A DNA stretch of 64,000 nucleotides from a virus. The stretch covers positions 152,700-216,699 of the IMG/VR virus record IMGVR_UViG_3300031857_000010, one strand, 5' to 3'. A model generated the notes under the pieces. The model saw only the letters and a list, made by a program, of their open reading frames with translations. It did no database searches and had not been told where the DNA came from. Each line of letters opens with the position of its first letter. Position 1 is the first letter of the stretch. Below, piece by piece: positions 1 through 64,000 of this stretch. Made by a program: the position numbers and the translations under genes.

Positions 1-1
1 T

Positions 2-271
2 GTAAATAAAATCATAAATGAAAATGATATGTTTGTTCGTCCAAAGCGTTTAGATATTTATTCTTTACTTGAGGATCATCTTAAGAATAAAGGTGGAGAA
101 TTTGCAATTGTATATCAAATCCTTACTACAAGTGACGGTTGGAAAGAGTATAGGAATTTGACTGAAGAACAATATCAAGAAATATTAAACGAGTTAAGGG
201 AAGATCATCGAAAAAATCATGATGTTGATATTGTAAGAAAAGAGGGATCCGAGATTGTTTTAGGTTTTTAA
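2..271 (+). CDS. Hypothetical protein, 5' end cut by window edge
   Basis: The reading frame is open from base 2, with an internal ATG at 29, so the gene probably begins outside the window. The visible 90 codons are charged and mostly helical (acidic and lysine-rich, no membrane segment, no Cys). I do not recognise a family. It converges on the minus-strand tRNA cluster; a hairpin with a T-run at about 325-345 could end its transcript. Confidence 0.6.
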   Translation, partial: VNKIINENDMFVRPKRLDIYSLLEDHLKNKGGEFAIVYQILTTSDGWKEYRNLTEEQYQEILNELREDHRKNHDVDIVRKEGSEIVLGF

Positions 272-324
272 TTACCCTATAACTTTTTTTATATCATTTT
301 AGTCAGGTTGAAGCTGACTACTTA

Positions 325-345
325 ACTATAAAACATAGTTTTTGT
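325..345 (+). terminator. Possible terminator after the first plus-strand gene
   Basis: Short AT-rich stem AACTAT/ATAGTT followed by TTTTTG, 50 bases after the stop codon at 271. A second hairpin (AGTCAG/CTGACT, 301-319) lies just before it. It is weak but correctly placed at a convergent junction. Confidence 0.35.
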
Positions 346-421
346 ACTCCCAAAGGGAATCGAACCCTTATGTGACCAATTACCCTTTCTACTGTGTATA
401 AGACAGAGGGGATATGGGAGC
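344..421 (-). tRNA. tRNA-Ile (anticodon TAT), rearranged D region
   Basis: Acceptor GCTCCCA pairs with TGGGAGT and the T arm AAGGG-TTCGATT-CCCTT is normal. The anticodon loop CTTATAC on a 4-bp CTGT/ACAG stem gives UAU, which would read AUA. There is no D arm between acceptor and anticodon stem. Instead a CCC strand there pairs with GGG placed after the anticodon arm, followed by a D-loop-like TAATTGGTCACAT directly before the T arm. The same layout with compensating changes occurs in the tRNA at 1447-1523. The 5' third overlaps the end of the homing endonuclease gene (stop at 389-391). Confidence 0.7.
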
Positions 422-1075
422 AATTATGTTTTCAATTAATTTATCATCAAAATTTTTACCTCTTATAAAAATCAAATTTATTTTATTTTGAGATGTGACT
501 AAGTTCAATTTTATTTTATCTTCATCGCTAAAATATCCTTTAATTTCTAAATATCTGTTAAAATCCGGTAAATAAAAATCAGGAGTATAAGTCTTTTTAA
601 CCCCGTTATTATCAACATAAGAAATATATATTTTTCTTTTCCAAATTATTTTATTCTCATTTAAAATATTTGCTACTTTCAATTCCCACGTACCCCTAAC
701 AATAAATTTTTCATTATTTATATTGCTAACTTTATACCATTTTATATTTTTAAATCCACCTACACCTAATTCTTCCAAGTTTTTAGACCTAGCCAAAGAA
801 AGTTTTTCTTTTTGTTCATTGGAAATTTTTTTACCCTTATGCTTTAATCCTATTTTTTTCTTAATTTCATCAGTTAAAATATAATCGACTCCTTTTTTTC
901 TTGTTTTATCCCATTGGTTTACTGGTTTTTTTATTATTCCATCTTTTACTTTTTGATTATAAATTTCAAAATTACTTTTACGAATTACTCTATTTGGGTT
1001 TAATTTACATGTTTTTTGGTGTGAAATTAAAGAACCTTTATTCGTTATTTCTCTATCACAAAAAATACAATTCAT
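389..1075 (-). CDS. Homing endonuclease, zinc finger plus PD-(D/E)XK-type nuclease
   Basis: 228 residues. An N-terminal C2HC-like finger (C3, C6, H19, C23) is followed by a basic NUMOD-like segment (KGKKISNEQKEKLSLARS, about 75-92). The C-terminal nuclease core has TPDFYLPDF followed by YLEIKGY, the PD...E-x-K pattern. This is a free-standing mobile endonuclease inserted in the tRNA cluster between tRNA-Thr and tRNA-Ile(TAT). Its last 11 codons and stop lie inside the tRNA-Ile gene, which suggests the insertion replaced tRNA-flanking DNA without destroying the tRNA. The exact nuclease subfamily is uncertain. Confidence 0.75.
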   Translation of the reverse strand: MNCIFCDREITNKGSLISHQKTCKLNPNRVIRKSNFEIYNQKVKDGIIKKPVNQWDKTRKKGVDYILTDEIKKKIGLKHKGKKISNEQKEKLSLARSKNLEELGVGGFKNIKWYKVSNINNEKFIVRGTWELKVANILNENKIIWKRKIYISYVDNNGVKKTYTPDFYLPDFNRYLEIKGYFSDEDKIKLNLVTSQNKINLIFIRGKNFDDKLIENIIAPISPLSYTQ

Positions 1076-1113
1076 CTTTTTTAATTATAAATATTTTATA
1101 TAATTAAATTTTG

Positions 1114-1193
1114 AGCCGATGGAGGGACTCGAACCCCCGGTGTTTGTGTTCCAGTTTACAAAACTGGTGCTGTCGCCACTGAGCCACATCGGC
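1114..1193 (-). tRNA. tRNA-Thr (TGT)
   Basis: Acceptor GCCGATG/CATCGGC, normal D arm, anticodon stem CCAGT/ACTGG with loop TTTGTAA giving UGU, T loop TTCGAGT. No encoded CCA. Reads ACA. Confidence 0.93.
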
Positions 1194-1202
1194 AATAATA
1201 AG

Positions 1203-1275
1203 TTCATCCAGAGGAAGTCGAATTCCCATCTTCTGGTTCGTAGCCAGATATTCTCTCCGTTAAACTACAGGTGAA
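1203..1275 (-). tRNA. tRNA-Arg (ACG)
   Basis: Anticodon stem TCTGG/CCAGA with loop CTACGAA giving ACG (inosine-modified, reads CGN). The acceptor begins TTCACC and pairs with GGATGAA with one mismatch. The T stem also has a weak pair. Otherwise canonical. Confidence 0.88.
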
Positions 1276-1281
1276 TTTTTG

Positions 1282-1355
1282 TACCCCCAGTGGAAGTCGA
1301 ATCCACAAACACCAGATCCTAAGTCTAGCCGCTTTGCCAGTTTGCGTACAGGGGC
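1282..1355 (-). tRNA. tRNA-Leu (TAG)
   Basis: Acceptor GCCCC pairs with GGGGG-type 3' strand. Anticodon stem CTAGA/TCTGG with loop CTTAGGA gives UAG, reading CUA. The variable loop is short, unlike bacterial class II tRNA-Leu, so identity rests on the anticodon. Confidence 0.87.
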
Positions 1356-1361
1356 ATTTTA

Positions 1362-1435
1362 TGGAGGTAGGAGATGGGATCAAACCATCGTAGAAGGTTT
1401 TGCAGACCTCCACCTAGTCACTCGGTCATCCTACC
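1362..1435 (-). tRNA. tRNA-Cys (GCA), CCA encoded
   Basis: Perfect acceptor GGTAGGA/TCCTACC, discriminator T, then an encoded CCA. Anticodon loop CTGCAAA gives GCA. T arm GATGG/CCATC with loop TTTGATC. One of only two tRNAs in the window where CCA is visible. Confidence 0.93.
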
Positions 1436-1446
1436 TTACATTATTG

Positions 1447-1523
1447 TTGGGATGGAGGGGATCGAACCCACATGTCACCAATTACTCTTTCAACACGTTA
1501 TCAGCGTGAGGAGATACAACCCA
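1447..1523 (-). tRNA. tRNA-Ile (anticodon GAT), rearranged D region
   Basis: Acceptor TGGGTTG/CATCCCA (one T-T mismatch), anticodon stem CACG/CGTG with loop CTGATAA giving GAU, T loop TTCGATC. The D arm is missing from its usual place. CTC before the anticodon arm can pair with GAG after it, and a D-loop-like TAATTGGTGACAT lies just before the T arm. Compared with the tRNA at 344-421, CTC:GAG replaces CCC:GGG, a compensatory change that supports the helix. Confidence 0.72.
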
Positions 1524-1584
1524 ATAAAGAAATATTTTGCGTAAAGTATCAGAAATTAATACTTTCTGCAAAAAATTTATTTTG

Positions 1585-1657
1585 ATGTCCCAGCTGGAAT
1601 CGAACCAACATCATCAGAGTCAAATTCTGATATAATTAACCGTTATACTATAGGACA
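1585..1657 (-). tRNA. tRNA-Gln (TTG)
   Basis: Acceptor TGTCCTA/TGGGACA, anticodon stem TCAGA/TCTGA with loop ATTTGAC giving UUG, T loop TTCGATT. Reads CAA. Confidence 0.92.
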
Positions 1658-1671
1658 ATATAATATTAGAG

Positions 1672-1741
1672 TGGGATAGGAAGTAATCGAAACTTCGCAC
1701 CTATGATTTACAGTCATTGTGAACTCCCCGGTCTCTATCCC
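1672..1741 (-). tRNA. tRNA-Tyr (GTA)
   Basis: Acceptor GGGATAG/CTATCCC, anticodon loop CTGTAAA giving GUA on a TGA/TCA-containing stem, T loop TTCGATT. The variable loop is short, whereas bacterial tRNA-Tyr normally has a long arm. This is the shortest tRNA of the cluster (about 70 nt). Confidence 0.88.
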
Positions 1742-1751
1742 AGATATTTGT

Positions 1752-1825
1752 ACTCCCGACGGGACTCGAACCCGCAATGACCACCTTGAAAGGGTGGTGA
1801 CTTAAACCAATTTGTCCACAGGAGC
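1752..1825 (-). tRNA. tRNA-Glu (TTC)
   Basis: Acceptor GCTCC pairs with GGAGT, anticodon stem ACCACC/GGTGGT with loop CTTTCAA giving UUC, T arm GCGGG/CCCGT with loop TTCGAGT. Confidence 0.92.
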
Positions 1826-1831
1826 ATTAAG

Positions 1832-1912
1832 AGCGAGTAGAGAGAATCGAACTCTCATCTCTGGTTTGGAAGACCAGCATAATTTACTTTCGTTCCACTA
1901 TACGATACTCGC
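1832..1912 (-). tRNA. tRNA-Gly (TCC)
   Basis: Acceptor GCGAGTA/TACTCGC, anticodon stem CTGGT/ACCAG with loop CTTCCAA giving UCC, T arm GAGAG/CTCTC. Reads GGA and GGG. Confidence 0.92.
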
Positions 1913-1920
1913 AATTGTGC

Positions 1921-1956
1921 CAACATGTCAAAGAACAACAACAGATACTCATGTTG
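1921..1956 (-). other. Hairpin between tRNA-Gly and tRNA-Met
   Basis: A 7-bp inverted repeat CAACATG/CATGTTG encloses a 22-nt loop in the spacer of the polycistronic tRNA transcript. It may be a processing signal. No terminator T-run follows in the minus direction. Confidence 0.35.
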
Positions 1957-1964
1957 TTTTATTG

Positions 1965-2039
1965 TTGCGGGAATGGGAATCGAACCCATGTGATTCAGCT
2001 TATGAGACTGAGCTGGAACCATCTCCAGTCCATCCCGCA
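1965..2039 (-). tRNA. tRNA-Met (CAT)
   Basis: Acceptor TGCGGGA/TCCCGCA, anticodon stem TCAGT/GCTGA with loop CTCATAA giving CAU, T arm ATGGG/CCCAT. The anticodon stem lacks the three G-C pairs of initiator tRNA, so elongator Met or lysidine-modified Ile are the possibilities. Confidence 0.88.
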
Positions 2040-2048
2040 ATTTTTAGG

Positions 2049-2121
2049 AGGAGCTACCGAGCTTTGAACTCGGGACTTAACATTGCAAATGTTATGTGTT
2101 CGCCATCTATACCATAGCCCC
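2049..2121 (-). tRNA. tRNA-Ala (TGC)
   Basis: Acceptor GGGGCTA/TAGCTCC contains a G3-T pair, the alanine identity element. Anticodon stem TAACA/TGTTA with loop TTTGCAA gives UGC. T arm CCGAG/CTCGG with loop TTCAAAG. Confidence 0.93.
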
Positions 2122-2125
2122 ATTG

Positions 2126-2201
2126 TCTGGTAAGCCGGACTCGAACCGACATCAGCTCCTACTTCCAAGGTAGGCGAGGCAACCAATTCCTCCATTACCA
2201 G
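2126..2201 (-). tRNA. tRNA-Pro (TGG)
   Basis: Acceptor CTGGTAA/TTACCAG, anticodon stem CCTAC/GTAGG with loop CTTGGAA giving UGG, T arm GTCGG/CCGGC. Confidence 0.93.
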
Positions 2202-2206
2202 TTTAG

Positions 2207-2279
2207 CGGTCTATGAGAGAATCGAACTCTCACCACCCGATAGACAGTCGGGTATCCTTAGCCGTTGGACCAATAGACC
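2207..2279 (-). tRNA. tRNA-Asp (GTC)
   Basis: Acceptor GGTCTAT/ATAGACC with discriminator G (as expected for Asp), anticodon stem CCCGA/TCGGG with loop CTGTCTA giving GUC, T arm GAGAG/CTCTC. Confidence 0.94.
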
Positions 2280-2291
2280 TTTTTTACTTTG

Positions 2292-2366
2292 TGTACCCGG
2301 AGAGATTCGAACTCTCGACTCCTGCATTAAAAGTGCAGTACTCTAATCCAGCTGAGTTACGGATAC
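2292..2366 (-). tRNA. tRNA-Lys (TTT)
   Basis: Acceptor GTATCCG pairs with CGGGTAC, anticodon stem CTGCA/TGCAG with loop CTTTTAA giving UUU, T arm GAGAG/CTCTC with loop TTCGAAT. Confidence 0.93.
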
Positions 2367-2455
2367 ATTTTGAATGCACCCGTAGGCACATTCAGTTATT
2401 TACGTTTTCGTTTTAATTTATTTTTTGTTTTCATTTCATTTCCAGTTTTCTGGGG

Positions 2456-2490
2456 ACTGAGCCCAGCAGGTATTTGACTCAGCCCCCAAC
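2456..2490 (-). other. GC-rich hairpin between tRNA-Lys and tRNA-Asn
   Basis: CTGAG and CTCAG flanked by G-runs and C-runs form a long stem inside the tRNA transcript. No T-run follows on the minus strand, so a processing signal or stable spacer RNA is likelier than a terminator. The loop carries one copy of the recurrent 9-mer GTCAAATAC. Confidence 0.4.
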
Positions 2491-2506
2491 ATCATCATTT
2501 TTTTTG

Positions 2507-2579
2507 CGGGGAATGTGGGCAACGATCCCACACCCTTCTGCTTAACAGGCAGTTGCTCTTCCACTTGAGCTTCTTCCCC
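2507..2579 (-). tRNA. tRNA-Asn (GTT)
   Basis: Acceptor GGGGAA/TTCCCC with discriminator G, D arm GCTC/GAGC, anticodon stem CTGC/GCAG with loop CTGTTAA giving GUU. The T loop reads ATCGTTG instead of the usual TTCRANN, which is a notable deviation. Confidence 0.88.
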
Positions 2580-2585
2580 CCTTTG

Positions 2586-2658
2586 TGGAACCGGAGGCTT
2601 TCGAGTCCTCGACCTTTGGATTTTCAGTCCAACGCTCTTCCATCTGAGCTACGGTTCC
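2586..2658 (-). tRNA. tRNA-Phe (GAA)
   Basis: Acceptor GGAACCG/CGGTTCC, D arm GCTC/GAGC, anticodon stem TTGGA/TCCAA with loop CTGAAAA giving GAA. The T loop starts CTCGA rather than TTCGA. First tRNA of the cluster, 11 nt after the terminator hairpin at 2670-2694. Confidence 0.92.
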
Positions 2659-2669
2659 AAAACAAAAAA

Positions 2670-2694
2670 CCCCTGAACTTTTTGGGTTCAGGGG
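2670..2694 (-). terminator. Attenuator-type terminator in front of the tRNA cluster
   Basis: Perfect 9-bp stem CCCCTGAAC/GTTCAGGGG with a 7-nt loop, followed on the minus strand by TTTTTTGTTTTGG: a strong intrinsic terminator only 11 nt upstream of tRNA-Phe. Its 5' arm is also perfectly complementary over 11 nt (2684-2694) to a segment inside the upstream leader ORF (2755-2765), so a mutually exclusive antiterminator can form. Confidence 0.75.
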
Positions 2695-2723
2695 CTTCCT
2701 TTATTTTTTTGGTTTTGTGTTTT

Positions 2724-2903
2724 TTACATCACCTTATTTTTAAAGTTATTTGTTCCCCTGAACCCGGTTGGTTTCTCGCTTTGTGTATTATACCCAAAAT
2801 CAAATGAACGAGAATCCACTACGGGTAGACATATTGACGCAATAGGCGTACTTATGGCTGCCTGCCAGTTATTCTTGTTAATATGATTATGAAGCGTGTT
2901 CAT
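2724..2903 (-). CDS. 59-residue leader ORF upstream of the tRNA cluster
   Basis: An uninterrupted 59-codon ORF starting MNTLHNHINK and ending FKNKVM, lying between a host-type promoter (2974-3004) and the terminator at 2670-2694. No family is recognised; it has no signal peptide or membrane segment. Its codons 47-50 contain the segment that can pair with the terminator's 5' arm, so its translation should influence termination ahead of the tRNAs. It may be a regulatory leader peptide, a real small protein, or both. AAAAATG precedes the start; no Shine-Dalgarno sequence. Confidence 0.55.
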   Translation of the reverse strand: MNTLHNHINKNNWQAAISTPIASICLPVVDSRSFDFGYNTQSEKPTGFRGTNNFKNKVM

Positions 2904-2973
2904 TTTTGAAGACTTTATAACTTTTTTTATTCTTGTTTATTAAATAGTAAGAAATTTTATTTTTTCTTGAATG

Positions 2974-3004
2974 CAAATTTAGTCATTATTTATTTAAAAA
3001 CAAA
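2974..3004 (-). promoter_or_regulatory. Housekeeping-type Bacteroidota promoter for the tRNA operon
   Basis: On the minus strand TTTG (3001-3004), exactly 19 nt, then TAAATTTG (2974-2981) match the Bacteroidota consensus TTTG-N19-TAnnTTTG. The predicted start near 2967 gives a 64-nt leader before the 59-codon ORF. Confidence 0.7.
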
Positions 3005-3061
3005 TTTCTATATTAATAAATTCATAAGTAATTGAAAATCAATTTAAAAAATTATATATAA

Positions 3062-3511
3062 TTAGAAAAATTGATTATTACTTTTTGCCAAAAATATATT
3101 AGAGTATTTTTTTTGGCCTGTAATTTCTTCTCCGCAGTAATCAGGAATATCATTTAAAAATTCATCAAACTCTATTTCAACAATACTTAGACCAGAAGGA
3201 TAAATGTCAATATCCACTTTATGATTATTAAAGACAGTAACAAAACGATTTTTTTCGAGTTTGAATTCTGAAAGATCATATAATTTAAACCCTTCTTCTT
3301 TTGGTATTAAGTATTCGAATTCATATTTAGAATAATTATTAATTTTCTGTTTATAACAAATGTGGCAATAAAAATTATTAGTAATTCTAATTCTTAATTG
3401 TTTCTTCTTATCAAGAATTAAATATCCCTGCTTGATCAATTTTGGTTCATTAAAATATGAGCCTAGATCCGGCATATATTTTAAAAGAAATTTTCTTTCT
3501 TTTTCAATCAT
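3062..3511 (-). CDS. CYTH / triphosphate tunnel domain protein
   Basis: 149 residues beginning MIEKERKFLL, which holds the E-x-E-x-K signature of CYTH (tunnel metalloenzyme) proteins. Alternating acidic/basic strands follow (RIRIT, KYEFEYLIP, KVDIDIYPS, IVEIEFDEF). Family members hydrolyse triphosphates or inorganic polyphosphate using divalent metal in a beta tunnel. Substrate here is unknown. Its start overlaps the upstream gene's stop by 4 nt, so the two are probably co-translated. Confidence 0.75.
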   Translation of the reverse strand: MIEKERKFLLKYMPDLGSYFNEPKLIKQGYLILDKKKQLRIRITNNFYCHICYKQKINNYSKYEFEYLIPKEEGFKLYDLSEFKLEKNRFVTVFNNHKVDIDIYPSGLSIVEIEFDEFLNDIPDYCGEEITGQKKYSNIFLAKSNNQFF

Positions 3512-3756
3512 GTTAAATAATCAAACTTTTCTCCTAAGGAATTAAATTTTTCGTGTATCTCTAAATTTTTATCAATATTTGAAATCAGGAATTTGAGAGT
3601 AAAATTTTTCCCTGTTTCTTTACTTTCAAAATATAATTCTTCATGTAGAAGTGGTATCTGTCCTTGGTATTTTCTAAGAACAATTATATCACCTTTTTTT
3701 AAATTATCATTGTGTTTTTTTACAATGAATGATTTGATTAATTTAATGTTGTCCAT
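3508..3756 (-). CDS. Hypothetical protein (82 aa)
   Basis: Unrecognised soluble protein with a beta-rich middle (GDIIVLRKY). ATGA overlap with the CYTH gene downstream suggests a shared task or at least translational coupling. A TAGATTTG box lies about 30 nt upstream of its start, a possible promoter for the pair. Confidence 0.65.
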   Translation of the reverse strand: MDNIKLIKSFIVKKHNDNLKKGDIIVLRKYQGQIPLLHEELYFESKETGKNFTLKFLISNIDKNLEIHEKFNSLGEKFDYLT

Positions 3757-3815
3757 TTTAATTAATTTTATTTATTGATTGTTTATGACAAATCTATAAA
3801 AAAAAATAATAACTA

Positions 3816-4073
3816 TCAATCAAAAAATCTTTTATAAAGTATATATGGTAAGACTAAAGGCCAAAAAATACATGCAAACATGCTCAATAATAAATAAACT
3901 AATTGTAAATTATCAGTGTTGAAATTACCTAAAACTTCGTGAAGTTCATCGATTGAATTTTTGGTTCCATCATCTAATTTATTATAAACACTCTCTTCGA
4001 AAACTAGAAATGCTAAAATTCCCCACCATATTATCATTAAAATCAGACCAATTAAATATATATAATATAGCAT
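3816..4073 (-). CDS. Small membrane protein, two TM segments
   Basis: 85 residues with hydrophobic helices at about 2-24 and 57-79 joined by a polar loop (N-terminus LYYIYLIGLILMIIWW). No family recognised. Four nt separate it from the upstream secreted-protein gene. Confidence 0.65.
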   Translation of the reverse strand: MLYYIYLIGLILMIIWWGILAFLVFEESVYNKLDDGTKNSIDELHEVLGNFNTDNLQLVYLLLSMFACIFWPLVLPYILYKRFFD

Positions 4074-4076
4074 AAT

Positions 4077-4466
4077 TTATAGATTAAAAACAAAAGTAGG
4101 AGTGCCATTTATTTCTACAAGTGAAATATAAATTATACCTCCATTACCTGTATAATATTTCCATTTAGTATCATCAATAACAACATATTGTTTATTGAAT
4201 ATTTCTACCATATAATTTAGGGTGCCACTATTTAGTGGAGTTGCAGAGCATAAATTACATACACCCTTTGAATCGAAGAAATACATTGAAATGATTCTTT
4301 CGTCTTTAAAATAAATGTATTTTGCTCCTTGTTCAGTTTTTCCAGTGTAGAAATATTCTTTTGAAAAATCTTTTCTTATTTCGTACTCCGTGTAACCTAA
4401 TCTAGATTGACTAAAACCACATAAAGAAAATAAGATAAATAATAGAGATAATATTGTTTTTTTCAT
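4077..4466 (-). CDS. Secreted protein with signal peptide (129 aa)
   Basis: Signal peptide of about 20 residues ending in GFSQ, the Bacteroidota-style type I cleavage context. The mature part is beta-rich with two close cysteines (CNLC) that could form a disulfide or bind metal. Function unknown; probably periplasmic. Confidence 0.68.
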   Translation of the reverse strand: MKKTILSLLFILFSLCGFSQSRLGYTEYEIRKDFSKEYFYTGKTEQGAKYIYFKDERIISMYFFDSKGVCNLCSATPLNSGTLNYMVEIFNKQYVVIDDTKWKYYTGNGGIIYISLVEINGTPTFVFNL

Positions 4467-4509
4467 TCTATTAAATTAGAAAAATAAAATGAAAAAGAAA
4501 AGTATAATT

Positions 4510-4824
4510 TTATTTATCGTCTATCAATTCGGCATTGAAAATGAAATTTTCTACATATAATTCCATAGTATCGCATCCTCTGGAATAAACAATGTTACCA
4601 TCATCTTTTATGTCAATGACTTTTACATAATATTCTACAGAAACTTCTGGCTCAGGATGATTATTATCAAACGGAATAACGTTTTGTCTAATGATCCACG
4701 TTTGTCCAATATGAACCGGAAAGGGTTTTCTAGAAGAATTAAATGAATAGATTAAAATTACAAGTAAAATGAAACCTATTATTATAAAATATTTTTTTCT
4801 TTTTGAATCTTTGATGTTGATCAT
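4510..4824 (-). CDS. Membrane-anchored protein, paralogue of the gene at 41463
   Basis: One N-terminal TM helix (about 12-30) and an extracytoplasmic domain containing YYVKVIDIKDD...GCDTMELYVENFIF. The gene at 41463-41768 has the same arrangement with YYKVIDIKDD...GDTMN, so the two are dispersed paralogues. Start overlaps the upstream stop by 4 nt. Confidence 0.68.
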   Translation of the reverse strand: MINIKDSKRKKYFIIIGFILLVILIYSFNSSRKPFPVHIGQTWIIRQNVIPFDNNHPEPEVSVEYYVKVIDIKDDGNIVYSRGCDTMELYVENFIFNAELIDDK

Positions 4825-5075
4825 GATTTCAAAGAATTAATAAATTCAAGAACAAATTTTTCTTTTTCATACGAAGTTGTGAGATCCCTACTTAAATTTA
4901 TCAAAAGAGATTGAATTTTATCTGCGTCACTTTTTACGTCAAGTTTTTCAATATCCTCTATTGTGTTTTTTCTCTTTTCATTTCGAGAAACCTCTTCTTC
5001 TTGAACAAGTTTTGCTAAGCACTCATTCATGTGTTCATAGGATGAAGCACCTATCAATCTATAAAAATATTTCAT
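4821..5075 (-). CDS. Hypothetical helical protein (84 aa)
   Basis: Charged, coiled-coil-like protein (KLVQEEEVSRNEKRKN...). No family recognised. Coupled by ATGA overlap to the membrane protein gene downstream. Confidence 0.65.
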   Translation of the reverse strand: MKYFYRLIGASSYEHMNECLAKLVQEEEVSRNEKRKNTIEDIEKLDVKSDADKIQSLLINLSRDLTTSYEKEKFVLEFINSLKS

Positions 5076-5082
5076 ATGTAAA

Positions 5083-5427
5083 TTATTTAAGTGTATATAC
5101 AGTTTGAATTTCTTTTTTCATTAGTCCTTTTTCAACCCAATATTCTGCCCAATAAGATTCCGGACTTTCGAAAGGAGTTCTGTTTTTGTAGTTCACATAC
5201 CACTCAAAAGCAATTAATGATAGATCGTGAAAACTCTCTATTTCATCAACTGTTTCATATCTTGTTTCACAAATTATTTTCCCTTTGCTGATATATAATG
5301 TGGCAATACCAGATTTAGAGAAACCGCTAACTTCATAACAAATCTTACCTGAACTATCTTTTGTTATAGAAACAGGAATGTTGTGTTTGACACAATCTTC
5401 AATGATTTGATCGATTATTTTTTTCAT
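5083..5427 (-). CDS. Hypothetical protein (114 aa)
   Basis: Soluble protein with a beta-rich N-terminal half (KICYEVSGF, ATLYISKGKIICETRYE) and helical C-terminus. Not recognised. Seven nt upstream of the 4821-5075 gene in the same operon. Confidence 0.65.
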   Translation of the reverse strand: MKKIIDQIIEDCVKHNIPVSITKDSSGKICYEVSGFSKSGIATLYISKGKIICETRYETVDEIESFHDLSLIAFEWYVNYKNRTPFESPESYWAEYWVEKGLMKKEIQTVYTLK

Positions 5428-5492
5428 GATTGCTAAATTTCAGCAATTATAACGAAAAAAAATAATAAAAGTTACAATTTTAAATTTAAAAA

Positions 5493-5771
5493 TTAATTAA
5501 CGGGGGTTTCTATCAAATCTTTTACAAAGTGATTCCACTTATCCTCAGCGAATTGCTGAGCAGAATCTATGGACAAAAAAGTACCCAAATTTTTAGAATT
5601 TGTTGAATTATTGAAGGTTTCATTTCTGAATGCCCAACTTTGTAGGATCCATTGACCTGAATTTTTTCCAACAGGTTTTATTGTAAAAACTTCTTGACCC
5701 TCAAAAACTCCTTGTATCTCAGTAGGAAATTCGGAGTGGTTTTTCCAAAGTATGTTTTTTATTTTATACAT
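5493..5771 (-). CDS. Hypothetical protein (92 aa)
   Basis: Starts MYKIKNILWKN. Beta-rich N-terminal half and a C-terminal helix rich in acidic and aromatic residues. No recognisable motif. Five nt downstream of the 44-aa membrane protein gene. Confidence 0.65.
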   Translation of the reverse strand: MYKIKNILWKNHSEFPTEIQGVFEGQEVFTIKPVGKNSGQWILQSWAFRNETFNNSTNSKNLGTFLSIDSAQQFAEDKWNHFVKDLIETPVN

Positions 5772-5775
5772 TTTT

Positions 5776-5910
5776 TTATATTATTTTAGACACTAAGTAC
5801 ACTATTAATTTATTCAATAAAGAAAAAAAAGTTGCCATTAAACTAAATGCTATAAAAAGCATTAGCGTAAAATTGAAACAATAATTAAATTTTTCTTTAA
5901 TCTTATTCAT
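5776..5910 (-). CDS. 44-aa membrane peptide
   Basis: Short ORF whose ATG overlaps the stop of the upstream 242-aa gene as ATGA. It encodes a polar N-terminus then a hydrophobic stretch (about 14-31) and a second hydrophobic tail. The overlap and tight spacing on both sides support a real small membrane protein. Confidence 0.6.
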   Translation of the reverse strand: MNKIKEKFNYCFNFTLMLFIAFSLMATFFSLLNKLIVYLVSKII

Positions 5911-6635
5911 TTTCTAAACCACCAAATTTTACCATCATTAAGTGCATCACCCCAATTAATCATATCATTATCGTAATACTCTTTAGTGTTTTCTTGGAAC
6001 AATTCATAATCAGCTTCATATTCTTCTTGATCTAACTCATCCTCAAATTCTTCAAAACTTTTCTCTTCATGATTCGAGTTGAAAAAATCATATCTCTTCC
6101 ACCATAATTCTTTGCTAATAGATGAATAATCCGGTTCAATTTTGATTTCACCAACTTCATAGCCTCTATGTACAAAAGCAGGTAAGCCACAAAAAAATAT
6201 TTTTCTCCCATCATCTTTTTCCGGTTCAAGTAGATTGTATGGATGAGATATTATTTCACCAACTAATGTTTGAACACGAGCCATTGCGTACATAAGATCT
6301 GATGTGTGAAATTTATATACATCCCTTCCATTTGCTTTTAAATTACAAACACCAGAATCCCTTATATCAGCTTCATCCCACTTATATTTAATTCTATTCG
6401 TTTGTTTGTAATTTATTTCCCAGCAAATCCTATGAACACCCCTATCAATATATGGTATAAGATTAGGATTTTCATCCATTTCATTGAGAAATTTTATTGA
6501 ACTGGTATCTTCTTCATAATGCAACCACCAATTTGCAGGACATCCATTGTTAATACCTAAACTGTGTTCCTTACCTTCTATACTATAGACAGTATATGGT
6601 TTATCGTTGATTAAAATATCAAATACCTTTCTCAT
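5907..6635 (-). CDS. Hypothetical protein (242 aa)
   Basis: Soluble protein with many Trp/Tyr residues and a strongly acidic stretch near the C-terminus (EEFEDELDQEEYEADYE). No catalytic motif recognised. Coupled to the 44-aa membrane peptide through ATGA. Confidence 0.7.
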   Translation of the reverse strand: MRKVFDILINDKPYTVYSIEGKEHSLGINNGCPANWWLHYEEDTSSIKFLNEMDENPNLIPYIDRGVHRICWEINYKQTNRIKYKWDEADIRDSGVCNLKANGRDVYKFHTSDLMYAMARVQTLVGEIISHPYNLLEPEKDDGRKIFFCGLPAFVHRGYEVGEIKIEPDYSSISKELWWKRYDFFNSNHEEKSFEEFEDELDQEEYEADYELFQENTKEYYDNDMINWGDALNDGKIWWFRK

Positions 6636-6637
6636 TT

Positions 6638-6841
6638 TTAAATAATCGATAATACAGTATTCTCAACAGGAAAAAAAACTTGTTTAATTTTTAATTTATG
6701 ATGTTCATCAATATCGAAAACATATCTATTTTCAACAATTGAAAACATTTTAACTTTAAAAGTAACTCTATCGATTATTGTAGTCAAATTGTCTCGATAA
6801 TGAAGTTCTTTTTTTTCTCTATCAAATGTTATAAATTCCAT
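6638..6841 (-). CDS. Hypothetical protein (67 aa)
   Basis: Small beta-rich protein (VTFKVKMFSI, YVFDIDEHHKLKIK) beginning MEFITFD. First gene of the leftward operon; its 75-nt upstream gap is shared with the divergent plus-strand gene at 6917. Confidence 0.62.
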   Translation of the reverse strand: MEFITFDREKKELHYRDNLTTIIDRVTFKVKMFSIVENRYVFDIDEHHKLKIKQVFFPVENTVLSII

Positions 6842-6916
6842 AAATTAAATATTTATTACTATTCTCTATAAATTTAATAAATTAAAATTATATTTACAAA
6901 CATATTAAGAATAAAA

Positions 6917-7537
6917 ATGAAAGAAGAGGAACTGCTTTTTGAATTAAATAAATTAGAGAATTTCACAAAAAAAATAAATTTTTTGAATGATCATTTGAAA
7001 AGATTGTCTTATGGATCAGCTAGGATTGTATATATTCTAGATAATTCAAGAGTTTTAAAACTAGCAAAAAATAAAAAAGGTTTGGTCCAAAATAGAAAAG
7101 AATATGATTTATACGATAATGGTAACGAAATTCTAGCTAAAATACTAAGGAGTGATGAAAAATATTTTTGGATTATAGTGGAAAAAGCTGATGTAATAAA
7201 TGAATCTGAATTTGAAAAAATAACTGGATTGAATTACGAATGTTATTGTGATTATTTGACTTACATTAGGAGAAAAATTGATCCAAGAAAATATATGAAC
7301 TTAGGTAATAAATTAGATGAAATAATTATTACTCAGATGATAAATCATACTTTTGTGAGTAAGCTCGTTGATTTTATTAAAGTCAGTGATATTGATATAA
7401 AAGACTTATACAAAGTAAGTTCATATGGTTTAACATATAGAGAAAATGAAGAAAAAATAGTATTAATAGATTATGGAATTACTAATGAAATATATTTTAA
7501 ATACTATAAAAACTATGAAAAAAGATTATTAAGATGA
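6917..7537 (+). CDS. Kinase-fold-like protein
   Basis: 206 residues. SYGSARIVYILD resembles a glycine-rich loop with beta strands, VLKLAKN supplies a lysine in the position of the kinase ATP-binding Lys, and VLIDYGIT near the C-terminus resembles the DFG motif. A classical HRD loop is not visible, so it may be a divergent or inactive kinase-like fold, as in other large phages. It is a lone plus-strand gene with TATATTTAC upstream as a possible -7 box; its 3' end overlaps the convergent gene at 7513 by 25 nt. Confidence 0.6.
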   Translation: MKEEELLFELNKLENFTKKINFLNDHLKRLSYGSARIVYILDNSRVLKLAKNKKGLVQNRKEYDLYDNGNEILAKILRSDEKYFWIIVEKADVINESEFEKITGLNYECYCDYLTYIRRKIDPRKYMNLGNKLDEIIITQMINHTFVSKLVDFIKVSDIDIKDLYKVSSYGLTYRENEEKIVLIDYGITNEIYFKYYKNYEKRLLR

Positions 7538-7863
7538 TTTAATTTTTCATCTAAAATTCTTTTTATTATATCTCCGTGACAACTTTTTGGTTTGCAAAAA
7601 CAAACTAGATTTATATCTTGTTTAAGTGCTAAATAAAAAATTCTATTTAATTCTTTGCAAATTTCTTGATCTTTATTTTCTATTTTAGAAATTATATATT
7701 TTTCATAAGAAAATATGGATTCTTCTCTTGAAGAACAATGGAATTCTGCTTTTGTTTTATCTATTTCCAAATGAGTAAACGGATTTCCTAAAACAGACCC
7801 TCTACCGATATATATATCGTTTTTTTCTGGTTTTGATTTGCGTTTGTTTTTTACTCTAATCAT
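7513..7863 (-). CDS. DUF4326 family protein
   Basis: 116 residues with YIGRGSVLGNPF near the N-terminus and CFCKPKSCHGDII near the C-terminus, the two signatures of DUF4326. The spaced cysteines and His suggest metal or nucleotide binding; function unestablished. The start overlaps the stop of the 47-aa gene upstream. Confidence 0.8.
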   Translation of the reverse strand: MIRVKNKRKSKPEKNDIYIGRGSVLGNPFTHLEIDKTKAEFHCSSREESIFSYEKYIISKIENKDQEICKELNRIFYLALKQDINLVCFCKPKSCHGDIIKRILDEKLNHLNNLFS

Positions 7864-7999
7864 TTTTTAAAGCAAACATTATCATATTAGCTTTATATAA
7901 ACTGTCATAATCCGCAACATTGATCCATTTAAAAAATAGAAATCTTCTTTGCACGAAATACTTATTTTTTGATTTTTTGATTCTGTATTTTGTAAACAT
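7856..7999 (-). CDS. 47-aa phage protein of the KYRI...RRFLFF type
   Basis: Short basic and aromatic ORF (starts MFTKYRIKKSKNKYF). Such small proteins occur widely in phages (basic lead, aromatic core, helical tail). Its stop overlaps the ATG of the DUF4326 gene. Confidence 0.6.
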   Translation of the reverse strand: MFTKYRIKKSKNKYFVQRRFLFFKWINVADYDSLYKANMIMFALKND

Positions 8000-8004
8000 A
8001 TCTT

Positions 8005-8430
8005 TTAGTAATGTAGGTCAAGATATAGGTTTTTATCTCCTTCATAAACTACAGGACACCATATTGGATGATATTGTTCTTTTGAATTTTCCATTTCTTC
8101 CTCACTTATTTTATTTAAAAAAGGTTCATCTCCTTTTATTTTAGGATATTGTTCTTTGTTCAAATAATGACCATCTTCTATTTTATTATTATGGTTTAAA
8201 CAATAGTGATAATGCTCACCTTCTTTTTTAACAACACCCCATCCATTTTTTTCAAAATAAACATCTTCTATCCTTTGGGATAAGACCAAAGAATCATGAG
8301 TCAATTCACCGGAGGCAATTTTTGTTTGAATGTACTCTAGTAATTGACCAACAGTATAATAGCCATTAAAAGCGTATCTTTTTAAATCTTCCTGATTTAT
8401 TTCTTCCGGTTTATTTTTTAAGATATCCAT
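8005..8430 (-). CDS. Conserved-looking hypothetical protein (141 aa)
   Basis: N-terminal helical segment with a TVGQLLEYIQTKIASGELTHDSLV region, then His/Tyr-rich middle (HYHYCLNHNN) and WCPVVYEGDKNLYLDLHY at the end. Resembles phage proteins of unknown role; no assignment made. Confidence 0.66.
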   Translation of the reverse strand: MDILKNKPEEINQEDLKRYAFNGYYTVGQLLEYIQTKIASGELTHDSLVLSQRIEDVYFEKNGWGVVKKEGEHYHYCLNHNNKIEDGHYLNKEQYPKIKGDEPFLNKISEEEMENSKEQYHPIWCPVVYEGDKNLYLDLHY

Positions 8431-8431
8431 A

Positions 8432-8719
8432 TTATTTTTTATTATTATATCTTGATGAACCGAATAAAATACCTGAACCTAAAACAAATCCAAAGTCATA
8501 CCAGCCACCATTGTTATTTAATGCATACATTGCAATATCATCCCATATAAGACTCCCAATAAAGGACCAAGGAGAAATAAACCCATGCCATAAACCACCC
8601 CAAAAACCATATGGTTCATCTTTTATACATTCGTTTACGATTGTTACATCTGCACAAGACGATAATGCAAATATAATAATAAATAAAATAAATAATTTTA
8701 TGTTCATTGCTTTTTTCAT
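8432..8719 (-). CDS. Lipoprotein with GFWGGLWHG motif
   Basis: Signal peptide ending in a lipobox (LSSC at about 18-21), then a Gly/Trp-rich hydrophobic domain (GFWGGLWHGFISPWSFIG, WYDFGFVLGSG). This resembles a Bacteroidota lipoprotein type also carried by phages. Envelope location expected. Overlaps the aminotransferase gene by 4 nt. Confidence 0.72.
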   Translation of the reverse strand: MKKAMNIKLFILFIIIFALSSCADVTIVNECIKDEPYGFWGGLWHGFISPWSFIGSLIWDDIAMYALNNNGGWYDFGFVLGSGILFGSSRYNNKK

Positions 8720-9825
8720 ATTTTATCTAAGAATTTTGTAAATTTTTCATAGGGTACAGATACACATATTCTAGAGTAAGAAGACCATATATCTTTATCG
8801 TGATAAACAAATTTATCTAAACCGACAGCACCAATTTTATTTTGAAATAGAAAATCTTCCGATTTGTTTATAACAGCAAATATTCCTAAAGGCTTTTCAA
8901 TCTCTCCATAAATTTCTTTAACCAACAAGCCTCTATCATATAAATAATTAATATTCATTTCTATGTGTTTTGTTGTTTCATTTCTGAAATCATCCAAAAC
9001 TTGTCTTCCTCCTTTAGTTTCTAATATTCTTTCAATAATCAATTGGGGTGGAGATGAAACAGCATTAAATTCATAAAGCAATCTAATGTTTAATTCAGCA
9101 TTAAAATCTTTATTGTTACAAAAAATGAAACCCATTCTAAGTCCGGATAATCCTATCCATTTTGAAAAAGATTCAGTTATAATTACATTATCTAAACTTG
9201 ACAATATATTAAACATTCTATCATCAGAAAAAAGTTTTCTATACGGACTATCAAATATAATTATCGCACCTGTTGAGTTTATTTTATAGATACTCTCATA
9301 AAGAAAATCATCTTCTAATTTTATTCCTGTAGGATTATTTGGATCGCAAATAAAAATACAGGACGATTCATTTAATTTTGAAATATCTAAATCATTTAAA
9401 GAGTCATAGAATGAAAATTTTTTATTTCTTATAGTGGCCATTTTTGAGTAAGAACCCCAATAGAATTTTGGAAAATAAATATTTTCTACATTTAAAATTT
9501 GAATTGCTAAGTCTATTGCTGGCATTCCACCGGGAGTAATAGCAATTTTATTTAAAATATCTTCTTCCCTGTATCTGGTAGGAAAATATTCTTTTGCTAT
9601 GGCCTGTCTAAAAGATTCAATTCCTAAATTAGGTGCATACACTTGAAATTCTTTTGAATTATAATTTATTGTAGGATATATACATGATAAATTAATTTCT
9701 GTTACTGCATTAACACCACGATTAAGCTCCAAATATTCTTTCCCTGAATCCTTAGATGCTTTTTTAACTTTTTGACCAATACCCACTATTGAAGAAAATG
9801 TAGCATTTGAGATGTTAATTTTCAT
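8716..9825 (-). CDS. PLP-dependent aminotransferase, class I/II fold
   Basis: 369 residues. CDPNNPTGI is the fold-type I NPTG motif, FDSPYRKLF carries the Asp/Tyr that contact PLP, and TESFSKWIGLSGLRMGF holds the Schiff-base Lys (S-x-x-K-like) followed by the Arg-Gly element. Length fits the family. Substrate cannot be inferred. It heads a leftward unit with a lipoprotein; a TATCTTTG box about 30 nt upstream could be its promoter. A metabolic enzyme of this type is unusual in a phage. Confidence 0.83.
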   Translation of the reverse strand: MKINISNATFSSIVGIGQKVKKASKDSGKEYLELNRGVNAVTEINLSCIYPTINYNSKEFQVYAPNLGIESFRQAIAKEYFPTRYREEDILNKIAITPGGMPAIDLAIQILNVENIYFPKFYWGSYSKMATIRNKKFSFYDSLNDLDISKLNESSCIFICDPNNPTGIKLEDDFLYESIYKINSTGAIIIFDSPYRKLFSDDRMFNILSSLDNVIITESFSKWIGLSGLRMGFIFCNNKDFNAELNIRLLYEFNAVSSPPQLIIERILETKGGRQVLDDFRNETTKHIEMNINYLYDRGLLVKEIYGEIEKPLGIFAVINKSEDFLFQNKIGAVGLDKFVYHDKDIWSSYSRICVSVPYEKFTKFLDKI

Positions 9826-9939
9826 AATTTTATGAAATCATATGTTAATGAAACAAAGATATAAAAATATTTTAAAATTTAAAAAATTAAATTTATAAAA
9901 AGTGTGCTATATTTATACAAAATTTAAAAATTTATAAAA

Positions 9940-10986
9940 ATGAAAAAAATTTTTTCTACTATCTTACTCGTCTTTATTATGAGTATTAATTTATTGGCTC
10001 AAAACCATAACAATGTAAAAATTTTACCAAAACAAGATACGGTTTGTTTTGGGACTACAGCAAGTCTTTGGACTGCCGGAAACAGTTTTATCCCCATCAG
10101 TTATTTTTGGAGTAATGGAGAAACTACACCTACTATTTCAATTAATTCTAGTGGTACATATACTTTAACGGTTACAGGTTATTTAGGTCAGTCAAATCAA
10201 CAAGTAATTATTAATAAATCAAAAAATTTTATAGTTCTAGATAAACCTAAAATAAACCCTTTGACACCTATTTGGGTTTGTAAATTTGATACTGTTAAAC
10301 TTGAAGCAGATGCAGGATATAATAATTACTTATGGATGAATGGAACAACAAATCAAATATTCAGTAGACAAATGACTGGATCTGGTGGTGGTCCTATATT
10401 AGATACAGTTTCAGTTTGGTATACTGCATCTATTAACAATCTTTGTCAAGTAAATTCTGATACTGTTGTCATAAGAGGAATTAGATTGCCAAATGGTGTT
10501 GGTGTAAATTATGAAGGAAGAACAAATTTAAATTTGAGTGATTCTGTTCCAGCTGGTTTGGTATTAACTTACATATATCCTCCCCAGTATGAAATGGAAT
10601 TTACAAAAGTAAATGATCCTAATTACGTTGTGACTTGGATTACCCCAACAACCTCGAGAAAGGCACCTTTAAATATTTTGGATCCGGGTAACAATTACTA
10701 TGTTAGAACTAGACCAATAATTAATGGTATAACATATTGCTGGGGTAGTAATTCTTTAATTGGTATTTTACCTAGTCCATCCAATAGAATTTCATTAGAT
10801 AATGTTGATAACGATAATTCAATAAAAAACTTTCAATTTTATGATTTAAGTGGAAGGCTGATTTTTGAAAAACAAGATTTTCAATTTAATGATCAATGGT
10901 TAAATGATTATCCTAATCAAACTTTTATTGTAATTGATAAAAACAATATTCAAGGAGGATATAAATTAAAAATGAATTTAAGATAA
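9940..10986 (+). CDS. Secreted Ig-like protein with T9SS-like C-terminal tail
   Basis: 348 residues. Signal peptide (about 20 residues, ending LLAQ), then beta-sandwich repeats typical of Bacteroidota adhesins (WSNGETTPTISI, GTYTLTVTGY). The tail reads FYDLSGRLIFEK...GGYKLKMNLR, resembling the type A sorting domain used by the type IX secretion system (DLSGR-V, then Y-L-K). It may be displayed on the infected cell or taken from host. Lone plus-strand gene with its own terminator at 11008. Confidence 0.68.
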   Translation: MKKIFSTILLVFIMSINLLAQNHNNVKILPKQDTVCFGTTASLWTAGNSFIPISYFWSNGETTPTISINSSGTYTLTVTGYLGQSNQQVIINKSKNFIVLDKPKINPLTPIWVCKFDTVKLEADAGYNNYLWMNGTTNQIFSRQMTGSGGGPILDTVSVWYTASINNLCQVNSDTVVIRGIRLPNGVGVNYEGRTNLNLSDSVPAGLVLTYIYPPQYEMEFTKVNDPNYVVTWITPTTSRKAPLNILDPGNNYYVRTRPIINGITYCWGSNSLIGILPSPSNRISLDNVDNDNSIKNFQFYDLSGRLIFEKQDFQFNDQWLNDYPNQTFIVIDKNNIQGGYKLKMNLR

Positions 10987-11007
10987 AAAAAATTATTATT
11001 AATGTAG

Positions 11008-11035
11008 AAAGGCATCTTAATGATGCCTTTTTAAT
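11008..11035 (+). terminator. Intrinsic terminator after the secreted protein gene
   Basis: Stem AAAGGCATC/GATGCCTTT with a 5-nt loop followed by TTTTTAATTTTT, at the convergent junction with the gene at 11031. It could act on both strands. Confidence 0.7.
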
Positions 11036-11669
11036 TTTTAATAAATTCTCCTTTTAATTCAGTTAATTCTCTTTCTATGTCTGGAAAATAACTTACATTT
11101 TCTAAATTAAATATTCTTTCGTTATAGAAAAATTTATCATGAATAATTTTAGTTTCAGGATCAGTCAAATAATTATAGTAAAGATCCCAAATTTCATTGT
11201 GTAATTGAGCTGATGTTTTTATTTTTAAATCATTTATCTCAATTAATAATTGATTTTTAGACATATACTCTTCAACTATTAAAATCCTTTTATCTTTCTT
11301 TACTTGAGTAACAAAGTCTAAAACATTTTTATCATATAGTTTACTGGGTGTTGAAAAACAATAAATTTTCTCCACATTAGCTGCATGTATATTAATATCT
11401 ATTTCACTTCTAAATTCAGTATTTGTTAGAAGATAATCATCGAAAATCACTATTTTGAAACTTCTACCCATTATTTTTGAGCTAAAATTTTCATAGTGAA
11501 AAATCCTATCCAAAAACTTATCAGGAATTACCTTTTTATCTAAAATATTTTTTATTTGTTTATTATCATAAACAATTAAGAGGCTATTATCTGGATCTTT
11601 CATAAACTCATAAATTGCCAAATGAGTTTTTCCAGATTGTCTATTGCTTATAAAAAAATATTTTTTCAT
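11031..11669 (-). CDS. P-loop ATPase-like protein
   Basis: 212 residues. SNRQSGKTHLA close to the N-terminus is a Walker A variant without the first glycine, like phage terminase and related ATPases. KIVIFDDYL fits Walker B. No nuclease domain follows and the protein is too short for a large terminase. Role unknown; in an operon with the HAD and zincin genes. Confidence 0.65.
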   Translation of the reverse strand: MKKYFFISNRQSGKTHLAIYEFMKDPDNSLLIVYDNKQIKNILDKKVIPDKFLDRIFHYENFSSKIMGRSFKIVIFDDYLLTNTEFRSEIDINIHAANVEKIYCFSTPSKLYDKNVLDFVTQVKKDKRILIVEEYMSKNQLLIEINDLKIKTSAQLHNEIWDLYYNYLTDPETKIIHDKFFYNERIFNLENVSYFPDIERELTELKGEFIKN

Positions 11670-11673
11670 TTTT

Positions 11674-12234
11674 TTAATTACGTGTCAAAAAATCAATTAT
11701 TTTATTCTTGATACTGCATTGTTTTATGCCTTCATTGTATTTTGAAGTCCAAACAAAATTTTCTAAACCCCAATCTCTTACTTCGATTATTTCAGATTTT
11801 TTATTAGATAAGAACTTTCTTAAATCCATATCATCAACTGCAACCCAATTCTTAATTATTGGATTAGAATTTAAATATTGAATTATTTCAAGACTTCTTG
11901 TTTGTTCGGACTCAAATTTTGATTGCCAATTAAAATTATCTGGTATTTCTAATCCGTCGATGGTTGTGTAATCAAAAGGTAATTTTAAAATGCCTCTTTT
12001 TAAGTACAATTCTTGCATGAGATCTATTTTGCAATGAAATCTCCAGTCTGAACTAATTACAATCTCACAATTTGTTTTCTCTATTATTTCATTTAAAATT
12101 TTAATTGATTTTTTATCGAATTTATCAAAATATTTATCAATTTCTAATGAACCTTCACTTCTTCTACCCCATTGATCGGGAAGACAAATTACTCCATCAT
12201 GATCTAAAAATAGTACATTTATCTTTTCACCCAT
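11674..12234 (-). CDS. HAD-superfamily phosphatase (HAD_SAK-like, RNA repair type)
   Basis: Motif I FLDHDGV places the two catalytic Asp near residues 11 and 13 of this start, motif II is VISSDWR, and WVAVDDMDL supplies the acidic motif IV. Such stand-alone HAD domains are associated with RNA-repair protein sets. I prefer the ATG at 12234 (MGEKINVLF) over an upstream ATG at 12264 because the extra residues are basic out-of-domain sequence overlapping the previous gene. Confidence 0.7.
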   Translation of the reverse strand: MGEKINVLFLDHDGVICLPDQWGRRSEGSLEIDKYFDKFDKKSIKILNEIIEKTNCEIVISSDWRFHCKIDLMQELYLKRGILKLPFDYTTIDGLEIPDNFNWQSKFESEQTRSLEIIQYLNSNPIIKNWVAVDDMDLRKFLSNKKSEIIEVRDWGLENFVWTSKYNEGIKQCSIKNKIIDFLTRN

Positions 12235-12638
12235 TTTAATTCTTTTTTTAGATCGTTGTAACAATCTTTTTTTCTTTCCTGTGCTATTCTTTCAGCTTCA
12301 GCCTCATATGGGTGGTCATAATAATTTCTATGTCTAGGTAATTTTATTTCTATCTCTTCATATTTTGAAAAATCTTGTTGAAAATGTATATATTCATGAA
12401 TTATAGTAACAACCAAATCAAGATGATTCTTGATCTTATTTGGATTTATAAAAATGCAATTTTTTTCTATATCAAAAACACCAACAAAATAATTTAAGTT
12501 GGATTGAAATCTTATTTGAAGACTCCTTATTGAAAAGTACTTTGACCTTCCTATGTTTTTTTTACACCAGCCAAGAATTGCGATTAAATCTTTTCTTGTT
12601 ATTTGCTTTCCATTTTCCAGACTATATTTTTTTGACAT
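12219..12638 (-). CDS. SprT-like zinc metalloprotease domain
   Basis: 139 residues with TIIHEYIHFQQDF, an HExxH zinc site, and a downstream HPYEAEAE segment that can give the third ligand. The size and layout fit small SprT/zincin domain proteins. No signal peptide, so probably cytoplasmic. Overlaps the HAD gene start by 16 nt. Confidence 0.72.
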   Translation of the reverse strand: MSKKYSLENGKQITRKDLIAILGWCKKNIGRSKYFSIRSLQIRFQSNLNYFVGVFDIEKNCIFINPNKIKNHLDLVVTIIHEYIHFQQDFSKYEEIEIKLPRHRNYYDHPYEAEAERIAQERKKDCYNDLKKELKWVKR

Positions 12639-12649
12639 TTTAATTAAAA

Positions 12650-12892
12650 TTATTTACTGTTGTTTTCGAGTATAATACTCTCGATTATTTTTTTAATAAA
12701 TAATAATCCATTTTTTTCTTTCTCAACAATTTTACAAAATTCTAATAAATTAATCAAATTATTGTTATAATCTCTTTTTATTTCATTAATGATAGAACTC
12801 CTTAATTGTTCTTTGAGTGGAGTTGAATTGAGGCCAAATGTTTTAAAATTATCATCTAATAATTTTTCAATTTTAAATTCTAAATTTTTCAT
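12650..12892 (-). CDS. Hypothetical helical protein (80 aa)
   Basis: Mostly alpha-helical, charged, no motifs. Coupled by ATGA overlap to the lipoprotein gene upstream. Confidence 0.62.
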   Translation of the reverse strand: MKNLEFKIEKLLDDNFKTFGLNSTPLKEQLRSSIINEIKRDYNNNLINLLEFCKIVEKEKNGLLFIKKIIESIILENNSK

Positions 12893-13107
12893 CTTAATTT
12901 ATTACAACGACAGTGTCCTGCGTGGGTTAAACTGATATTATTTTTACTTTTAAGTATTATATAAGTATGGTTTTTGTAAACCCATTCATAAGTAGATATC
13001 TTTTCATAATAGCCATCAATGTTTATTTCCTGATTTATACTTTTAACATTGGGCTCTTTACACCCGAAACAACTAAGGATAAAAATAAAAGATAATATTT
13101 TTTTCAT
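12889..13107 (-). CDS. Small lipoprotein (72 aa), EPNV family
   Basis: Signal peptide with lipobox ending at C16 (LSCFGC), then KEPNVK and a C-terminal THAGHCRC. A second small lipoprotein at 34895 shares SEPNV after the lipobox and LTHKGNC near its end, so they appear related. Envelope role; small phage lipoproteins can mediate superinfection exclusion, but nothing here proves that. Confidence 0.7.
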   Translation of the reverse strand: MKKILSFIFILSCFGCKEPNVKSINQEINIDGYYEKISTYEWVYKNHTYIILKSKNNISLTHAGHCRCNKLR

Positions 13108-13135
13108 TTTTTAAAAGTGAATTGAAGAAATATAA

Positions 13136-13161
13136 AAACCGGTTTTATAAAAAACCGGTTT
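13136..13161 (-). terminator. Terminator between Cys-rich and lipoprotein genes
   Basis: Stem AAACCGG/CCGGTTT extended by A-T pairs, followed on the minus strand by TTTTTATATTTC. It ends the transcript of the 13200 gene. Confidence 0.6.
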
Positions 13162-13199
13162 GTGAATTTTGTTTTTTAAATTAATATTACAAAATAACG

Positions 13200-13400
13200 T
13201 TAACAAGTTCCATCACACTTTCCAGATTCTCTACAGTATTCAGAACAATGACCTGTTATATCACCTCTAGTGTTTATGTATTCAGAACATTTACAACAAA
13301 CATTATTGTAAATCCTGTTAAACTTTTTAGAAACTTTATCAGCAGGAAATTTTTGTTCGCAACACTCACATTTAACAGAGTTAATCTCTTTGTTTTCCAT
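13200..13400 (-). CDS. Cysteine-rich zinc-binding protein (66 aa)
   Basis: Ten cysteines: an N-terminal CECC and VCCKC pair looks like a treble-clef zinc site, and the C-terminus HCSEYCRESGKCDGTC looks like a second cluster. Small metal-binding adaptor; function unknown. Flanked by a terminator downstream. Confidence 0.68.
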   Translation of the reverse strand: MENKEINSVKCECCEQKFPADKVSKKFNRIYNNVCCKCSEYINTRGDITGHCSEYCRESGKCDGTC

Positions 13401-13551
13401 TTTTAGATTTAATTAATTTTATTAGTTCTGATTTTAGTTTTTTTTATAATGATAATATGTTTACAAAACGAAAATATTGAAAAAAAATAGTTATTGATAT
13501 CAAACCAAGATCAAATTTATTAACAATCAAATGTTAATTAATTTAAGAAGA

Positions 13552-13794
13552 CTAAAGATTTTGTTTTGATCTTTGAGCATTCTCAATAATTTCTTGTTTT
13601 TTATCTTCCATCTCTTGTTTGATTTTATCAACTTCAGGAAATAAACTTTCTTCAATTTTGAAAGCTAAGTTAGCTAATTCGTCTAATTGCTCATCAGTTA
13701 AGTTATCAACATTATCCTCTAAAAATTTTATTCTATCATCTATCCTTTTTTGTAATTCGATAGCATTTTTTAATTTTTCTTCAAGATTATCCAT
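13552..13794 (-). CDS. Coiled-coil protein (80 aa)
   Basis: Almost entirely heptad-like (LEEKLKNAIELQKRIDD, LTDEQLDELANLAFKIEE), acidic. Predicted cytoplasmic oligomeriser. Not otherwise recognised. Confidence 0.65.
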   Translation of the reverse strand: MDNLEEKLKNAIELQKRIDDRIKFLEDNVDNLTDEQLDELANLAFKIEESLFPEVDKIKQEMEDKKQEIIENAQRSKQNL

Positions 13795-13798
13795 AATG

Positions 13799-14347
13799 TT
13801 ATTTTTTTATATTAAAGTGAAATTTAAAATTATTTTTATTATTTAGAAATTTAAAGAGTTTTTCATAACCATAAAACAACATGTAAACTTTAAATTGATT
13901 AATTAATTTGCTAGGCTTACTTTTTTTATTTCCACCTAATATATTAAACCAATAATTTAGAAACATTCTAAGATTTCTTTTTGAAATCATCCCGGATTCA
14001 GCCAAGATGATAAATTCAGTTAACTTATCAAAATATTCATCAAATGAATTTCTTAAGAAAATTTCAGTTTTATCAAATTTGTGCTTTATATCATGTGTTT
14101 GTAATGCTTCAAATAAAATATCATCATCTATTAAATAATTTTCTTGACCGTCATTTATTTTTATTTTATTCCAATCAAGAACTAATTGAATGTTCTTGGT
14201 ATTTGTATCATTAAAAAAAACCTCAAGTCTGTCAATCAAAAATTTATTTTTTTCCCAATTTAATTTATTTGAGTATTCATAAACCCATTTAATGCTAGTG
14301 ATGATAGCTGTTATGTATAAAAAATTATCTTTAATAAATTCTATCAT
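13799..14347 (-). CDS. Membrane-anchored hypothetical protein (182 aa)
   Basis: One N-terminal TM helix (about 8-26) followed by a helical cytoplasmic or periplasmic domain. Not recognised. Overlaps the 14344 gene by ATGA. Confidence 0.65.
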   Translation of the reverse strand: MIEFIKDNFLYITAIITSIKWVYEYSNKLNWEKNKFLIDRLEVFFNDTNTKNIQLVLDWNKIKINDGQENYLIDDDILFEALQTHDIKHKFDKTEIFLRNSFDEYFDKLTEFIILAESGMISKRNLRMFLNYWFNILGGNKKSKPSKLINQFKVYMLFYGYEKLFKFLNNKNNFKFHFNIKK

Positions 14348-14559
14348 TTAAATGGTGATTTGGATTTTGTTTCTTCACCTCTTTGTCTTTTTTTTCTTGC
14401 AGCACAATGTGCTTTCTGGGAAAAACCTTTTGGATTTGAACAATTTATTGTTTTCTTATAATTTTTAGACCATTTTTCATCTAAAATATCTTCTTCATTT
14501 TTAAAAACAATAGATATTTGATCTCTCACTATTTGCAATAAATCTAAATTATTTTCCAT
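14344..14559 (-). CDS. Small basic protein with NPKGFSQKAHC motif
   Basis: 71 residues. The tail has CSNPKGFSQKAHCAARKKR, a Cys/His motif with a basic end found in various phage proteins, often as a C-terminal extension. The rest is helical. Function unknown. Confidence 0.68.
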   Translation of the reverse strand: MENNLDLLQIVRDQISIVFKNEEDILDEKWSKNYKKTINCSNPKGFSQKAHCAARKKRQRGEETKSKSPFK

Positions 14560-14584
14560 GATAATAAATATATCTATAAAAACA

Positions 14585-15292
14585 TTAATTTTCTAAAGCT
14601 TTTATCAAATTTTCAGTGTTGTCGACATTTATTATTTCATCAAAACCTTCATCAGATGTTACTTCACGATAAGAAGCAAACATTTTATCAAATACTTCTG
14701 GACCTATTGTTTTTGATTTTCCCTCTGATTTAGCAATTTCAGCTCTCTTAGCAGCAACTCTTTTAATTAATTCTTCTATACCTTCAAAATTAAAAACAAC
14801 TGCTATTTTTTTATATTCGCTCTCTCTTCCAGAAATTGCATCAAGAGCTCTCTTTCTAGAATTTGCATTCATGTTAGTCATGTCAACTACAATATTATCT
14901 TGACCCTTTGCTTTTTGAACCCTACTACTAAATATATTTTGAACTTTATTATTAGCTTCTAGAACTTTTGAATATGAAAGTGGTTGCCACGTCATAAATG
15001 ACGGTGATTTTACTACTTCGCCATATTTTGAATTAAAATCACCTAGTGAAGAACCTACGGGCGGTGACATAAACATATCGTCATAAGTCCAACCATATTG
15101 AGATGCAACACTTTCAGCGATGTCATCTCTATTTATGATAAAAGGACTAACATCACTAAAAAAATTATTAATCCAAGTGGATTTACCGACAGAAGGGGGA
15201 CCTATAAGTACAAATATTTTTTTTGTTTTAATGGTTTCATCGTCGTTTGACAAACCAGCAAGTTCTTTCATTCTTTTTAATTCTTCTTTCAT
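14585..15292 (-). CDS. Polynucleotide kinase-type P-loop kinase
   Basis: 235 residues. IGPPSVGKSTW is Walker A, IINRDDI matches the R-D-D segment of T4 Pnkp-like kinases, and VVDMTNMNANSRKRAL matches the D-x-T/N...R element of this AAA_33 group. No phosphatase domain is attached. It likely phosphorylates polynucleotide 5' ends, or could be a zeta-toxin-like kinase. The first residues (MKEELKRMKELAGL) resemble a peptide seen at ends of some phage proteins. Confidence 0.72.
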   Translation of the reverse strand: MKEELKRMKELAGLSNDDETIKTKKIFVLIGPPSVGKSTWINNFFSDVSPFIINRDDIAESVASQYGWTYDDMFMSPPVGSSLGDFNSKYGEVVKSPSFMTWQPLSYSKVLEANNKVQNIFSSRVQKAKGQDNIVVDMTNMNANSRKRALDAISGRESEYKKIAVVFNFEGIEELIKRVAAKRAEIAKSEGKSKTIGPEVFDKMFASYREVTSDEGFDEIINVDNTENLIKALEN

Positions 15293-15316
15293 AATTATAT
15301 TTTATAATAAATAGTT

Positions 15317-15514
15317 TCATTTACTTTCAGGCTTCCAATTTAAAGACCATTTTGCTGAAGTGCTAAAAACATAATCATATTTTTCTTTTTCCAGATCTTT
15401 TATAATTGATTCTGCCCTTCCAAGAATCTGTTGAAGAGTGTCTATTACGACTAGCATTTCTGTTCTCTCTGTACTGAGATTTTTAATTTCTTTTCTTAAT
15501 TCTTTTTCTTCCAT
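15317..15514 (-). CDS. Coiled-coil protein (65 aa)
   Basis: Heptad-rich N-terminal 45 residues (KELRKEIKNLSTERTEML...) followed by a short Trp-containing tail. Unrecognised. First gene of a leftward unit, divergent from 15612. Confidence 0.6.
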   Translation of the reverse strand: MEEKELRKEIKNLSTERTEMLVVIDTLQQILGRAESIIKDLEKEKYDYVFSTSAKWSLNWKPESK

Positions 15515-15611
15515 TTTATAATTTTTTATAAAATTAACTAAAATTAACTTAATTTATAGTTTTTTTAAAAAAGATTCATTAAATTTGGATTTAATATGAA
15601 TAATTATATGT

Positions 15612-16007
15612 ATGGTCAACTATAACTCTATAGATTATTATGAAAATTTTGATAAAAATATCAGAGTTTCTGACTGTGAATCAATATTATTAAAAAGATT
15701 ACCTGACAACACGGTTATGATTTCCTATTTAGACGCACTTGTAGGATCAACCACCAAACTAGCATTCTACAATTCTGGAAGATGGTCTGGGTATAATTCT
15801 GTAAACTTCAATAAGTTATTTGTGCTATTCAGAAGACACAAAAACCTGAAACCTAATTTAATTAGATTTCTTACACCAAACGATCATTTGCCCGAAATAA
15901 AAAGATTCGAGAGAGTGATAGTTTGTTTCAGAAAAAGATTCCATATTACAATTAGAAAAACAAAGAAAAATTTAGATAATCTAGATATCCTTAATAAGTT
16001 TACCTAG
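15612..16007 (+). CDS. Hypothetical protein (131 aa), plus strand
   Basis: N-terminal acidic half with ILLKRLPDNTVMISYLDALVG, C-terminal half strongly basic (FRKRFHITIRKTKKN), so nucleic-acid binding is possible. A lone plus-strand gene in a minus-strand region; TTTG at about 15582 and TATGAATA precede it. Confidence 0.62.
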   Translation: MVNYNSIDYYENFDKNIRVSDCESILLKRLPDNTVMISYLDALVGSTTKLAFYNSGRWSGYNSVNFNKLFVLFRRHKNLKPNLIRFLTPNDHLPEIKRFERVIVCFRKRFHITIRKTKKNLDNLDILNKFT

Positions 16008-16028
16008 CTGCTTTTTTATAGATGTGTA

Positions 16029-16595
16029 TTAAAAAGGATAAATCATTACTTTTCCACTCTTTAATATAACTTTTGTTTTTCCTTCACCCCATGCTACATT
16101 TTGATATTCTTCAGGATTTGTGAACTCATCTTTACACAGAACATAACAGTCACCTTTACTAGATAATATTTTGTTTAAGAAAAAATGTCTATCATCATCA
16201 AAAATATCAAAACACTTTTTTTGCTCAACTTTATAATTCAAATGAGAATCTTTTTCTGTTAGTGCTATTTGATCCGGTGTGGCTACTATCATTTTTACAT
16301 TTTCAATTTCATGGCCAAGTAAATCATCAAAATTTGCAGCAACAGGCTCACTACCGTTGTTGAAATCGAACAGAAATAAACTGTCTACTTCAGATTCAAA
16401 ATTATCATACTCATCAACTAGGTACGGTAAAACAGGTTGGTGTTGATTGGATTTATTTGAAAGGTCTAAAGCTTCTGTCAACCTATAATAGTCAGTTGGA
16501 TTTTCCCCATCTCTATTAGGATAACAAATCATTCCCGGTAATAATTTCTCAGGATGGTCTTTTACAAAAACCAATTTAACTTTTTTTAAAATCAT
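16029..16595 (-). CDS. Hypothetical protein (188 aa)
   Basis: Soluble, acidic protein starting MILKKVKLVFVKDHPEKLLPG with a WGEGKTKVILKSGKVMIYPF end that looks beta-hairpin-like. No family recognised. Two nt from the upstream gene. Confidence 0.66.
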   Translation of the reverse strand: MILKKVKLVFVKDHPEKLLPGMICYPNRDGENPTDYYRLTEALDLSNKSNQHQPVLPYLVDEYDNFESEVDSLFLFDFNNGSEPVAANFDDLLGHEIENVKMIVATPDQIALTEKDSHLNYKVEQKKCFDIFDDDRHFFLNKILSSKGDCYVLCKDEFTNPEEYQNVAWGEGKTKVILKSGKVMIYPF

Positions 16596-16597
16596 AA

Positions 16598-16879
16598 TTA
16601 CATTTCTTTCATAAATTCTTCGTTGAAATAATCATCAAAATTGTTATAAGTCAATGTTTCGTTATTGAAAATATCGTCCCATACTTTACTAGCTGTTAAG
16701 TATCTTTCCTGACCAATCAAAAAATCAAACATTAAATCAATTGTTCCAACTTCATTAAGCAATACTTCTGTAGTATCGCCATCTAAATTGAGATATTTTA
16801 ATTTCTCAACTATCTCTTCAAATATTTTTGCTTTTTCTTCACAGTCTAATTGCGGTGATAAGTTAAGGTATTTGCTCAT
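16598..16879 (-). CDS. Hypothetical protein (93 aa)
   Basis: The longest frame starts at 16960, but the ATG at 16879 (MSKYLNLSPQ) lies 8 nt after the upstream stop and gives a soluble helical protein, so I use it. Acidic C-terminus (DDYFNEEFMKEM). Not recognised. Confidence 0.64.
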   Translation of the reverse strand: MSKYLNLSPQLDCEEKAKIFEEIVEKLKYLNLDGDTTEVLLNEVGTIDLMFDFLIGQERYLTASKVWDDIFNNETLTYNNFDDYFNEEFMKEM

Positions 16880-16886
16880 AATATAT

Positions 16887-17201
16887 TTATATTTTATATT
16901 CTCTAATTTTTTTGCCACAATCATTGCATTTATCGCTGTAAAAATCATAATGAGAGTCATTTCCAGTTAAAATGTCTTCAGTTATTGATGTGTGTTCGCA
17001 ATGAACGTATTTTTCTAATTCATAAATTTCTTGAACCAGAACATCTTTGATTAGTCTAGCTTTACTAGACAACTGATAGAGATCAAAATCATCAATGTGG
17101 AATTCCTGATCACATATATCCATTATTTGATCCAGTTTATTAATTTTGACCTTATACTGTAATTTTTTAATAGATAATAATTCTAAATCTTCCTTTGCCA
17201 T
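16887..17201 (-). CDS. Protein with C-terminal zinc-ribbon-like site (104 aa)
   Basis: Helical N-terminal part then H-x-C-E-H (VHCEHTS) and CNDCGKK near the end, a possible Zn site. Resembles small phage proteins; role unknown. Two nt from the upstream gene. Confidence 0.66.
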   Translation of the reverse strand: MAKEDLELLSIKKLQYKVKINKLDQIMDICDQEFHIDDFDLYQLSSKARLIKDVLVQEIYELEKYVHCEHTSITEDILTGNDSHYDFYSDKCNDCGKKIREYKI

Positions 17202-17203
17202 AT

Positions 17204-17449
17204 TTATAAAGTATAATATTTAATTGAAGGATATTCCTTTATCATAACAGCATCTAAACTTAGTCCATAATGTTGTTTTACAACATCCTCCAATAATATT
17301 TTTTTGTCCTTATTAAAATAATTGTTTTTTTGAATTTGACCTTGAATCTCAAATGTCATTTGAATGTATTCCCATCCAAACATGGTTTTTGTCTGAATAT
17401 AGAAACCACCAGATCTTTCAATAAATCTAATTTTGATTAACTTACTCAT
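17204..17449 (-). CDS. Hypothetical protein (81 aa)
   Basis: Beta-rich protein (KIRFIERSGGFYIQTKTMFGWEYI) followed by a helical tail. Overlaps the upstream 63-aa gene by 8 nt. Confidence 0.62.
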   Translation of the reverse strand: MSKLIKIRFIERSGGFYIQTKTMFGWEYIQMTFEIQGQIQKNNYFNKDKKILLEDVVKQHYGLSLDAVMIKEYPSIKYYTL

Positions 17450-17633
17450 TTTTACTTATTGAAATTATTGAAGTCATGTTGGCAGGGAATCCACAAATCA
17501 ATTCACCTTCTGAGTCATAAAAGAATAGATAGTTGCTGGTTAAATTAAAACTAGCTGCAACTATTGATGTGTTTATATTCCCGTTCGATGAGAATATTGT
17601 GAGACTGTATTTTTTCATATTTTTTATATCCAA
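17442..17633 (-). CDS. Hypothetical protein (63 aa)
   Basis: Small beta-rich protein (YSLTIFSSNGNINTSIVAASF, YLFFYDSEGELICGF). The first residues MDIKN overlap the upstream membrane protein gene by 10 nt; an internal ATG at residue 6 (MKKYSLTIF) is an equally possible start. Confidence 0.58.
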   Translation of the reverse strand: MDIKNMKKYSLTIFSSNGNINTSIVAASFNLTSNYLFFYDSEGELICGFPANMTSIISISKNE

Positions 17634-17842
17634 TCTGGAGGATCTGAGTCAAAGTATGCGTATAAGTATAAAATTATTATTAATAGAATAGTTATTCCCA
17701 ATGTAATCCAAGAACCAAAAGATAATAACAAGCAGATTACTACCCAAAACCAAGAATTACTATATACTTTATTTCTTATATAGATCAATAGAATAGAACT
17801 TAAAACAACACCAATAAAATAAATTATAATTTTAGAGATCAT
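17624..17842 (-). CDS. Membrane protein with two TM helices (72 aa)
   Basis: Hydrophobic helices at about 3-21 and 30-62 with one short basic loop between. No family. Overlaps both neighbours, consistent with a coupled operon. Confidence 0.63.
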   Translation of the reverse strand: MISKIIIYFIGVVLSSILLIYIRNKVYSNSWFWVVICLLLSFGSWITLGITILLIIILYLYAYFDSDPPDWI

Positions 17843-18017
17843 AATTAATTAATAAACTATCTAAAGAATCATTTTCATGTTTTATTTCCTCCTCCAATAT
17901 TTTAATTTTTTTATCTATTGAATCTAATATTTTTTTCTCATCTTCTAATTGCTTATACTCTTCATTTAGACAAGAACAAAATATCAATAAAAATAAAAAA
18001 AAATAATTCTTTTTCAC
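17832..18017 (-). CDS. Coiled-coil lipoprotein (61 aa)
   Basis: Signal peptide with lipobox IFCSC (Cys about 16), then an acidic/basic coiled coil (EEYKQLEDEKKILDSIDKKIKILEEEI). Periplasmic, anchored to a membrane. Its small size and coiled coil are compatible with an outer-membrane spanin, but there is no direct evidence. Confidence 0.62.
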   Translation of the reverse strand: MKKNYFFLFLLIFCSCLNEEYKQLEDEKKILDSIDKKIKILEEEIKHENDSLDSLLINYDL

Positions 18018-18043
18018 AAAAACAAATATAATAAAAATTTTAA

Positions 18044-18412
18044 TTATTGTGTAAAAGAAATAAAAATAATTGAAACTGATAGACTTATTGATAAAATGAC
18101 ATTTTTTAACTTTAATTTTTTAGTTTCCTTTTTTCTTTTGTCCTCTATGTAATTAAATTTATCCAACATAGAATAAACTATACTATCTCGTAATATTTGA
18201 CTGTTTTTTCTATACATTTTCAGCTCTACATTCTTGAGACTGTCAATCTTGAATTGACTAACTATAAACCTGTCTTTCATTTCATTAAGGGATTTATAGA
18301 AGTTCAAATCCCTTTCATAAGATTTATCTAAAGATATAGAATCATTATCCAGAGAATACACCATTAATGGCAATGTATTAATTACGATGAATAAAAACAT
18401 AATTTTTCTCAT
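18044..18412 (-). CDS. Exported protein with C-terminal TM helix (122 aa)
   Basis: Signal-like N-terminus (MFLFIVINTLPLMVYS), coiled middle (about 25-95) and a C-terminal hydrophobic segment. The shape resembles the protein at 61414. Envelope-spanning role plausible. Confidence 0.62.
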   Translation of the reverse strand: MRKIMFLFIVINTLPLMVYSLDNDSISLDKSYERDLNFYKSLNEMKDRFIVSQFKIDSLKNVELKMYRKNSQILRDSIVYSMLDKFNYIEDKRKKETKKLKLKNVILSISLSVSIIFISFTQ

Positions 18413-18449
18413 GCTATAAATTTAAAATAAAAATCAATAAAAAACAAAA

Positions 18450-18475
18450 ACCACCCCCTGAATACAGAAGGTGGT
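18450..18475 (-). terminator. Terminator after the 18495 gene
   Basis: Stem ACCACC/GGTGGT plus internal pairs, followed on the minus strand by TTTTTGTTTTTT. Same design as the terminator at 62978. Confidence 0.68.
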
Positions 18476-18494
18476 CTTTTACATGAGATATTAT

Positions 18495-19232
18495 TTATAA
18501 GCTTAAATCTCTGTTATTTTTATAGATGAATTTGAATATCTTTTTCAGATCTCTGGAAAAGGTTGTTTTGTTCACTTTGGAATCATGGTCGATATCACAC
18601 GAATCCATTATATGATAAATAAAATTTGATATGTGTTCATAAAAAATGTCAAAATCCATCTCTGAATCTGGATCAATTATTTCCTGAAGATACATAGACC
18701 CTCCAATGAAACTCAATGCGTCTATGTTGGACATTATCCAGTCCTTGTAAACCGCTAATTTTTTTCCTTGGTGAATTGCAGGATTGTACTTGTAAAAATT
18801 TGAGAACTCTTTACTGAACACATCAATGTCAAGGGAATGAAAATGCATCCCTGACAATCCGTCCAAACTACAAGCTAACTCATCCCTAAGTGATAGGACG
18901 GCATCCATCTCGTTATATATGCCGTCACAAGCAATGAAGTTAAAAATGTCTTCTGGATCAGGTGAAAATTTTATACTATCTGAAGCACAATCCATAAATT
19001 CATTGAATTCGCTCATAATAATTTCTGTAATTTCACCCATTGGTATTTTTTCGCTAATGGGCTTACCTTCGTATTTTACTCTCAAATAAAATGCATTTGC
19101 ATAAATAAATCTTGTTACCTCATCATCCGTAGAGAAAGCCTCCACGAAATCTTTAATAAATTTTTTGTTTTTGTAGAATTTGTAAAGTCTTCTACTGCTC
19201 CAAGCCGTCGATGTTTCTACTATAATTTCCAT
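18495..19232 (-). CDS. Hypothetical protein, paralogue of the 43380 gene (245 aa)
   Basis: Shares FYKYNPAIHQGKKLAVYK and FIGGSMYLQEI with the protein at 43380-44234 (LMKYNPVIHKGSKYN, FGSSMLFQVKM), as well as overall length and helical character. No catalytic motif recognised. The longer frame to 19313 reads through a terminator hairpin, so the ATG at 19232 is preferred; TAAATTTG just upstream is a good -7 box. Confidence 0.7.
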   Translation of the reverse strand: MEIIVETSTAWSSRRLYKFYKNKKFIKDFVEAFSTDDEVTRFIYANAFYLRVKYEGKPISEKIPMGEITEIIMSEFNEFMDCASDSIKFSPDPEDIFNFIACDGIYNEMDAVLSLRDELACSLDGLSGMHFHSLDIDVFSKEFSNFYKYNPAIHQGKKLAVYKDWIMSNIDALSFIGGSMYLQEIIDPDSEMDFDIFYEHISNFIYHIMDSCDIDHDSKVNKTTFSRDLKKIFKFIYKNNRDLSL

Positions 19233-19236
19233 ATTT

Positions 19237-19244
19237 ACAAATTT
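19237..19244 (-). promoter_or_regulatory. TAnnTTTG -7 box upstream of the 18495 gene
   Basis: TAAATTTG on the minus strand, 5 nt before the start codon. No clear TTTG element 19 nt upstream, so only half of the consensus is met; a near-leaderless transcript would result. Confidence 0.4.
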
Positions 19245-19271
19245 AAAGAATGAATCATATAAAACGTAAAA

Positions 19272-19294
19272 ACCCGCGTTCAAGTTACACGGGC
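19272..19294 (-). terminator. Terminator after the 19317 operon
   Basis: CCCG-CG/CA-CGGG stem with a T-run (GGGTTTTTACG) on the minus strand, just upstream of the promoter for the 18495 gene. Confidence 0.5.
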
Positions 19295-19316
19295 TTTTCA
19301 ACATACTGTTCAAATG

Positions 19317-19499
19317 TTAGTATCTTAATATATTATAATGAACGGTAAGTATCCATCCATTATTGTTAGCAACCATGTGTGAGTTAATAATGTCTATACT
19401 ATTGTTACCGAAACTTTTTTTCCAATCTTCGATCTGTTGATTTAATTCATTTGCAGCATTTTCAGCTACAACTGAAGAGGAGCCAAATATTTTAATCAT
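19317..19499 (-). CDS. Hypothetical protein (60 aa)
   Basis: Small alpha/beta protein (helix VVAENAANELNQQIEDWKKSF, then strand GWILTVHYNI). Not recognised. Six nt from the receiver-domain gene upstream. Confidence 0.6.
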   Translation of the reverse strand: MIKIFGSSSVVAENAANELNQQIEDWKKSFGNNSIDIINSHMVANNNGWILTVHYNILRY

Positions 19500-19504
19500 A
19501 TTTT

Positions 19505-19891
19505 TTATTTGAATAAATTAATAATGTTCTGTGTTCCAGCAGGATTCATCGAATGTACAAACATTTGTGGATAATCAATATGATTTGTATCATAAAGTTG
19601 TTTCATAAACTTGGCAGCATCATAACCTGTCTTTGAGGATCCTTCTATAGCGTTGTAGTATGCTTCAATGGACTCATACATTTCTCCAACATAATGTTCT
19701 TCAGCAAGATCGTGGTCATAAGAAATGTGGGTAATTTGTTTAATGTTTTTTTCTAAAACTTCAACAAATTGTTCGTAATTCCTTACAACAATCCATTCCT
19801 TCAAATATATTTCCTGTAAGTTACCTATTCTGGCAAACATATATCCAAAACAATCTTTTGGTTCTCTAACATCATCTAAAAATAACTTCAT
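19505..19891 (-). CDS. Cyclic-phosphate-processing receiver domain (cREC) protein
   Basis: 128 residues: FLDDVREP at the start, ISYDHDL in the middle, TGYDAAKFM and a terminal VHSMNPAG. This pattern matches the cREC family predicted to process 2',3'-cyclic phosphate RNA ends in RNA-repair systems. A second copy is at 47972. The predicted chemistry is from comparative genomics, not shown biochemically here. Confidence 0.75.
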   Translation of the reverse strand: MKLFLDDVREPKDCFGYMFARIGNLQEIYLKEWIVVRNYEQFVEVLEKNIKQITHISYDHDLAEEHYVGEMYESIEAYYNAIEGSSKTGYDAAKFMKQLYDTNHIDYPQMFVHSMNPAGTQNIINLFK

Positions 19892-20241
19892 AATTTTTTG
19901 CTTCTTTTTGTTTTGGGGTCAATTATATTACCCACATGAGCAGGGTAGTGTCCAATAAGTTTAAGATTATCTGTAAACAAAACAAAATGTTCTGCCTCCT
20001 CTCTTTTGTCTGTATAATAAATTACAGTGTCAGCATTAGAAATATGATCCACAAAGTACCAGTGATGCGGTTCACTTCTTTTTTGGTAATCATTTGTTTT
20101 CTTTATGACCCAATCTGCTTCACTAAAATATCGCACTTTATAAACTAAAAAATGAGCGTATTTTTTATTGTCAGCGACAAATATTTTTTGTCCTAATCCC
20201 AAACTAGGAATCAGTAACAAAATAAAAAATATCTTATTCAT
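19888..20241 (-). CDS. Secreted DUF6150-like protein (117 aa)
   Basis: Signal peptide ending GLGQ, then KIFVADNKKYAHFLVYK...ADWVIKKT...HHWYFVDHISNADTVIYYTD, the pattern of the Bacteroidota DUF6150 group. Periplasmic. ATGA overlaps on both sides tie it to the cREC gene and the 59-aa gene. Confidence 0.7.
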   Translation of the reverse strand: MNKIFFILLLIPSLGLGQKIFVADNKKYAHFLVYKVRYFSEADWVIKKTNDYQKRSEPHHWYFVDHISNADTVIYYTDKREEAEHFVLFTDNLKLIGHYPAHVGNIIDPKTKRSKKL

Positions 20242-20417
20242 TTTTTTGTTTTCTTAGAAGCTTTGAAATTATCTAAAATTTCTTTTACTGTCCACGGATG
20301 AGCTAAATAATCGTTTTTGAAAGGTATCAAATTAAAATTTTTTTTAATTAAAAAACTTCTTAACTCCTCCTCCTTCAATGAATTTTGTCTGGCAACAGTT
20401 TTAATACTCCTGAGCAT
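20238..20417 (-). CDS. Small basic protein (59 aa)
   Basis: Short ORF from ATG 20417 to a TGA overlapping the next ATG (ATGA). Helical N-terminus (SLKEEELRSFLIKKN) and a basic end (KASKKTKK). The tight overlap and open frame support a real gene. Confidence 0.62.
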   Translation of the reverse strand: MLRSIKTVARQNSLKEEELRSFLIKKNFNLIPFKNDYLAHPWTVKEILDNFKASKKTKK

Positions 20418-20419
20418 TT

Positions 20420-20581
20420 TTATTTTTTAGGTTTCATTTGCTTGGTAGGCTTTTTTCTAACACGGTGACTGGTGTTTTTTGGATTGGTATCGAAATTCTC
20501 CTCGACCCATTCATCTTTACCCAACTTTTTGTTCGGTCTTGATCCAAGCGAATCTTTTTCTGAGTGAATGTTATTTGACAT
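20420..20581 (-). CDS. Small basic protein (53 aa)
   Basis: Short ORF from ATG 20581 with an acidic middle (KDEWVEENFD) and a very basic tail (SHRVRKKPTKQMKPKK), suggesting nucleic-acid contact. Three nt before the next start. Confidence 0.6.
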   Translation of the reverse strand: MSNNIHSEKDSLGSRPNKKLGKDEWVEENFDTNPKNTSHRVRKKPTKQMKPKK

Positions 20582-20590
20582 TTTTTTAAT

Positions 20591-20956
20591 TTAAAATCTA
20601 TAATTAAATATTTTACAAAACTTATTTAGATTGGTTAGATCCGGAAAAGTCACGTTTCCTATACTATTATCATCAATATGTGATATGTGAAGTTCAGTAA
20701 ACATATGACAGTATTTTTCATAGGTTTTTTTGCCACCAATACACCAATCAACATCAGTAATAAATTCACCTCTGATGTCCTGAATAAGCTGTCTGCCTTT
20801 TAACGTAGGTAGACTTTGAAAAGTTACATATCCGGCCAGTAATCTGCTATTGTAAGTTAAATTCTTAAAATGTTTTAGGTCTTCACTGTTATGCCATAAC
20901 AATTTATCATCAATTCCGATGAATCCTAAATTATTAATCGCTAGGATGGCTTTCAT
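20591..20956 (-). CDS. folA: Dihydrofolate reductase-like protein (short)
   Basis: 121 residues against about 160 usual. The N-terminus AILAINNLGFIGIDDKLLWH matches the DHFR substrate strand with the W-H segment. SRLLAGYVTFQSLPTLKGR aligns with the cofactor segment and CIGGKKTYEKY with the IGG-x-x-x-Y motif. It would reduce dihydrofolate for thymidylate supply. The shortened loops leave full activity uncertain. Confidence 0.72.
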   Translation of the reverse strand: MKAILAINNLGFIGIDDKLLWHNSEDLKHFKNLTYNSRLLAGYVTFQSLPTLKGRQLIQDIRGEFITDVDWCIGGKKTYEKYCHMFTELHISHIDDNSIGNVTFPDLTNLNKFCKIFNYRF

Positions 20957-21348
20957 ACTATTTCTATACAGATTTTTTTTTCTTCGGTTAAATTTAATTT
21001 AGGTCTAAAATCATCAAGAACCATGACAATTAATGCATCACGAAAATCTGGTTCCATATCTTTCCAATACAAACAATGTTGAGTTCTGTAAAATACTATT
21101 CTTTTTTCAGATAATTTTAAGTCAAGAATTTCTGCACAGTCTTTAATCGTACAAATATCAAAAAACTCTTTATTAAACATTTTTTTAAGAGAATTTATTA
21201 CACCCTCTATTTTTAAATTTGGAGGTATGTTTCCCTCAGATATCATGAATTTTTCAATTAGGATATCTACTTCCTCATAAAGAGTTTTGAACTCTTTATT
21301 TTTATTTGAACCTCCTAAGTGTTTTAGAAAAATATTTAATAATGACAT
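20953..21348 (-). CDS. Hypothetical protein (131 aa)
   Basis: Helical, with four dispersed Cys but no obvious metal motif. ATGA overlap with the DHFR gene. Not recognised. Confidence 0.64.
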   Translation of the reverse strand: MSLLNIFLKHLGGSNKNKEFKTLYEEVDILIEKFMISEGNIPPNLKIEGVINSLKKMFNKEFFDICTIKDCAEILDLKLSEKRIVFYRTQHCLYWKDMEPDFRDALIVMVLDDFRPKLNLTEEKKICIEIV

Positions 21349-21354
21349 ATATAA

Positions 21355-21912
21355 TTAAATTATTTTTTTTAATTGTTCTATGTTGTTGAAATGTATCAAA
21401 TGCTCAAAACCATAGAATCCTGTTTTGGTTCCTCTTTCTCTTAGTTTAGGATCCATGATCAAATCATCTGATTGATACTTATTTAATATTTCTTTTTTTG
21501 CTAAACCACACACATAAACATATCTACTCTGCCATCTTATCATAATTATTTCATGATTGTAACTCTTCTTGAATATTACTGGAAACTGCCCATATCTCAC
21601 GGTTTTTATTCCAACATTTAAACCTATTTTCTTCAAATCAGATTTATGAAAATCTTTAGAATCTCCAACATCCCAATTAACTATTCCCTCTACTCCAAGA
21701 AACTTCTCTAAAGCCAATTCACCCAAAGTGCCGGTGAAAAATCTTTGATATAAAGATGAATTATCTATCTTGTGATTATTTTCTGATGGTTTAACTCGCT
21801 TGATTTCTTTTATAAAACGGTCTATTTTTTTTATGTCTTCCAAATCAATTTTAATTAATTTAAAATTTGAAGAATAAGGTTTTATAAAATTATCATAATT
21901 AATTTCAATCAT
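21355..21912 (-). CDS. PD-(D/E)XK nuclease-like protein
   Basis: 185 residues. GTLGELALEKFLG followed by NWDVGDSKDF and NVGIKTVRYG gives E...D...(I)K spacing of restriction-endonuclease-fold enzymes. It has no recognition or ATPase domain. Possible role in host DNA degradation or recombination; the assignment is by motif spacing only. Confidence 0.55.
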   Translation of the reverse strand: MIEINYDNFIKPYSSNFKLIKIDLEDIKKIDRFIKEIKRVKPSENNHKIDNSSLYQRFFTGTLGELALEKFLGVEGIVNWDVGDSKDFHKSDLKKIGLNVGIKTVRYGQFPVIFKKSYNHEIIMIRWQSRYVYVCGLAKKEILNKYQSDDLIMDPKLRERGTKTGFYGFEHLIHFNNIEQLKKII

Positions 21913-21923
21913 ATAAAATACTA

Positions 21924-22136
21924 TTAATCTATTAATTCGTAAAAAGAATTTTTTGTTTCTGCTAATTTAGTTTCAAAATCAATTCTAATTATTCTTGAAG
22001 TTATCAACACTTCACCTTCATAAAAACCCTCTCTTTTTCCAATTAGTTTTCCCATTAAACAATAACTTGTTCCAATGTCATTTAATTTCCAATCAACCAA
22101 TTGATATTTTGGTTTATTAATTATTTCATCTATCAT
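21924..22136 (-). CDS. Hypothetical protein (70 aa)
   Basis: Small beta-rich protein (YCLMGKLIGKREGFYEGEVLITSRII). Not recognised. 14 nt upstream of the 22150 gene's stop, in the same leftward operon. Confidence 0.6.
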   Translation of the reverse strand: MIDEIINKPKYQLVDWKLNDIGTSYCLMGKLIGKREGFYEGEVLITSRIIRIDFETKLAETKNSFYELID

Positions 22137-22149
22137 TTTTTTAAAACTA

Positions 22150-22911
22150 TTAATAATTATTTTTGTATATGTGTATAGAGTTAAAGATATTAAAAATAGT
22201 AAATTCTATTTTGAATGATGGTGTATGTTCTGAAACAAATCTATCCCAGTTTATATCGAAATTAAAAAATGTAATTCCATCCTTGAAGCTTCTTACTATT
22301 GCGAATAATTGAATTTCCCAAAAAATTCTTTTTTTATTAGAAATTGCACCATTTCTGCAAAGTCCCAATCTTAAATTTAATTCATTTCCACCTGTCTCTT
22401 CAAAATCAAATTCTGGCATTGAAAGGTTCTCTATATTTTCATAATCATAGAGGTCTGTAAAATAAACAAAAACAACTTGTTCTTCGACACCTTGGTCTTC
22501 TACTACCTCAGAATAAACTATTTTACCGATCAATTGACTTCCGTCATCTTGATCTGATTCTTCCCAAGAAATTCTCTTGGAGGAATTGTTGTATTTATCA
22601 CAGGCTCCAAAATAATTATCTGTAGCTTTTAATAAATTTGTAATATTAGAAGCAGATACAATTGGATTGTTTTCCCATACTGAAACATAAACTACCTTAT
22701 TTTTATTCATTTTTATTTTTTTTATTTCTTTAAAATTATTATCATTATAAATGTTGTAAAGTTTCTCTGTAATTTTTGACATTTGTTCAAGAAAAAACTT
22801 TTGCTGTTCCTTCTCATCAAAAATTTCTATAATAAGTCCCTTGTCTGAATTTTTTTTGTGCTTTTCAAACAAAGAATCTATTTTATAATAATTATCTCTT
22901 ATTGTGCTCAT
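22150..22911 (-). CDS. Hypothetical protein (253 aa)
   Basis: Large soluble acidic protein without a recognised motif. The frame opens at 22932, but AAAAGGA directly before the ATG at 22911 (MSTIRDNYY) is one of the few Shine-Dalgarno-like sequences here and decides the start. It overlaps the upstream membrane gene by 20 nt. Confidence 0.66.
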   Translation of the reverse strand: MSTIRDNYYKIDSLFEKHKKNSDKGLIIEIFDEKEQQKFFLEQMSKITEKLYNIYNDNNFKEIKKIKMNKNKVVYVSVWENNPIVSASNITNLLKATDNYFGACDKYNNSSKRISWEESDQDDGSQLIGKIVYSEVVEDQGVEEQVVFVYFTDLYDYENIENLSMPEFDFEETGGNELNLRLGLCRNGAISNKKRIFWEIQLFAIVRSFKDGITFFNFDINWDRFVSEHTPSFKIEFTIFNIFNSIHIYKNNY

Positions 22912-23044
22912 TCCTTTTAAATAAAAACACAATAAAATCTACAGTGAAAAGAAATATATATATAAAAACAGAGGACACAAGAGCACATATTACAAATATT
23001 ACAATAAACAAAAAATATAGAGATGATTTTATTTTTTCTAACAT
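22892..23044 (-). CDS. Single-pass membrane peptide (50 aa)
   Basis: Short ORF with a hydrophobic core (about 9-42) and a polar basic end (FKRNEHNKR). Its end overlaps the next gene's start by 20 nt. Three nt from the gene upstream. Confidence 0.58.
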   Translation of the reverse strand: MLEKIKSSLYFLFIVIFVICALVSSVFIYIFLFTVDFIVFLFKRNEHNKR

Positions 23045-23047
23045 ATT

Positions 23048-23254
23048 CTATTGCCATTTAAAAGGATTTCTTTTTCCTCTGATATCCATTTCATCTGATA
23101 ATCCACGTATCCCGTAATACAAAAGACCTGAAATAAATGCTAATAACAAATATAGATAACTTAATGGATTATACGGATTTATCCTATGTCTTAAAAATCC
23201 GTTTTCATTTTTCTTTTCTTGAAGTATGTAAATTTTTGTCAGAATTTTTCTCAT
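23048..23254 (-). CDS. Membrane protein (68 aa)
   Basis: Basic N-terminus, one TM helix (about 31-48), basic tail. Not recognised. Directly downstream of the phosphoenolpyruvate synthase gene (3-nt gap). Confidence 0.6.
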   Translation of the reverse strand: MRKILTKIYILQEKKNENGFLRHRINPYNPLSYLYLLLAFISGLLYYGIRGLSDEMDIRGKRNPFKWQ

Positions 23255-23257
23255 ATT

Positions 23258-25657
23258 TTATTTACTTAATATTTTTAAAACTTTTAATATTGAATCTGGT
23301 GTCACAGAAATACTATCTATACCCTCTTCAACCAGAAACTTTGCAAATTCAGGAAAATCAGATGGTGCTTGACCGCAAATTCCAACTTTAGTGCCGGTTT
23401 TTTTACCAACTTTTATAAGATGAGATATAGCTCTTTTTACTGCAATATTCCTTTCATCATAAATGTGAGCGACTAATGCAGAATCCCTATCCAACCCTAA
23501 AATTAATTGAGTTAAATCATTAGACCCTATTGAAAAACCATCTATATGTTCGGCAAATTCCTCAGCCATAAATATATTAGATGGAAGTTCAGCCATTAAA
23601 TAAATCTCTAGACCCCTTTCACCTCTTTTAAGCCCATACGATTCCATTACCTTATAAACTTTTAGTAATTCCTCTACTGTTCTACAAAATGGGATCATAA
23701 TTACAACATTGGTTAAACCCATTTTTTCCCTTACTCTTTTTAGGGCTTTTAATTCCATACCAAATGCCTCTTTGTATTCAGTGGAATAGTATCTTGAAGC
23801 ACCTCTCCAACCTATCATAGGGTTTTCTTCTTTCGGCTCAAAATAAGTACCTCCTAATAAGTTTTCATATTCATTGGATTTAAAATCTGATAATCTTACA
23901 ATTACTTTATTCGGATAAAATGCTGTAGCAATTTTTGCTATACCATAAGATAATCTTTTAACAAAAAAAGTTTCTTCATCATCATACCCCCTTATTGTTT
24001 TTTCAATTTCATTTGTAAGATTTTCATCACCAATTTGCTTATGTTTTAGAAGAGCAAGTGGATGTACCTTTATATAATTATTAATTATAAATTCTTCTCT
24101 GGCAAGTCCTACACCTGAATTTGGTAGATGTGAAAATTTAAAAGCTATATCCGGAGATGCAACATTTAGCATTATGGGTGTCTTAACCTTGGGCAGATCA
24201 TCAAGGTTTGTTTCTATTTTTTCATAATCTAAAAACCCTTCGTAAACAAATCCAGTATCACCCTCACTACATGATACAGTGACCTTTTGATTATTTTTAA
24301 TTATATCTGTGGCATTTCTACACCCTACTATTGCAGGTAAACCTAACTCTCTGGCAACTATTGCAGCATGACAAGTTCTACCACCTTTGTTAGTAATGAT
24401 TGCAGAAGCTTTTTTCATAATTGGCTCCCAATCAGGATCTGTCATATCTGTTACCAAAACTGAACCCTCAACAAATTCAGAAGCATCAAAAGAACCATCT
24501 CTACCATCTAATGAGAACATAATTGTTGCTTCTCCAGAGGCAACCCCGTCTCCAACTGCTATGCCTTTTATTAATGGATTTTGACCTTCTGAATTAATAT
24601 TATATTCTACTAAAGTTCTATTTCTTTTTTGAGAATGAATTGTCTCTGGTCTTGCCTGAACTATATAAAGTTCCCCCGTTAATCCATCTATAGCCCATTC
24701 AACATCAACAGGACACCATTTATTTTTCAATTTTGAATAGTATCTTTCTATTGAACTAACCCACTTTGCTATCTCTAATACTTGTTTATCAGTTATGCAA
24801 AAATTGTTTTTTTGATCATCGCTTACTTGTATTGTTTTTGTAAGTTTACCATGATCTTCACCATAAATCATTTTTTTATCCTTAAATCCAAGTTTCTTTT
24901 CTATGATTGAAGAATATCCCTTTTCCAACAAAGGTTTAAAAACAATAAATTCATCAGGTGATATTGCACCTTGAACAACCATTTCACCTAGACCATATGA
25001 ACCATTAATTAGTATCACATCTTTAAAACCACTTTCTGTATCTAATGAAAATGCAACACCAGATGAAGCTAAATCTGAACGAACCATTTTTTGTACACAA
25101 ACAGAAAGACCTACATTAAAATGATCATATCCAAAAGTGTTTCTGTAAGATATTGCTCTATCTGTGAATAAAGATGCAAAACAATTTCTTACAGCCTCTA
25201 TTATTGATTCTATTCCTCTAACATTTAAAAATGTTTCTTGTTGACCCGCAAAAGAAGCATCGGGTAAATCCTCAGCTGTTGCGGATGATCTGACTGCAAC
25301 ATCTGTCATTTCTTGATCATATTGCTTTGACAACTCTAAATATTTTTCTTTTATTTCATTTTTTAATTCCTCCGGAAATTCTCCATTTCTTATTATTTGT
25401 CTAACCTGAGATCCAACTTTTCTTAACTCTATTATATCTGAGTCATTTAAATTTGAAACTAAATCTTTTATCTTTTTATCCAGTTTATTATGTGTAATAT
25501 AATCAAAATAACCTTTAACATTAATTGCAAAACCATTAGGTACTTTTATATTCATAGAATTAAGGTTTTGCAACATCTCTCCTAAAGAAGCATTTTTGCC
25601 ACCAACTAAATTAATGTCGCCTAATGAAACTTTGTTCAAATCAATAGTGTATTTCAT
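23258..25657 (-). CDS. ppsA: Phosphoenolpyruvate synthase (PEP-utilising enzyme), complete
   Basis: 799 residues, full length for the family. N-terminal nucleotide-binding domain (VGGKNASLGEML, VAVRSSATAEDLPDASFAGQ), central phosphohistidine domain with GGRTCHAAI (His about 430), and C-terminal PEP-binding barrel with LAELPSNIF-like MAELPSNIF, GSNDLTQLILGLDRD and GICGQAPSD (Cys about 761). All key residues are present. It converts pyruvate plus ATP and water to PEP, AMP and phosphate. It ends an operon after a terminator at 25709-25736 and has no obvious pathway partner nearby. A bacterial acquisition is likely. Confidence 0.93.
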   Translation of the reverse strand: MKYTIDLNKVSLGDINLVGGKNASLGEMLQNLNSMNIKVPNGFAINVKGYFDYITHNKLDKKIKDLVSNLNDSDIIELRKVGSQVRQIIRNGEFPEELKNEIKEKYLELSKQYDQEMTDVAVRSSATAEDLPDASFAGQQETFLNVRGIESIIEAVRNCFASLFTDRAISYRNTFGYDHFNVGLSVCVQKMVRSDLASSGVAFSLDTESGFKDVILINGSYGLGEMVVQGAISPDEFIVFKPLLEKGYSSIIEKKLGFKDKKMIYGEDHGKLTKTIQVSDDQKNNFCITDKQVLEIAKWVSSIERYYSKLKNKWCPVDVEWAIDGLTGELYIVQARPETIHSQKRNRTLVEYNINSEGQNPLIKGIAVGDGVASGEATIMFSLDGRDGSFDASEFVEGSVLVTDMTDPDWEPIMKKASAIITNKGGRTCHAAIVARELGLPAIVGCRNATDIIKNNQKVTVSCSEGDTGFVYEGFLDYEKIETNLDDLPKVKTPIMLNVASPDIAFKFSHLPNSGVGLAREEFIINNYIKVHPLALLKHKQIGDENLTNEIEKTIRGYDDEETFFVKRLSYGIAKIATAFYPNKVIVRLSDFKSNEYENLLGGTYFEPKEENPMIGWRGASRYYSTEYKEAFGMELKALKRVREKMGLTNVVIMIPFCRTVEELLKVYKVMESYGLKRGERGLEIYLMAELPSNIFMAEEFAEHIDGFSIGSNDLTQLILGLDRDSALVAHIYDERNIAVKRAISHLIKVGKKTGTKVGICGQAPSDFPEFAKFLVEEGIDSISVTPDSILKVLKILSK

Positions 25658-25708
25658 TTTATAAAATTTTATGGAATAAAAATAAACTTAAAAATTATAG
25701 AAAACAAA

Positions 25709-25736
25709 AATCCCGACCATTTATTTGATCGGGATT
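25709..25736 (-). terminator. Terminator between the 25758 gene and ppsA
   Basis: Perfect AATCCCGA/TCGGGATT stem, then TTTTTGTTTTC on the minus strand. It separates ppsA from the upstream operon. Confidence 0.75.
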
Positions 25737-25757
25737 TTATGAAATGATTTAAATTTA

Positions 25758-26318
25758 TTAATTATCTATTTGAACTTTGATATTACTGTTTTTTGAATTA
25801 ATGTGAACAGATGAATCAACTGTAATGGAAGACCTGTTAGGGTTTGCCTTCCAGAATTCATGCCTGATAACTTGAACTAAATCGTAAGCATCTCTAGCAC
25901 TTTGATCAACTTTTGGATTATAAATTCCCATGTTTCCATGTGTTCCAAAATTTTCACCAGAAACTATTTTCTTTAATTCATTACATTTTTTTCTGAATTC
26001 ATCTCTATCAAAATGTACAGAATTCCAATCTGGAGACAATTTGACATTTTCAACATCAGTCCAAGTTTTAATTTCTTCTCCTTTGCCCCAAGATCCTTTT
26101 GTTTTAATTTTTTTCTTGGTCATTTCAACTATTTCACCCCTCATAGTTTTGTCTCCAATTTCTAAATCTTTCTTAGTTGTATTACGATTAATTATAAGAT
26201 CTTCAATTGTTGGATGTTCTAATATCATATCAAATTGAAGTATTCCTATTCTAGAATAAAGATCTAAAGCTTTCTGAATTAATCTTAACTGTTCATTATT
26301 AAGTTCTAGTGTTGCCAT
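25758..26318 (-). CDS. Conserved-looking phage protein (186 aa)
   Basis: Helical N-terminus (LELNNEQLRLIQKALDLYSRIGILQFD), then ...KTMRGEIVEMTKK and a C-terminal NPNRSSITVDSSVHI segment. Resembles a family of phage proteins of unknown function. It is last in an operon that ends at the terminator at 25709. Confidence 0.68.
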   Translation of the reverse strand: MATLELNNEQLRLIQKALDLYSRIGILQFDMILEHPTIEDLIINRNTTKKDLEIGDKTMRGEIVEMTKKKIKTKGSWGKGEEIKTWTDVENVKLSPDWNSVHFDRDEFRKKCNELKKIVSGENFGTHGNMGIYNPKVDQSARDAYDLVQVIRHEFWKANPNRSSITVDSSVHINSKNSNIKVQIDN

Positions 26319-26322
26319 GTTT

Positions 26323-26727
26323 TTAATTTATTTTAACCCATTTATTAGATGAATTCAACCTTACAGTAAAAATAAATTCTTTTTTCCATTGACTTGGTTC
26401 GATTAAAGATAAAAAATAATTTTCATCTTCTTTTTTATATAAATGATAAGTGTGACCAACAACTGGTATAAAATTATACTCTACTTTAGAATAAATGAAT
26501 TGATTTAAATCATATTCTAAAATTAATTTTTCGTACTCAGCCTTTATCTCATTAAACTTGGATTCGAAAACGTGATTTGCGTTAACTACCTCTCTTTGTC
26601 TCCAACCCTTAACATCATCAACTTTTATTGCTGGTGCTCCAAGGTCTGATGCATAAGGAAGATTTTTTGCGTAATATCCCTTTTCCTCATCCCAAACTAC
26701 GATGTCAGGTTTTTTTTCTTTCTCCAT
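26323..26727 (-). CDS. DUF2452-like protein (134 aa)
   Basis: VKGWRQREVVNANHVFESKF, EYEKLI and GHTYHLYKK...FLSLIEPSQW match the DUF2452 pattern. The start at 26727 (MEKEKKPDIVVWD) is favoured over 26739 because it lies beyond the conserved part without extra overlap. Function unknown. Confidence 0.72.
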   Translation of the reverse strand: MEKEKKPDIVVWDEEKGYYAKNLPYASDLGAPAIKVDDVKGWRQREVVNANHVFESKFNEIKAEYEKLILEYDLNQFIYSKVEYNFIPVVGHTYHLYKKEDENYFLSLIEPSQWKKEFIFTVRLNSSNKWVKIN

Positions 26728-26742
26728 TTTGTTTATCAAGTT

Positions 26743-27228
26743 TTAACAGAAAATCATTTCACTAGCTTTTAAATTCGCCATAATCTGATCAAACTTAATT
26801 TTAAATTTTTTATCTACTTCGAGCCAATTATTTACAGTTTTGCAATGATAAATTACTGTAGCATGATTTTTAGACATCAATCTTCCTATAAAAGAAACAG
26901 AAAAATTTAATTTTTTACACATAATATAAGAAGTCACTCTTCTCATTTGACAATATCTTCCATTTCTGCTTTGGATAAAAATTTCATCAGAAAGATCTTC
27001 TCCATTATAAACTAAAGAAACAACCCGAGCAATGTCTTTCATTAGTTTTAAAACATCTTTATTTTGACCTACCATTATATCACTAATCTCATCAAAAGTA
27101 ATTTCGGGCTTGTGATTAAAATTAATAATATAAGCTTTTATAAACCACTTCTTAAAAAGAACAGGATCATTTATAATTTCTTTGCTTAAATCTTCGAAAG
27201 AAACTATTTTTTTTTCTGAATTTATCAT
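26743..27228 (-). CDS. Free-standing DnaA domain IV-like DNA-binding protein
   Basis: 161 residues. The C-terminal 60 contain VTSYIMCKKLNFSVSFIGR then LMSKNHATVIYHCKTV, the signature helix-turn-helix of DnaA domain IV that binds DnaA boxes. The AAA+ domain is absent. It may bind the perfect DnaA box at 44247 or host sites, acting in phage replication control or as a repressor of host initiation. Coupled to small membrane and helical genes. Confidence 0.75.
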   Translation of the reverse strand: MINSEKKIVSFEDLSKEIINDPVLFKKWFIKAYIINFNHKPEITFDEISDIMVGQNKDVLKLMKDIARVVSLVYNGEDLSDEIFIQSRNGRYCQMRRVTSYIMCKKLNFSVSFIGRLMSKNHATVIYHCKTVNNWLEVDKKFKIKFDQIMANLKASEMIFC

Positions 27229-27231
27229 TTG

Positions 27232-27348
27232 CTATGAATTACCAAACAGTGAATATATTAACAAACAAGTTCCAATCCAAACAAGAATAAAAAAATAACC
27301 TGCCAAATTTTGTTTATTTGATTTTAATTTTAAAAATATTTGTTTCAT
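27232..27348 (-). CDS. 38-aa membrane peptide
   Basis: Basic N-terminus and one TM helix (about 16-33). Short but framed exactly between neighbours (3-nt gaps). Confidence 0.55.
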   Translation of the reverse strand: MKQIFLKLKSNKQNLAGYFFILVWIGTCLLIYSLFGNS

Positions 27349-27351
27349 ATT

Positions 27352-27666
27352 TTAATTCTCTAAAAAAAATTTTAAATCTTTTTCTAATGCAACTATTTTT
27401 CTTGTTGGTATCTTGAGTTTATTAAGTAAAATTTTCATGTTTCTTGTACCCATGAAAATGAGAGTAGCTATCCTCTCTTCTTTGTCTGGATAGGCAATCT
27501 GAAGTCTCTCGTCTAATCCCAAAGGTTTAGTCAATTTTTTTCCATATGATCTATTAAAATTAGAATCAATTCTTAATTTATTGAGAAACTCTTCCCTGCT
27601 TATTGGTATTTCATTTTCAGATAAATCAGTAAGATATTCTCTGTATCTTGATTCTAATCTAGCCAT
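27352..27666 (-). CDS. Hypothetical helical protein (104 aa)
   Basis: Charged helical protein starting MARLESRYREY; no motif. One nt after the upstream gene's stop. Confidence 0.62.
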   Translation of the reverse strand: MARLESRYREYLTDLSENEIPISREEFLNKLRIDSNFNRSYGKKLTKPLGLDERLQIAYPDKEERIATLIFMGTRNMKILLNKLKIPTRKIVALEKDLKFFLEN

Positions 27667-27667
27667 T

Positions 27668-27922
27668 TTATTTTTTTCTTAAAGATGCTTTTATAGAGTC
27701 GTATTTCATTCCCCAGTAAGAAACCTCGTCTTCCCTGAGCTGAAGTTCATTTTCTAGAATATTAACTTGATCATCCAAGTTTTTTACCTGTTCAACCAGT
27801 TCCGCTTTTTCTGCCTTTAAGGATTTATTTTTTTTAATAAAATTATAATTGATAAATCCTGAGAAAATAACGTAAAATAATAATGTTATTATTACCAGTT
27901 TATAAATCGTTTCATTTTTCAT
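27668..27922 (-). CDS. Membrane-anchored coiled-coil protein (84 aa)
   Basis: N-terminal TM helix (about 8-26) and a long coiled coil (KAEKAELVEQVKNLDDQVNI...). The topology is that of inner-membrane spanin or Rz-like proteins, but no lipoprotein partner overlaps it. Confidence 0.6.
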   Translation of the reverse strand: MKNETIYKLVIITLLFYVIFSGFINYNFIKKNKSLKAEKAELVEQVKNLDDQVNILENELQLREDEVSYWGMKYDSIKASLRKK

Positions 27923-28022
27923 ATGATAAAATTATTTCACAAAAATATACAAAATAAATCTAATAAATTAAAAATTTAATGCAATTATTTTAACAATAAA
28001 ATGTTTAAATCTTTTTTTAAAT

Positions 28023-28250
28023 TTAAACTATATTCCCAAACAACTCAACCTGTATCTTTTCGCCTCTTTTTAAGGGAGTTTCTATGTTTAAAACCTTGAG
28101 AATCAAATCGCAAAAATTTCTCATTCCTACGGGTTCTCCGGGTACAATATAAGCATCTTCAAAATCACGACCATCAACCTTTGTGAAGATTGGTTCTTTG
28201 ACGGTGAGCATATATAACCCATTCCGTTGCCTTGTTAACCATAATTTCAT
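28023..28250 (-). CDS. Hypothetical protein (75 aa)
   Basis: Starts MKLWLTRQRNGLYMLTVKEP, beta-rich, ending VELFGNIV. Resembles small phage proteins with this lead; function unknown. Confidence 0.64.
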   Translation of the reverse strand: MKLWLTRQRNGLYMLTVKEPIFTKVDGRDFEDAYIVPGEPVGMRNFCDLILKVLNIETPLKRGEKIQVELFGNIV

Positions 28251-28370
28251 TTATTTATGTTTTTATAAGTGATAAATACTTTTCTTTATTATTATCTAAA
28301 ATAATTTATTTTTTTATAAAAACCAAAAAAAATTCATATTTCAAACAATTATTCATTTAGTATCCATTTT

Positions 28371-28616
28371 TTATTGATTGTTTTCGTAAATTGGATTAAA
28401 TGTATCTGGATCGTAACCTATTATCTTATTGCTGATTATCAATCCATCAAAAGGTTCTGGCTTTTTTTCTTCTTCTCTTTTACTTCTAATATATTCTTTA
28501 ATACTTTCAGGTGTGTTGGGATCAACCAACAAAGAAGAATCAAACTCCTCAGCTTTTCTTAACAACTCATCACCTTTTTCTTTTAATTCTCTTAACTTTT
28601 GTTCTAAATTTTCCAT
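28371..28616 (-). CDS. Coiled-coil hypothetical protein (81 aa)
   Basis: N-terminal coiled coil (LEQKLRELKEKGDELLRKAEEF), then a Pro-rich tail. Not recognised. Confidence 0.62.
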   Translation of the reverse strand: MENLEQKLRELKEKGDELLRKAEEFDSSLLVDPNTPESIKEYIRSKREEEKKPEPFDGLIISNKIIGYDPDTFNPIYENNQ

Positions 28617-28621
28617 TATGT

Positions 28622-28942
28622 TTAATAAATATATTTTTTTAAAAAAACCTCAATTGAATTTATTACTTTCTTTTTTCTTTTTAGAATTGCCTCTGGACTT
28701 GTTCCTTCACCTTTCAAACATTTGAAACAATGCCAAGGTAAATATAAAAAATTACCATTTTTTTTTATGGCGAACTTATACATATTTACATAATAAACCT
28801 TATAACAACCTTCCCGACTATGAAGATGAATATAATCTCCGGGTAAACAAGGTTTTTTCTTCTTGATTAACTCATAATAATAATAATAGTACCAAGGATT
28901 GTATCCAAGTTTATTATGCTCATCAGGATAAAATGTTTCCAT
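28622..28942 (-). CDS. Hypothetical protein (106 aa)
   Basis: The frame opens at 29005 inside the tRNA-like element, so the ATG at 28942 (METFYPDEHNK) is the sensible start. Six consecutive Tyr residues and basic Lys-rich ends are notable, with CFKC as a possible half zinc site. Confidence 0.62.
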   Translation of the reverse strand: METFYPDEHNKLGYNPWYYYYYYELIKKKKPCLPGDYIHLHSREGCYKVYYVNMYKFAIKKNGNFLYLPWHCFKCLKGEGTSPEAILKRKKKVINSIEVFLKKYIY

Positions 28943-28957
28943 AATAATTTGTTTTGT

Positions 28958-29063
28958 AGTCAGGACAGGATTCGAACCTGTATGATATCCGCAGATATCT
29001 TTCACTTGCGTTCACTACCTCATCAGGTTTCCGTGATTAGCGTCTACCATTCCGCCACCTGAC
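28958..29063 (-). ncRNA. tRNA-like RNA 1 (class II-like ends)
   Basis: 5' end GTCAGG plus GGCGGAATGG-type D arm and 3' T arm ACAGG-TTCGAAT-CCTGT with CCTGAC acceptor pair. The centre has no proper anticodon loop with U33; instead there are hairpins ACCT/AGGT and GATATC/GATATC. Same ends as the elements at 33255 and 51689. Confidence 0.6.
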
Positions 29064-29074
29064 CGTTATTAATT

Positions 29075-29803
29075 TTATTTTATATCATAGTAATTCCAAA
29101 TCTCTTCCAACTGTTTAGGATCAACAATAAAAGATTCCCAATCATCTTTGGCAACCTCCACGTCCCTAACGTCAACATAAAAAGTCTTAGGTGTAAATGG
29201 AAATGATTTTATATATCCTTTTTTGCCGACCATTTTACTTCTATCTCCATTCTTATAATCTTCTTCGCTTAACCAAGCAAATCCACTCCAACATACATTA
29301 TTTTGATCCCTTTTAATTATTGCATCTATATAATAAGGTTTACCATCTTTTCCATCTTTAAATAACGCTGAACACCTTTTGTTTTGATACCATGAATTAC
29401 CATCACCAAATTCTCTTACATCACCCCATTCATCATCCATACCAGTTATAGGTGCAATAGGATGAAACAATAGTAGATTATTAATCGACTCAATCAAATG
29501 ATCAAAATCATTAATTGATTTTGTCTTAATCACTTCAACTATTGAATTGATTTCCTCTGTGAATTCATAAGTTAAAGAATCCGGATCTTTAGCTATTTCT
29601 AAAACTATATTACTAGAAATTTTATTTTTTATTTCATGAATTATGGAACCAGCAGTATATGGTGCTGAACCACCACTTTGTCCTGAATCTCTAAATTTTT
29701 TGCAGAGATTTAATATTTCATTTTTGATTGATAAAATATCAAAATCTGGATTTATTTTAGATATAATATCTAATTCTATTTCAGCAAAAGTCCTATTATT
29801 CAT
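29075..29803 (-). CDS. Conserved-looking phage protein (242 aa)
   Basis: Helical N-terminus then SGGSAPYTAGSIIHEIKNKI, LFHPIAPITGMDDEW, GNSWYQNKRCSALFKD. These blocks resemble a conserved phage protein of unknown function. ATGA overlap with the upstream gene. Confidence 0.7.
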   Translation of the reverse strand: MNNRTFAEIELDIISKINPDFDILSIKNEILNLCKKFRDSGQSGGSAPYTAGSIIHEIKNKISSNIVLEIAKDPDSLTYEFTEEINSIVEVIKTKSINDFDHLIESINNLLLFHPIAPITGMDDEWGDVREFGDGNSWYQNKRCSALFKDGKDGKPYYIDAIIKRDQNNVCWSGFAWLSEEDYKNGDRSKMVGKKGYIKSFPFTPKTFYVDVRDVEVAKDDWESFIVDPKQLEEIWNYYDIK

Positions 29804-30068
29804 AATTGTTAATATTAATTTTAAATATTTCCTCTTTAACCTGATTCCAATAAGTCAAATACATAGGGTGTGGTGTATAATATACCGATGAAGTTGAATT
29901 CAAAGTATCATCAAATCGACTATCATCTTTCCTACTTTCTATAATCTGATCACAAACATATTCAGCAGCATTTTTTGCAGTTGCTACATTTTTATGATGA
30001 GACAGCTCATAGCACCAACGCATCATTGCATCCCTGTATAGTTGTTCTGCTTTTTCCTTGGGTGTCAT
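29796..30068 (-). CDS. MTPKEKAE-family protein 1 (90 aa)
   Basis: Begins MTPKEKAEQLYRDAMM and ends with YWNQVKEEIF. Paralogues at 32995 and 34206 share MTPKEKAEEL, a Cys-x-x-x-A helix and a YW-x-x-VK-EIEKL end. Small helical phage protein of unknown role. Confidence 0.68.
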   Translation of the reverse strand: MTPKEKAEQLYRDAMMRWCYELSHHKNVATAKNAAEYVCDQIIESRKDDSRFDDTLNSTSSVYYTPHPMYLTYWNQVKEEIFKININNYE

Positions 30069-30081
30069 TTCATGAATTATT

Positions 30082-30354
30082 TTATTTTTTATTTATGAAT
30101 TCAATACTATCGTCAAATGATTGTGACATACCTTCTTTTAGTTTTTTTAAATCATCAATTGCATCAGATTGTACACGAATGATAAAAAAGGGATTTGACA
30201 TCAGAATTTCAACGTTCATATTATAGAAGTTTCCAAAAACATTTTGCTCTGGATAATCTTCTTTTAATTTGTACCAAAGCTGTTTATATATTTCTAAGCG
30301 TTCAGATTCTGTGTTGCTATATCTCCTTAAAAGGAACATAAATAATTTTTTCAT
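30082..30354 (-). CDS. Hypothetical protein (90 aa)
   Basis: Helical, starts MKKLFMFLLRRYSN (weakly hydrophobic start). Beta hairpin NMNVEILMSNPFFIIRVQS in the middle. Unrecognised. Confidence 0.62.
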   Translation of the reverse strand: MKKLFMFLLRRYSNTESERLEIYKQLWYKLKEDYPEQNVFGNFYNMNVEILMSNPFFIIRVQSDAIDDLKKLKEGMSQSFDDSIEFINKK

Positions 30355-30391
30355 ATCTGTTATTCAAATAATAATTTTTTTAGATTAAAAT

Positions 30392-30610
30392 TTAAGAAAC
30401 ATCTCCATAAATTTCGTTATAATATTTTTTACAACTGTTTCCATGTACAGGAACATCTTGACCCCCATCCCAATAAGCTTCCTCAACTTGCTCTTGGAAC
30501 AATTCTTTTGCCTTGATTAAAGTATCACTATATCCGTTGTTAATAGAATTTCTTAATCTCTCCGGCAAATTTTCCATAAACCAATCAATTGCAGTTTTTT
30601 TATTTTCCAT
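30392..30610 (-). CDS. KQTA...YYNEIYG family protein 1 (72 aa)
   Basis: Starts MENKKTAIDWFMENL and ends with KKYYNEIYGDVS, the same ends as the proteins at 33718 and 34405. Helical middle with KAKE-x-x-x-EQV. Common small phage family, function unknown. Confidence 0.68.
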   Translation of the reverse strand: MENKKTAIDWFMENLPERLRNSINNGYSDTLIKAKELFQEQVEEAYWDGGQDVPVHGNSCKKYYNEIYGDVS

Positions 30611-30645
30611 ATTAGATATTTACAATATTAATCACAACAAAAATT

Positions 30646-31086
30646 TTAACCTCTCATGTCAACACAATTATCCCTGCCCCATGAAAGTATTTTTTCGTAT
30701 GCTTTTTTCATATCAGGTGTTGCCTCATCATAAACTTCTGCATTCTCGTAGCAACTACGACTCAATCCGCAGAGTATACGATAAAGACCCTCTGCAGTCT
30801 CTTTATCAAATTTCAATTTTTCATTCCTGTCACTTGAAAGTAAATCAGAATCCGGTTGATTAGGTAAAGGAAAATTGATAATTGCATCAATTCTTTGATT
30901 TACGATTTTTATTCTTTCATGATCTGAATCTTTTTGAAATTCATTAAATCTTTGATTGAATTTATTTATATCATCCCAACCACGCATTCCATTGACCCAT
31001 TGTTCTTTCTGAAGTAATTTTCCCTCTAATTTGGATTTGAGTAAAATCAAATCTGATAAGGACATTTTATCTAAAATTGAGTTCAT
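30646..31086 (-). CDS. Hypothetical helical protein (146 aa)
   Basis: Coiled-coil-rich (SLSDLILLKSKLEGKLLQKE) with CGLSRSC near the C-terminus. Overlaps the upstream gene by ATGA. Confidence 0.64.
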   Translation of the reverse strand: MNSILDKMSLSDLILLKSKLEGKLLQKEQWVNGMRGWDDINKFNQRFNEFQKDSDHERIKIVNQRIDAIINFPLPNQPDSDLLSSDRNEKLKFDKETAEGLYRILCGLSRSCYENAEVYDEATPDMKKAYEKILSWGRDNCVDMRG

Positions 31087-31328
31087 ATGTTATTTTTTTT
31101 AAAATTAAAACTCTCTAATAACTCTTGTTTGAGTTGCTCGAATTCAGTTTCATCATGAGGTGAATTTAAACACTGAAATTCTAATTCATCTCTTCTGTTA
31201 TCCATAAGATACAATACATGATAATCAGTTAATTGTTCAGAAATTCTATCGCCAGATTCTTTCATTTCTAATATCTGCGATTGAGATTCGGTGTGTGGAA
31301 ATTTTATTATTAATATTGGCTTGCTCAT
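31083..31328 (-). CDS. Hypothetical protein (81 aa)
   Basis: Small alpha/beta protein starting MSKPILIIKFPH; the strand-helix start suggests a compact fold. No assignment. ATGA overlap with the following gene. Confidence 0.6.
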   Translation of the reverse strand: MSKPILIIKFPHTESQSQILEMKESGDRISEQLTDYHVLYLMDNRRDELEFQCLNSPHDETEFEQLKQELLESFNFKKNNI

Positions 31329-31331
31329 TTT

Positions 31332-31745
31332 TTATTTTATTAATTCTCTCAAAAAACCAACTCGGTCTTTTTTGAATTCTTTATACTGAGATTCACTGAA
31401 AACATCACTCTTATCATTATTGCAGAAATAACAAGTCAATTCACAGTTTTCTCTTGAATAAATTCCTTTAGGATTCTTCTTGTCCACTTCTAGCCAATAT
31501 CCACGATTAACTCCGGCTCTAGTTTCTCCATGAATGGGAAATCTATTAGAAGTTAATAATCCCCTATGAACAATCATTTGACTTTCCTTCTCCGTCAAAC
31601 CACAGTAGTGACAAAACTTGGGTTTGTTATCATACCAATCACGGAAATCCTCATAACTCAAGAATCCGGATTTCTTTTCTCTGACCTTTGACTTGTACCA
31701 ATCAGATAATTGTTTATCCGTTTTTGGTTTATAGATCCATTCCAT
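31332..31745 (-). CDS. HNH-type nuclease-like protein (137 aa)
   Basis: CHYCG and CYFCNN bracket YWLEVDKKNPKGIYSRENCELTC: two zinc CxxC knuckles around an HNH-like beta-beta-alpha region where D replaces the first H. No DNA-recognition module. Could be a standalone HNH nuclease or a zinc-binding protein. Confidence 0.66.
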   Translation of the reverse strand: MEWIYKPKTDKQLSDWYKSKVREKKSGFLSYEDFRDWYDNKPKFCHYCGLTEKESQMIVHRGLLTSNRFPIHGETRAGVNRGYWLEVDKKNPKGIYSRENCELTCYFCNNDKSDVFSESQYKEFKKDRVGFLRELIK

Positions 31746-31750
31746 GGTTT

Positions 31751-32044
31751 TTATTTTTTTGTTTTATCAACACCTAATTCAAGAGTTGGTCCACTGATAT
31801 CAACCCACATTTTACAAACAATTAAATTTAAACCCAACATATATCCCCTTACGTGGTTATCATCGCTAAAAATAAATTTTAAAGTGCCTTTGGCATTACC
31901 AACAGCCTTATATGTTTTTAACCACAAACCGAGTTCGTAGTTGTTTCTCATTCTGAATGATTCATAATGCTCAAGTTTTTTCTCCCAGCGGTGCCGGAAA
32001 ACAAATCTTAACTTGAACCATTTTGTTCTAAAGTTTAATATCAT
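31751..32044 (-). CDS. Hypothetical basic protein (97 aa)
   Basis: N-terminal half very basic (RTKWFKLRFVFRHRWEKK), C-terminal half hydrophobic (MLGLNLIVCKMWVDI). Resembles a conserved phage protein family; function unknown. Confidence 0.62.
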   Translation of the reverse strand: MILNFRTKWFKLRFVFRHRWEKKLEHYESFRMRNNYELGLWLKTYKAVGNAKGTLKFIFSDDNHVRGYMLGLNLIVCKMWVDISGPTLELGVDKTKK

Positions 32045-32052
32045 TATTTTAT

Positions 32053-32298
32053 TTATTTTAATTTTGCGTAAGCCTGAACTTGGTTTGTGTGAGAATCAAT
32101 ATATTCTTTTATAATTTCAAACTCAACATCTTTACCTTCCCAATCAACGGAATAATCACCGTAATCATTACAGGTTTTAACATCTGTTGGATGTAATGGT
32201 AAAGATAATTTTTCTTCTTTATAATTCAAAGGGGGAAAATTATAGTGAATGTAATTCACAAACCAACCACGATCTGTTTTATTTAAAGTTCCTTTCAT
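32053..32298 (-). CDS. MKGTL-family protein 1 (81 aa)
   Basis: Starts MKGTLNKTDRGWFVNYIH, has LPLHPTDVKTC and ends VEFEIIKEYID...AYAKL. Related by pattern to the genes at 36028 and 36659 (start, LPLHP-like and V-x-F-E-x-V blocks). Beta-rich, unknown function. Confidence 0.68.
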   Translation of the reverse strand: MKGTLNKTDRGWFVNYIHYNFPPLNYKEEKLSLPLHPTDVKTCNDYGDYSVDWEGKDVEFEIIKEYIDSHTNQVQAYAKLK

Positions 32299-32301
32299 AA
32301 A

Positions 32302-32553
32302 TTAACAAAAATTATAAGAGTATTTTTTGTAAATATACAAATTTCCCAACACTTGCATCTCGCCATGTCCTGTGTATTTATTTATTAAATATTTTTCTGC
32401 TTCTTCTTGGGTTGCAAAAGATATTCTCTCTGAAGATATTTCTTTTCTCCGTATTTCTTCCCATTTTAAAAATATTTTTTTTTCAATTATAAATTCTGTT
32501 TTGCAATTTTTACCTGCAACATCGTGAATTATTTTTTTTATTCTAAATTTCAT
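32302..32553 (-). CDS. Hypothetical protein (83 aa)
   Basis: Basic helical-beta protein (KKIIHDVAGKNCKTEFIIEKK). Three nt from the MKGTL-type gene. Confidence 0.6.
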   Translation of the reverse strand: MKFRIKKIIHDVAGKNCKTEFIIEKKIFLKWEEIRRKEISSERISFATQEEAEKYLINKYTGHGEMQVLGNLYIYKKYSYNFC

Positions 32554-32564
32554 TTGATCTTTTT

Positions 32565-32912
32565 TTAATATAAATCTTCACTGAATAAACCTATCATGGG
32601 ATTTGACAAGAAATTTCTATAAACCTGCCCAGCTTTTATTGCTATTTCCATCGCTTCTAATCTATTAACAAATCTGTTCTGTGATGTCATAAACCCCTGC
32701 TCAGTTTCTCCAACACCATCTGGTGAAAATCTAACAGTTCTTAATTCAGAAAGGGATTTGACTATATCTATGCAATTTGCATGTCTATGACCACAAACCA
32801 CAATACCCTTATCAATATTTTTCGGTGGATAAACTTGATTGGGTAAATCCTTATACCATATTGCAGCACAGGTTATGTACTCCTCAGGCTTAAATGGTTT
32901 GTTGGGATTCAT
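32565..32912 (-). CDS. Conserved-looking phage protein (115 aa)
   Basis: ITCAAIWYKDLP, GIVVCGHRHANCID, DGVGETEQGFMTSQNRFVNR and EAMEIAIKAGQV are distinctive blocks of a protein family seen in phages and Bacteroidota. CGHRH-x-x-C suggests a metal or nucleotide site. Start overlaps the upstream 29-aa gene. Confidence 0.7.
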   Translation of the reverse strand: MNPNKPFKPEEYITCAAIWYKDLPNQVYPPKNIDKGIVVCGHRHANCIDIVKSLSELRTVRFSPDGVGETEQGFMTSQNRFVNRLEAMEIAIKAGQVYRNFLSNPMIGLFSEDLY

Positions 32913-32998
32913 TGACAGTGGTGAAATAATTTAAATATTAAATATAAAAATAATACACCTACTACAAATCCTTTAAAAAAATCTCCGGGCCTTTTCAT
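32909..32998 (-). CDS. 29-aa membrane peptide
   Basis: MKRPGDFFKG then a hydrophobic core and HHCQ end. Its start overlaps the upstream stop and its stop overlaps the downstream start, both as ATGA, so despite its size this is a convincing coupled gene. Confidence 0.6.
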   Translation of the reverse strand: MKRPGDFFKGFVVGVLFLYLIFKLFHHCQ

Positions 32999-33231
32999 AA
33001 CTTTTCTATTTCTTGTTTGACTTGTTTCCAATATTCTCTTGTATCACAATCTTCATAAGACCATTCATCATTACAATCAAACACATCTAATTTGATTATC
33101 TCATCCACAGCTATCAATGCACATTCTTCAGCTAGTTCTTCAATTACAAATCCATCAATGCGATACTTTCCCCTTAGTATTTCTCTTTTATATCTGCTTA
33201 CTAACTCTTCAGCTTTTTCTTTTGGTGTCAT
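32995..33231 (-). CDS. MTPKEKAE-family protein 2 (78 aa)
   Basis: MTPKEKAEELVSRYK, ECALIAVDEIIK and EYWKQVKQEIEKL. Nearest relative in the window is 34206. Lies directly upstream of the 29-aa membrane peptide gene (ATGA). Confidence 0.7.
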   Translation of the reverse strand: MTPKEKAEELVSRYKREILRGKYRIDGFVIEELAEECALIAVDEIIKLDVFDCNDEWSYEDCDTREYWKQVKQEIEKL

Positions 33232-33254
33232 AGTGTGTCTGATTTAATGTTTGT

Positions 33255-33353
33255 AGTCAGGACAGGATTCGAACCTGTACGCCTTTCATCCTGAATACCG
33301 CGACAATACGCTGAAAGACCTCGGATAGTGCGTCTACCATTCCGCCACCTGAC
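33255..33353 (-). ncRNA. tRNA-like RNA 2 (class II-like ends)
   Basis: Same 5' (GTCAGG, D arm GGCGG/GACGC-type) and 3' (ACAGG-TTCGAAT-CCTGT, CCTGAC) ends as the element at 28958. Centre has CTTTCA/TGAAAG and ATCC/GGAT pairs but no standard anticodon loop. Confidence 0.58.
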
Positions 33354-33357
33354 TATT

Positions 33358-33501
33358 TTATTTATAATTTTTATTACACCGGGAACATTTTGCTTTAGAA
33401 GATATTCTGCCGTTTTCAGGAACAGCTCCGAATTCATCTATGTAATCTTGTAATGAAGCAACCCATTTATGCCAGCCAAAAAAACATAATATCTTTTTCA
33501 T
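33358..33501 (-). CDS. Small Cys protein with FGWHKW start (47 aa)
   Basis: MKKILCFFGWHKW at the start and KAKCSRCNKNYK at the end resemble the phage DUF1660 type (GHKW...CxxC). The 119-codon frame opens far upstream through another gene, so the ATG at 33501 is used. Confidence 0.62.
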   Translation of the reverse strand: MKKILCFFGWHKWVASLQDYIDEFGAVPENGRISSKAKCSRCNKNYK

Positions 33502-33506
33502 TTTTC

Positions 33507-33701
33507 TTATTTGGTAGAGTTGAAATAATAAAATAGTCCCCAAAGAATCGCAGCGATCAAAACATGCCAAGTCGTTTTGTTGAGCTGTAATTGATTGCGG
33601 TTCATTATTCCAGTGATGGTGTTCGTCACTGCTATAAACGAGATATATAAAGCAAAAATTAACAAAATGCTTGTAAATATTGGCAAGACAAAATGCATCA
33701 T
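33507..33701 (-). CDS. Membrane protein with two TM helices (64 aa)
   Basis: Hydrophobic segments at about 3-24 and 44-60. The frame extends to 33752 but the upstream gene ends at 33718; the ATG at 33701 avoids overlap, 33728 is a second option. Confidence 0.55.
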   Translation of the reverse strand: MMHFVLPIFTSILLIFALYISFIAVTNTITGIMNRNQLQLNKTTWHVLIAAILWGLFYYFNSTK

Positions 33702-33717
33702 GTTGAATGTTGAGCAA

Positions 33718-33960
33718 TTATTTTCCATAGATTTCGTTATAATATTCTTCATCTGTTAAATATGTAGTAACTCTACCCCTGCAATCTCCAAATGATACTG
33801 CTTCCATTATCTGCTCCTTCTCCATTTCTTTGGCTTTATATTTATATTCAGTAGCTCTAATACCATAGAGTGCTGCCGATATATTGCCTTCAGTAAAATC
33901 AATTAATAAGTCATTTGTCTTTTCAAATAGCCATTCAACTGCGGTCTGTTTTTTTTCCAT
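33718..33960 (-). CDS. KQTA...YYNEIYG family protein 2 (80 aa)
   Basis: Starts MEKKQTAVEWLFEK, has KAKEMEKEQIMEA and ends EEYYNEIYGK, the complete family pattern. The TATGGAAAA at its end is identical to the start of paralogues, a likely recombination point. Confidence 0.7.
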   Translation of the reverse strand: MEKKQTAVEWLFEKTNDLLIDFTEGNISAALYGIRATEYKYKAKEMEKEQIMEAVSFGDCRGRVTTYLTDEEYYNEIYGK

Positions 33961-33963
33961 AGG

Positions 33964-34209
33964 TTATTTTTTTAGTTGTTTTTGCATCCATTTAGCACCT
34001 CTGAAGTAAGCATCTATTTCTGCATCACAGCCACTACCATACATTTCTTCCATTGCTAAGATAGATTGGTTGAATAGTTCCTCATCAGTTGGTAGTTCAA
34101 TGGCGGTTACATATTCATCAATATAATTGATAATATGTTTAGCATCTATCATTGATACTTCGCATTTTTCTGCTGCAATTAAAAACATTTCTTTAGTATA
34201 TAGTTTCAT
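33964..34209 (-). CDS. Hypothetical protein (81 aa)
   Basis: MKLYTKEMFLIAAEKCEVSM, acidic middle, FRGAKWMQKQLKK end (a common tail in phage proteins). The frame opens at 34242 but the ATG at 34209 overlaps the upstream stop as ATGA, so it is preferred. Confidence 0.66.
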   Translation of the reverse strand: MKLYTKEMFLIAAEKCEVSMIDAKHIINYIDEYVTAIELPTDEELFNQSILAMEEMYGSGCDAEIDAYFRGAKWMQKQLKK

Positions 34210-34427
34210 AACTTTTCTATTTCTTCTTTTACTTTTATCCAATAGTCATGTTTAGATTCATCAGTATTATTCCTGAATATCTCATCTACTGCTATTAAGG
34301 CACATTTTTTACCTCCTTCATATCCTATTTCACAAGTTTTATAATTTGCACCCGCATACTCTTGATATTTATAAGTCTGTATGCTCATTTTATCAAGCAA
34401 CTCTTCAGCTTTTTCTTTTGGTGTCAT
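34206..34427 (-). CDS. MTPKEKAE-family protein 3 (73 aa)
   Basis: MTPKEKAEELLDKM, KKCALIAVDEIF, YWIKVKEEIEKL. The frame continues upstream through MEKKQTA (ATG 34448), i.e. the first seven residues of a KQTA-family gene fused in frame. The family start at 34427 is used; the upstream start would give a chimeric N-terminus. Confidence 0.66.
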   Translation of the reverse strand: MTPKEKAEELLDKMSIQTYKYQEYAGANYKTCEIGYEGGKKCALIAVDEIFRNNTDESKHDYWIKVKEEIEKL

Positions 34428-34668
34428 AGCGGTCTGTTTCTTTTCCATACGTTTCGTTGTAGTATTGTTCAAATTCTTCTTTGTGGAACTTCAGTGAATG
34501 TTCTCCATTAACATAATTCTTTTTAATGTAGTCAAACATCTGCTCCTTCTCCATCTGCTTGGCTTGGTCAATTACTTGCATCCATTCACTTGCGGATAAT
34601 GCTTTTTGTTTTTGGTCACTTTTAATTTGCTCTGTGAGCCAATTAACTGCGGTTTGTTTGGTTTCCAT
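34405..34668 (-). CDS. KQTA...YYNEIYG family protein 3 (87 aa)
   Basis: Starts METKQTAVNWLTEQIK, ends YYNETYGKE then an extra basic DRYDTKRKS tail created by readthrough into the next gene. It overlaps the MTPKEKAE gene start in a different frame. Confidence 0.68.
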   Translation of the reverse strand: METKQTAVNWLTEQIKSDQKQKALSASEWMQVIDQAKQMEKEQMFDYIKKNYVNGEHSLKFHKEEFEQYYNETYGKETDRYDTKRKS

Positions 34669-34706
34669 AGGTTATTTAAATGTTACGTTAATAATGTTTT
34701 TAGTCA

Positions 34707-34886
34707 CTATACTATTACCATCTTTGTAAATGGTATCACCTTTTCCAGTTCTATTGTTCTCTTTCGAAGTTCAATAATTTCGTCTTTTTCCTTTAATTCC
34801 GCTTCCTGTATTTTGACAATATTATTGAGCAAGTCGATAACTTCTTTCTGTAAGTCAAATAACTTTTGGAATTCCTCTTGTTCCAT
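34707..34886 (-). CDS. Coiled-coil protein (59 aa)
   Basis: Short ORF, nearly all heptad-like (FDLQKEVIDLLNNIVKIQ), ending TKMVIV. Eight nt separate its start from the stop of the 34895 lipoprotein gene upstream. Confidence 0.6.
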   Translation of the reverse strand: MEQEEFQKLFDLQKEVIDLLNNIVKIQEAELKEKDEIIELRKRTIELEKVIPFTKMVIV

Positions 34887-34894
34887 TTAAAATC

Positions 34895-35107
34895 CTATTT
34901 TGTATGATTTTTACAATTTCCCTTATGTGTCAATACCGTTGCATTTCCCCAAGGACCATACAAGTACTCACAACTATCTATGATCACTATCTCGACATGA
35001 TTACCACCTTCTAAAATATATTTTGTTTTTTGAACCGGAACATTAGGTTCACTACACGAAATGAAACAGATCAATAGTAGACTTATTGCAATAAATATTT
35101 TTTTCAT
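34895..35107 (-). CDS. Small lipoprotein (70 aa), EPNV family
   Basis: MKKIFIAISLLLICFISC lipobox, SEPNV, and CEYLYGPWGNATVLTHKGNCK end, a Bacteroidota lipoprotein type often found in phages. The frame opens at 35248, but the first residues there are unrelated; 35107 is used and overlaps the 35104 gene as ATGA. Confidence 0.74.
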   Translation of the reverse strand: MKKIFIAISLLLICFISCSEPNVPVQKTKYILEGGNHVEIVIIDSCEYLYGPWGNATVLTHKGNCKNHTK

Positions 35108-35319
35108 ATTTCTTCTTTTTTGAATATTAATATTGCCAACGAAATAAAAATATGTAAAATCAAAGAAAAAGCTCCGGAAATAATTAAAAGCCACCAAGTT
35201 TTGTAAGGTGTACTTCCGAAGTTTGATAATAAAAAATAAAATAGCCACGCTAAAACAATACTTCTTTTGTGTGAAAGTAAAATTTCCTTGAATAATTTGA
35301 ATGTTATTTTCTTTTTCAT
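35104..35319 (-). CDS. Membrane protein with two TM helices (71 aa)
   Basis: Basic N-terminus (KKKITFKLFKEILLSHKRS), TM helices at about 20-34 and 42-66. ATGA coupling to the lipoprotein gene downstream suggests an envelope pair. Confidence 0.65.
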   Translation of the reverse strand: MKKKITFKLFKEILLSHKRSIVLAWLFYFLLSNFGSTPYKTWWLLIISGAFSLILHIFISLAILIFKKEEI

Positions 35320-35343
35320 GATTATAATAATTTATTTTTTATT

Positions 35344-36024
35344 TTATATTTCTAAAATATTTCCATGAGATGTAATACCCTTATCAAATTTTCCATCCTC
35401 CACACAAGTTCCATTGGAAAATATTGTCCTGCATCCGTACACTTGTTTTGTACCAGCATTCGTAATTACTCCACAATTATGAATGTGACCGAACAAACAT
35501 AATTTAGGTTGTAATTCCAACATCTTCTTCTTCATGTTTGAACAACCACACAAATCATAATTATTATTCCTATCAATTGTCAAATCCAAAATTCCTTTTG
35601 GTGGTCCGTGAGAAATTACAATATCAGTATCGTCCGGAATTGAATCCCAAACCTTGAACATCTTTTCACGTTTCCTATTCCATGCCCAACCTACACCAAA
35701 TTCAGGTGTGCATGGTGTGCCCCAAATGTTTATTCCCCCAATCTGTGTTGAAGAGTTTTCTAAATAGATAATTCCTTTAGCGTGTATTTGGCCCGGAGTT
35801 ACCAACCTCTTTTCGATGCTGGTATCGTGATTTCCGGCAACAAATATTTTATATTTGATATCTAAACTAGAAAACCATTCCAAAAAATTTAATACCTCCG
35901 GTTCATTCAAATAGGGACTTGATGGATTTGAAACATCACCGGAATGAATAATCATATCAATACCATCAGGAATTTTGAGAAACCCATGTAAAGTGTGGGT
36001 ATCACTGATATGCCATATTTTCAT
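35344..36024 (-). CDS. Calcineurin-like metallophosphoesterase
   Basis: 226 residues with the full motif set: DTHTLH (D-x-H), GDVSNP, GNHDTS, SHGPP and GHIHNCGV. MPPED2-like group. It hydrolyses phosphoesters with two metals. As a stand-alone phage protein it could act on nucleotides or signalling molecules; substrate unknown. Confidence 0.86.
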   Translation of the reverse strand: MKIWHISDTHTLHGFLKIPDGIDMIIHSGDVSNPSSPYLNEPEVLNFLEWFSSLDIKYKIFVAGNHDTSIEKRLVTPGQIHAKGIIYLENSSTQIGGINIWGTPCTPEFGVGWAWNRKREKMFKVWDSIPDDTDIVISHGPPKGILDLTIDRNNNYDLCGCSNMKKKMLELQPKLCLFGHIHNCGVITNAGTKQVYGCRTIFSNGTCVEDGKFDKGITSHGNILEI

Positions 36025-36027
36025 AAA

Positions 36028-36300
36028 TTAAAAGTTATGTACTTTTGCACATAATGTTTTTGTTGTTTCAGATTTATCATTATTCTCATCAGAAATCTCT
36101 ACTAAGTCGAATTTGACTTTGGGGTTTGACATTATCCTGCTTTCAATGTGGTCGAACACCCTATCGTATATTTTTAGCTGTTCTAGATTATCCGGATGCA
36201 AGGGTATTTCACGGTTCACAATCTCCGTTAAACCCCAACCTCCGTAATCTTCATATTGGACGAACCAAACATCGCCCCTTTTGATCATTTCTCCTTCCAT
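36028..36300 (-). CDS. MKGTL-family protein 2 (90 aa)
   Basis: MEGEMIKRGDVWFVQYED, REIPLHPDN and VKFDLVEIS align with the family blocks. Three nt upstream of the phosphoesterase gene. Confidence 0.66.
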   Translation of the reverse strand: MEGEMIKRGDVWFVQYEDYGGWGLTEIVNREIPLHPDNLEQLKIYDRVFDHIESRIMSNPKVKFDLVEISDENNDKSETTKTLCAKVHNF

Positions 36301-36348
36301 GATAAATTTATTTTATCTACCATTGATAAGTTATCAATAACAACTACT

Positions 36349-36591
36349 TTATTTGTTTTTTTCATTATATGATTTATTATGAATTTTTTTTTCAGTCTTA
36401 ATTGATTTGTAATTTAGATAATCTATTATGTCAAATATTATCCCGCCATTTGGTTCACAATCAAAATTTTCAAAAACCATCTGGATGCCTAATGCAACTT
36501 TAGCACTATCCTCCGGACTTATTTTTTCTAATTCTGAAGATAGTTTTCCCAAACCATTATAGGTTAATTTCTTTTTCAAAAATCTGTTCAT
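36349..36591 (-). CDS. Hypothetical protein (80 aa)
   Basis: Short helical protein with a basic start (MNRFLKKKLTYNGLGKLSSE) and a basic end. Unrecognised. Confidence 0.6.
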   Translation of the reverse strand: MNRFLKKKLTYNGLGKLSSELEKISPEDSAKVALGIQMVFENFDCEPNGGIIFDIIDYLNYKSIKTEKKIHNKSYNEKNK

Positions 36592-36658
36592 GAATTTTTT
36601 TTTTAATTATCAACTATTCATATGGTTTTCAAAGTGTTCGATTATTTTATTTCTCCTT

Positions 36659-37234
36659 TCATGACATATTCACTTTTTCAATTATATTATCAACTTCGTT
36701 CAGGTTAAATTCGCAATCTCTCTTATATTTTTCCAATTTATCCAATATGTAAACCTGAGTCGCCTTATCTTTTACCATATTTTCATCTGTTGTCGGATAA
36801 TCGTTATGCAGCGTCCAATTGTCCTTGTGGATGTAGAACGGTTTCTGTTTCATACCACGGTTGAACAACATCATCGTTCCACCATCACGTATTGTTGAAA
36901 TTTCATCTATTGAAAATAAAATATTTCCTTTAATAACGTATTCTTTGATCCATTCTTCTTTTTGGAATTCGTAAACATCCGGAAATATTAGTTTAGCATA
37001 CCTAAATGGCGTAAAATTTTTTTCATCATACCCACTCGTTACCATTTCAAATTCAACTTTTTCACCTTCCTCTAAAGTTTTATATCTTATTTCACCATCT
37101 TTGATAAAATGTATTGAATTAGAATCAGGTGATAATTCCGTAAACATCCAATGCGTTCCGTGTCCAAAAGAATGCAGGTCGGACCACTTTACCATCCAGA
37201 CACCTTCACTATTTCTTGTCAATGCTCCTTTCAT
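36659..37234 (-). CDS. MKGTL-family protein 3, extended (191 aa)
   Basis: First 80 residues match the family (MKGALTRNSEGVWMVKW, EKVEFEMV); a second domain of 110 residues with an N-terminal W/Y cluster and helical tail follows. Its start overlaps the 37209 gene's end by 26 nt. Confidence 0.66.
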   Translation of the reverse strand: MKGALTRNSEGVWMVKWSDLHSFGHGTHWMFTELSPDSNSIHFIKDGEIRYKTLEEGEKVEFEMVTSGYDEKNFTPFRYAKLIFPDVYEFQKEEWIKEYVIKGNILFSIDEISTIRDGGTMMLFNRGMKQKPFYIHKDNWTLHNDYPTTDENMVKDKATQVYILDKLEKYKRDCEFNLNEVDNIIEKVNMS

Positions 37235-37511
37235 AACTTTCTATTGTTTTGTTGTTGTAATTAACCCCTATTTTAATATTTCCATCTTCAACTACAGTGT
37301 ATATAGTAACACCCCATTGTTTGGCAAAGTCTGGATTGGTTTTTATTTTGTTGATGAATTCTTCTTTCTTTTCAAAAAATGGTGTTAAACATAATGTTAA
37401 CCAACCACCCTTTGCAATCATTTCGCGTTCTTGTTTTTTTGTTTCTCTAATACAAGAATAATAATAATTCAAATACGCTTCATCCAATAATTCTTGTTGT
37501 TCTTTATTCAT
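37209..37511 (-). CDS. Tandem family copy 1 (100 aa)
   Basis: First of three adjacent paralogues on 37209-38191. Starts MNKEQQELLDEAYLNYYY and ends NNKTIESYERS. Lacks the GLKIEERELSLEER block of copies 2 and 3. Overlaps copy 2 by 8 nt. Confidence 0.66.
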   Translation of the reverse strand: MNKEQQELLDEAYLNYYYSCIRETKKQEREMIAKGGWLTLCLTPFFEKKEEFINKIKTNPDFAKQWGVTIYTVVEDGNIKIGVNYNNKTIESYERSIDKK

Positions 37512-37851
37512 AACTTTCCACTGTTTCGTTGTTGTATGTTATTTTGATTAGTTTGGTTGGGATGTTGGAACCATCTAATATTTGATGGGTATATGGTGCA
37601 AAAGTTCGAGCAATACCATCTCTTTTCTTTTTATAATCTACTCTTTCTTCCAAACTCAACTCTCTTTCCTCAATCTTCAATCCCCATTTTTCAGAGAACC
37701 AATCAAGATTTTTAATTTTTTCAACAAACATAACTTTAGTCATTGGATTTGTATCAAAAGAATATCTTTCTATTTCAGATTGGTTCTCAAATGATTTACA
37801 ATAAAAATCATATACTTCATCAATAATCTGGTTATATTTTTCTTTATTCAT
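37504..37851 (-). CDS. Tandem family copy 2 (115 aa)
   Basis: MNKEKYNQIIDEVYDFYCK, SEKWGLKIEERELSLEER, GSNIPTKLIKITYNNETVESYE. Nearly the same length as copy 3. Overlaps copy 3 by 8 nt. Confidence 0.7.
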   Translation of the reverse strand: MNKEKYNQIIDEVYDFYCKSFENQSEIERYSFDTNPMTKVMFVEKIKNLDWFSEKWGLKIEERELSLEERVDYKKKRDGIARTFAPYTHQILDGSNIPTKLIKITYNNETVESYE

Positions 37852-38191
37852 AAATTTCTATTTTTTCATCTTTGTATGTTAGTGTGATTAGTTTTGTTGG
37901 GATATTCCATTCATTCGTCAAATGCCATTCCATTTCTTCAAAGCTCCAATATGGCCAATTCCAGTAGGTACGCCGTTTTTCTCGGGATAAGTCCATTCTT
38001 TCTTCCAAACTCAACTCTCGTTCTTCAATCTTTAGTCCCCATTTTTCAGAGAATTCGGAATCGGTTTTACATTTATCGATGAATTCTTCTTTTGATAATA
38101 TTAAACCACTAATTCCAAATGACCCTCTTTCAACACTTTTTTTAATGAAGTAATTATTATAAACCTCATCAATAATCTGTTCTTTATTCAT
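37844..38191 (-). CDS. Tandem family copy 3 (115 aa)
   Basis: MNKEQIIDEVYNNYFIKK, SEKWGLKIEERELSLEER, NIPTKLITLTYKDEKIEIYE. Same blocks as copy 2 with a divergent middle (Trp-rich). Its start overlaps the 39-aa gene's stop as ATGA. Function unknown. Confidence 0.7.
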   Translation of the reverse strand: MNKEQIIDEVYNNYFIKKSVERGSFGISGLILSKEEFIDKCKTDSEFSEKWGLKIEERELSLEERMDLSREKRRTYWNWPYWSFEEMEWHLTNEWNIPTKLITLTYKDEKIEIYE

Positions 38192-38307
38192 AACTTTTCT
38201 ACTGTAATTTTAACTTTACCTGATGACACTAATTCAATTACCTTCATACACTCATTCCAGTTTTTACAACCGCTTAAATCAACTTTAATTATGTTTTTCT
38301 TTTTCAT
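38188..38307 (-). CDS. 39-aa basic protein
   Basis: Short ORF, MKKKNIIKVDLSGCKNW..., ATGA-coupled to copy 3 of the tandem family. Cys pair (GCKNWNEC). Confidence 0.58.
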   Translation of the reverse strand: MKKKNIIKVDLSGCKNWNECMKVIELVSSGKVKITVEKL

Positions 38308-38341
38308 GATGTGTTTTATTTATTTTAAATAAATTATACTT

Positions 38342-38650
38342 TTAATTTCCCCCAGTTCTTTGACGACGAATTTCGCTTTTTTTAATTTTTCGTGTTTCTT
38401 TTGTTACTGCTGGATGATACAATTCACCTCTTTTGCCCGGACGAACATATTTTGGACCATTTTTACCCTTATTCGGACGATAATTCTTTTTCTTAGAGAA
38501 TTTTACCACATTCTTGGATTGATATGTAGATAACCCAGATTGCGGAGTAAAACAGGAGGTAATTAATAAAAACCCCAATAACAATAAACAAAAACATTTA
38601 ATGTTATACCATAAAAAAGATTCTTCTTTTTGTTTAAATAAAATTTTCAT
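38342..38650 (-). CDS. Basic lipoprotein (102 aa)
   Basis: Longer signal with lipobox LLITSC (Cys about 33), then a very basic Gly/Lys/Arg/Pro domain (KKKNYRPNKGKNGPKYVRPGKRG). Surface-exposed cationic lipoprotein; a role in binding DNA or the envelope is conjecture. Confidence 0.65.
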   Translation of the reverse strand: MKILFKQKEESFLWYNIKCFCLLLLGFLLITSCFTPQSGLSTYQSKNVVKFSKKKNYRPNKGKNGPKYVRPGKRGELYHPAVTKETRKIKKSEIRRQRTGGN

Positions 38651-38676
38651 GCAATTAAAATTTAATTTGATTTTCT

Positions 38677-39279
38677 TTAATTTATTACATTATCCGAACG
38701 ATTTATAATTTTTTTTATAATTTTTGTTGGAGCATTTTCCGGATTTAACTTATCAATTATTTCAAAATGGTCAATTAAGGAACCTACGAATGGTTTTAAT
38801 GTTCCTTTTGACATTTTTTCTTCCAGTTGTGAATTTCTGTATCCACCTTCATGTGTAGGTGTTAATATCCCCTTTTTGAAATGCTCTTCTAATTGAACGG
38901 ACACCACCTCCACCACCCCCACTTCCATCACAGGTGGTGTCAATACCCCCTTTTTGAAATGCTCTTCTATTCCGTGCAGTGGCTTGAAACTGAAATGAAA
39001 AGGTGTCAATACCTCATTTTTTAAATGCTCTTCTAGTAAATCTGAGATCATATCGTTGATTTGCATGTTGTTATATCCAAACTCTAATTCAAATAAAGAC
39101 CATACCTTTGTATATTTACAATATAAATAATTGTTTTTCCAATCCTGCTCGAATAAAACCTCTCCTTCTGAAACCATAAATATAGATTCAGGATAACGAT
39201 CCCATGTCATCCATTCACACGAGTTCCATAATTTTAAAAACTCGTATTCAGCATCAGTTCTTATTTCAGTTAACAACAT
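38677..39279 (-). CDS. Protein with EEHFKKG-LTP repeats (200 aa)
   Basis: At least four degenerate copies of a roughly 25-residue unit: LEEHLKNEVLTP, IEEHFKKGVLTP, LEEHFKKGILTP, LEEKMSKGTLKP (about 80-165). The repeats lie between a Trp-rich N-terminal domain and a charged end. No known repeat family recognised. Confidence 0.66.
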   Translation of the reverse strand: MLLTEIRTDAEYEFLKLWNSCEWMTWDRYPESIFMVSEGEVLFEQDWKNNYLYCKYTKVWSLFELEFGYNNMQINDMISDLLEEHLKNEVLTPFHFSFKPLHGIEEHFKKGVLTPPVMEVGVVEVVSVQLEEHFKKGILTPTHEGGYRNSQLEEKMSKGTLKPFVGSLIDHFEIIDKLNPENAPTKIIKKIINRSDNVIN

Positions 39280-39587
39280 TATTGTTTTAAATGATTAACA
39301 ACACCATCAGAATCAGGTTTACCCCAATTCCTCTGATAATTTATTTTCATCTTTTCATCTATGCAATCACAAATATCTTCGTAACTCATTCCGTCAGCAG
39401 CTGCTGCACCAAATAACAATAAAAAACAATCAGCGAACTCCAAACTCCTGTTTTCAGACCTATCCTTTAAATCAGAAATTAATTCCTCTAATTCCTGCTT
39501 TAAATGTGAGATCTTTGACAAAGAAGTCGATTTACTGAAAGTTTTTTTCTGCCATTCAGTTATTTCTATAAACTGATCTTTCCTCAT
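39279..39587 (-). CDS. DUF550 / MazG-like nucleotide pyrophosphohydrolase
   Basis: 102 residues: ELEELISDL, LEFADCFLLLFGAAAADGMSYED and KMKINYQRNWGKPDSDGVVNHLK. This matches the dATP/dGTP diphosphohydrolase group of phages (EELIED-like helices, E...D metal ligands). Likely cleaves dNTPs or an aberrant nucleotide. Shares its first base with the last base of the upstream stop. Confidence 0.78.
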   Translation of the reverse strand: MRKDQFIEITEWQKKTFSKSTSLSKISHLKQELEELISDLKDRSENRSLEFADCFLLLFGAAAADGMSYEDICDCIDEKMKINYQRNWGKPDSDGVVNHLKQ

Positions 39588-39593
39588 ATTGTA

Positions 39594-39911
39594 TCATAAA
39601 CCATCTAATTTTGTTTTGAATTTCTTGTCCCCGAATGTTACAGATTTGAAACCTCCTCGTGGACCTCTTTCTATTTCTGTAATTGGACCATATAAGTGTA
39701 TCGCCTCTTCAGCAGTTAAGTTTCTGGTTATTAAAAACCAATTTGGATAAACACATTTTAAACCACCAAATTTTGATAATGAAGAAAATCGCTCCTCTCC
39801 AATATGGCTTGTGATTCTAAATCCCCAACTTATAGTTTCTCCACTATAAGAATCATAAATCATTGGTCCAAATGAAGATAAACAATCTTCAAATCCTTCA
39901 GGTTTGTTCAT
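39594..39911 (-). CDS. Hypothetical protein (105 aa)
   Basis: Starts MNKPEGFEDCLSSFGPMIYDSYSG, ends RGPRGGFKSVTFGDKKFKTKL; probably a conserved phage protein. No catalytic motif. Confidence 0.64.
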   Translation of the reverse strand: MNKPEGFEDCLSSFGPMIYDSYSGETISWGFRITSHIGEERFSSLSKFGGLKCVYPNWFLITRNLTAEEAIHLYGPITEIERGPRGGFKSVTFGDKKFKTKLDGL

Positions 39912-39922
39912 GGTTTTTTCTT

Positions 39923-40513
39923 TTATTTTATGAATATATCCGTTTCAGAAGATTTTCCTCTAGTATCAGTATAGTCGAAATTCTTCTCTAATTTTTCTCC
40001 TTTGAAATATATTTCCTCAAGAATATCTATTTCTCCTTCCGGAGTATTTATGTAATTGTCTAGATAATCAAAATCCTCGATTTTGGGAACTTCATCTGAT
40101 TCAAATTCACAACCATATATTTGACCCTTGTTACTGTCAGAGGCAAACAAAATATAATCGTGACCACAAGTTTCAGGATCAGCATCATACTCTTCCCTTT
40201 CAACTTCCTCAAATTTCTCAGAATCGTGATTTATATCACACAATTTAAATGATAAGACTTCAACATCATTCTCATCCAAAACACTGAAATAAGTGTCGTT
40301 TTCATATAAAAACGCACAGGAAATAGTAAAATGGTTAGTATCCCATCGGAAATAATCCTCTAAGATATATTCAAGCTCATCCATCATATCATGGAAACTT
40401 TCAAAATCATTTTCTTCTTTGGAAGAAATTATTTCGTCATACTCATCCTGAGTTAAAGAATGTGCAGAAGCCTCAAGTTCCCAACCAGATAAAATCAATT
40501 TATATTTTGCCAT
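39923..40513 (-). CDS. Acidic protein (196 aa)
   Basis: Strongly acidic with many Asp/Glu runs and aromatic residues, beta-rich ends. Unrecognised; could be a DNA mimic or metal binder, which is only a guess from charge. Confidence 0.64.
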   Translation of the reverse strand: MAKYKLILSGWELEASAHSLTQDEYDEIISSKEENDFESFHDMMDELEYILEDYFRWDTNHFTISCAFLYENDTYFSVLDENDVEVLSFKLCDINHDSEKFEEVEREEYDADPETCGHDYILFASDSNKGQIYGCEFESDEVPKIEDFDYLDNYINTPEGEIDILEEIYFKGEKLEKNFDYTDTRGKSSETDIFIK

Positions 40514-40544
40514 TTTTTTGTAGTTTTTTTATTTATAAATTATT

Positions 40545-40880
40545 TTAATCTTCATCTTCTTCATCATCCTCATCTTCCTCTCTGTTATTTTGCACCAAAT
40601 CCTCTTCAGTCAATTCCTCAATAACAGTTTGACTGGATTCGTTGTAATATCTATTCCATTCTTCCTCCGCATACATCACCTCATCCTCTAAATTAGCAGA
40701 GTATTCTGAATTAACCGCTTTCATTTTAGAAATATTCTCTTCTACATATTTTTTCATCTCCTCTATATTCATACCTTTTAATTCTGGATGCGTATCCTCA
40801 TTAACAATTACCGCATATTTTTGCGTAAAATGAGTTTCTGTTTCCGTAAAATAAACTTTTAATGAAGGTTTCTTTTCCAT
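40545..40880 (-). CDS. Acidic-tailed protein (111 aa)
   Basis: N-terminal 80 residues helical-beta, last 20 almost all Asp/Glu (REEDEDDEEDED). Not recognised. Confidence 0.63.
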   Translation of the reverse strand: MEKKPSLKVYFTETETHFTQKYAVIVNEDTHPELKGMNIEEMKKYVEENISKMKAVNSEYSANLEDEVMYAEEEWNRYYNESSQTVIEELTEEDLVQNNREEDEDDEEDED

Positions 40881-40901
40881 GTATTTGACTTTTTGTTTGT
40901 T

Positions 40902-41078
40902 TTATTTTTTAATTTCATAAGTAGGGCCACCACCAACATCTCTGGTCCAATGATCATCATTGTCGTCTATTTCACCATCCATAACGATTTGTAAAGCCTC
41001 TTCCTCAGATTCTGCCTCTACTGTGTAAGTAACATACTCAATTAATTGAGTTTTTCCGATAATAGTGTAAGTTTTCAT
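40902..41078 (-). CDS. 58-aa hypothetical protein
   Basis: Short ORF starting MKTYTIIGKTQLIEYV with beta strands, an acidic middle and DHWTRDVGGGPTYEIKK at the end. Fills the gap between neighbours with normal codon use. Confidence 0.6.
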   Translation of the reverse strand: MKTYTIIGKTQLIEYVTYTVEAESEEEALQIVMDGEIDDNDDHWTRDVGGGPTYEIKK

Positions 41079-41095
41079 TTTATAAAATTATTTTT

Positions 41096-41452
41096 TTATA
41101 ATGGTTTAAAATTTCCTTTAGCATATTCAATTTTTAACATAGAGGAATTCAATTCCCCCCAACACATAATTTCTAACCTCTCCTTGTCTTTATTGTCTTC
41201 ATAATTATTAATTATCATATCTATCGCTTCCATAACTTCATATTCACTTAAATCATTGTTTTTTACCATTTCGTCAAAATCAAAATGAGAAAGCCAAAAA
41301 ATCTTCTTTTCGTTATCAATCTGAAAATAACAATGCTCACCCCAAAATAGAAAAACACTATCTGGGTAATATTCATTTGCCATCTTCTTGCATCCAGATA
41401 ATAATTCTTTAAATGCAAACTCAAATGGACAACCCATCTCTTCAAGAATCAT
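41096..41452 (-). CDS. Hypothetical protein (118 aa)
   Basis: Soluble helical protein with paired aromatic motifs (FLFWGEHCYFQID, EIMCWGELNSS). Not recognised. Confidence 0.63.
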   Translation of the reverse strand: MILEEMGCPFEFAFKELLSGCKKMANEYYPDSVFLFWGEHCYFQIDNEKKIFWLSHFDFDEMVKNNDLSEYEVMEAIDMIINNYEDNKDKERLEIMCWGELNSSMLKIEYAKGNFKPL

Positions 41453-41462
41453 ATCGTTATTT

Positions 41463-41768
41463 TTAATCTAATTTTTCCGTCCCAATAAGAAAACTCCTGA
41501 TTTTCATGTTCATCGTGTCACCATCTACCGTATCAATATATAAAACATAATCGTCCTTTATATCTATTACCTTGTAATACCTGATATAAGGTTTCTCAAA
41601 AGGATTATCCTCATTATAAGAATATTTGTACAGATCATCTATCTTTAAATCGTTTCGTTCTTTGACTGGCTTAAATATGAAAAACCATGATCCGATTATA
41701 AAAATACATGAAAATACCATTAAGAATATTTTCGCATTCAAACTAAGATTATTATTATTTTTTTCCAT
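41463..41768 (-). CDS. Membrane-anchored protein, paralogue of the gene at 4510
   Basis: N-terminal TM (about 12-30) then YYKVIDIKDDYVLYIDTVDGDTMNM, matching the 4510 protein block for block. Dispersed paralogue pair in the same phage. Confidence 0.68.
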   Translation of the reverse strand: MEKNNNNLSLNAKIFLMVFSCIFIIGSWFFIFKPVKERNDLKIDDLYKYSYNEDNPFEKPYIRYYKVIDIKDDYVLYIDTVDGDTMNMKIRSFLIGTEKLD

Positions 41769-41792
41769 TTTTTAAAAATTTAATTTTTTTTG

Positions 41793-42167
41793 TTATTCTA
41801 TTTCTTCTTTACTCATTATCCTTTTACCTACAATTATCAATTTCCACCTCTCTTTGTTTTTGTCAATGATGTTCCCAGATACATTTCCCCCATCATCCCC
41901 AAATACCCTAAACCAAGATGTTACCTCCTGATTGATCTTGATTGATTCATAATACTGTTGAGTCGTTGGAACCTCGAATATTATCGTGTTGTTTTTTGGA
42001 TAATTACAGTCATTTTTTTTGACAAATGGAATTACCTCGTAAGTAACCAAGTATTCAGGAGTGTCAAATCCAATTACCCCAGTAGCAACTTTTTTGGCTT
42101 TTTGACCATATAGAAATCCAGAATTCAATAAAAAAATAGCAAAAATTAAATTGATTAACCTTTTCAT
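41793..42167 (-). CDS. Secreted protein (124 aa)
   Basis: Signal peptide ending GFLYGQ, then a beta-rich mature part (ATGVIGFDTPEYLVTYEVIPF). Not recognised. Periplasmic. Confidence 0.65.
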   Translation of the reverse strand: MKRLINLIFAIFLLNSGFLYGQKAKKVATGVIGFDTPEYLVTYEVIPFVKKNDCNYPKNNTIIFEVPTTQQYYESIKINQEVTSWFRVFGDDGGNVSGNIIDKNKERWKLIIVGKRIMSKEEIE

Positions 42168-42190
42168 TTCTTAATTTATTTTATTTTAAT

Positions 42191-42463
42191 TTATTTTTTT
42201 TTACCCCTAAAATAATTCCAAGCATCCTCAGTACCCCATAGATAAATCTTGTCCTCTATGTATTTTAACCTTTTCCTAAACCAAAGCGATAAAAATAACG
42301 CTAAAAATGCAATTGCTAAGAAAATAAAGGATTCACCCCCCTTAATATAAAATAGTGACATCCCTAATGACCCTAAAATAAAAAACAAGCATAGGTTAAT
42401 ACCTATCTTGTATGGTCTTTTTAGCCTTTTAGCTAAATCATTTAAATCTACTACATTTTTCAT
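42191..42463 (-). CDS. Membrane protein with two TM helices (90 aa)
   Basis: TM helices at about 22-40 and 46-60 with basic termini. No family. Confidence 0.62.
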   Translation of the reverse strand: MKNVVDLNDLAKRLKRPYKIGINLCLFFILGSLGMSLFYIKGGESFIFLAIAFLALFLSLWFRKRLKYIEDKIYLWGTEDAWNYFRGKKK

Positions 42464-42500
42464 TTCTATATAAAAACTTTAAATTATTTGTCTACCCCCC

Positions 42501-43310
42501 CTAATAACAATACTGATCGTATAAATCCATATACTCAGATTTAACATCAATGTAATTACTCTTCTCTAAAAATGCCTTTGGCATCCTCATCCATACATTC
42601 TTTTCAATATAAGGAGCCTTTACATACCACTTCCTTTTCTTTAAAATCGCCCCATAAAACATTATATAGGAATTTGCCTTCTGAATATATTCAACCCTAT
42701 CTATATTCAATAATTCATAATTACGAATCTTCTCCACAGTCCTTTTCTCACAATCCAATTCTATATCTATACAGGATTTGATTATCTTATGGATTTCCCA
42801 ACCCTGTAACTCCTTACCATTTATCCACTCTTCCAGTAAATCATATACATCCTTTCCCGCTAATTGACCATTTGACCATATAGAAGATTTTCCTAACCAC
42901 TGATCCATATGACAAGACTCATGTAATAAAATCAATAACCAATCCTGTTTTGAACCACCAACAGCTAATCCCAATTCCGGTTGATTCCCATTCTCGTCAC
43001 CCATGAAATATCCAGATACCATCATTTTACCATCAGGTGGATATCCTATCTTTTCCTCGTTGGAAATATTGAATTTGACCCCATGTGACTTTGCCGTGAA
43101 ATAAATGTTCTTGATGACTTCTTTTTCACCCATCTCAAGTCTGTCCCAATTCCTGTTATCTATCTTTAATTCCAAACGTAATCGCTCCTCCCAAGAAAAT
43201 AATTTCGAGAATACCCCACCTATTCCATGAACAGTGTATATATCCCATGATAGATAAATTAAACTACCAACTATTAATATTACCAGTAATATAAAGAAAT
43301 TCATATCCAT
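42501..43310 (-). CDS. Membrane-anchored zincin metallopeptidase (269 aa)
   Basis: One N-terminal TM (about 5-23), then a domain with LLHESCHMDQW, an HExxH zinc motif. The rest is helical and acidic. Resembles predicted metallopeptidases with a DUF-like core. Substrate unknown; the TM suggests action at the inner membrane. Confidence 0.7.
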   Translation of the reverse strand: MDMNFFILLVILIVGSLIYLSWDIYTVHGIGGVFSKLFSWEERLRLELKIDNRNWDRLEMGEKEVIKNIYFTAKSHGVKFNISNEEKIGYPPDGKMMVSGYFMGDENGNQPELGLAVGGSKQDWLLILLHESCHMDQWLGKSSIWSNGQLAGKDVYDLLEEWINGKELQGWEIHKIIKSCIDIELDCEKRTVEKIRNYELLNIDRVEYIQKANSYIMFYGAILKKRKWYVKAPYIEKNVWMRMPKAFLEKSNYIDVKSEYMDLYDQYCY

Positions 43311-43379
43311 AACCCCTTTTTTATTTTTTTAATAATTTATAATTTCTTTTATTAAGGACAAATATAATAATTATTTTAA

Positions 43380-44234
43380 TTATTTCGCAACTTGGTCAAA
43401 AACCAATTCATAATTGTGAAAGAAAAATTCCATGTTCCTCCCACTTACCACATCGAATATCCTTTTAATATCCCCATCGAATTCCCCCTCAATTACCGCA
43501 GACTCCAATCCAATCTCCGCTTGGTTTAATACAACCCTTAGAAATTCATCGAACTTGTCGCAAAATGAGTCAAAGTCATTGATGTCCTCCATACCCATTT
43601 TTACTTGGAATAACATAGAACTCCCAAATACCATCAGACCAAACGGATCAGTCAAAATGTGGTTCTTGTAACAATTGTACTTTGACCCCTTGTGAATTAC
43701 CGGATTGTACTTCATAAGATCCTTTAAAGGACTTTGAAACGATTCTATGTTGTAAATATTCGTACCCAACTTATATAGAAACTCGTTTATTAAACCACCC
43801 AATACCTCGTCCCTCATGGCGTAAACCGCTTCCTCAGTATTGTAAACTCCACCCTTCTGATATAATTCCGTGTCCTTGAAAATATAACTGAAAAGGTTCT
43901 CATCCCCCTTATTTACCCGGTTCTCGAAATTCCTTAAGAAACCCTCGTGTGCTGCCAAAATTGATGTATTGATTATTTCCTTACTGATTCCCTCAAAGTG
44001 AACCTTCTTGGTGATCTCTGCCCTTTTGTAATATGACAAAGCATGAATGTAATTACTCATCTCCAGATCGTTCTGAGCAGCATACAGAAAACTACCCGAA
44101 CTAAAACTTCTGTAAAAAGCTAGTAACTCCTCGCCAGTCCATTTTTTTGATTCCTGCTCCATTTGGTAATTTGTCTCCTTCTTCATAATTTGTTTTAAAT
44201 ATTTGTTTCGTATTTGAACGTATTTTTTATTCAC
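43380..44234 (-). CDS. Hypothetical protein, paralogue of the 18495 gene (284 aa)
   Basis: LMKYNPVIHKGSKYNCYKNH and GSSMLFQVKM correspond to blocks of the 245-aa protein at 18495; both are helical with an acidic C-terminal half (EFDGDIKRIFDVVSG vs FSRDLKKIFKFIYK). Last gene before the large non-coding region. Confidence 0.7.
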   Translation of the reverse strand: MNKKYVQIRNKYLKQIMKKETNYQMEQESKKWTGEELLAFYRSFSSGSFLYAAQNDLEMSNYIHALSYYKRAEITKKVHFEGISKEIINTSILAAHEGFLRNFENRVNKGDENLFSYIFKDTELYQKGGVYNTEEAVYAMRDEVLGGLINEFLYKLGTNIYNIESFQSPLKDLMKYNPVIHKGSKYNCYKNHILTDPFGLMVFGSSMLFQVKMGMEDINDFDSFCDKFDEFLRVVLNQAEIGLESAVIEGEFDGDIKRIFDVVSGRNMEFFFHNYELVFDQVAK

Positions 44235-44260
44235 AAAGTTACAAACTTATCCACACCTCA

Positions 44261-44320
44261 GGGAGAGATAGATATACACAGGGAGAAGTTGATATCCATA
44301 GGGAGAACTATACTTTTTAA
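44261..44320 (+). repeat. Three tandem 20-bp iterons
   Basis: GGGAGAG, GGGAGAA and GGGAGAA recur at exact 20-bp spacing (44261, 44281, 44301), the first two units sharing the trailing GATAT and the last two TAGGGAGAA-type contexts. They begin 6 bp after the DnaA box. Confidence 0.68.
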
Positions 44321-45347
44321 TTTAAAAGTTATTTGACCATCTATTTATCCGAATTTATTCCTGATCTATTTTTTTTAATTAATTTATTTTTTTTGAATTA
44401 ATTCGTATTGGTATTTGACTTTGAATTAATTTATTTATTAATTCTTTTTTGTGGGGAGAGCTAAGCTTTGTTTTTTTTATTTAATTAATTTATTTAATTA
44501 TTTTTTTACCGATGATTTTAATTAAAGAATTAATTTTATTATTGTTTGTTTTGGTATTTTACTATGGGGAGAACTTATAATTTATTTATTATTTTATTTA
44601 ATTTATTTGACCAATTTTTTTTGACCAAAAAATGCAGGTTTGAATTCCGTCTACATTCTTCTCAACCATCGATTTTTTGCTGTTTTGGATAGGGAGAAGT
44701 ATAGACATGCTGGAATTTAACCTAATGATCGATTTTTTGTGGGATACAGTGGTAAAATGTGGGATAAAGTACTCAAAAAAATGTAGATATAGTTCACTTA
44801 ATTTTTTAAATACATTTTTTTCAACTCTGTACATTTTTTTTTCTAATTTTTTTCCCAGAAAATTCTCAACCAATTATGTGAAAGTCAAATACTTAAGTCA
44901 AATACCAAATTAATTTTTAATTTAATTTGTTGATAATCAGTCAAATACCTCAAAAAACAATAGAAACTTTTAAATTTAAAAGAAACTTTTAGATTTAAAA
45001 TTGGAATTTAACGATGGTCTTTGACTGTGGTAATAATTTTAAATTAAAAATTTTAAATTAAAAGTGGGGGAATGTGGGAATTTTAAATTAAAAAAAACTT
45101 TTAATTTGGACTTTGACTGTAGGTAATTTTAAATTTAAAAAGCTGATATATTTTTAATTAAAAAAATAATTAAATTAAAATAAATTTTAAATTTAAAAAG
45201 GGGCTGTTGTTTAACCTGAGGGTTTTAAAATTAAACAAAAGATAAGGGGTTAAAAAACAACTGTTTGTGGTATTAGATAAATCCAAAAAAAGGGTGTCTT
45301 ATAATTTACATTATGTTAAATGAATTAGAAAAATCCAACCAATAAAA

Positions 45348-45383
45348 AATCCCCAGTGGGTCAAAGACCAAACACCGGGGATT
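45348..45383 (-). terminator. Terminator after the 45404 gene
   Basis: AATCCCC/GGGGATT stem enclosing a GTC...GAC helix, with TTTTTTATT following on the minus strand. The loop contains one GTCAAAGAC copy. Confidence 0.68.
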
Positions 45384-45403
45384 AAGGAAGGGGGGCTTAT
45401 TAA

Positions 45404-45838
45404 TTAATCTTGTGATTTAAATTCTTCTGACTCTTTTAAATCTATTCGGATCTTTTGAGTTTTGTTTACGGTTTCCAGAAAAAGATTCCAAGTTTTGGTT
45501 CCGGAGTTCCGGGTATTCATAAAATGCTTTTCAGTGATCTGATCCACGAAATAAAAATCAGATGAAATTTTACGAAGGATGTTCTTTAACCTAGAGAACA
45601 TAATTTGTTTTTGTCTGGAATCTGGGTTGGATAGAAAATCTTCTATATAATTTAAAAGTTCTTCTACTGTCAAATTCCCTTCAGTAAAGGTTGGGATTTT
45701 TTCCCCGTTAAGCCAAGCGACTCTTTTTGCAGCTTCTAGTTTTGAGTGGAAATTTGACTCTTCGATCCATTTTCCTACCGGGGTATAAAAACCTACAGTC
45801 CAAGTCCCATGAGCTTTTTCATAATAGATATATTTCAT
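45404..45838 (-). CDS. Hypothetical protein (144 aa)
   Basis: Starts with a beta-rich WTVGFYTPVGKWIEESNFHSK block and AAKRVAWLNGE, then a helical C-terminal half rich in basic residues. Unrecognised. Overlaps the upstream gene's stop by one nt and lies next to the origin-like region. Confidence 0.62.
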   Translation of the reverse strand: MKYIYYEKAHGTWTVGFYTPVGKWIEESNFHSKLEAAKRVAWLNGEKIPTFTEGNLTVEELLNYIEDFLSNPDSRQKQIMFSRLKNILRKISSDFYFVDQITEKHFMNTRNSGTKTWNLFLETVNKTQKIRIDLKESEEFKSQD

Positions 45839-46053
45839 TAGTTATAATTAGGGATGGTAAAATACCTCTGAAAGAATTCCGGGGTTACGAGGTCTTTGAC
45901 AGTACTGAGGTCTTTGACGGTACCTACGAGCATGCCATTTTTTTTGGTGAATATTGATCCCGCATCAGGAAAACAGTAAACACCATTTTCGTTAAGGGTT
46001 GCTATTATTCTTATGAAGAATAGTTCATTTTGTTTTTTTTGTTCCAGTGTCAT
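45838..46053 (-). CDS. Hypothetical protein (71 aa)
   Basis: Helical start (MTLEQKKQNELFFIRIIATLNENGV) and a repeated TVKDLSTVKDL caused by two tandem GTCAAAGACCT copies. Transcribed from the TGTAAA-N15-CGTATATCT element at 46108-46137. Confidence 0.6.
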   Translation of the reverse strand: MTLEQKKQNELFFIRIIATLNENGVYCFPDAGSIFTKKNGMLVGTVKDLSTVKDLVTPEFFQRYFTIPNYN

Positions 46054-46107
46054 CTTGAATTTAAACGTAAGGGACCTGCGGGAAGTTACAGGTCGATTTA
46101 ATATTTC

Positions 46108-46137
46108 AGATATACGATTATTAAAAAATAATTTACA
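46108..46137 (-). promoter_or_regulatory. Second-class promoter-like element, copy 1
   Basis: TGTAAATTA on the minus strand, 15 nt, then CGTATATCT. The same element at identical spacing occurs at 55293 (plus) and 62928 (minus). Located 55 bp upstream of the 45838 gene. Confidence 0.55.
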
Positions 46138-46182
46138 TTTTTGGGTAAAATTTCAGTTGAAGAAAAAAAATATAATTTTCTT

Positions 46183-46212
46183 AAACCTTTTTTAGTTATA
46201 TTAGTATTGATT
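46183..46212 (+). promoter_or_regulatory. ECF-type phage promoter, copy A
   Basis: AAACC plus T-tract, then AGTATTGATT at the fixed 20-nt offset (AAAC-N16-xGTA core). Only plus-strand copy; 24 bp upstream of the lipoprotein gene and upstream of the sigma factor gene, so sigma may reinforce its own unit. Confidence 0.7.
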
Positions 46213-46236
46213 GTAAAGGAAGTAAAAAAACAATAA

Positions 46237-47088
46237 ATGAGCAAGATTTTAATTATACTGGTTCTTTTACTCAGGATCCCAACCTGCAGGAACGTTGATC
46301 ACGAATTTGTGGACGGGGAAGACATGAGCAAAAAGGAGCCTTATAAATATTATGAGCTTTGTCTTAGGTCCATGTTAACGAATCCGGATTCCATGAATTT
46401 TGGACTGGGACCGGTGGTTCCTCCTATTAACAGTTTAAATTCAAAAGTTTTCCATGATACATTAGTTGATCAGACTATTGAATTAAGGTTAATGACGGAT
46501 GACGGAATGAATATAGTATTTAGGAATTTGACCAATCCTGAGATTTATAATGATATTGAATCTTATGAATTCAAGGCTTATGATTCAAAAAATAATATTG
46601 TTTACCTATCACATAAAAAACAATATGGATACTTCAGGTTCTTTGGAGTCAGTTTAAATACCGGGAACCAGTTTACCGTATATGTTAATGATACTCGGTC
46701 ATCCAATGAAAAAATGTATTCTTGGAAATATTCCCCGGATATGGATTATTTGTTGAAGTCTGGTGATCTAGATAATGATATTTACGGTTGGGGTCTGGTT
46801 ACGCTAAAAAATGGACAGGAGGGTCAAGCGATGTTTGAAAGATATACTGAATTTGTGACTAATATTAAATGGGTGACTTTTGACCAATTCAGTTATGTTC
46901 TTACCAAGATTCCTTTCCGGGATGGATATAAGTATGATAAGGATTATGAATTTTATTATTCGTTGATGGAGGGGAATGCTCTTCCCGGGATTAGATTAAA
47001 CGGAGATTACCTGTATCCAGTTACATATATTTTGGATGTCAAAGGCCATTTAATATCAGAAAAGATGACTGAAGTTAGGATAAAATGA
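46237..47088 (+). CDS. Lipoprotein-like surface protein (283 aa)
   Basis: N-terminal lipobox-like RIPTC at about 13-17, then a beta-rich mature region without recognised domain (YYELCLRSM, YGYFRFFGVSLNTGNQFTVYV). GC content is higher than in the left half of the window. First gene after the ECF-type promoter at 46183. Confidence 0.62.
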   Translation: MSKILIILVLLLRIPTCRNVDHEFVDGEDMSKKEPYKYYELCLRSMLTNPDSMNFGLGPVVPPINSLNSKVFHDTLVDQTIELRLMTDDGMNIVFRNLTNPEIYNDIESYEFKAYDSKNNIVYLSHKKQYGYFRFFGVSLNTGNQFTVYVNDTRSSNEKMYSWKYSPDMDYLLKSGDLDNDIYGWGLVTLKNGQEGQAMFERYTEFVTNIKWVTFDQFSYVLTKIPFRDGYKYDKDYEFYYSLMEGNALPGIRLNGDYLYPVTYILDVKGHLISEKMTEVRIK

Positions 47089-47201
47089 CGGCATTTGACT
47101 CAATATGACAAGGTTTTTAACATTATGGTTAAAAAAGTTAGAAATATAACAATATAAAAATCAACAAGTTAGGAAAGACAAAGATTATTTATTCACATTG
47201 C

Positions 47202-47232
47202 TTGTCTATGTCATAAAAATAACAGATATTTG
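47202..47232 (+). promoter_or_regulatory. Housekeeping-type promoter of the sigma factor gene
   Basis: TTG (47202-47204), 20 nt, then GATATTTG, one base off the TAnnTTTG box. Would allow the host polymerase to start sigma production early. Confidence 0.45.
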
Positions 47233-47279
47233 TCTTCTAAGTTATTAATTAAGTTAAACAATATAAATCAACGAGGAAC

Positions 47280-47957
47280 ATGAAAAATTCAAGGAAGGAA
47301 AAAAAGGCCAAGTTTGCAGATAAGGATCTACAAGATCTTAAGATGCTAGAAGAAATCAAATCTGGAAATGTGAATGCATATGAGGTGATATACAACAGGT
47401 ATTACCGTTATATTCAGTATCACTGTTTTATGTCTGTCAAAGACCAGCAATTGGCCAATGATTTGACTGTAGAGATTTTGACAAAAATTTATTTAAATAT
47501 TGACAAATACTCGGTCAAGTATACTTTTAATTCTTGGGTGTGGAGTATTGTCAAGAATTACGTCGTAGATTATATAAGGAAGAATAAGAACGAACCAGTT
47601 AACAGCAATCGAAATGCATCGATCGCTATTCAGGAAACCAGAGATGAGGGATCTGAATTCAGCACAGTGTATTCGAACCAGTTGGATTCTGGAGATATTA
47701 ATCCGGAGGAATTGATGCAAGCCAAGTCTACAGAGAGGATACGTAGAGAATTTGTATTGAACTTGTTGAATGGTTTGAATGAGCGAGAGAGGATGATCAT
47801 CATTCATTATTACTTTGACGAGATGAGTTATGATGAGATTGCTGCTAAGCTTAACATTGGACTAAGCCTTATGAAGGTAACCTTGTTAAGGACCAAGGAG
47901 AAGCTCAAGAATAAGATCGGAAGTTTTGACAAGATTTCTCACCTGCTTGCAGCCTAA
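47280..47957 (+). CDS. Phage-encoded sigma-70 family factor, ECF-like
   Basis: 225 residues. Region 2 begins at about 20 with MLEEIKSGNVNAYEVIYNRY and the -10-binding FNSWVWSIVKNYVVDYIRK; a linker of about 50; region 4 has LNERERMIIIHYYFDEMSYD then EIAAKLNIGLSLMKVTLLR (helix-turn-helix). Region 1.1 and 3 are absent, so it is group IV (ECF) by architecture. It lies among nine copies of an ECF-style promoter (46-64 kb), its likely targets. Confidence 0.88.
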   Translation: MKNSRKEKKAKFADKDLQDLKMLEEIKSGNVNAYEVIYNRYYRYIQYHCFMSVKDQQLANDLTVEILTKIYLNIDKYSVKYTFNSWVWSIVKNYVVDYIRKNKNEPVNSNRNASIAIQETRDEGSEFSTVYSNQLDSGDINPEELMQAKSTERIRREFVLNLLNGLNERERMIIIHYYFDEMSYDEIAAKLNIGLSLMKVTLLRTKEKLKNKIGSFDKISHLLAA

Positions 47958-47971
47958 GCAACGGGTGATAT

Positions 47972-48439
47972 ATGAAAGAACTAAAAAGAATATTTAAAAG
48001 ATTAAAAAGATTTTTTGAAACGGATAGGTGGTTATTTCTGGATGATACCAGAGAGCCACCTATTCATTTAAAAAGAATATTCTATATTGTCCGTGATTAT
48101 GATGATTTTGTGGAGTACATTGAAACATATGGTATTCCGGAGATTATTTCCTTTGACCATGATTTAAATTTAGAGCATACTAATTTCTTTTTTGAGAATG
48201 GGGGTTTTAGGAATCCGCCAGATCCGAGATATGAGATTTTTAAATTTAAAACTGGATATGATTGTGCTTTATGGTTAATTGACTATTGTAAAAGGAACAA
48301 TAAAGAGTTAAAAAAGGTATTTGTACATAGTCATAATCCAATGGGTCAAAGAAACATTTACAACCTTATATGTAACTTTCAGAAAAAAGAATACGGTAAA
48401 ATAAACTGCAAAATAGTAAGATGGAAATACCAAAAATAG
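47972..48439 (+). CDS. cREC receiver-domain protein, second copy (155 aa)
   Basis: N-terminal basic stretch then FLDDTREP, ISFDHDLNLEH, TGYDCALWLID and FVHSHNPMGQRN, the full cREC signature as at 19505. Fourteen nt downstream of the sigma gene, so likely co-transcribed with it. Confidence 0.75.
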   Translation: MKELKRIFKRLKRFFETDRWLFLDDTREPPIHLKRIFYIVRDYDDFVEYIETYGIPEIISFDHDLNLEHTNFFFENGGFRNPPDPRYEIFKFKTGYDCALWLIDYCKRNNKELKKVFVHSHNPMGQRNIYNLICNFQKKEYGKINCKIVRWKYQK

Positions 48440-48567
48440 ATCCGAACTTAGACAATCAGATCAAGTTCGTAGAATTCATGATCGAGACACAGAATATTGA
48501 AATACTTGTGGCGATAAAAAACAGTCTTTTAGAACTAAAAAAGATAAAAGAAGAAAAAAAGATGTAA
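48421..48567 (+). CDS. Small coiled protein (48 aa)
   Basis: ORF overlapping the end of the cREC gene by 19 nt. Acidic N-terminus, Lys-rich helix at the end. Its stop codon lies within the TAACTTTG box of the next promoter. Confidence 0.5.
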   Translation: MEIPKIDPNLDNQIKFVEFMIETQNIEILVAIKNSLLELKKIKEEKKM

Positions 48568-48572
48568 CTTTG
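48565..48572 (+). promoter_or_regulatory. TAACTTTG -7 box upstream of the 48618 gene
   Basis: Matches TAnnTTTG; no clear TTTG 19 nt upstream. A leader with TACGTTTAAATT follows, a sequence also seen just before the starts of the 45838, 54294 and 57492 genes. Confidence 0.45.
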
Positions 48573-48617
48573 TGATAAGACATTACGTTTAAATTGAAAA
48601 ATCTAAAACTAAAAACT

Positions 48618-49058
48618 ATGTTTGAAATCATTAAAAACCTACCGGTACCTGAAAAAACAGTTGCATCTAAGATGCCAAAACGTGCTCCTAAATATCCATT
48701 TGCGGATATGGAGATTGGTGATTGTTTGGCCTTTAACGCAGAAAGTATTAAAGACCCAGTTTACAAAAATGTATATGGTTCAGCAATGGCATATGCTCGT
48801 CGTGTAAGAGAAGGTTACACATTCCGTTTCGGTAAAATCGAGGAAGGCAAGTTTGGTTGCTGGAAGATTGTCTCGACAAAAAATGTCAAAGTTGAAGAGC
48901 CAGAGAATAAGCGTAAACGCAATTCAACGATTAACATTACAAAAGACATGTTGATTTCAGCTTTAGAAAGTGAAGGTACATTGAATGGTGCTTCTCGTAT
49001 TTTGAATATTTCGAGTAGGACATTTAGTCGGTTGAAACAAAAATTTGAACTCGTATAA
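48618..49058 (+). CDS. DNA-binding-type phage protein with Fis-like HTH (146 aa)
   Basis: N-terminal KYPFADMEIGDCLAF and YARRVREGYTFRFGKIEEGKFGCWKI, a common phage domain, and a C-terminal HTH (TKDMLISALESEGTLNGASR then ILNISSRTFSRLKQKF) of the Fis type. Start is the ATG at 48618; the frame opens at a TTG at 48594. Likely a regulator. Confidence 0.72.
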   Translation: MFEIIKNLPVPEKTVASKMPKRAPKYPFADMEIGDCLAFNAESIKDPVYKNVYGSAMAYARRVREGYTFRFGKIEEGKFGCWKIVSTKNVKVEEPENKRKRNSTINITKDMLISALESEGTLNGASRILNISSRTFSRLKQKFELV

Positions 49059-49091
49059 GTATTTAACAACAATTTAAAAACAACTTCTAAA

Positions 49092-49763
49092 ATGAAAAAC
49101 ACTATTTTCTACGTTATTGCTTTTTTTGGTGTAGTAAGCTTGAGTAGCTGCTATACTACACAAAGTGTTCCTTACAATGATTACAAGTTCAGCTTGGTAG
49201 ATCAGCAAGGAAATGTCAAAGACACTGGTGATGCTTTGACTTACACTGATTCCACCATCATTGCCTCTTTCGCTGTTGGCAAGAAAGATATTTCTATGGT
49301 TATGAGAAATCAATCTTCCAGTACGATCAAGGTTCTATGGGACGAATCATTGTTTATTAAGAATGGTAATCCCGGAAAGGTGATGCATGCTGGAGTCAAA
49401 TTCACTGACCGCAATCAAGCACAGCCTCCAAGTGTGATTCCTGCGGGTACGACATTTGACGATGTAATTGTACCTACGGATAATGTTTATTGGAGAGAGG
49501 GTTATTACAGTAAGTACGGTTCATCTCCGGGTGGATGGGAAAAGAAAGATCTATTACCATCTTATACTTCTAAAGGTGATCAGTTCGGAGTGTTCATGCC
49601 AATGACTGTTGGTGGTACCACAAAGGAATATAATTTTAATTTCCGTGTGGAGGATACGAAAACTGTATACAAGCAGGAGAGAACCATGGATGTTGCTAAA
49701 ACAACTTGGTTGACAATTGGTCTGACAGTGGTGCCTCTAATTATTCTGTTGGGTTCATATTAA
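49092..49763 (+). CDS. Lipoprotein with C-terminal TM helix (223 aa)
   Basis: Lipobox SLSSC at about 16-20, beta-rich mature domain, C-terminal hydrophobic LTIGLTVVPLIILLGSY. Two anchors would place it in the inner membrane with the domain outside. Base composition is bacterial-like; acquisition from a host plausible. Confidence 0.68.
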   Translation: MKNTIFYVIAFFGVVSLSSCYTTQSVPYNDYKFSLVDQQGNVKDTGDALTYTDSTIIASFAVGKKDISMVMRNQSSSTIKVLWDESLFIKNGNPGKVMHAGVKFTDRNQAQPPSVIPAGTTFDDVIVPTDNVYWREGYYSKYGSSPGGWEKKDLLPSYTSKGDQFGVFMPMTVGGTTKEYNFNFRVEDTKTVYKQERTMDVAKTTWLTIGLTVVPLIILLGSY

Positions 49764-49787
49764 TAATTTAAATTAAAAAATATAGTT

Positions 49788-50453
49788 ATGGGAATTCTTT
49801 GTAAAATGTTGGATCACAAGAATGAAGCTATAAACTTCTGGGGTGAAAACTGCGAATATCTTTTGTTCAAATGCAAACGTTGTAATCATGAGGAGATCTT
49901 TTGTTCTTACGAAGGCAAAATTCTCAACAATGATGAGTTTGGAAAAAAGGTTTTAGACAAGATGATGAAAGACAAGGAATTCTCAAAAGCTTGTCATATC
50001 CACAGTCAGTTTGTAAAAGCTGAGCATAGCAATCCTTTTAATTTCAAAAAGCAAGAGGAGGAATATGAAAGGATCAGGAAGGAATTTAATTTGACGGGTT
50101 TAAAAAGACCAGCATGTCCAATTGAATTATTCCGTGCGGGATTGTGGAAGGACATAAAGAATGATTCTGGTACGGCAAAGAAAAAGTCAAATACCAAAAT
50201 CAAGACCAAACCTATTGTAAATGATCCGGAGCCGGATAATGAGCAGGGAGAGATTTACAATGTTTTCGAACCAGAAGACAATTCTTTTACCAACAAGGTC
50301 AAACCTATAAAATATAGTTTTGAATCTATCAGCAAGGGAGAGACTCTGGAAGAGCTTGAGAGATTAGAAAAGATCTATGCAGCTAGGGAGAATTATGAAA
50401 AGGCTGCTGATATTTACAAAAAGATTCAAAAGCTCAAAATGAACAAAAAGTAA
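49788..50453 (+). CDS. Protein with zinc site and UVR-like tail (221 aa)
   Basis: N-terminal C-x-x-C/C-x-x-C like site (CEYLLFKCKRCNHEEIFC) and a C-terminal LERLEKIYAARENYEKAADIYKKIQKLK resembling the UvrB/UvrC-type UVR helix pair. Middle is long and charged. Possible role in protein interactions of a repair or replication complex. Confidence 0.62.
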   Translation: MGILCKMLDHKNEAINFWGENCEYLLFKCKRCNHEEIFCSYEGKILNNDEFGKKVLDKMMKDKEFSKACHIHSQFVKAEHSNPFNFKKQEEEYERIRKEFNLTGLKRPACPIELFRAGLWKDIKNDSGTAKKKSNTKIKTKPIVNDPEPDNEQGEIYNVFEPEDNSFTNKVKPIKYSFESISKGETLEELERLEKIYAARENYEKAADIYKKIQKLKMNKK

Positions 50454-50480
50454 CCCTTAACCCAAACCACACCACGAAGA

Positions 50481-50509
50481 CCCGCAGGATTTATCTGCGG
50501 GTTTTTTTT
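50481..50509 (+). terminator. Terminator after the plus-strand operon
   Basis: Perfect CCCGCAG/CTGCGGG stem and an 8-T run. Ends the 46-50.4 kb transcript. Confidence 0.85.
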
Positions 50510-50541
50510 GTTTATTATAATATTATAATTAATTTTATTAA

Positions 50542-50937
50542 ATGGAATTCATAGAAAATAACTTTGAGATAGAGCATATTAATTTGACTGATGCAAATTA
50601 TATAAACTTAAATATAAATGATAAGCTGAAAGGTGTTCGTAGGAATCAATACGGTTTGGTCTTGTCAAAGATCAAATTAAAAAATAATGATGTTTACGAG
50701 ATAGTTTTAAATTCTAACTCTAACGATAGAGCTACTGTAAGGTCGTATGTTGATGGGGATGAAAAATTAGATTCCTATTCTATACAGGAATACTTTATTA
50801 ACGGAAAAAATAATTATTTAGAATTCAGTAATGAATCTTACTGTATGGTAATCAATTCAAATGAACCGATGAAAAACAAATATGTTTTTTCTGATTACCG
50901 GGATGCGATTGGATATTTAGAATCGCTTGAAAAATAA
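50542..50937 (+). CDS. Hypothetical protein (131 aa)
   Basis: Beta-rich (LKNNDVYEIVLNSNSND, ATVRSYVDGDEKL) with an acidic helical end. Last plus-strand gene before the minus-strand HNH gene; not recognised. Confidence 0.62.
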   Translation: MEFIENNFEIEHINLTDANYINLNINDKLKGVRRNQYGLVLSKIKLKNNDVYEIVLNSNSNDRATVRSYVDGDEKLDSYSIQEYFINGKNNYLEFSNESYCMVINSNEPMKNKYVFSDYRDAIGYLESLEK

Positions 50938-50947
50938 GTTGTGGTAA

Positions 50948-51421
50948 TTAAATAAAATTTAAAAATAATTCATCATCATACTTTGTGTGTTTTTCTGCAT
51001 GACAATTAGAACAAAGCATGATACATTTATCTAATTCTTTTTTGATAAATTCCCATGATTTGTGATTCATTTCAGCAATTGAAAAATCTTTTTCATCTGG
51101 ATTCAGATGATGAAATTCTAAAGCAGCTAAACTTTTAGAATAACCACAATCTAAACACTTCCCCCCTTTATATTCTACTGCTCTTTTTTTTAATCTAAAA
51201 CGTCTAATTCTCGTTATACATGTTGCACAACATTTTCTATTATGAGAATTTTCCTTCAATTTTTTATTACACAAAGCACAATTTATATTTTTAATTTTTA
51301 CTCTAAAAATTTTATGCTTTTTTAACCACTTAGCTATTGTTGTTCTATGAACATTGTATAATTTCCCAATTTCAATGTTAGTTTTACCTTCATTAATTAA
51401 TTTTTCCAAATCTTTTTTCAA
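50948..51421 (-). CDS. HNH homing endonuclease (157 aa)
   Basis: N-terminal resolvase-like HTH (TNIEIGKLYNVHRTTIAKWL), zinc finger CALCNKK...CCATC, and HNH core CLDCGYSKSLAALEFHHLNP...CIMLCSNCHAEKH. Free-standing mobile endonuclease lying next to a truncated tRNA 5' half (51470-51506), so it probably broke or replaced that tRNA. Confidence 0.85.
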   Translation of the reverse strand: MKKDLEKLINEGKTNIEIGKLYNVHRTTIAKWLKKHKIFRVKIKNINCALCNKKLKENSHNRKCCATCITRIRRFRLKKRAVEYKGGKCLDCGYSKSLAALEFHHLNPDEKDFSIAEMNHKSWEFIKKELDKCIMLCSNCHAEKHTKYDDELFLNFI

Positions 51422-51469
51422 AATATTTTTTAAAATAAATATTAAGAAAAAAAGAAAAATTACTTTTGG

Positions 51470-51506
51470 TATTCAAAAATTGCTCTACCAACTGAGCTAT
51501 ATTACC
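51470..51506 (-). pseudogene. Truncated tRNA (5' half only)
   Basis: Minus strand GGTAATATAGCTC, AGTTGG and GAGC are an acceptor 5' strand plus a full D arm, followed by an A/T stretch and ACCAAAAGTAAT instead of an anticodon arm. No T arm or TATTACC acceptor 3' strand lies on the far side of the adjacent HNH gene. The first base pairs overlap the stop of the 51502 gene. Confidence 0.6.
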
Positions 51507-51678
51507 TTTTACCTTCTATTATTACTTTTGGTTCTACTACTCCTTTTGATTCTAAGTATTTGACAGCGTTATAAATATTGTTATGAACTCTGTACGGTGT
51601 TCTAGGTATAAGGCCACATTTTGGTGGATACACATGAACGGAATCACTACAGGAAAAAGTAATAATTTTAGTTTCCAT
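51502..51678 (-). CDS. Hypothetical protein (58 aa)
   Basis: Short ORF (METKIITFSCSDSVHVYP..., VEPKVIIEGKR end) whose last codons overlap the truncated tRNA. The Lys-rich sequence ACCAAAAGTAAT in its end recurs 60 bp further in the tRNA remnant, perhaps marking the insertion point. Confidence 0.55.
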   Translation of the reverse strand: METKIITFSCSDSVHVYPPKCGLIPRTPYRVHNNIYNAVKYLESKGVVEPKVIIEGKR

Positions 51679-51688
51679 TTTTATTTGT

Positions 51689-51806
51689 AGTCAGGACAGG
51701 ATTCGAACCTGTATGAAGAGTATGTGTGTCTCTTCTCCTATGGGTTTACCTCAAGGGTTTCCATCTGCCATCGCACGTTGTAGCGTCTACCATTCCGCCA
51801 CCTGAC
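51689..51806 (-). ncRNA. tRNA-like RNA 3 (class II-like ends)
   Basis: Ends identical to those at 28958 and 33255. Centre has a GAAGAG/CTCTTC stem (variable-arm position) and ATGG/CCAT plus ACC/GGT pairs around a CTTGA loop, but no canonical anticodon loop. Confidence 0.58.
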
Positions 51807-51883
51807 TATTTGTTTTTAAAATATCTTGTAACGGCAATTATGCCTAATATACAGATACTTGAATAAAATATTATCCAAGCCAT
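51806..51883 (-). CDS. Possible 25-aa membrane peptide
   Basis: MAWIIFYSSICILGIIAV then a basic end; its stop touches the tRNA-like 5' end. Very short, listed with low confidence. Confidence 0.3.
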   Translation of the reverse strand: MAWIIFYSSICILGIIAVTRYFKNK

Positions 51884-51898
51884 AATTTTAATTTTTGT

Positions 51899-52051
51899 TG
51901 TCAGGACAGGATTCGAACCTGTATTGTGTAGAGGATAAGGCTTCAACGTCGGTCGTGCTACACCACCCGACAGTATTTTGACAACTCAAGGTTGTCCAAG
52001 TATGCTTAAGCACCATCACCTTATCGCTTGCGTTTCCGGTACGCACCTGAC
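51899..52051 (-). ncRNA. tRNA-like RNA 4, longest (about 150 nt)
   Basis: Same acceptor (GTCAGG/CCTGAC) and T arm as the other three, but the D arm differs and the centre contains stems GACAAC/GTTGTC with a CTTGA loop, GATAAGG/CCTTATC and GTCGG/CCGAC. Not a tmRNA (no G3-U70, no tag frame evident). Confidence 0.55.
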
Positions 52052-52064
52052 CATTTAATTTATG

Positions 52065-52137
52065 TAGTCCATACGGGAATCGAACCCGTGTTTCCTCCGT
52101 GAAAGGGAGATGTCCTAGACCCCTAGACGAATGGACC
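52065..52137 (-). tRNA. tRNA-Glu (TTC), second copy
   Basis: Acceptor GGTCCAT/ATGGACT, anticodon stem CTCC/GGAG with loop CTTTCAC giving UUC, T arm ACGGG/CCCGT. Distinct in sequence from the cluster's tRNA-Glu. Confidence 0.92.
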
Positions 52138-52143
52138 AGTATT

Positions 52144-52356
52144 TTAATTTAAATATATAGTTCTGATATACTGAGGATCTCCATCGATGTATATAAACAT
52201 GAGTTGAATATGTTTTGCTTGATCTAGCGTTTCTTTGAACTCGTCTGAATTCATGTAAATATCAACTCGTTGTTTAAGCCAAGTTTTTTTTGCCTCCTTG
52301 ATGATCTCACTAATATGTTTAGGACTCTTGTTCCTATTGTTTTTACCGTCAGTCAT
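52144..52356 (-). CDS. Hypothetical protein (70 aa)
   Basis: Lys-rich N-terminus (MTDGKNNRNKSPKH), helical, ending FIYIDGDPQYIRTIYLN. Overlaps 52353 by ATGA. Confidence 0.62.
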   Translation of the reverse strand: MTDGKNNRNKSPKHISEIIKEAKKTWLKQRVDIYMNSDEFKETLDQAKHIQLMFIYIDGDPQYIRTIYLN

Positions 52357-52562
52357 AGATCTAAATTTTTGTTTACGTCGTCCATCATGATATTTGAATT
52401 CCTGTATGGTCTTTCACCCGGTTGATATCTGGTACCGGCCAGATAACCACTATAAAAGAATTCAAACAATCTTTCTTTATTTTGAATTTCATTTTTTTCT
52501 GCAAACAATTCGAACCATGAGTCAAATACCTTTCTTGACTTATCTCTAATTTCATTTATCAT
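52353..52562 (-). CDS. Hypothetical protein (69 aa)
   Basis: Helical basic protein (EIRDKSRKVFDSWFELF) with a Pro/Arg middle (QPGERPYRNS). ATGA coupled to the gene downstream. Confidence 0.62.
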   Translation of the reverse strand: MINEIRDKSRKVFDSWFELFAEKNEIQNKERLFEFFYSGYLAGTRYQPGERPYRNSNIMMDDVNKNLDL

Positions 52563-52563
52563 A

Positions 52564-52593
52564 TTTATAGAGAGCTTTGAGGGCTCTCTATAA
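52564..52593 (-). other. Hairpin in the leader of the 52353 gene
   Basis: 12-bp inverted repeat TTATAGAGAGC/GCTCTCTATAA with a 6-nt loop just before the ATG at 52562. No T-run follows in the minus direction, so it more likely affects translation or mRNA stability than termination. Confidence 0.5.
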
Positions 52594-52610
52594 AAATAAT
52601 AATTTTAAAA

Positions 52611-52961
52611 TTAAAAAACCAATTCAGCATTCTTTTTTTTCAGTACAACAATTTTTTCACCGAAATCATCTTCGAACACATCTACCAGATTCATAATTTC
52701 TAATTCATAAACTGACTGTTCAACACTTACTTGAATCACCAGCTTCTCGAATTCACTTTCTTGCCAGATCAATTCATCACCGTCGATAAACTTTTGGATT
52801 AATGATCCAGCGAACTTGTCAAAGAACAGTGTTCTTGCTTGTTCAGGGAAGTCAAATTGCTCAGAGAAATAATTTTCTTCCTCGAGGATTTTGACTGTTT
52901 CCGACGATACCTCACTCACTTCAAGAGGATACGGTACCACACTCATGTAGGTCTCAACCAT
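52611..52961 (-). CDS. Hypothetical protein (116 aa)
   Basis: Beta-rich N-terminus and helical acidic middle (EEENYFSEQFDFPEQ). ATG at 52961 used; an internal ATG at residue 6 (MSVVPYPLEV) is also possible. Unrecognised. Confidence 0.62.
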   Translation of the reverse strand: MVETYMSVVPYPLEVSEVSSETVKILEEENYFSEQFDFPEQARTLFFDKFAGSLIQKFIDGDELIWQESEFEKLVIQVSVEQSVYELEIMNLVDVFEDDFGEKIVVLKKKNAELVF

Positions 52962-53050
52962 GGCCGTTAAAATTTTTGGATTGCTAAAGACCGAAAGTAT
53001 ATTGTCAGATGAATGTAAACAAGTAATTATCCTTTTTTAATTATCAACAC

Positions 53051-53794
53051 TCATTTATTAATAACTTTCTCTCTTCCCTTTTTCTTTTGATAACCAGTCC
53101 AACCTTGCTTAGCTAACAGTGATTTAGCAGCTGCAGCCTTAGACCCTTTAGGTTGAGTTCCATGAATTAATAGAGCGAAAGAATGATTATAATCATATGC
53201 ATGAGAATCGTCATGATCTATTTCCAATCCTTTTTCTATAGCTTCCTGTTCACTGTATACAACCTCTGCATACTTAAGATTGTATTGATCGATCAATTTA
53301 TCAAGCTTACCACCTTTTGAAGCGTTCAGTTTAAGGTTAACTGGGATATCATTAATACGATTGATCCAGTATTGAAGACTTTTTGTGTAAGCATAAAAGA
53401 TACGATCAGGATTGTTTTTTGCAACAACAACCCAAGCGTCAAAGTAATTTTGATTAAAAAAGTCACCAGCTACATGAAGACGAACGATTTTGCCTTCACC
53501 GCTTTTTTTAATTTTAGGTAGACTTTGTTGAATCTTTTGCGACATTTCTTCAACAGTTTTAATATTCTTTAATTCGTTGAAGTTGTGATTTCTTTGTTCA
53601 CGTACTGCAGGATAAAGACTTTCTTGTGAAGCTGAAAAGCATCGAAATTGAGTGTTTGCCCCGTCAGTAATTTTACCCGTCACCGGATCAGCTTTAGAAT
53701 AGCATTCGTTAGCGAAGGGGCAGCTCCAACCACTGGCCAGAGAGAAAGAAATAATGTTTTTGAGTTTAGCGTTACCCGCAGAGAATTTTAACAT
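53051..53794 (-). CDS. Gene product 88 (GP88) family protein
   Basis: 247 residues with SGWSCPFANECYSKADPVTG, FRCFSASQES and VRLHVAGDFFNQNYFDAW...DRIFYAYTKS, the GP88 phage domain. Paired cysteines suggest a structural metal. Function unknown. Preceded by the ECF-type element at 53811. Confidence 0.8.
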   Translation of the reverse strand: MLKFSAGNAKLKNIISFSLASGWSCPFANECYSKADPVTGKITDGANTQFRCFSASQESLYPAVREQRNHNFNELKNIKTVEEMSQKIQQSLPKIKKSGEGKIVRLHVAGDFFNQNYFDAWVVVAKNNPDRIFYAYTKSLQYWINRINDIPVNLKLNASKGGKLDKLIDQYNLKYAEVVYSEQEAIEKGLEIDHDDSHAYDYNHSFALLIHGTQPKGSKAAAAKSLLAKQGWTGYQKKKGREKVINK

Positions 53795-53810
53795 AGTTTT
53801 CTGTTTTTTT

Positions 53811-53840
53811 AATCAATACGGATTTAAATTAAAAACGTTT
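53811..53840 (-). promoter_or_regulatory. ECF-type phage promoter, copy B
   Basis: AAACG plus T-tract, then CGTATTGATT at the 20-nt offset, 17 bp upstream of the GP88 gene start. Confidence 0.72.
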
Positions 53841-53848
53841 AAGAAAAA

Positions 53849-54229
53849 TTAAACTATTTTATATTTTTTTGAAATATAATTTGAAATTAGGTCTTTGACA
53901 AATAACTCAGCTATTTCAGAATCCATAAGAGGTTTCATTCTAACTACTTCTTTTGAAGGAAGTTGAATAGTATCATTAATATAGTATTCGATCCTAAATA
54001 TTTGTTCTGGTTCTTTCATTAGGCAGTATACCAGAATAAATTTAAGATTATTTGAACGGTCACGGATTAGGAAATTGATTTCTCCTAGTTCGGTTTCAAA
54101 ATATCTTTTTTTAATCTGGAGCTTATAAGCTTCATAATTTGAACCTTCATAAATTTTACCGGGAATATCGTCCTCAATAATATTTACAGAATAATCAATT
54201 TTTCTGGGCTTTGACATAGAAGTAATCAT
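53849..54229 (-). CDS. Hypothetical protein (126 aa)
   Basis: Starts MITSMSKPRKIDYSVNI (frame opens at 54328 inside the terminator of the next gene). Beta-rich with a helical end. A second ATG at 54217 (MSKPRKIDY) is possible. Not recognised. Confidence 0.6.
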   Translation of the reverse strand: MITSMSKPRKIDYSVNIIEDDIPGKIYEGSNYEAYKLQIKKRYFETELGEINFLIRDRSNNLKFILVYCLMKEPEQIFRIEYYINDTIQLPSKEVVRMKPLMDSEIAELFVKDLISNYISKKYKIV

Positions 54230-54244
54230 TATTTTAAATTTAAA

Positions 54245-54277
54245 AAAGCAAACCCGATTTTCACCGGGCTTGCTTTT
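54245..54277 (-). terminator. Terminator after the DUF932 gene
   Basis: AAGCAA-CCCG stem with CGGG-TTGCTT and a T-run (GCTTTTTT) on the minus strand. Confidence 0.7.
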
Positions 54278-54293
54278 ATTGCTGATTTGCGGA

Positions 54294-55154
54294 TTAAGCG
54301 AGTACCTCAGCCAGTACAAGTTGGTCACGTTTGAGCTTAGCCTCAGGAAGCTCTTTCGTATTACAGTTATAGATAGCGTAGTTCAAAGCATTATAAACAG
54401 TATACAATGTTTGAGGACTACCTTCATGATTCACCAGTTCACCGTTCTCGTTTACATAGGTCAAAGAACCTTTTATTGAAGTTTCCATATTAAAACGTTC
54501 AACAGCAGTTTCCAGAATGTTTTTCGAGAATTTTAGTTTCTCTGAGACTTGAAGAATCTTACTTACATCAGCTTTAATCTGATTCATTTGTTCATAAACC
54601 TCCATATCTTGTTTAACTTCAGAAAGGAAAAGTTGAACAGAATTAATAATTTCAGAATTAGAAGCAATACTCAAGTCCATACCATCTTCAGCAGCAGCAG
54701 CTTTACGGTGCTTTTTTGAGATGTTTACAGTGTTTCCTACTGGACGAGTAAGTCCGTTAGAGCAAACTACTCGATAAAAACCAAACTTCAGGGTTGTTTT
54801 AAGGGTTCCATCATAAGAATTCCAGACAGAGAATTTTGGTAGAATATCATTAACAGTCAAAGATTTAACTCGATCCCGTATAATATAATCTACATAGAAC
54901 TTTGTCCCGTCAACAATTGAAATTTTACGGTCAAAGGGAATTTTCTGGTCCTTCATCATTTTCTCCAGTGGTTTGTAAAGTGTTTCATTTTCACGGAGGT
55001 TGTAGGTGGAGGAGCAAAAACTTAGGATGTTACCATGTTCATCCAGAATAGCATGGTCATTTGCACGAGGAAATTTTTTACCGGGAAGGATTGAACCTAG
55101 TTCAACTTTGGATACCGGTGCGAACAGTTTTTTTAAGGTCTCAGAGTTTTGCAT
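54294..55154 (-). CDS. DUF932 family phage protein
   Basis: 286 residues: FAPVSKVELGSILPGKKFPR, FGFYRVVCSNGLTRP and the long helical C-terminal half match DUF932 proteins found in phages and plasmids. Function unknown. Higher GC than neighbours. Transcribed from the ECF-type element at 55220 with a 66-nt leader. Confidence 0.78.
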   Translation of the reverse strand: MQNSETLKKLFAPVSKVELGSILPGKKFPRANDHAILDEHGNILSFCSSTYNLRENETLYKPLEKMMKDQKIPFDRKISIVDGTKFYVDYIIRDRVKSLTVNDILPKFSVWNSYDGTLKTTLKFGFYRVVCSNGLTRPVGNTVNISKKHRKAAAAEDGMDLSIASNSEIINSVQLFLSEVKQDMEVYEQMNQIKADVSKILQVSEKLKFSKNILETAVERFNMETSIKGSLTYVNENGELVNHEGSPQTLYTVYNALNYAIYNCNTKELPEAKLKRDQLVLAEVLA

Positions 55155-55219
55155 GTTTTTTTAATTTAGAATTTAAACGTAGTTTTTTAATTTAAGTTAC
55201 AGTGATTTATTTCTTTTGT

Positions 55220-55249
55220 TATCAATACGGAACAAAAAGAAAAAGGTTT
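55220..55249 (-). promoter_or_regulatory. ECF-type phage promoter, copy H
   Basis: AAACC plus T-tract, then CGTATTGATA at the 20-nt offset, upstream of the DUF932 gene. Shares the preceding AATTTAGTC with copy I. Confidence 0.7.
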
Positions 55250-55292
55250 GACTAAATTAAAAAATTTTTTTAATTCAAAACACCGGAAAAAA

Positions 55293-55322
55293 TGTAAATT
55301 AAAAATTTAGATTCGTATATCT
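55293..55322 (+). promoter_or_regulatory. Second-class promoter-like element, copy 2
   Basis: TGTAAA, 15 nt, CGTATATCT on the plus strand, directly upstream of the small-RNA candidate that starts near 55330. No protein gene follows on that strand, which makes a promoter reading for RNA plausible. Confidence 0.55.
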
Positions 55323-55328
55323 GTATGA

Positions 55329-55428
55329 AAATAGCCTCCAGTTTCCGGGCTGCTCGAGCTGGTCCGGACTGTAAAATAACTGGACAAAAAAAAACCGCCT
55401 CCATTTCTGGAAGCGGCTTTTTGGGTTG
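55329..55428 (+). ncRNA. Candidate small RNA
   Basis: A GC-rich island in AT-rich DNA: nested stem CCAGTT/AACTGG (about 55336-55384) enclosing TCCGG/CCGGA and a central CTCGAG. It is followed by a stem with T-run (55395-55420) and preceded by the promoter-like element at 55293-55322. No ORF in it. The expected RNA is about 100 nt. Confidence 0.5.
55395..55420 (-). terminator. Terminator of the ParB-HTH gene (bidirectional)
   Basis: CCGCCTCC/GGAAGCGG stem (one mismatch), T-runs on both sides. Also ends the small-RNA candidate on the plus strand. Confidence 0.75.
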
Positions 55429-55439
55429 AGACCTTAAAA

Positions 55440-56060
55440 TTAGTTAGCAATCAGGGTTTCAACAAGCGTATTAAGAGAATTGTTTTGGGACTTGCTGATT
55501 TTCTTACCTAAGAAATTCATAATTAGTTCCTTGATTTTCTCTTTACGAGCGTTGTTCTCTGGCTGGGTATTGTTTACCACAGATACCGTAGGTTCTGTTT
55601 TTTCTTTGCGGGGACGACCACGACCACGCTTAGGTTCGGATACCACTGGTTCTTTTTTCTTTGACGGAGCCGTATCTTCCTTGTTTTCTTTCAAGCGACG
55701 GTCAATCTTTGAATTGATCAATTGCTCAGCCATTTTAACGAATTCCTTTTCGTCTTTAGCTTTACGTAAGATGTTCAAAGCATCTGTTCCACGGATTTTT
55801 CCAGCTTTAACATAAGACTTCATGCGTGGAGTCATAGAGGCCAGATTGATCAAGTTGTAAACATGAGGCATGGACAACTTGGTTTCTTTCTGGATGATGG
55901 TAGGCTTTATATTATGTTTGGAGGAAAGCTGCTTTACAAGTGTAGCCTCCTTCAACATAGAAAGTTTAACACCATCATTTTTCTTTTTCAGTTGAGAGAA
56001 AATCTCTGCAACATCTGCCGAAAATTTCGGCTTCACGGATTTCGCTTTTGTTCGTGCCAT
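55440..56060 (-). CDS. ParB-HTH / AT-hook DNA-binding protein (206 aa)
   Basis: N-terminal half is a KorB/ParB-like HTH region (LVKQLSSKHNIKPTIIQKET, LSMPHVYNLINLASM, IRGTDALNILRKAKD). A linker with EPKRGRGRPRKEK is an AT-hook. A final helical domain (KIKELIMNFLGKKI) follows. The N-terminal ParB nuclease/CTPase domain is missing. Possible partition, nucleoid or transcription factor, and a candidate reader of the GTCAAAKAC repeats (speculative). Confidence 0.7.
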   Translation of the reverse strand: MARTKAKSVKPKFSADVAEIFSQLKKKNDGVKLSMLKEATLVKQLSSKHNIKPTIIQKETKLSMPHVYNLINLASMTPRMKSYVKAGKIRGTDALNILRKAKDEKEFVKMAEQLINSKIDRRLKENKEDTAPSKKKEPVVSEPKRGRGRPRKEKTEPTVSVVNNTQPENNARKEKIKELIMNFLGKKISKSQNNSLNTLVETLIAN

Positions 56061-56144
56061 TGTAATTGAGTTTTGGGGATTTAATTTAATTTGTTTTGAA
56101 TTTTACTGATTAATTAACAATTGACTGTTTGAAACTATATTTGC

Positions 56145-56181
56145 TTAATCCGATACAAATGTAGATATATTTTATTATCCG
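56145..56181 (-). promoter_or_regulatory. Housekeeping-type promoter of the ParB-HTH gene
   Basis: TACATTTG (-7 box) with TTTG about 21 nt upstream, on the minus strand. The spacing is 2 nt longer than ideal. Confidence 0.5.
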
Positions 56182-56280
56182 TGTCAAATTTCTTATAAAA
56201 GAAATGTTGTAAGTTGCTGATAATCAATCAAATAATTTTTTATTATTTTTTATTATTTTTTTAAATTATTTAATTTTTGA

Positions 56281-56454
56281 TTATTTTTTATTAATTCCGA
56301 GTTCATTTTCAAGATGCTGGAGCAGGTATTTTGCGTAGCTGGTGAGTATAATATTTTTCTCAAATACGAACTGTTCTCTATGTTCTGAAACGGCTTTTTC
56401 GTAAGAAAGTTTCAGTTCCTTATATTTTTCTAGGTCAAAAACTAATTTATTCAT
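56281..56454 (-). CDS. Hypothetical helical protein (57 aa)
   Basis: Short ORF with ATGA overlap to 56451. Charged helix (LVFDLEKYKELKLSYEKAV) and a hydrophobic SYAKYLLQHL end. Confidence 0.6.
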   Translation of the reverse strand: MNKLVFDLEKYKELKLSYEKAVSEHREQFVFEKNIILTSYAKYLLQHLENELGINKK

Positions 56455-56873
56455 TTGCTTGAGAATGTTTTTTCAAGTTTATCAACGTTAGGTTTACCGA
56501 TTTCAAATGAATAATCAGGAGCCTTAAAAGTATATTCTCCCTTTTCATCGATCAATAGGGAGAATCTGTACTTTTCAAGACTTCTAATTTCACGATTAAT
56601 TTTAACTCGATATCCGGGAGAGCATGGACACATGGAGCATCCACAAAATCTATCCCAGACGACTTTTATTTCATCTTCATTAAATACTGTTTTAAGATCA
56701 TTTACAATTTTGTTTAAATGAATTTGACCTTCTGCCGTAAGCCTACCTTTAGCATTACGACGATTTTCAAGTACTTCGAGGGCATTTTCTCCAATAATGG
56801 GTTGCCCTATTGTTTTCGATGCTTCATCATTAAAGAATGATGGATCAAAATAAATTTCTCCAATTGACTTCAT
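56451..56873 (-). CDS. Conserved-looking phage protein with CGCSMCPC motif (140 aa)
   Basis: KGRLTAEGQIHLNKIV, DRFCGCSMCPCSPGYRVKI and a beta-rich end. The Cys-rich segment suggests zinc. Probably widespread in phages; function unknown. Confidence 0.68.
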   Translation of the reverse strand: MKSIGEIYFDPSFFNDEASKTIGQPIIGENALEVLENRRNAKGRLTAEGQIHLNKIVNDLKTVFNEDEIKVVWDRFCGCSMCPCSPGYRVKINREIRSLEKYRFSLLIDEKGEYTFKAPDYSFEIGKPNVDKLEKTFSSK

Positions 56874-56877
56874 AAAA

Positions 56878-57111
56878 TTAATTTTCTTGATTTAAATTAT
56901 ATACTTCTTCCTCATCAAGTCCGTGTTGAACTACGGCTTGGTCTTGGATGTGATCAATCAATGCGATGATACCTTCAAGAGCTTCATACTCTTTAGTTTT
57001 TGTAATAGGATTACTATTTGAATCTGTTCTGTATTGAAGTTCCAAAAGAGCTTGTTTTTGGTCTTTTAGAAGTTTCAAATCAACATTTTGTATTTTGATA
57101 TCGTATTGCAT
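56878..57111 (-). CDS. Hypothetical helical protein (77 aa)
   Basis: Helical (VDLKLLKDQKQALLELQYR), acidic end (HGLDEEEVYNLNQEN). Driven by the ECF-type element at 57126; leader of the 56281-57111 unit. Confidence 0.63.
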   Translation of the reverse strand: MQYDIKIQNVDLKLLKDQKQALLELQYRTDSNSNPITKTKEYEALEGIIALIDHIQDQAVVQHGLDEEEVYNLNQEN

Positions 57112-57125
57112 GATTTAGTTTTTTT

Positions 57126-57155
57126 GTTCAGTACGTTTTTAATTAAAAAAGGTTT
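57126..57155 (-). promoter_or_regulatory. ECF-type phage promoter, copy I
   Basis: AAACC plus T-tract, then CGTACTGAAC at the 20-nt offset; the -10-like half is the most divergent of the nine. 15 bp upstream of the 56878 gene. Confidence 0.65.
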
Positions 57156-57157
57156 GA

Positions 57158-57457
57158 CTAAATTACAGAATAGTCGCTTACTTTTTTAATAATCTTTTTG
57201 GATGGCCAGTTTAAATACCTTTCATTTATCTTAAGTGCTAGAAAATAAAGGGTTTGACCACCATTACAAGTCATTATCATTTGCACATATTCTTCTGCTA
57301 CGGTACCATCTTTCATTTTATAACGCAGCAATTTTATTGAATTTGTGCTGCCTACATTTCCGATAACCACTGGATTTACTTCAGAATCCTTTTTTGTTTT
57401 TATATAAGCTTTAGCTGTTGAATCTAATCCGACATTAATATTCACAATATTTTTCAT
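57158..57457 (-). CDS. Hypothetical protein (99 aa)
   Basis: Beta-rich (IVNINVGLDSTAKAYIKTKKD, YVQMIMTCNGGQTLYF). Unrecognised. A 34-nt gap separates it from the 57492 gene upstream. Confidence 0.62.
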   Translation of the reverse strand: MKNIVNINVGLDSTAKAYIKTKKDSEVNPVVIGNVGSTNSIKLLRYKMKDGTVAEEYVQMIMTCNGGQTLYFLALKINERYLNWPSKKIIKKVSDYSVI

Positions 57458-57491
57458 TTTTAACTTCCCTCCACTATCCTTGATTTAAAAT

Positions 57492-57731
57492 TTAAATTGT
57501 CTCACCCATAAATTCATAGATGATTGTTTTTTGATCTTGTTCAGATAAAATATCCCAAACATCATCATCGACGCAAGTTATCTTATCCATGAAGTCATCT
57601 ACATTACGTAGTTCTTGTAATCGTCCATCTACAAAGTAAGAAGTTTGTAGACCTGTATTTGGGTTTTGTAATTTGACTGTAGGGAGAATACCCGCTACAA
57701 ATTCATTTCTATTTTCTGGATTACGTGGCAT
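57492..57731 (-). CDS. Hypothetical protein (79 aa)
   Basis: PRNPENRNEFVAGILPTVKL start and an acidic helical end. TACGTTTAAATT leader precedes the ATG, as in other genes here. Confidence 0.6.
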   Translation of the reverse strand: MPRNPENRNEFVAGILPTVKLQNPNTGLQTSYFVDGRLQELRNVDDFMDKITCVDDDVWDILSEQDQKTIIYEFMGETI

Positions 57732-57777
57732 ATCTTTTTTTAATTTAAACGTAAATTTTTATTTTTTGTTACTTATT

Positions 57778-57966
57778 TTATTTTTCTTCTGTTTCACCGG
57801 TTTCAGTGTCCACCTCAAAAGACCTTTCACTATCTATTTCTTTGACATGTACATACCAGTTAGGATTCATTGCTACATTGGCCAGCAGCATTTCAGCTGC
57901 TTCAGCTGGAGATGATGCTTTATAACTCATTGAGAGTTTGCATTCGTACCATTTTTCTTGTTCCAT
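57778..57966 (-). CDS. Hypothetical protein (62 aa)
   Basis: KWYECKLSMSYKASSPAEAAE then VHVKEIDSERSFEVDT: helix plus strands. Three-nt gap to the upstream gene. Confidence 0.6.
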   Translation of the reverse strand: MEQEKWYECKLSMSYKASSPAEAAEMLLANVAMNPNWYVHVKEIDSERSFEVDTETGETEEK

Positions 57967-57969
57967 ATC

Positions 57970-58269
57970 TTATAGATCGTTTAAAATTTCTCTTGAAGCT
58001 ATTTTGCGGGACCCAACCCCGGTCGCAAGCACTGCTTGAATTTCTTTATCTAGATCATCTACTGTTTTAAAATTTCTTGGACTCATCGGTAAGGATCTCT
58101 GAAGTTGCATATTAGATATCGAGAATGGAGTCCCGCTATCTTGCCACCCTCCATAATAAACATAACTCAACACATTATCTTGATCTAATATCACACTGAG
58201 TGTTTTTGCATTGCCTTGAGGCCCATATGTTGGATCAAACAAGCGGTAAATTATAAGTCTCTTTTTCAT
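57970..58269 (-). CDS. Hypothetical protein (99 aa)
   Basis: RLIIYRLFDPTYGPQGNAKT, beta-rich, basic helical end. Unrecognised. Confidence 0.62.
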   Translation of the reverse strand: MKKRLIIYRLFDPTYGPQGNAKTLSVILDQDNVLSYVYYGGWQDSGTPFSISNMQLQRSLPMSPRNFKTVDDLDKEIQAVLATGVGSRKIASREILNDL

Positions 58270-58272
58270 ATG

Positions 58273-58656
58273 TTATGCTGTTATTGATTTTTGAATGTAC
58301 AGACCGTAGTCCACTGATATAACACTGTCAAATTTCTTTCCGTCCACTATTTCACCGTTATAAACCCAATTAGGTTGAACCCTTGGATTATAACGAATTC
58401 TCTGCTCGTTATCTTTTTCGAAGTTTTCAGTTCGAATCTCAATTTCCTTACAAAGGACCCAAGCACACACTGTTTTATTAGCACCGTCAAATATCTTCTG
58501 AGCGGTCGTTTTGTAATTCTTCAGTATACAATCATGCATGTTTAATTGAACATCTGTAGGATGATGGTATTCTATTTTACCATCCGGATACTCGATTTTC
58601 CACTTCATGTAGTTCTTACCGGTACCTAAATTGAATCTTACTTTTATACTTTTCAT
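58273..58656 (-). CDS. Hypothetical protein (127 aa)
   Basis: Beta-rich start (SIKVRFNLGTGKNYMKW), polar middle, VISVDYGLYIQKS end. ATGA-coupled to the 58653 gene. Confidence 0.62.
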   Translation of the reverse strand: MKSIKVRFNLGTGKNYMKWKIEYPDGKIEYHHPTDVQLNMHDCILKNYKTTAQKIFDGANKTVCAWVLCKEIEIRTENFEKDNEQRIRYNPRVQPNWVYNGEIVDGKKFDSVISVDYGLYIQKSITA

Positions 58657-58874
58657 GCGTCTATTAGGTCTAATTCAGTTAAAATATTTTTTTCTTCTTC
58701 AGTCAGTTCGTCGAAACATTCTACATCACAATACCATAATGAGAATGGTACTTCTGAAAAGAATTCCTCAACTTCAGATTCAAGGTTTTCTTTTGTTCTA
58801 CCGTCGATCCGGAATGTGCGGGAAACGTTTGTAGAACTGTTTTTGTCAAAGACATGGATGGTTACCGTTTTCAT
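58653..58874 (-). CDS. Hypothetical protein (73 aa)
   Basis: Short acidic protein (SEVEEFFSEVPFSLWYCDVE). One nt between it and the 55-aa gene upstream. Confidence 0.6.
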   Translation of the reverse strand: MKTVTIHVFDKNSSTNVSRTFRIDGRTKENLESEVEEFFSEVPFSLWYCDVECFDELTEEEKNILTELDLIDA

Positions 58875-58875
58875 A

Positions 58876-59043
58876 TTAATCTTCTTGTAGATATTGTTCT
58901 TCTAAGTATAGTGCTATTGTTTCTGGACTTTCACCTTCATTCACCTCCACAACATCGATGTGTTTATGAATTAGTTCTATTGCTTTTTCTTTTCCGAAAC
59001 CGTGGTTTTTCATTAGAGCATCTACAACTTGTTTATGTTCCAT
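58876..59043 (-). CDS. Small UBA-like helical protein (55 aa)
   Basis: Short ORF MEHKQVVDALMKNHGFGKEK...AIELIHKHIDVV, a three-helix pattern reminiscent of UBA-type bundles. First gene after the ECF-type element at 59058. Confidence 0.58.
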   Translation of the reverse strand: MEHKQVVDALMKNHGFGKEKAIELIHKHIDVVEVNEGESPETIALYLEEQYLQED

Positions 59044-59057
59044 AACTATCATTTTTT

Positions 59058-59087
59058 AATCAATACGATTTTAAATTAAAAAGGTTT
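59058..59087 (-). promoter_or_regulatory. ECF-type phage promoter, copy C
   Basis: AAACC plus T-tract, CGTATTGATT at the 20-nt offset, 15 bp upstream of the 55-aa gene that starts at 59043. Confidence 0.75.
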
Positions 59088-59131
59088 AAAATTTATAAAA
59101 AAAAATATATTTATAAGTAAATAAGCTTTTA

Positions 59132-59791
59132 ATGGGAAATATTGAAAAATTAAGGTTTTTGATTAGGTCATTGATTCAAGAAACGATCATGACCAAACAT
59201 TTTATGGATAGAAGGTTTTTAAGACTGGATAGTAGTGATACTGATTTTCCGGGAACTTATCCTAAATTTAGAGAAACAGTAGATGACGCTATTAATTTTT
59301 TATGGAAAAAAGTGGATTTTGACAAAGACCTAAGACTGGCAATTGAATTAAAATCCCCACAGACATTCACAGCATTTGATAAGGAAAAAAAAGAATTTTC
59401 TAAGGGTGATAGAATTTACTTCTTAGTTCAGCATGGTAATGAACTAGAGACCTTAGTTTTTGATAGAAAGGATAAAGTTGATTTAAGGGTTGACTACTAT
59501 GTTCCTTTTGTAGAATTAAAGAATTTTGTTGTAAACAACAATATTTCTTATTTGACCAGTAAAGAGATTAAACAAATATTAAAAAAACCAGTACCTGTAT
59601 CTACTCAACCAAAAGAATTAATTTATTTGGTAAACGGTAAAAAATGGGTTTTTGACAAAGAAGGTTCTAAGTTTTTCGAAAGAAATAAAAAAGAAAATTC
59701 TTATGATGTTTACGACATACTGGATGATAAAATTGAAAATGTCAAATTAACTCAACAACAAAAAGATGAAATATTATCTTACTTGCTATAG
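59132..59791 (+). CDS. Hypothetical protein (219 aa), plus strand
   Basis: LRFLIRSLIQETIMTKHFMDRR at the start, beta-rich middle (YFLVQHGNELETLVFD), helical end. Lone plus-strand gene; overlaps the convergent gene at 59779 by 13 nt. Not recognised. Confidence 0.6.
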   Translation: MGNIEKLRFLIRSLIQETIMTKHFMDRRFLRLDSSDTDFPGTYPKFRETVDDAINFLWKKVDFDKDLRLAIELKSPQTFTAFDKEKKEFSKGDRIYFLVQHGNELETLVFDRKDKVDLRVDYYVPFVELKNFVVNNNISYLTSKEIKQILKKPVPVSTQPKELIYLVNGKKWVFDKEGSKFFERNKKENSYDVYDILDDKIENVKLTQQQKDEILSYLL

Positions 59792-60150
59792 TAATATTTA
59801 ACATTTTCAAGAAAACTCCACTCTCTTAAACTTAAGTTTTTACTACCAATATCATTAACTTTTTCTAGAACATCATTAAGATATAATACTTCTTTTTCTG
59901 GTACTAGTGCTTTTACATTTTTCTCGTACCCGTTTTCTTTAATGTATATTTTAAGTTTTTCTATTGAGTCGTCATACACATCGCAGTATGCTACCTGTTT
60001 ACCTTCCTCGTGATTAGTTCTTTCAAAAAAATGCCATGCCTCCTTCAAGAAGGCAAGTAAAATATCCTCTGACCTTGCGATTATCAAGATATTAGTCCAA
60101 TCACACCATCCTATTTTAACCAAATCTACTGAAGAAGGATTATCGTTCAT
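59779..60150 (-). CDS. Hypothetical protein (123 aa)
   Basis: The frame opens at 60198, but the ATG at 60150 (MNDNPSSVDLVKIGWCDW) follows the upstream stop directly (TAAAATG), so it is used. Helical; WHFFERTNHEEGK. Not recognised. Confidence 0.6.
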   Translation of the reverse strand: MNDNPSSVDLVKIGWCDWTNILIIARSEDILLAFLKEAWHFFERTNHEEGKQVAYCDVYDDSIEKLKIYIKENGYEKNVKALVPEKEVLYLNDVLEKVNDIGSKNLSLREWSFLENVKYYYSK

Positions 60151-60151
60151 T

Positions 60152-60529
60152 TTAACTCTTTTCAATTTTTTGGATGATATATTCATCCACATTACCACCT
60201 ACAATACAACCATTACTTGAAATCAAATCAGATGATGCTATGTTATTTGACATTTCCTCAATAGCATCCTCCAAAGTAGATTCTGAATCCATTTCAATTT
60301 CAACAACCATCTTTACCTCTACAAATGCTTTCTTTGTTTTTGGTGTATAATCACAAATGTTATCATCACATTCAGTCCAAATCCTGAAATCATTTGTTGC
60401 TACACCAACATACACTCCAAGTTTATCTTGACAATAATCTTTGAAAACAATAGGAATATTCACATCTGAGATATTTAATTCTCTGCATAGGTCAATAATA
60501 CCTTGTGGAATTTCAAGTTCTATTTTCAT
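60152..60529 (-). CDS. Hypothetical protein (125 aa)
   Basis: MKIELEIPQGIIDLCRELNI start (frame opens at 60550; the ECF-type element at 60545 overlaps that stretch, so the ATG at 60529 is right). Beta-rich acidic middle. Not recognised. Confidence 0.62.
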   Translation of the reverse strand: MKIELEIPQGIIDLCRELNISDVNIPIVFKDYCQDKLGVYVGVATNDFRIWTECDDNICDYTPKTKKAFVEVKMVVEIEMDSESTLEDAIEEMSNNIASSDLISSNGCIVGGNVDEYIIQKIEKS

Positions 60530-60544
60530 AATATTTTGTTTTTT

Positions 60545-60574
60545 AGTCAATACGGATTTAAAATAAAAAGGTTT
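60545..60574 (-). promoter_or_regulatory. ECF-type phage promoter, copy D
   Basis: AAACC plus T-tract, CGTATTGACT at the 20-nt offset; overlaps the false upstream extension of the 60152 gene, which helps fix the start codon. Confidence 0.72.
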
Positions 60575-60577
60575 AAA

Positions 60578-60988
60578 TTATTCCATAATTTCATTAACTA
60601 TTTTTGCCGAAGAAACAACCATAGTTTTTATAACCTTACCATCAACATATCTAGATAGGGAGAACTCATCAACTGAATCCAGATGTTCTTGAACTTTGTC
60701 AAATATCTCATTATATTCTTTTTCTGACAAAAGCGTTCCACAAGTCCATCCAACATTGCCAATCTCTTTTATTCGATAACAGCCCCAAGGGTTTTCTACT
60801 GAGTTAACTTCCCAATCATCCTCCGTCAATTCAGCCAAACTCTTTTCACGATTTTTAATGGTCACACTCTTTGTATAACCACAATCTGAACAGTGAACAT
60901 ATTCTTCACCGGTTTTGTAATAAAAATCATCGTAGCAATCAGGAGACTTGCAATTAGGACATTCGATGTAATCAATAACTGAACCCAT
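60578..60988 (-). CDS. Zinc-ribbon protein (136 aa)
   Basis: CPNCKSPDC and HCSDCGYTK form a four-Cys zinc ribbon in the first 40 residues; the rest has CYRIKEIGNVGWTCGTLLS. Similar zinc-ribbon phage proteins exist; function unknown. Preceded by the ECF-type element at 61011. Confidence 0.68.
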   Translation of the reverse strand: MGSVIDYIECPNCKSPDCYDDFYYKTGEEYVHCSDCGYTKSVTIKNREKSLAELTEDDWEVNSVENPWGCYRIKEIGNVGWTCGTLLSEKEYNEIFDKVQEHLDSVDEFSLSRYVDGKVIKTMVVSSAKIVNEIME

Positions 60989-61010
60989 ATTTTTAAGTTT
61001 TAAAGTTTAA

Positions 61011-61040
61011 TATCAATACGGATTTAAAAAAAAAAGGTTT
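61011..61040 (-). promoter_or_regulatory. ECF-type phage promoter, copy E
   Basis: AAACC plus a 10-T tract, CGTATTGATA at the 20-nt offset. The upstream terminator's T-run merges with the promoter's. Confidence 0.72.
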
Positions 61041-61045
61041 AAAAA

Positions 61046-61073
61046 AAAGGTGAACTTTTTTTAGTTCACCTTA
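61046..61073 (-). terminator. Terminator after the 61097 lipoprotein gene
   Basis: AAGGTGAAC/GTTCACCTT stem, loop TTTTTTTA, T-run on the minus strand. Strong. Confidence 0.78.
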
Positions 61074-61096
61074 ATTTAGTCGGGGGAGAGATATTA

Positions 61097-61291
61097 TTAG
61101 TTTGCACTAACTGTATCTACCACAGTTGCAGAATCAGCAACAGTTGCAGTTGAATCTACGGTTTCTACAACCGTTGAATCAACAGCCGTAGAATCTACAG
61201 TGGCCGTTTCTTCAGTAGCAGATCCACCGCCACATGAAGTAAGTGCAAAAGTTGTTGCAACAAGACTTAGGATAACAAATACTTTTTTCAT
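61097..61291 (-). CDS. Low-complexity lipoprotein (64 aa)
   Basis: MKKVFVILSLVATTFALTSC lipobox, then a Thr/Val/Ser/Asp repeat (VDSTAVDSTVV). The frame opens at 61345; the ATG at 61291 is the first with a signal-like start. Intrinsically disordered mature part. Confidence 0.64.
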   Translation of the reverse strand: MKKVFVILSLVATTFALTSCGGGSATEETATVDSTAVDSTVVETVDSTATVADSATVVDTVSAN

Positions 61292-61413
61292 TTTATTTTT
61301 ATATAAATTTAGTTTGTGAGTACATAAATAGCATATAATTTTCACAGAATAAAGAATTAAAATGAATTTAATTTAATTTGTTAATAACTTTTTGATTATT
61401 AACAAGTTATGTT

Positions 61414-61803
61414 TTATTTAAGTACGAACAGGGTGGTTAATACTACTATTATTCCAGTGTAAAGCATATTCTTTTTCTTTGCCCGATTTATTTGACCATG
61501 ATAATTTATAATCAAGGAATTTTTCATTTCCAATGAATCACGACAAGTAGAACACTCATCGAGTTGCATTTGAAGTTTCTGCTTCAATGATTTATTCTCA
61601 TTTTGTTGAAAGGTCATATTTTCAGAAAGTTCATCAACCTTTTTTTCATTTAGATCACCACGAATCAAATCTTGTTTGATAAAGGATAAATATCTCATTG
61701 GAAAACAAACCAAGCTATCATCAGCGATGATCATATCGTTCTGTGAAAAACTCTTTGAGTTCGACAGCATCACGACCACGAGCAATAGGAAGATTTTTTT
61801 CAT
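61414..61803 (-). CDS. Exported coiled protein with C-terminal TM (129 aa)
   Basis: Signal peptide (about 20 residues, no lipobox Cys), coiled-coil middle with CSTCRDSLEMK, C-terminal hydrophobic end. Its start lies 82 nt inside the 61721 gene in another frame, the arrangement of spanin-like pairs. Confidence 0.66.
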   Translation of the reverse strand: MKKIFLLLVVVMLSNSKSFSQNDMIIADDSLVCFPMRYLSFIKQDLIRGDLNEKKVDELSENMTFQQNENKSLKQKLQMQLDECSTCRDSLEMKNSLIINYHGQINRAKKKNMLYTGIIVVLTTLFVLK

Positions 61804-62221
61804 TTTTCAAAGTTTTAATTTTTTTAGTATTTGTGTTTTTTGCTTCAGTTTTGACTGGGATTGGTGTTGGGTTCTCGAAGGGATGAGATTGTATTTTCAA
61901 TTTTGGTTTTGAAGCAATCACATTGTTTAGAGAATCAATGATAACATGTAGAGAATAAATCGAATCTACATTAGTATTATTCATTTCCTCCATCTTCTTG
62001 TTTAAATCATTCAGTTGCTTAACTGTAACGATTAGGTCTTTGACTTGGTCACTTGTATCAGCAGTACTCGATGAAGGAATAACAACTTTGTCGTCGAATA
62101 TTACTCTATCAGAAGTATTTCTGTACTTGTATTTATTATAGAGTCTATTTTTATTCTTATAAACATAGTACATACCGAATATCAGAAGTAACCCGGTAAT
62201 AGTCAAGACGAATTTTTTCAT
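61721..62221 (-). CDS. Membrane-anchored coiled protein (166 aa)
   Basis: N-terminal TM (about 5-23), coiled coil (DLIVTVKQLNDLNKKMEEMNN), Pro/Lys-rich tail. Overlaps the 61414 gene by 83 nt in a different frame. Inner-membrane spanin-like topology; identification tentative. Confidence 0.64.
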   Translation of the reverse strand: MKKFVLTITGLLLIFGMYYVYKNKNRLYNKYKYRNTSDRVIFDDKVVIPSSSTADTSDQVKDLIVTVKQLNDLNKKMEEMNNTNVDSIYSLHVIIDSLNNVIASKPKLKIQSHPFENPTPIPVKTEAKNTNTKKIKTLKNEKNLPIARGRDAVELKEFFTERYDHR

Positions 62222-62262
62222 GTATGAAAGTTTTAAAATTCAAATGCAAAAATAATAATATT

Positions 62263-62838
62263 TTATTTTTTAAGACCCAAATCTTCAAAATTTGTATTTA
62301 ATATTTCTTGACCTTCCTGAAGTTTTGTTTTGATTTGATTATCAATGAATTGCTGCATCTTTTGAACACCATATACCCTAACCATTTGTTCTAATGACAA
62401 ACCTCCTTTAAATCCTGAACGTGTATAATTGTCCCACAAACCCCACAAAATTTCTTTTTCAGACTGTTTTGCAATCTTTTTATATACTTTTTCTTTTTGT
62501 TTTTCGTCGGTGAGATGCTCGATCAGAGACTCGATAACTGAGTGGTCAGAAATTTTGCTTTCATTTTCGTAAAAGTTCCATCCTAATTCATTATACATTC
62601 GACTCCTCCAATTATGTGCTTGCAGAAGTTGCAACAGTTTTTGTTCACTTTCCTTGGAGATATGAATATCAGCTTCACCACCCCATCCATCATTGTTGTA
62701 ATAGCCAATATTCTTTTTGTCTAGCCAAATGTCACAAAACATTCCGGCCAAATCGTGTCCAATTCCAAGCTTAATGTTTTTAAGGACTACACGGTCCTTA
62801 ATTTCTTGAGGAAGTTCAAGTCTATTAATATTTCCCAT
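62263..62838 (-). CDS. Hypothetical protein (191 aa)
   Basis: MGNINRLELPQEIKDRVVLK start (the frame opens at 62859, overlapping the ECF-type element, so the ATG at 62838 is used). Mixed alpha/beta with YYNNDGWGGEADIH. Not recognised. Confidence 0.62.
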   Translation of the reverse strand: MGNINRLELPQEIKDRVVLKNIKLGIGHDLAGMFCDIWLDKKNIGYYNNDGWGGEADIHISKESEQKLLQLLQAHNWRSRMYNELGWNFYENESKISDHSVIESLIEHLTDEKQKEKVYKKIAKQSEKEILWGLWDNYTRSGFKGGLSLEQMVRVYGVQKMQQFIDNQIKTKLQEGQEILNTNFEDLGLKK

Positions 62839-62853
62839 TTTCTTGTGTTTTTT

Positions 62854-62883
62854 AATCAATACTGATTTTTTTAAAAAAGGTTT
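62854..62883 (-). promoter_or_regulatory. ECF-type phage promoter, copy F
   Basis: AAACC plus T-tract, AGTATTGATT at the 20-nt offset; 16 bp upstream of the 62263 gene. Confidence 0.7.
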
Positions 62884-62927
62884 ATAATTTTTAATTTTTT
62901 TTTGGATTAGATATTTGACAAGATTTT

Positions 62928-62957
62928 AGATATACGACTTTAAAAAACTAATTTACA
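62928..62957 (-). promoter_or_regulatory. Second-class promoter-like element, copy 3
   Basis: TGTAAA, 15 nt, CGTATATCT on the minus strand, about 90 bp upstream of the 62263 gene and distinct from copy F of the ECF-type promoter. Confidence 0.5.
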
Positions 62958-62977
62958 TTTTTAATTTAAATTAAAAA

Positions 62978-63008
62978 CCCACCCCCTGAAATAATCACAG
63001 GAGGTGGG
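62978..63008 (-). terminator. Terminator after the intron-containing tRNA
   Basis: CCCACC/GGTGGG stem with inner CCTG/CAGG and a T-run (GGGTTTTTAA) on the minus strand. Confidence 0.75.
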
Positions 63009-63026
63009 AAAACATGATTTTTTTGG

Positions 63027-63302
63027 TGGGCCCAGTAGGACTTGAACCTACGACCTGCGGATTATGCTTACCACTATAGCTTTCACCACCCTCACGGTTT
63101 GTGGTCTGGACTTTGTCTTCATCCTCATCATTACATGTTCGGATGGTTGCCGTTAAGCCTCTACACCTTCCCGATAATCTGGGCTTGGCTCGGCGTTGGG
63201 ATTTTACACCGTTCACCGAATTTGACAACATACTACCATAAAATTACTTCTATGGCGACCCTAATTTAAGTCCGATGCTCTAACCAACTGAGCTATGGGC
63301 CC
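63027..63302 (-). tRNA. tRNA (anticodon CAT, Met or Ile2) interrupted by a group I intron
   Basis: Acceptor GGGCCCA/TGGGCCC with encoded CCA, D arm GCTC/GAGC with AGTTGGTTA, T arm TTCAAGT. After removal of the 202-nt intron the loop reads CTCATAA (anticodon CAU). Own housekeeping-type promoter (63336-63366) and terminator (62978). Met and lysidine-Ile are not distinguishable by sequence alone. Confidence 0.85.
63067..63268 (-). other. Group I intron (cyanobacterial tRNA-intron type)
   Basis: The 5' exon ends ...GGACT and pairs with GGTC at the intron's guide (U-G pair at the splice site). Core elements are visible: GCCGAGCCAAGCC (Q-type), GAAGGTGTAGAGGCT (R-type), ACGGCAACC and GAAGACAAAGTCC (S-type). 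The intron ends in G and has no ORF. Insertion is between U33 and C34 or very close to it. Confidence 0.8.
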
Positions 63303-63335
63303 TTTTCCCGGTCAACGCATTTAATCAGGAAAGAG

Positions 63336-63366
63336 ATGCAAATGTAGTTATTATTTGATAAAATCC
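63336..63366 (-). promoter_or_regulatory. Housekeeping-type Bacteroidota promoter of the intron tRNA
   Basis: TTTG, exactly 19 nt, TACATTTG on the minus strand, about 35 bp upstream of the tRNA. The best TTTG-N19-TAnnTTTG match with that of the tRNA cluster. Confidence 0.7.
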
Positions 63367-63375
63367 AAAATCAAT

Positions 63376-63591
63376 TTATCGGTACAGAATTACAAAATCA
63401 CCGAAATAAGAGTCAAATACTTTGACCAAATTCTCATAATCACCAGACATCATTTCTTCTCTGATTTTATTTGAGTCCAAATCCAATTGTTTGGAAAGTC
63501 GATTTGCTACCCCAATCAAATGAAAAGCATTTCCTTCAGGACCGGTCAAATCAATTTCTATTTTATCTTTTTTTGGTTTTTCCTTAATCAT
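63376..63591 (-). CDS. Hypothetical protein (71 aa)
   Basis: Lys-rich start (MIKEKPKKDKIEIDLTGPEG) then helix-rich. ATGA overlap with 63588. Confidence 0.6.
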   Translation of the reverse strand: MIKEKPKKDKIEIDLTGPEGNAFHLIGVANRLSKQLDLDSNKIREEMMSGDYENLVKVFDSYFGDFVILYR

Positions 63592-63941
63592 ACAATATCT
63601 ATTGTTTCAGGGTTCTTAATCATATCTTCTAATTCCTCAACCAAATAAATTAATCCATAGGTTGAAACATCACGGAACTCTATGTTACGAGTATCATAAC
63701 CCGTATCTAATAAACATAATTCACCATCCGTTGAAATTGCACCAATTACTTCGTTAGATTGGTCATCAATATAACTATGTATAAAACCCTGAGTTAATTG
63801 AATGTTTCCTTCAGGATTTTCTTCACTATCTGTTAGTTTCACATAAAGTTCTTTTACTTCCTCCCGACGAGCAAGTAGGGTTTTTACAACTTCATCTCTC
63901 AAGGAGGCTGCTTCCTTTCTAAATTCGATTGCTGATTTCAT
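63588..63941 (-). CDS. Hypothetical protein (117 aa)
   Basis: Helical N-terminus (FRKEAASLRDEVVKTLLARR) and a beta-rich acidic C-terminal half (DGELCLLDTGYDTRNIEF). Behind the ECF-type element at 63955. Unrecognised. Confidence 0.62.
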   Translation of the reverse strand: MKSAIEFRKEAASLRDEVVKTLLARREEVKELYVKLTDSEENPEGNIQLTQGFIHSYIDDQSNEVIGAISTDGELCLLDTGYDTRNIEFRDVSTYGLIYLVEELEDMIKNPETIDIV

Positions 63942-63954
63942 ATTATTGTTTTTT

Positions 63955-63984
63955 AATCAATACGAATCGAATTAAAAAAGGTTT
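63955..63984 (-). promoter_or_regulatory. ECF-type phage promoter, copy G
   Basis: AAACC plus T-tract, CGTATTGATT at the 20-nt offset, 13 bp upstream of the 63588 gene. Confidence 0.75.
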
Positions 63985-64000
63985 AATTAATTAAAACTAA

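Follow-up and report, generated by a model that had tools for sequence, protein, structure and literature searches.

A giant phage of Bacteroidota bacteria carries, within one 46-kb block, 50 near-identical elements (class A) that are supported as ECF-type promoters by their architecture, orientation and position and by the sigma-A promoters that take their place in a relative; a phage-encoded ECF sigma factor probably reads them. Known phage sigma factors (T4-like, SPO1-like and similar) are mostly RpoD-like or minimal, and ECF sigma factors are known as bacterial stress regulators. No description of a phage ECF regulon was found in the literature. The window analyzed is a 64,000-nt stretch (positions 152,700–216,699 of IMG/VR record IMGVR_UViG_3300031857_000010). 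Positions refer to the window unless prefixed with C, which marks coordinates of a ~448-kb composite genome pieced together from public records of this phage that overlap one another (G001 and G002 added).

Results

The ECF-like sigma gene that the first-pass annotation had placed at 47280 is real (47280–47957, plus strand; 225 aa). Its product matches Pfam Sigma70_r2 (residues 37–103, 5.6e-9) and r4_2 (residues 160–209, 3.8e-12), scores 90 bits against TIGR02937 (cut-off 43), and finds its closest solved structure in Bacillus subtilis SigW (5wuq, 1.2e-14). In the predicted model, a disordered linker (residues 105–146) connects two helical domains. With regions 2 and 4 and neither region 1.1 nor region 3, the protein is, as judged from homology and predicted fold, a genuine two-domain ECF sigma factor. 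The NCBIfam SigW equivalog cut-offs are not reached (80.5 of 209 bits and 69.6 of 243 bits). A search of the composite detected this one ECF gene only.

The sigma gene lies in a plus-strand unit headed by a class A element at 46183–46212, 24 nt before the first gene of the unit, a 283-aa ORF of unknown function without a Pfam match (46237–47088). Directly after the sigma gene stands a cREC receiver-domain protein (47972–48439, plus strand; PF20274, 9.9e-22), and neither neighbor matches an anti-sigma family in Pfam. The first intrinsic terminator listed on the plus strand beyond the 46183 promoter is at 50476–50506. The absence of an earlier terminator makes the positive feedback suggested by the first-pass annotation plausible, as a prediction. 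By eye, a weak sigma-A-like site with one mismatch (TTG-N20-GATATTTG, 47202–47232) directly precedes the sigma gene; scans of this region for E. coli-type sigma-70 promoters stayed at chance level, and RNA folding of the leader revealed nothing unusual.

The nine 30-bp elements reported earlier were all recovered at their coordinates and strands, each pointing toward the start of a co-oriented ORF. Besides the 46183 copy, eight lie on the minus strand: 53811–53840 (16 nt before a GP88-like ORF, 53051–53794), 55220–55249 (65 nt before a DUF932 ORF, 54294–55154), 57126–57155 (14 nt before ORF 56878–57111), 59058–59087 (5 nt before a 58-aa ORF, 58876–59052), 60545–60574 (15 nt before ORF 60152–60529), 61011–61040 (22 nt before ORF 60578–60988), 62854–62883 (15 nt before ORF 62263–62838) and 63955–63984 (13 nt before ORF 63588–63941). 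The gap is thus 13–24 nt in seven of nine. Their consensus is AAACC-T-tract-N-[CA]GTATTGAT, or TTAAACCTTTTT-N10-CGTATTGAT in spaced form. The earlier AAACC...CGTA description holds as a consensus but is not invariant, with AAACG at 53811 and AGTA in two sites. The AAAC-N16-CGTA core does agree with ECF architecture, as published for SigW promoters (TGAAAC-N16,17-CGTA(T); PMC2375139).

A position weight matrix built from the nine sites and scanned over the 216,699-bp record scored them at 32–41 bits and everything else at ≤13.7, leaving the first 46 kb of the window free of class A sites, as had been claimed. The class A block continues past the window end, so that the window stops inside it. 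Across the composite, 50 class A sites scored 25–40 bits, with the next-best site at 11 bits and a top score of 14 bits in simulated genomes (n = 10). The nine elements are real, but nine understates the size of the class. The whole-genome motif search, suggested at the first pass, located all 50 within one block (C198,882–245,130), about one tenth of the phage genome, rather than at random positions. Genes in the block are mostly small and of unknown function, and would form ~50 transcription units.

An ATG-initiated ORF begins 0–31 nt downstream in the same direction at 47 of 50 sites, against 10% expected by position (binomial p ~1e-43); flipped sites have one in just 1/50. Spacing is invariant across the 50 sites and the spacer is degenerate. 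In upstream regions, AAC-N16-CGT is matched 37 times, versus 0.5 at other spacings, revealing promoters of the ECF kind (AAC −35 and CGT −10, ~16 nt apart) in the phage genome. Neither Bacteroidota sigma-A element (TTTG ~20 nt before TAnnTTTG) is present in class A, and sigma-A-type promoters (TTTG...TAnnTTTG) occur elsewhere in the genome.

It is very improbable that the elements are instead repressor sites, partition-protein sites or translation signals. A ParB-HTH protein is encoded in the block (55440–56060), which would suit partition; against all such functions, the element is asymmetric and bipartite, with fixed spacing around a degenerate spacer, is gene-oriented in 47/50 cases, and lies at an ATG distance varying from 2 to 141 nt, while in a relative the homologous genes stand behind sigma-A promoters. 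Translation signals and partition sites were rejected on orientation and variable ATG distance.

That relative, phage fragment G023, contains homologues of 10 block genes (37–85% identity) within a stretch bearing TTTG-N-TAnnTTTG promoters, suggesting that class A elements have replaced promoters here; no ECF gene was detectable in the fragment. Of the T4-like relatives whose sequences were read, only the sister species shares with this phage a strong AAC-N16-CGT signature. No ECF sigma was found in the sister or in PPDK-carrying relatives, a weak absence given that these records are fragments. For class A, other IMG/VR contigs yielded apparent chance matches only, and a strict scan of GTDB genomes returned 60 dispersed hits, most of them within coding frames, with no class A regulon found. 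Scanning genome contigs for relatives of the phage sigma retrieved none.

The phage also contains a second ECF-type class (class B, TGTAAC-N16-CGTTTAAAT, −10 CGTT), with ~11 sites dispersed over the genome. Three lie on the minus strand of the window: 55169–55202, in tandem with the class A site 55220–55249 and downstream of it, 14 nt before the DUF932 ORF; 57741–57774, before ORF 57492–57731; and 5444–5477, 16 nt before a 114-aa ORF (5083–5427). In this phage and in the sister species, a class B site heads the gene of the second of two RpoD-like sigma factors. Classes A and B share the AAC-N16-CGT register, a frequent T-tract and a similar ATG distance, and are exclusive and tightly conserved at the −10 element (CGTATTGA versus CGTTTAAA). 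A T4-late-like promoter class is present as well, and its motifs are nearly absent from the class A block. The phage encodes a T4-type terminase, and no RNA polymerase beta domain was found in its genome. Two further sigma candidates lacked confirmation: Pfam did not back a 749-aa protein with a weak sigma region 2 match (C116069), and a search against the PDB did not bear out C32496 as a T4 gp55. In 11 Bacteroidota genomes class B showed no excess over control, a sample too small to exclude a host regulon.

Of the proposed sigma-controlled gene class, the ECF protein, the ECF-type promoters and their linkage hold up, and the pairing of sigma with motif is likely, with class B as its other candidate. 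A second ECF-type class without a second ECF gene implies that at least one class may have another reader; together with the two RpoD-like sigma factors and the T4-late-like class, this keeps the class A assignment at likely. One alternative, which we regard as unlikely, is that the phage sigma reads class B while a host ECF sigma or other factor reads class A early in infection. Host ECF sigmas can be numerous (50 in Bacteroides thetaiotaomicron; PMC12596196), the class B site before the RpoD-like sigma gene resembles a sigma cascade, and homologues of block genes look early in G023. Crassvirales phages with homologous sigmas, moreover, appear to use a CGTTA −10 that is closer to class B than to class A, a point against our assignment. 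The sigma operon, however, has a class A rather than a class B promoter, the strict scan of GTDB genomes showed no class A regulon, and class A fits the consensus of SigW, the closest solved structure. The region 2.3–2.4 loop, compared by eye, is also nearer in the phage (TFNSWVWSI) to SigW (KFSTWLYRI) than to Crassvirales (SFEMWLKTI).

Less likely still, a single ECF sigma could read both classes, with strength or timing differing through the sequence after the −10. The shared register, similar ATG distances, solitary ECF gene and tandem A and B sites before the DUF932 gene would fit, whereas the exclusive, tightly conserved −10 elements (CGTATTGA versus CGTTTAAA) suggest two readers. The phage sigma is favored as class A reader by its likeness to SigW, its physical linkage and the apparent autoregulation, and from these sequence features we infer that it, rather than a host ECF sigma, serves the class, with positive feedback.

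Discussion

In the proposed mechanism, the phage ECF sigma would bind host core RNA polymerase, region 4 reading AAAC and region 2 reading CGTA, and would switch on ~50 transcription units, whose genes are mostly small and unknown, with the 46183 copy allowing it to activate its own operon. We infer early/middle transcription of the block from the near absence of late-type motifs and the host sigma-A promoters of block homologues in the relative. Were the block immediate-early, its sigma would have to be produced beforehand or brought in with the virion, a difficulty for this mechanism, since only the weak sigma-A-like site lies directly before the sigma gene. A tentative scenario, which we hold to be possible but doubtful, is that a host-takeover block, read by host sigma-A in a relative, moved onto the phage ECF class, with the sigma either produced beforehand off a weak host promoter or injected with the virion; early transcription would then be largely independent of host sigma-A.

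If the sigma reads class A, this would be an ECF regulon of unusual size and uniformity (~50 near-identical promoters). It would also offer a naturally orthogonal sigma/promoter pair for Bacteroidota, and clearly exemplify the replacement of one promoter class by another over a block of genes.

Like the phage protein, B. subtilis SigW is a two-domain ECF sigma, and its promoters combine an AAAC −35, 16-nt spacing and a CGTAT −10. The two proteins share ~21–22% identity in structural alignment; the phage sigma differs in being phage-borne without a recognized anti-sigma nearby, and class A in its extended TTGAT after CGTA. Related sigmas occur in Crassvirales, whose genes annotated as "RNA polymerase sigma-W factor" (such as cr1_1 and cr10_1) encode homologous ECF sigmas (24–34% identity). 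Upstream regions of these phages display GAAC-N16/17-CGTTA promoters (AAC–CGTTA spacing counts: N16, 9; N17, 8; others, ≤3), a class for which no describing paper was found; the system described here in turn gives the "sigma-W" genes of these gut phages a testable function. Crassvirales phages differ in genome size (~100 kb), in the CGTTA −10 and in carrying many fewer sites over the stretches that were read. With T4-like (group 2) jumbo phages, which have sigma factors and no RNA polymerase, this phage shares the T4-type terminase, RpoD-like sigmas, a T4-late-like motif and a genome in which no RNA polymerase beta domain was found; a review of that group covers sigmas of the minimal HTH and RpoD-like kinds, with no mention of ECF (PMC7824862). 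Early regions with many homogeneous promoters are likewise seen in large lytic phages such as Listeria phage CKA15, where they resemble host SigA promoters (PMC12282133); the block described here differs in using an ECF-type class.

Results

A weight matrix built from the nine AAACC-T-tract/CGTA-type elements (class A) reported in the first-pass annotation, all of which lie where it had placed them, recovered exactly those nine from the 216,699-bp record (32–41 bits; next best 13.7). The window stops within the feature, which runs past its end, and the class is much larger than claimed. The record end is extended by G001 (99.66% over 20.6 kb) and the end of G001 by G002 (99.96% over 12.4 kb), all from the same phage. 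In the resulting composite (C coordinates), joined from records of different metagenomes, 50 class A sites scoring 25–40 bits are confined to C198,882–C245,130 (the block); the next score is 11 bits, and ten first-order Markov genomes gave a maximum of 14 bits. Because tandem repeats are common to the G000 start (G000:1–501) and the G002 end (G002:219402–222069; ~75–83%), the genome is estimated at about 448 kb and is probably circular, closed through the repeat.

Several other features accompany the block in this phage. A full-length pyruvate phosphate dikinase (PPDK)/PEP synthase gene (window 23258–25657, minus strand) has relatives of 49–81% identity in many virus records. At least 13 tRNA genes cluster at 1113–2658, with further tRNAs at 28957, 33254, 51688, 51897 and 52064; three Rfam matches, at 28957–29064, 33254–33354 and 51688–51807, are of unusual length, and ARAGORN did not call them. 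A 45-bp segment (63022–63066) matches Prevotella Lak megaphages at 93% identity and resembles the 3' end of a tRNA, but tRNA calling there returned no tRNA. The terminase large subunit (G000:74322–77063) is apparently split by an intein-like insertion.

Class A sites have the form TTAAACCTTTTT-N10-CGTATTGAT, i.e. AAAC-N16-CGTA, with fixed spacing, near-invariant AAAC, GTA and TTGA, and TT directly 5' of AAAC in >90% of sites. A same-strand ATG opening an ORF of ≥40 aa lies ≤31 nt downstream of 47/50 sites (median 15 nt), versus 10% expected by position and 1/50 with the site flipped; each of the three plus-strand sites faces a plus-strand gene. Class A is a real feature. B. subtilis SigW promoters, whose published consensus is TGAAAC-N16,17-CGTA, extended to CGTAT (PMC2375139), share AAAC-N16-CGTA with it, and the sequence makes a strong case for class A elements as ECF-type promoters.

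The ECF-like sigma factor predicted at 47280 was borne out: the ORF at 47280–47957 contains sigma regions 2 and 4 only and scores over the ECF superfamily cut-off. Among solved structures, B. subtilis SigW is the closest match (E 1.2e-14); SigW orthology was rejected (80.5 bits vs a cut-off of 209). In the AlphaFold model (mean pLDDT 73, pTM 0.45), a disordered linker joins two helical domains. Foldseek places SigW and sigma-E at the top of its matches to the model, with low overall TM because the model leaves the domain arrangement unfixed. The gene lies within a plus-strand unit headed by the class A site at 46183, and from there no terminator-like site is listed on the plus strand until 50476–50506. 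This layout fits the positive feedback proposed earlier; feedback itself we infer, the unit having the anatomy of an auto-activating operon.

De novo word counts disclosed a second ECF-type class (class B), TGTAAC-N16-CGTTTAAAT, with eleven sites (24.7–38.8 bits) dispersed in the genome at C69655, C122819, C126116, C140644, C158143, C207868, C210440, C282350, C327749, C380146 and C424955. Its distance to ATG is similar to that of class A. A sister species, 77% identical at the nucleotide level, retains class B, among other places in front of the second RpoD-like sigma gene. Upstream of the DUF932 gene (window 54294–55154), a class A and a class B site stand in tandem. The genome further contains a host-type class (TTG-N18-21-TAHHTTT) and a T4-late-like class; the late-type motif (N-TATTTAT-A/T) precedes 98 ORFs outside the block and only 2 inside.

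The phage encodes one ECF sigma gene and two RpoD-like sigmas (C67805, C68774), and C32496 is a possible gp55-like protein; no RNA polymerase beta domain was found in the phage. The RpoD-like genes, of Bacteroidota type, are adjacent outside the window (G000:67805–69631, minus strand), the first behind a host-type promoter, TTG-N20-TATATTTG, and the second behind a class B promoter.

With two ECF-type classes and one ECF gene, at least one class may have another reader, or one sigma may read both; the proposed pairing of this sigma with class A is thus likely but unproven. We consider it probable that the ECF sigma reads class A, given its linkage to the block, the class A promoter on its operon, its SigW likeness and a search of GTDB genomes for a class A regulon, which found none. 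That it reads class B only is unlikely; in favour of that reading, the CGTT -10 of class B resembles the Crassvirales class. A single sigma serving both classes seems quite improbable.

G023, a 73-kb fragment of a related phage reached through a 79% identical PPDK, carries homologues of ten block genes (37–85% identity). Its upstream regions contain TTTGG...TAnnTTTG Bacteroidota sigma-A promoters in 16/73 cases, matching the -33/-7 type known from published work on this phylum (PMC6847099). In the clearest pair, C232322 (class A) and G023:72081 are 75% identical, with TTTGGTATATAAGAAAAATAGTTTTATATTTG on the G023 side. Judged from these homologues, the promoter class is therefore exchanged across a gene block. 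In the comparison of T4-like relatives, the AAC-N16-CGT signal stood out in just two cases, this phage (37 vs 0.5 at other spacings) and its sister species (G006/G011), with four sites in relative G026; no ECF gene was found in the available parts of the relatives, whose records are fragments.

The sigma-A promoters of the G023 homologues and the near absence of late motifs from the block suggest early or middle expression. If the block were immediate-early, the sigma would need kick-start transcription or delivery in the virion; a candidate kick site, read by eye, is the sigma-A-like TTG-N20-GATATTTG at 47202–47232 (one mismatch).

Comparison with known systems

Comparison with CRASSVIRALES revealed sigma homologues (24–34% identity) in Crassvirales phages, where they carry the annotation sigma-W. 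Upstream regions pooled from the phages with a homologue, after removal of duplicates, contain AAC-N16-CGTTA 9 times and the N17 form 8 times, versus 0–3 for other spacings; from this excess, phages with this sigma family tend to carry ECF-type promoters. We found no paper describing this association in the open-access library that was searched. In Crassvirales phages with 'sigma-W' genes (L133–L138, L145–L177), many genes are preceded by a candidate promoter class, GAAC-N16/17-CGTTA(TAG). Sigma factors that serve promoter classes of their own are already known from phages (review PMC7824862); the variant seen here is a T4-like megaphage that encodes an ECF-type factor next to about fifty uniform promoters of ECF type.
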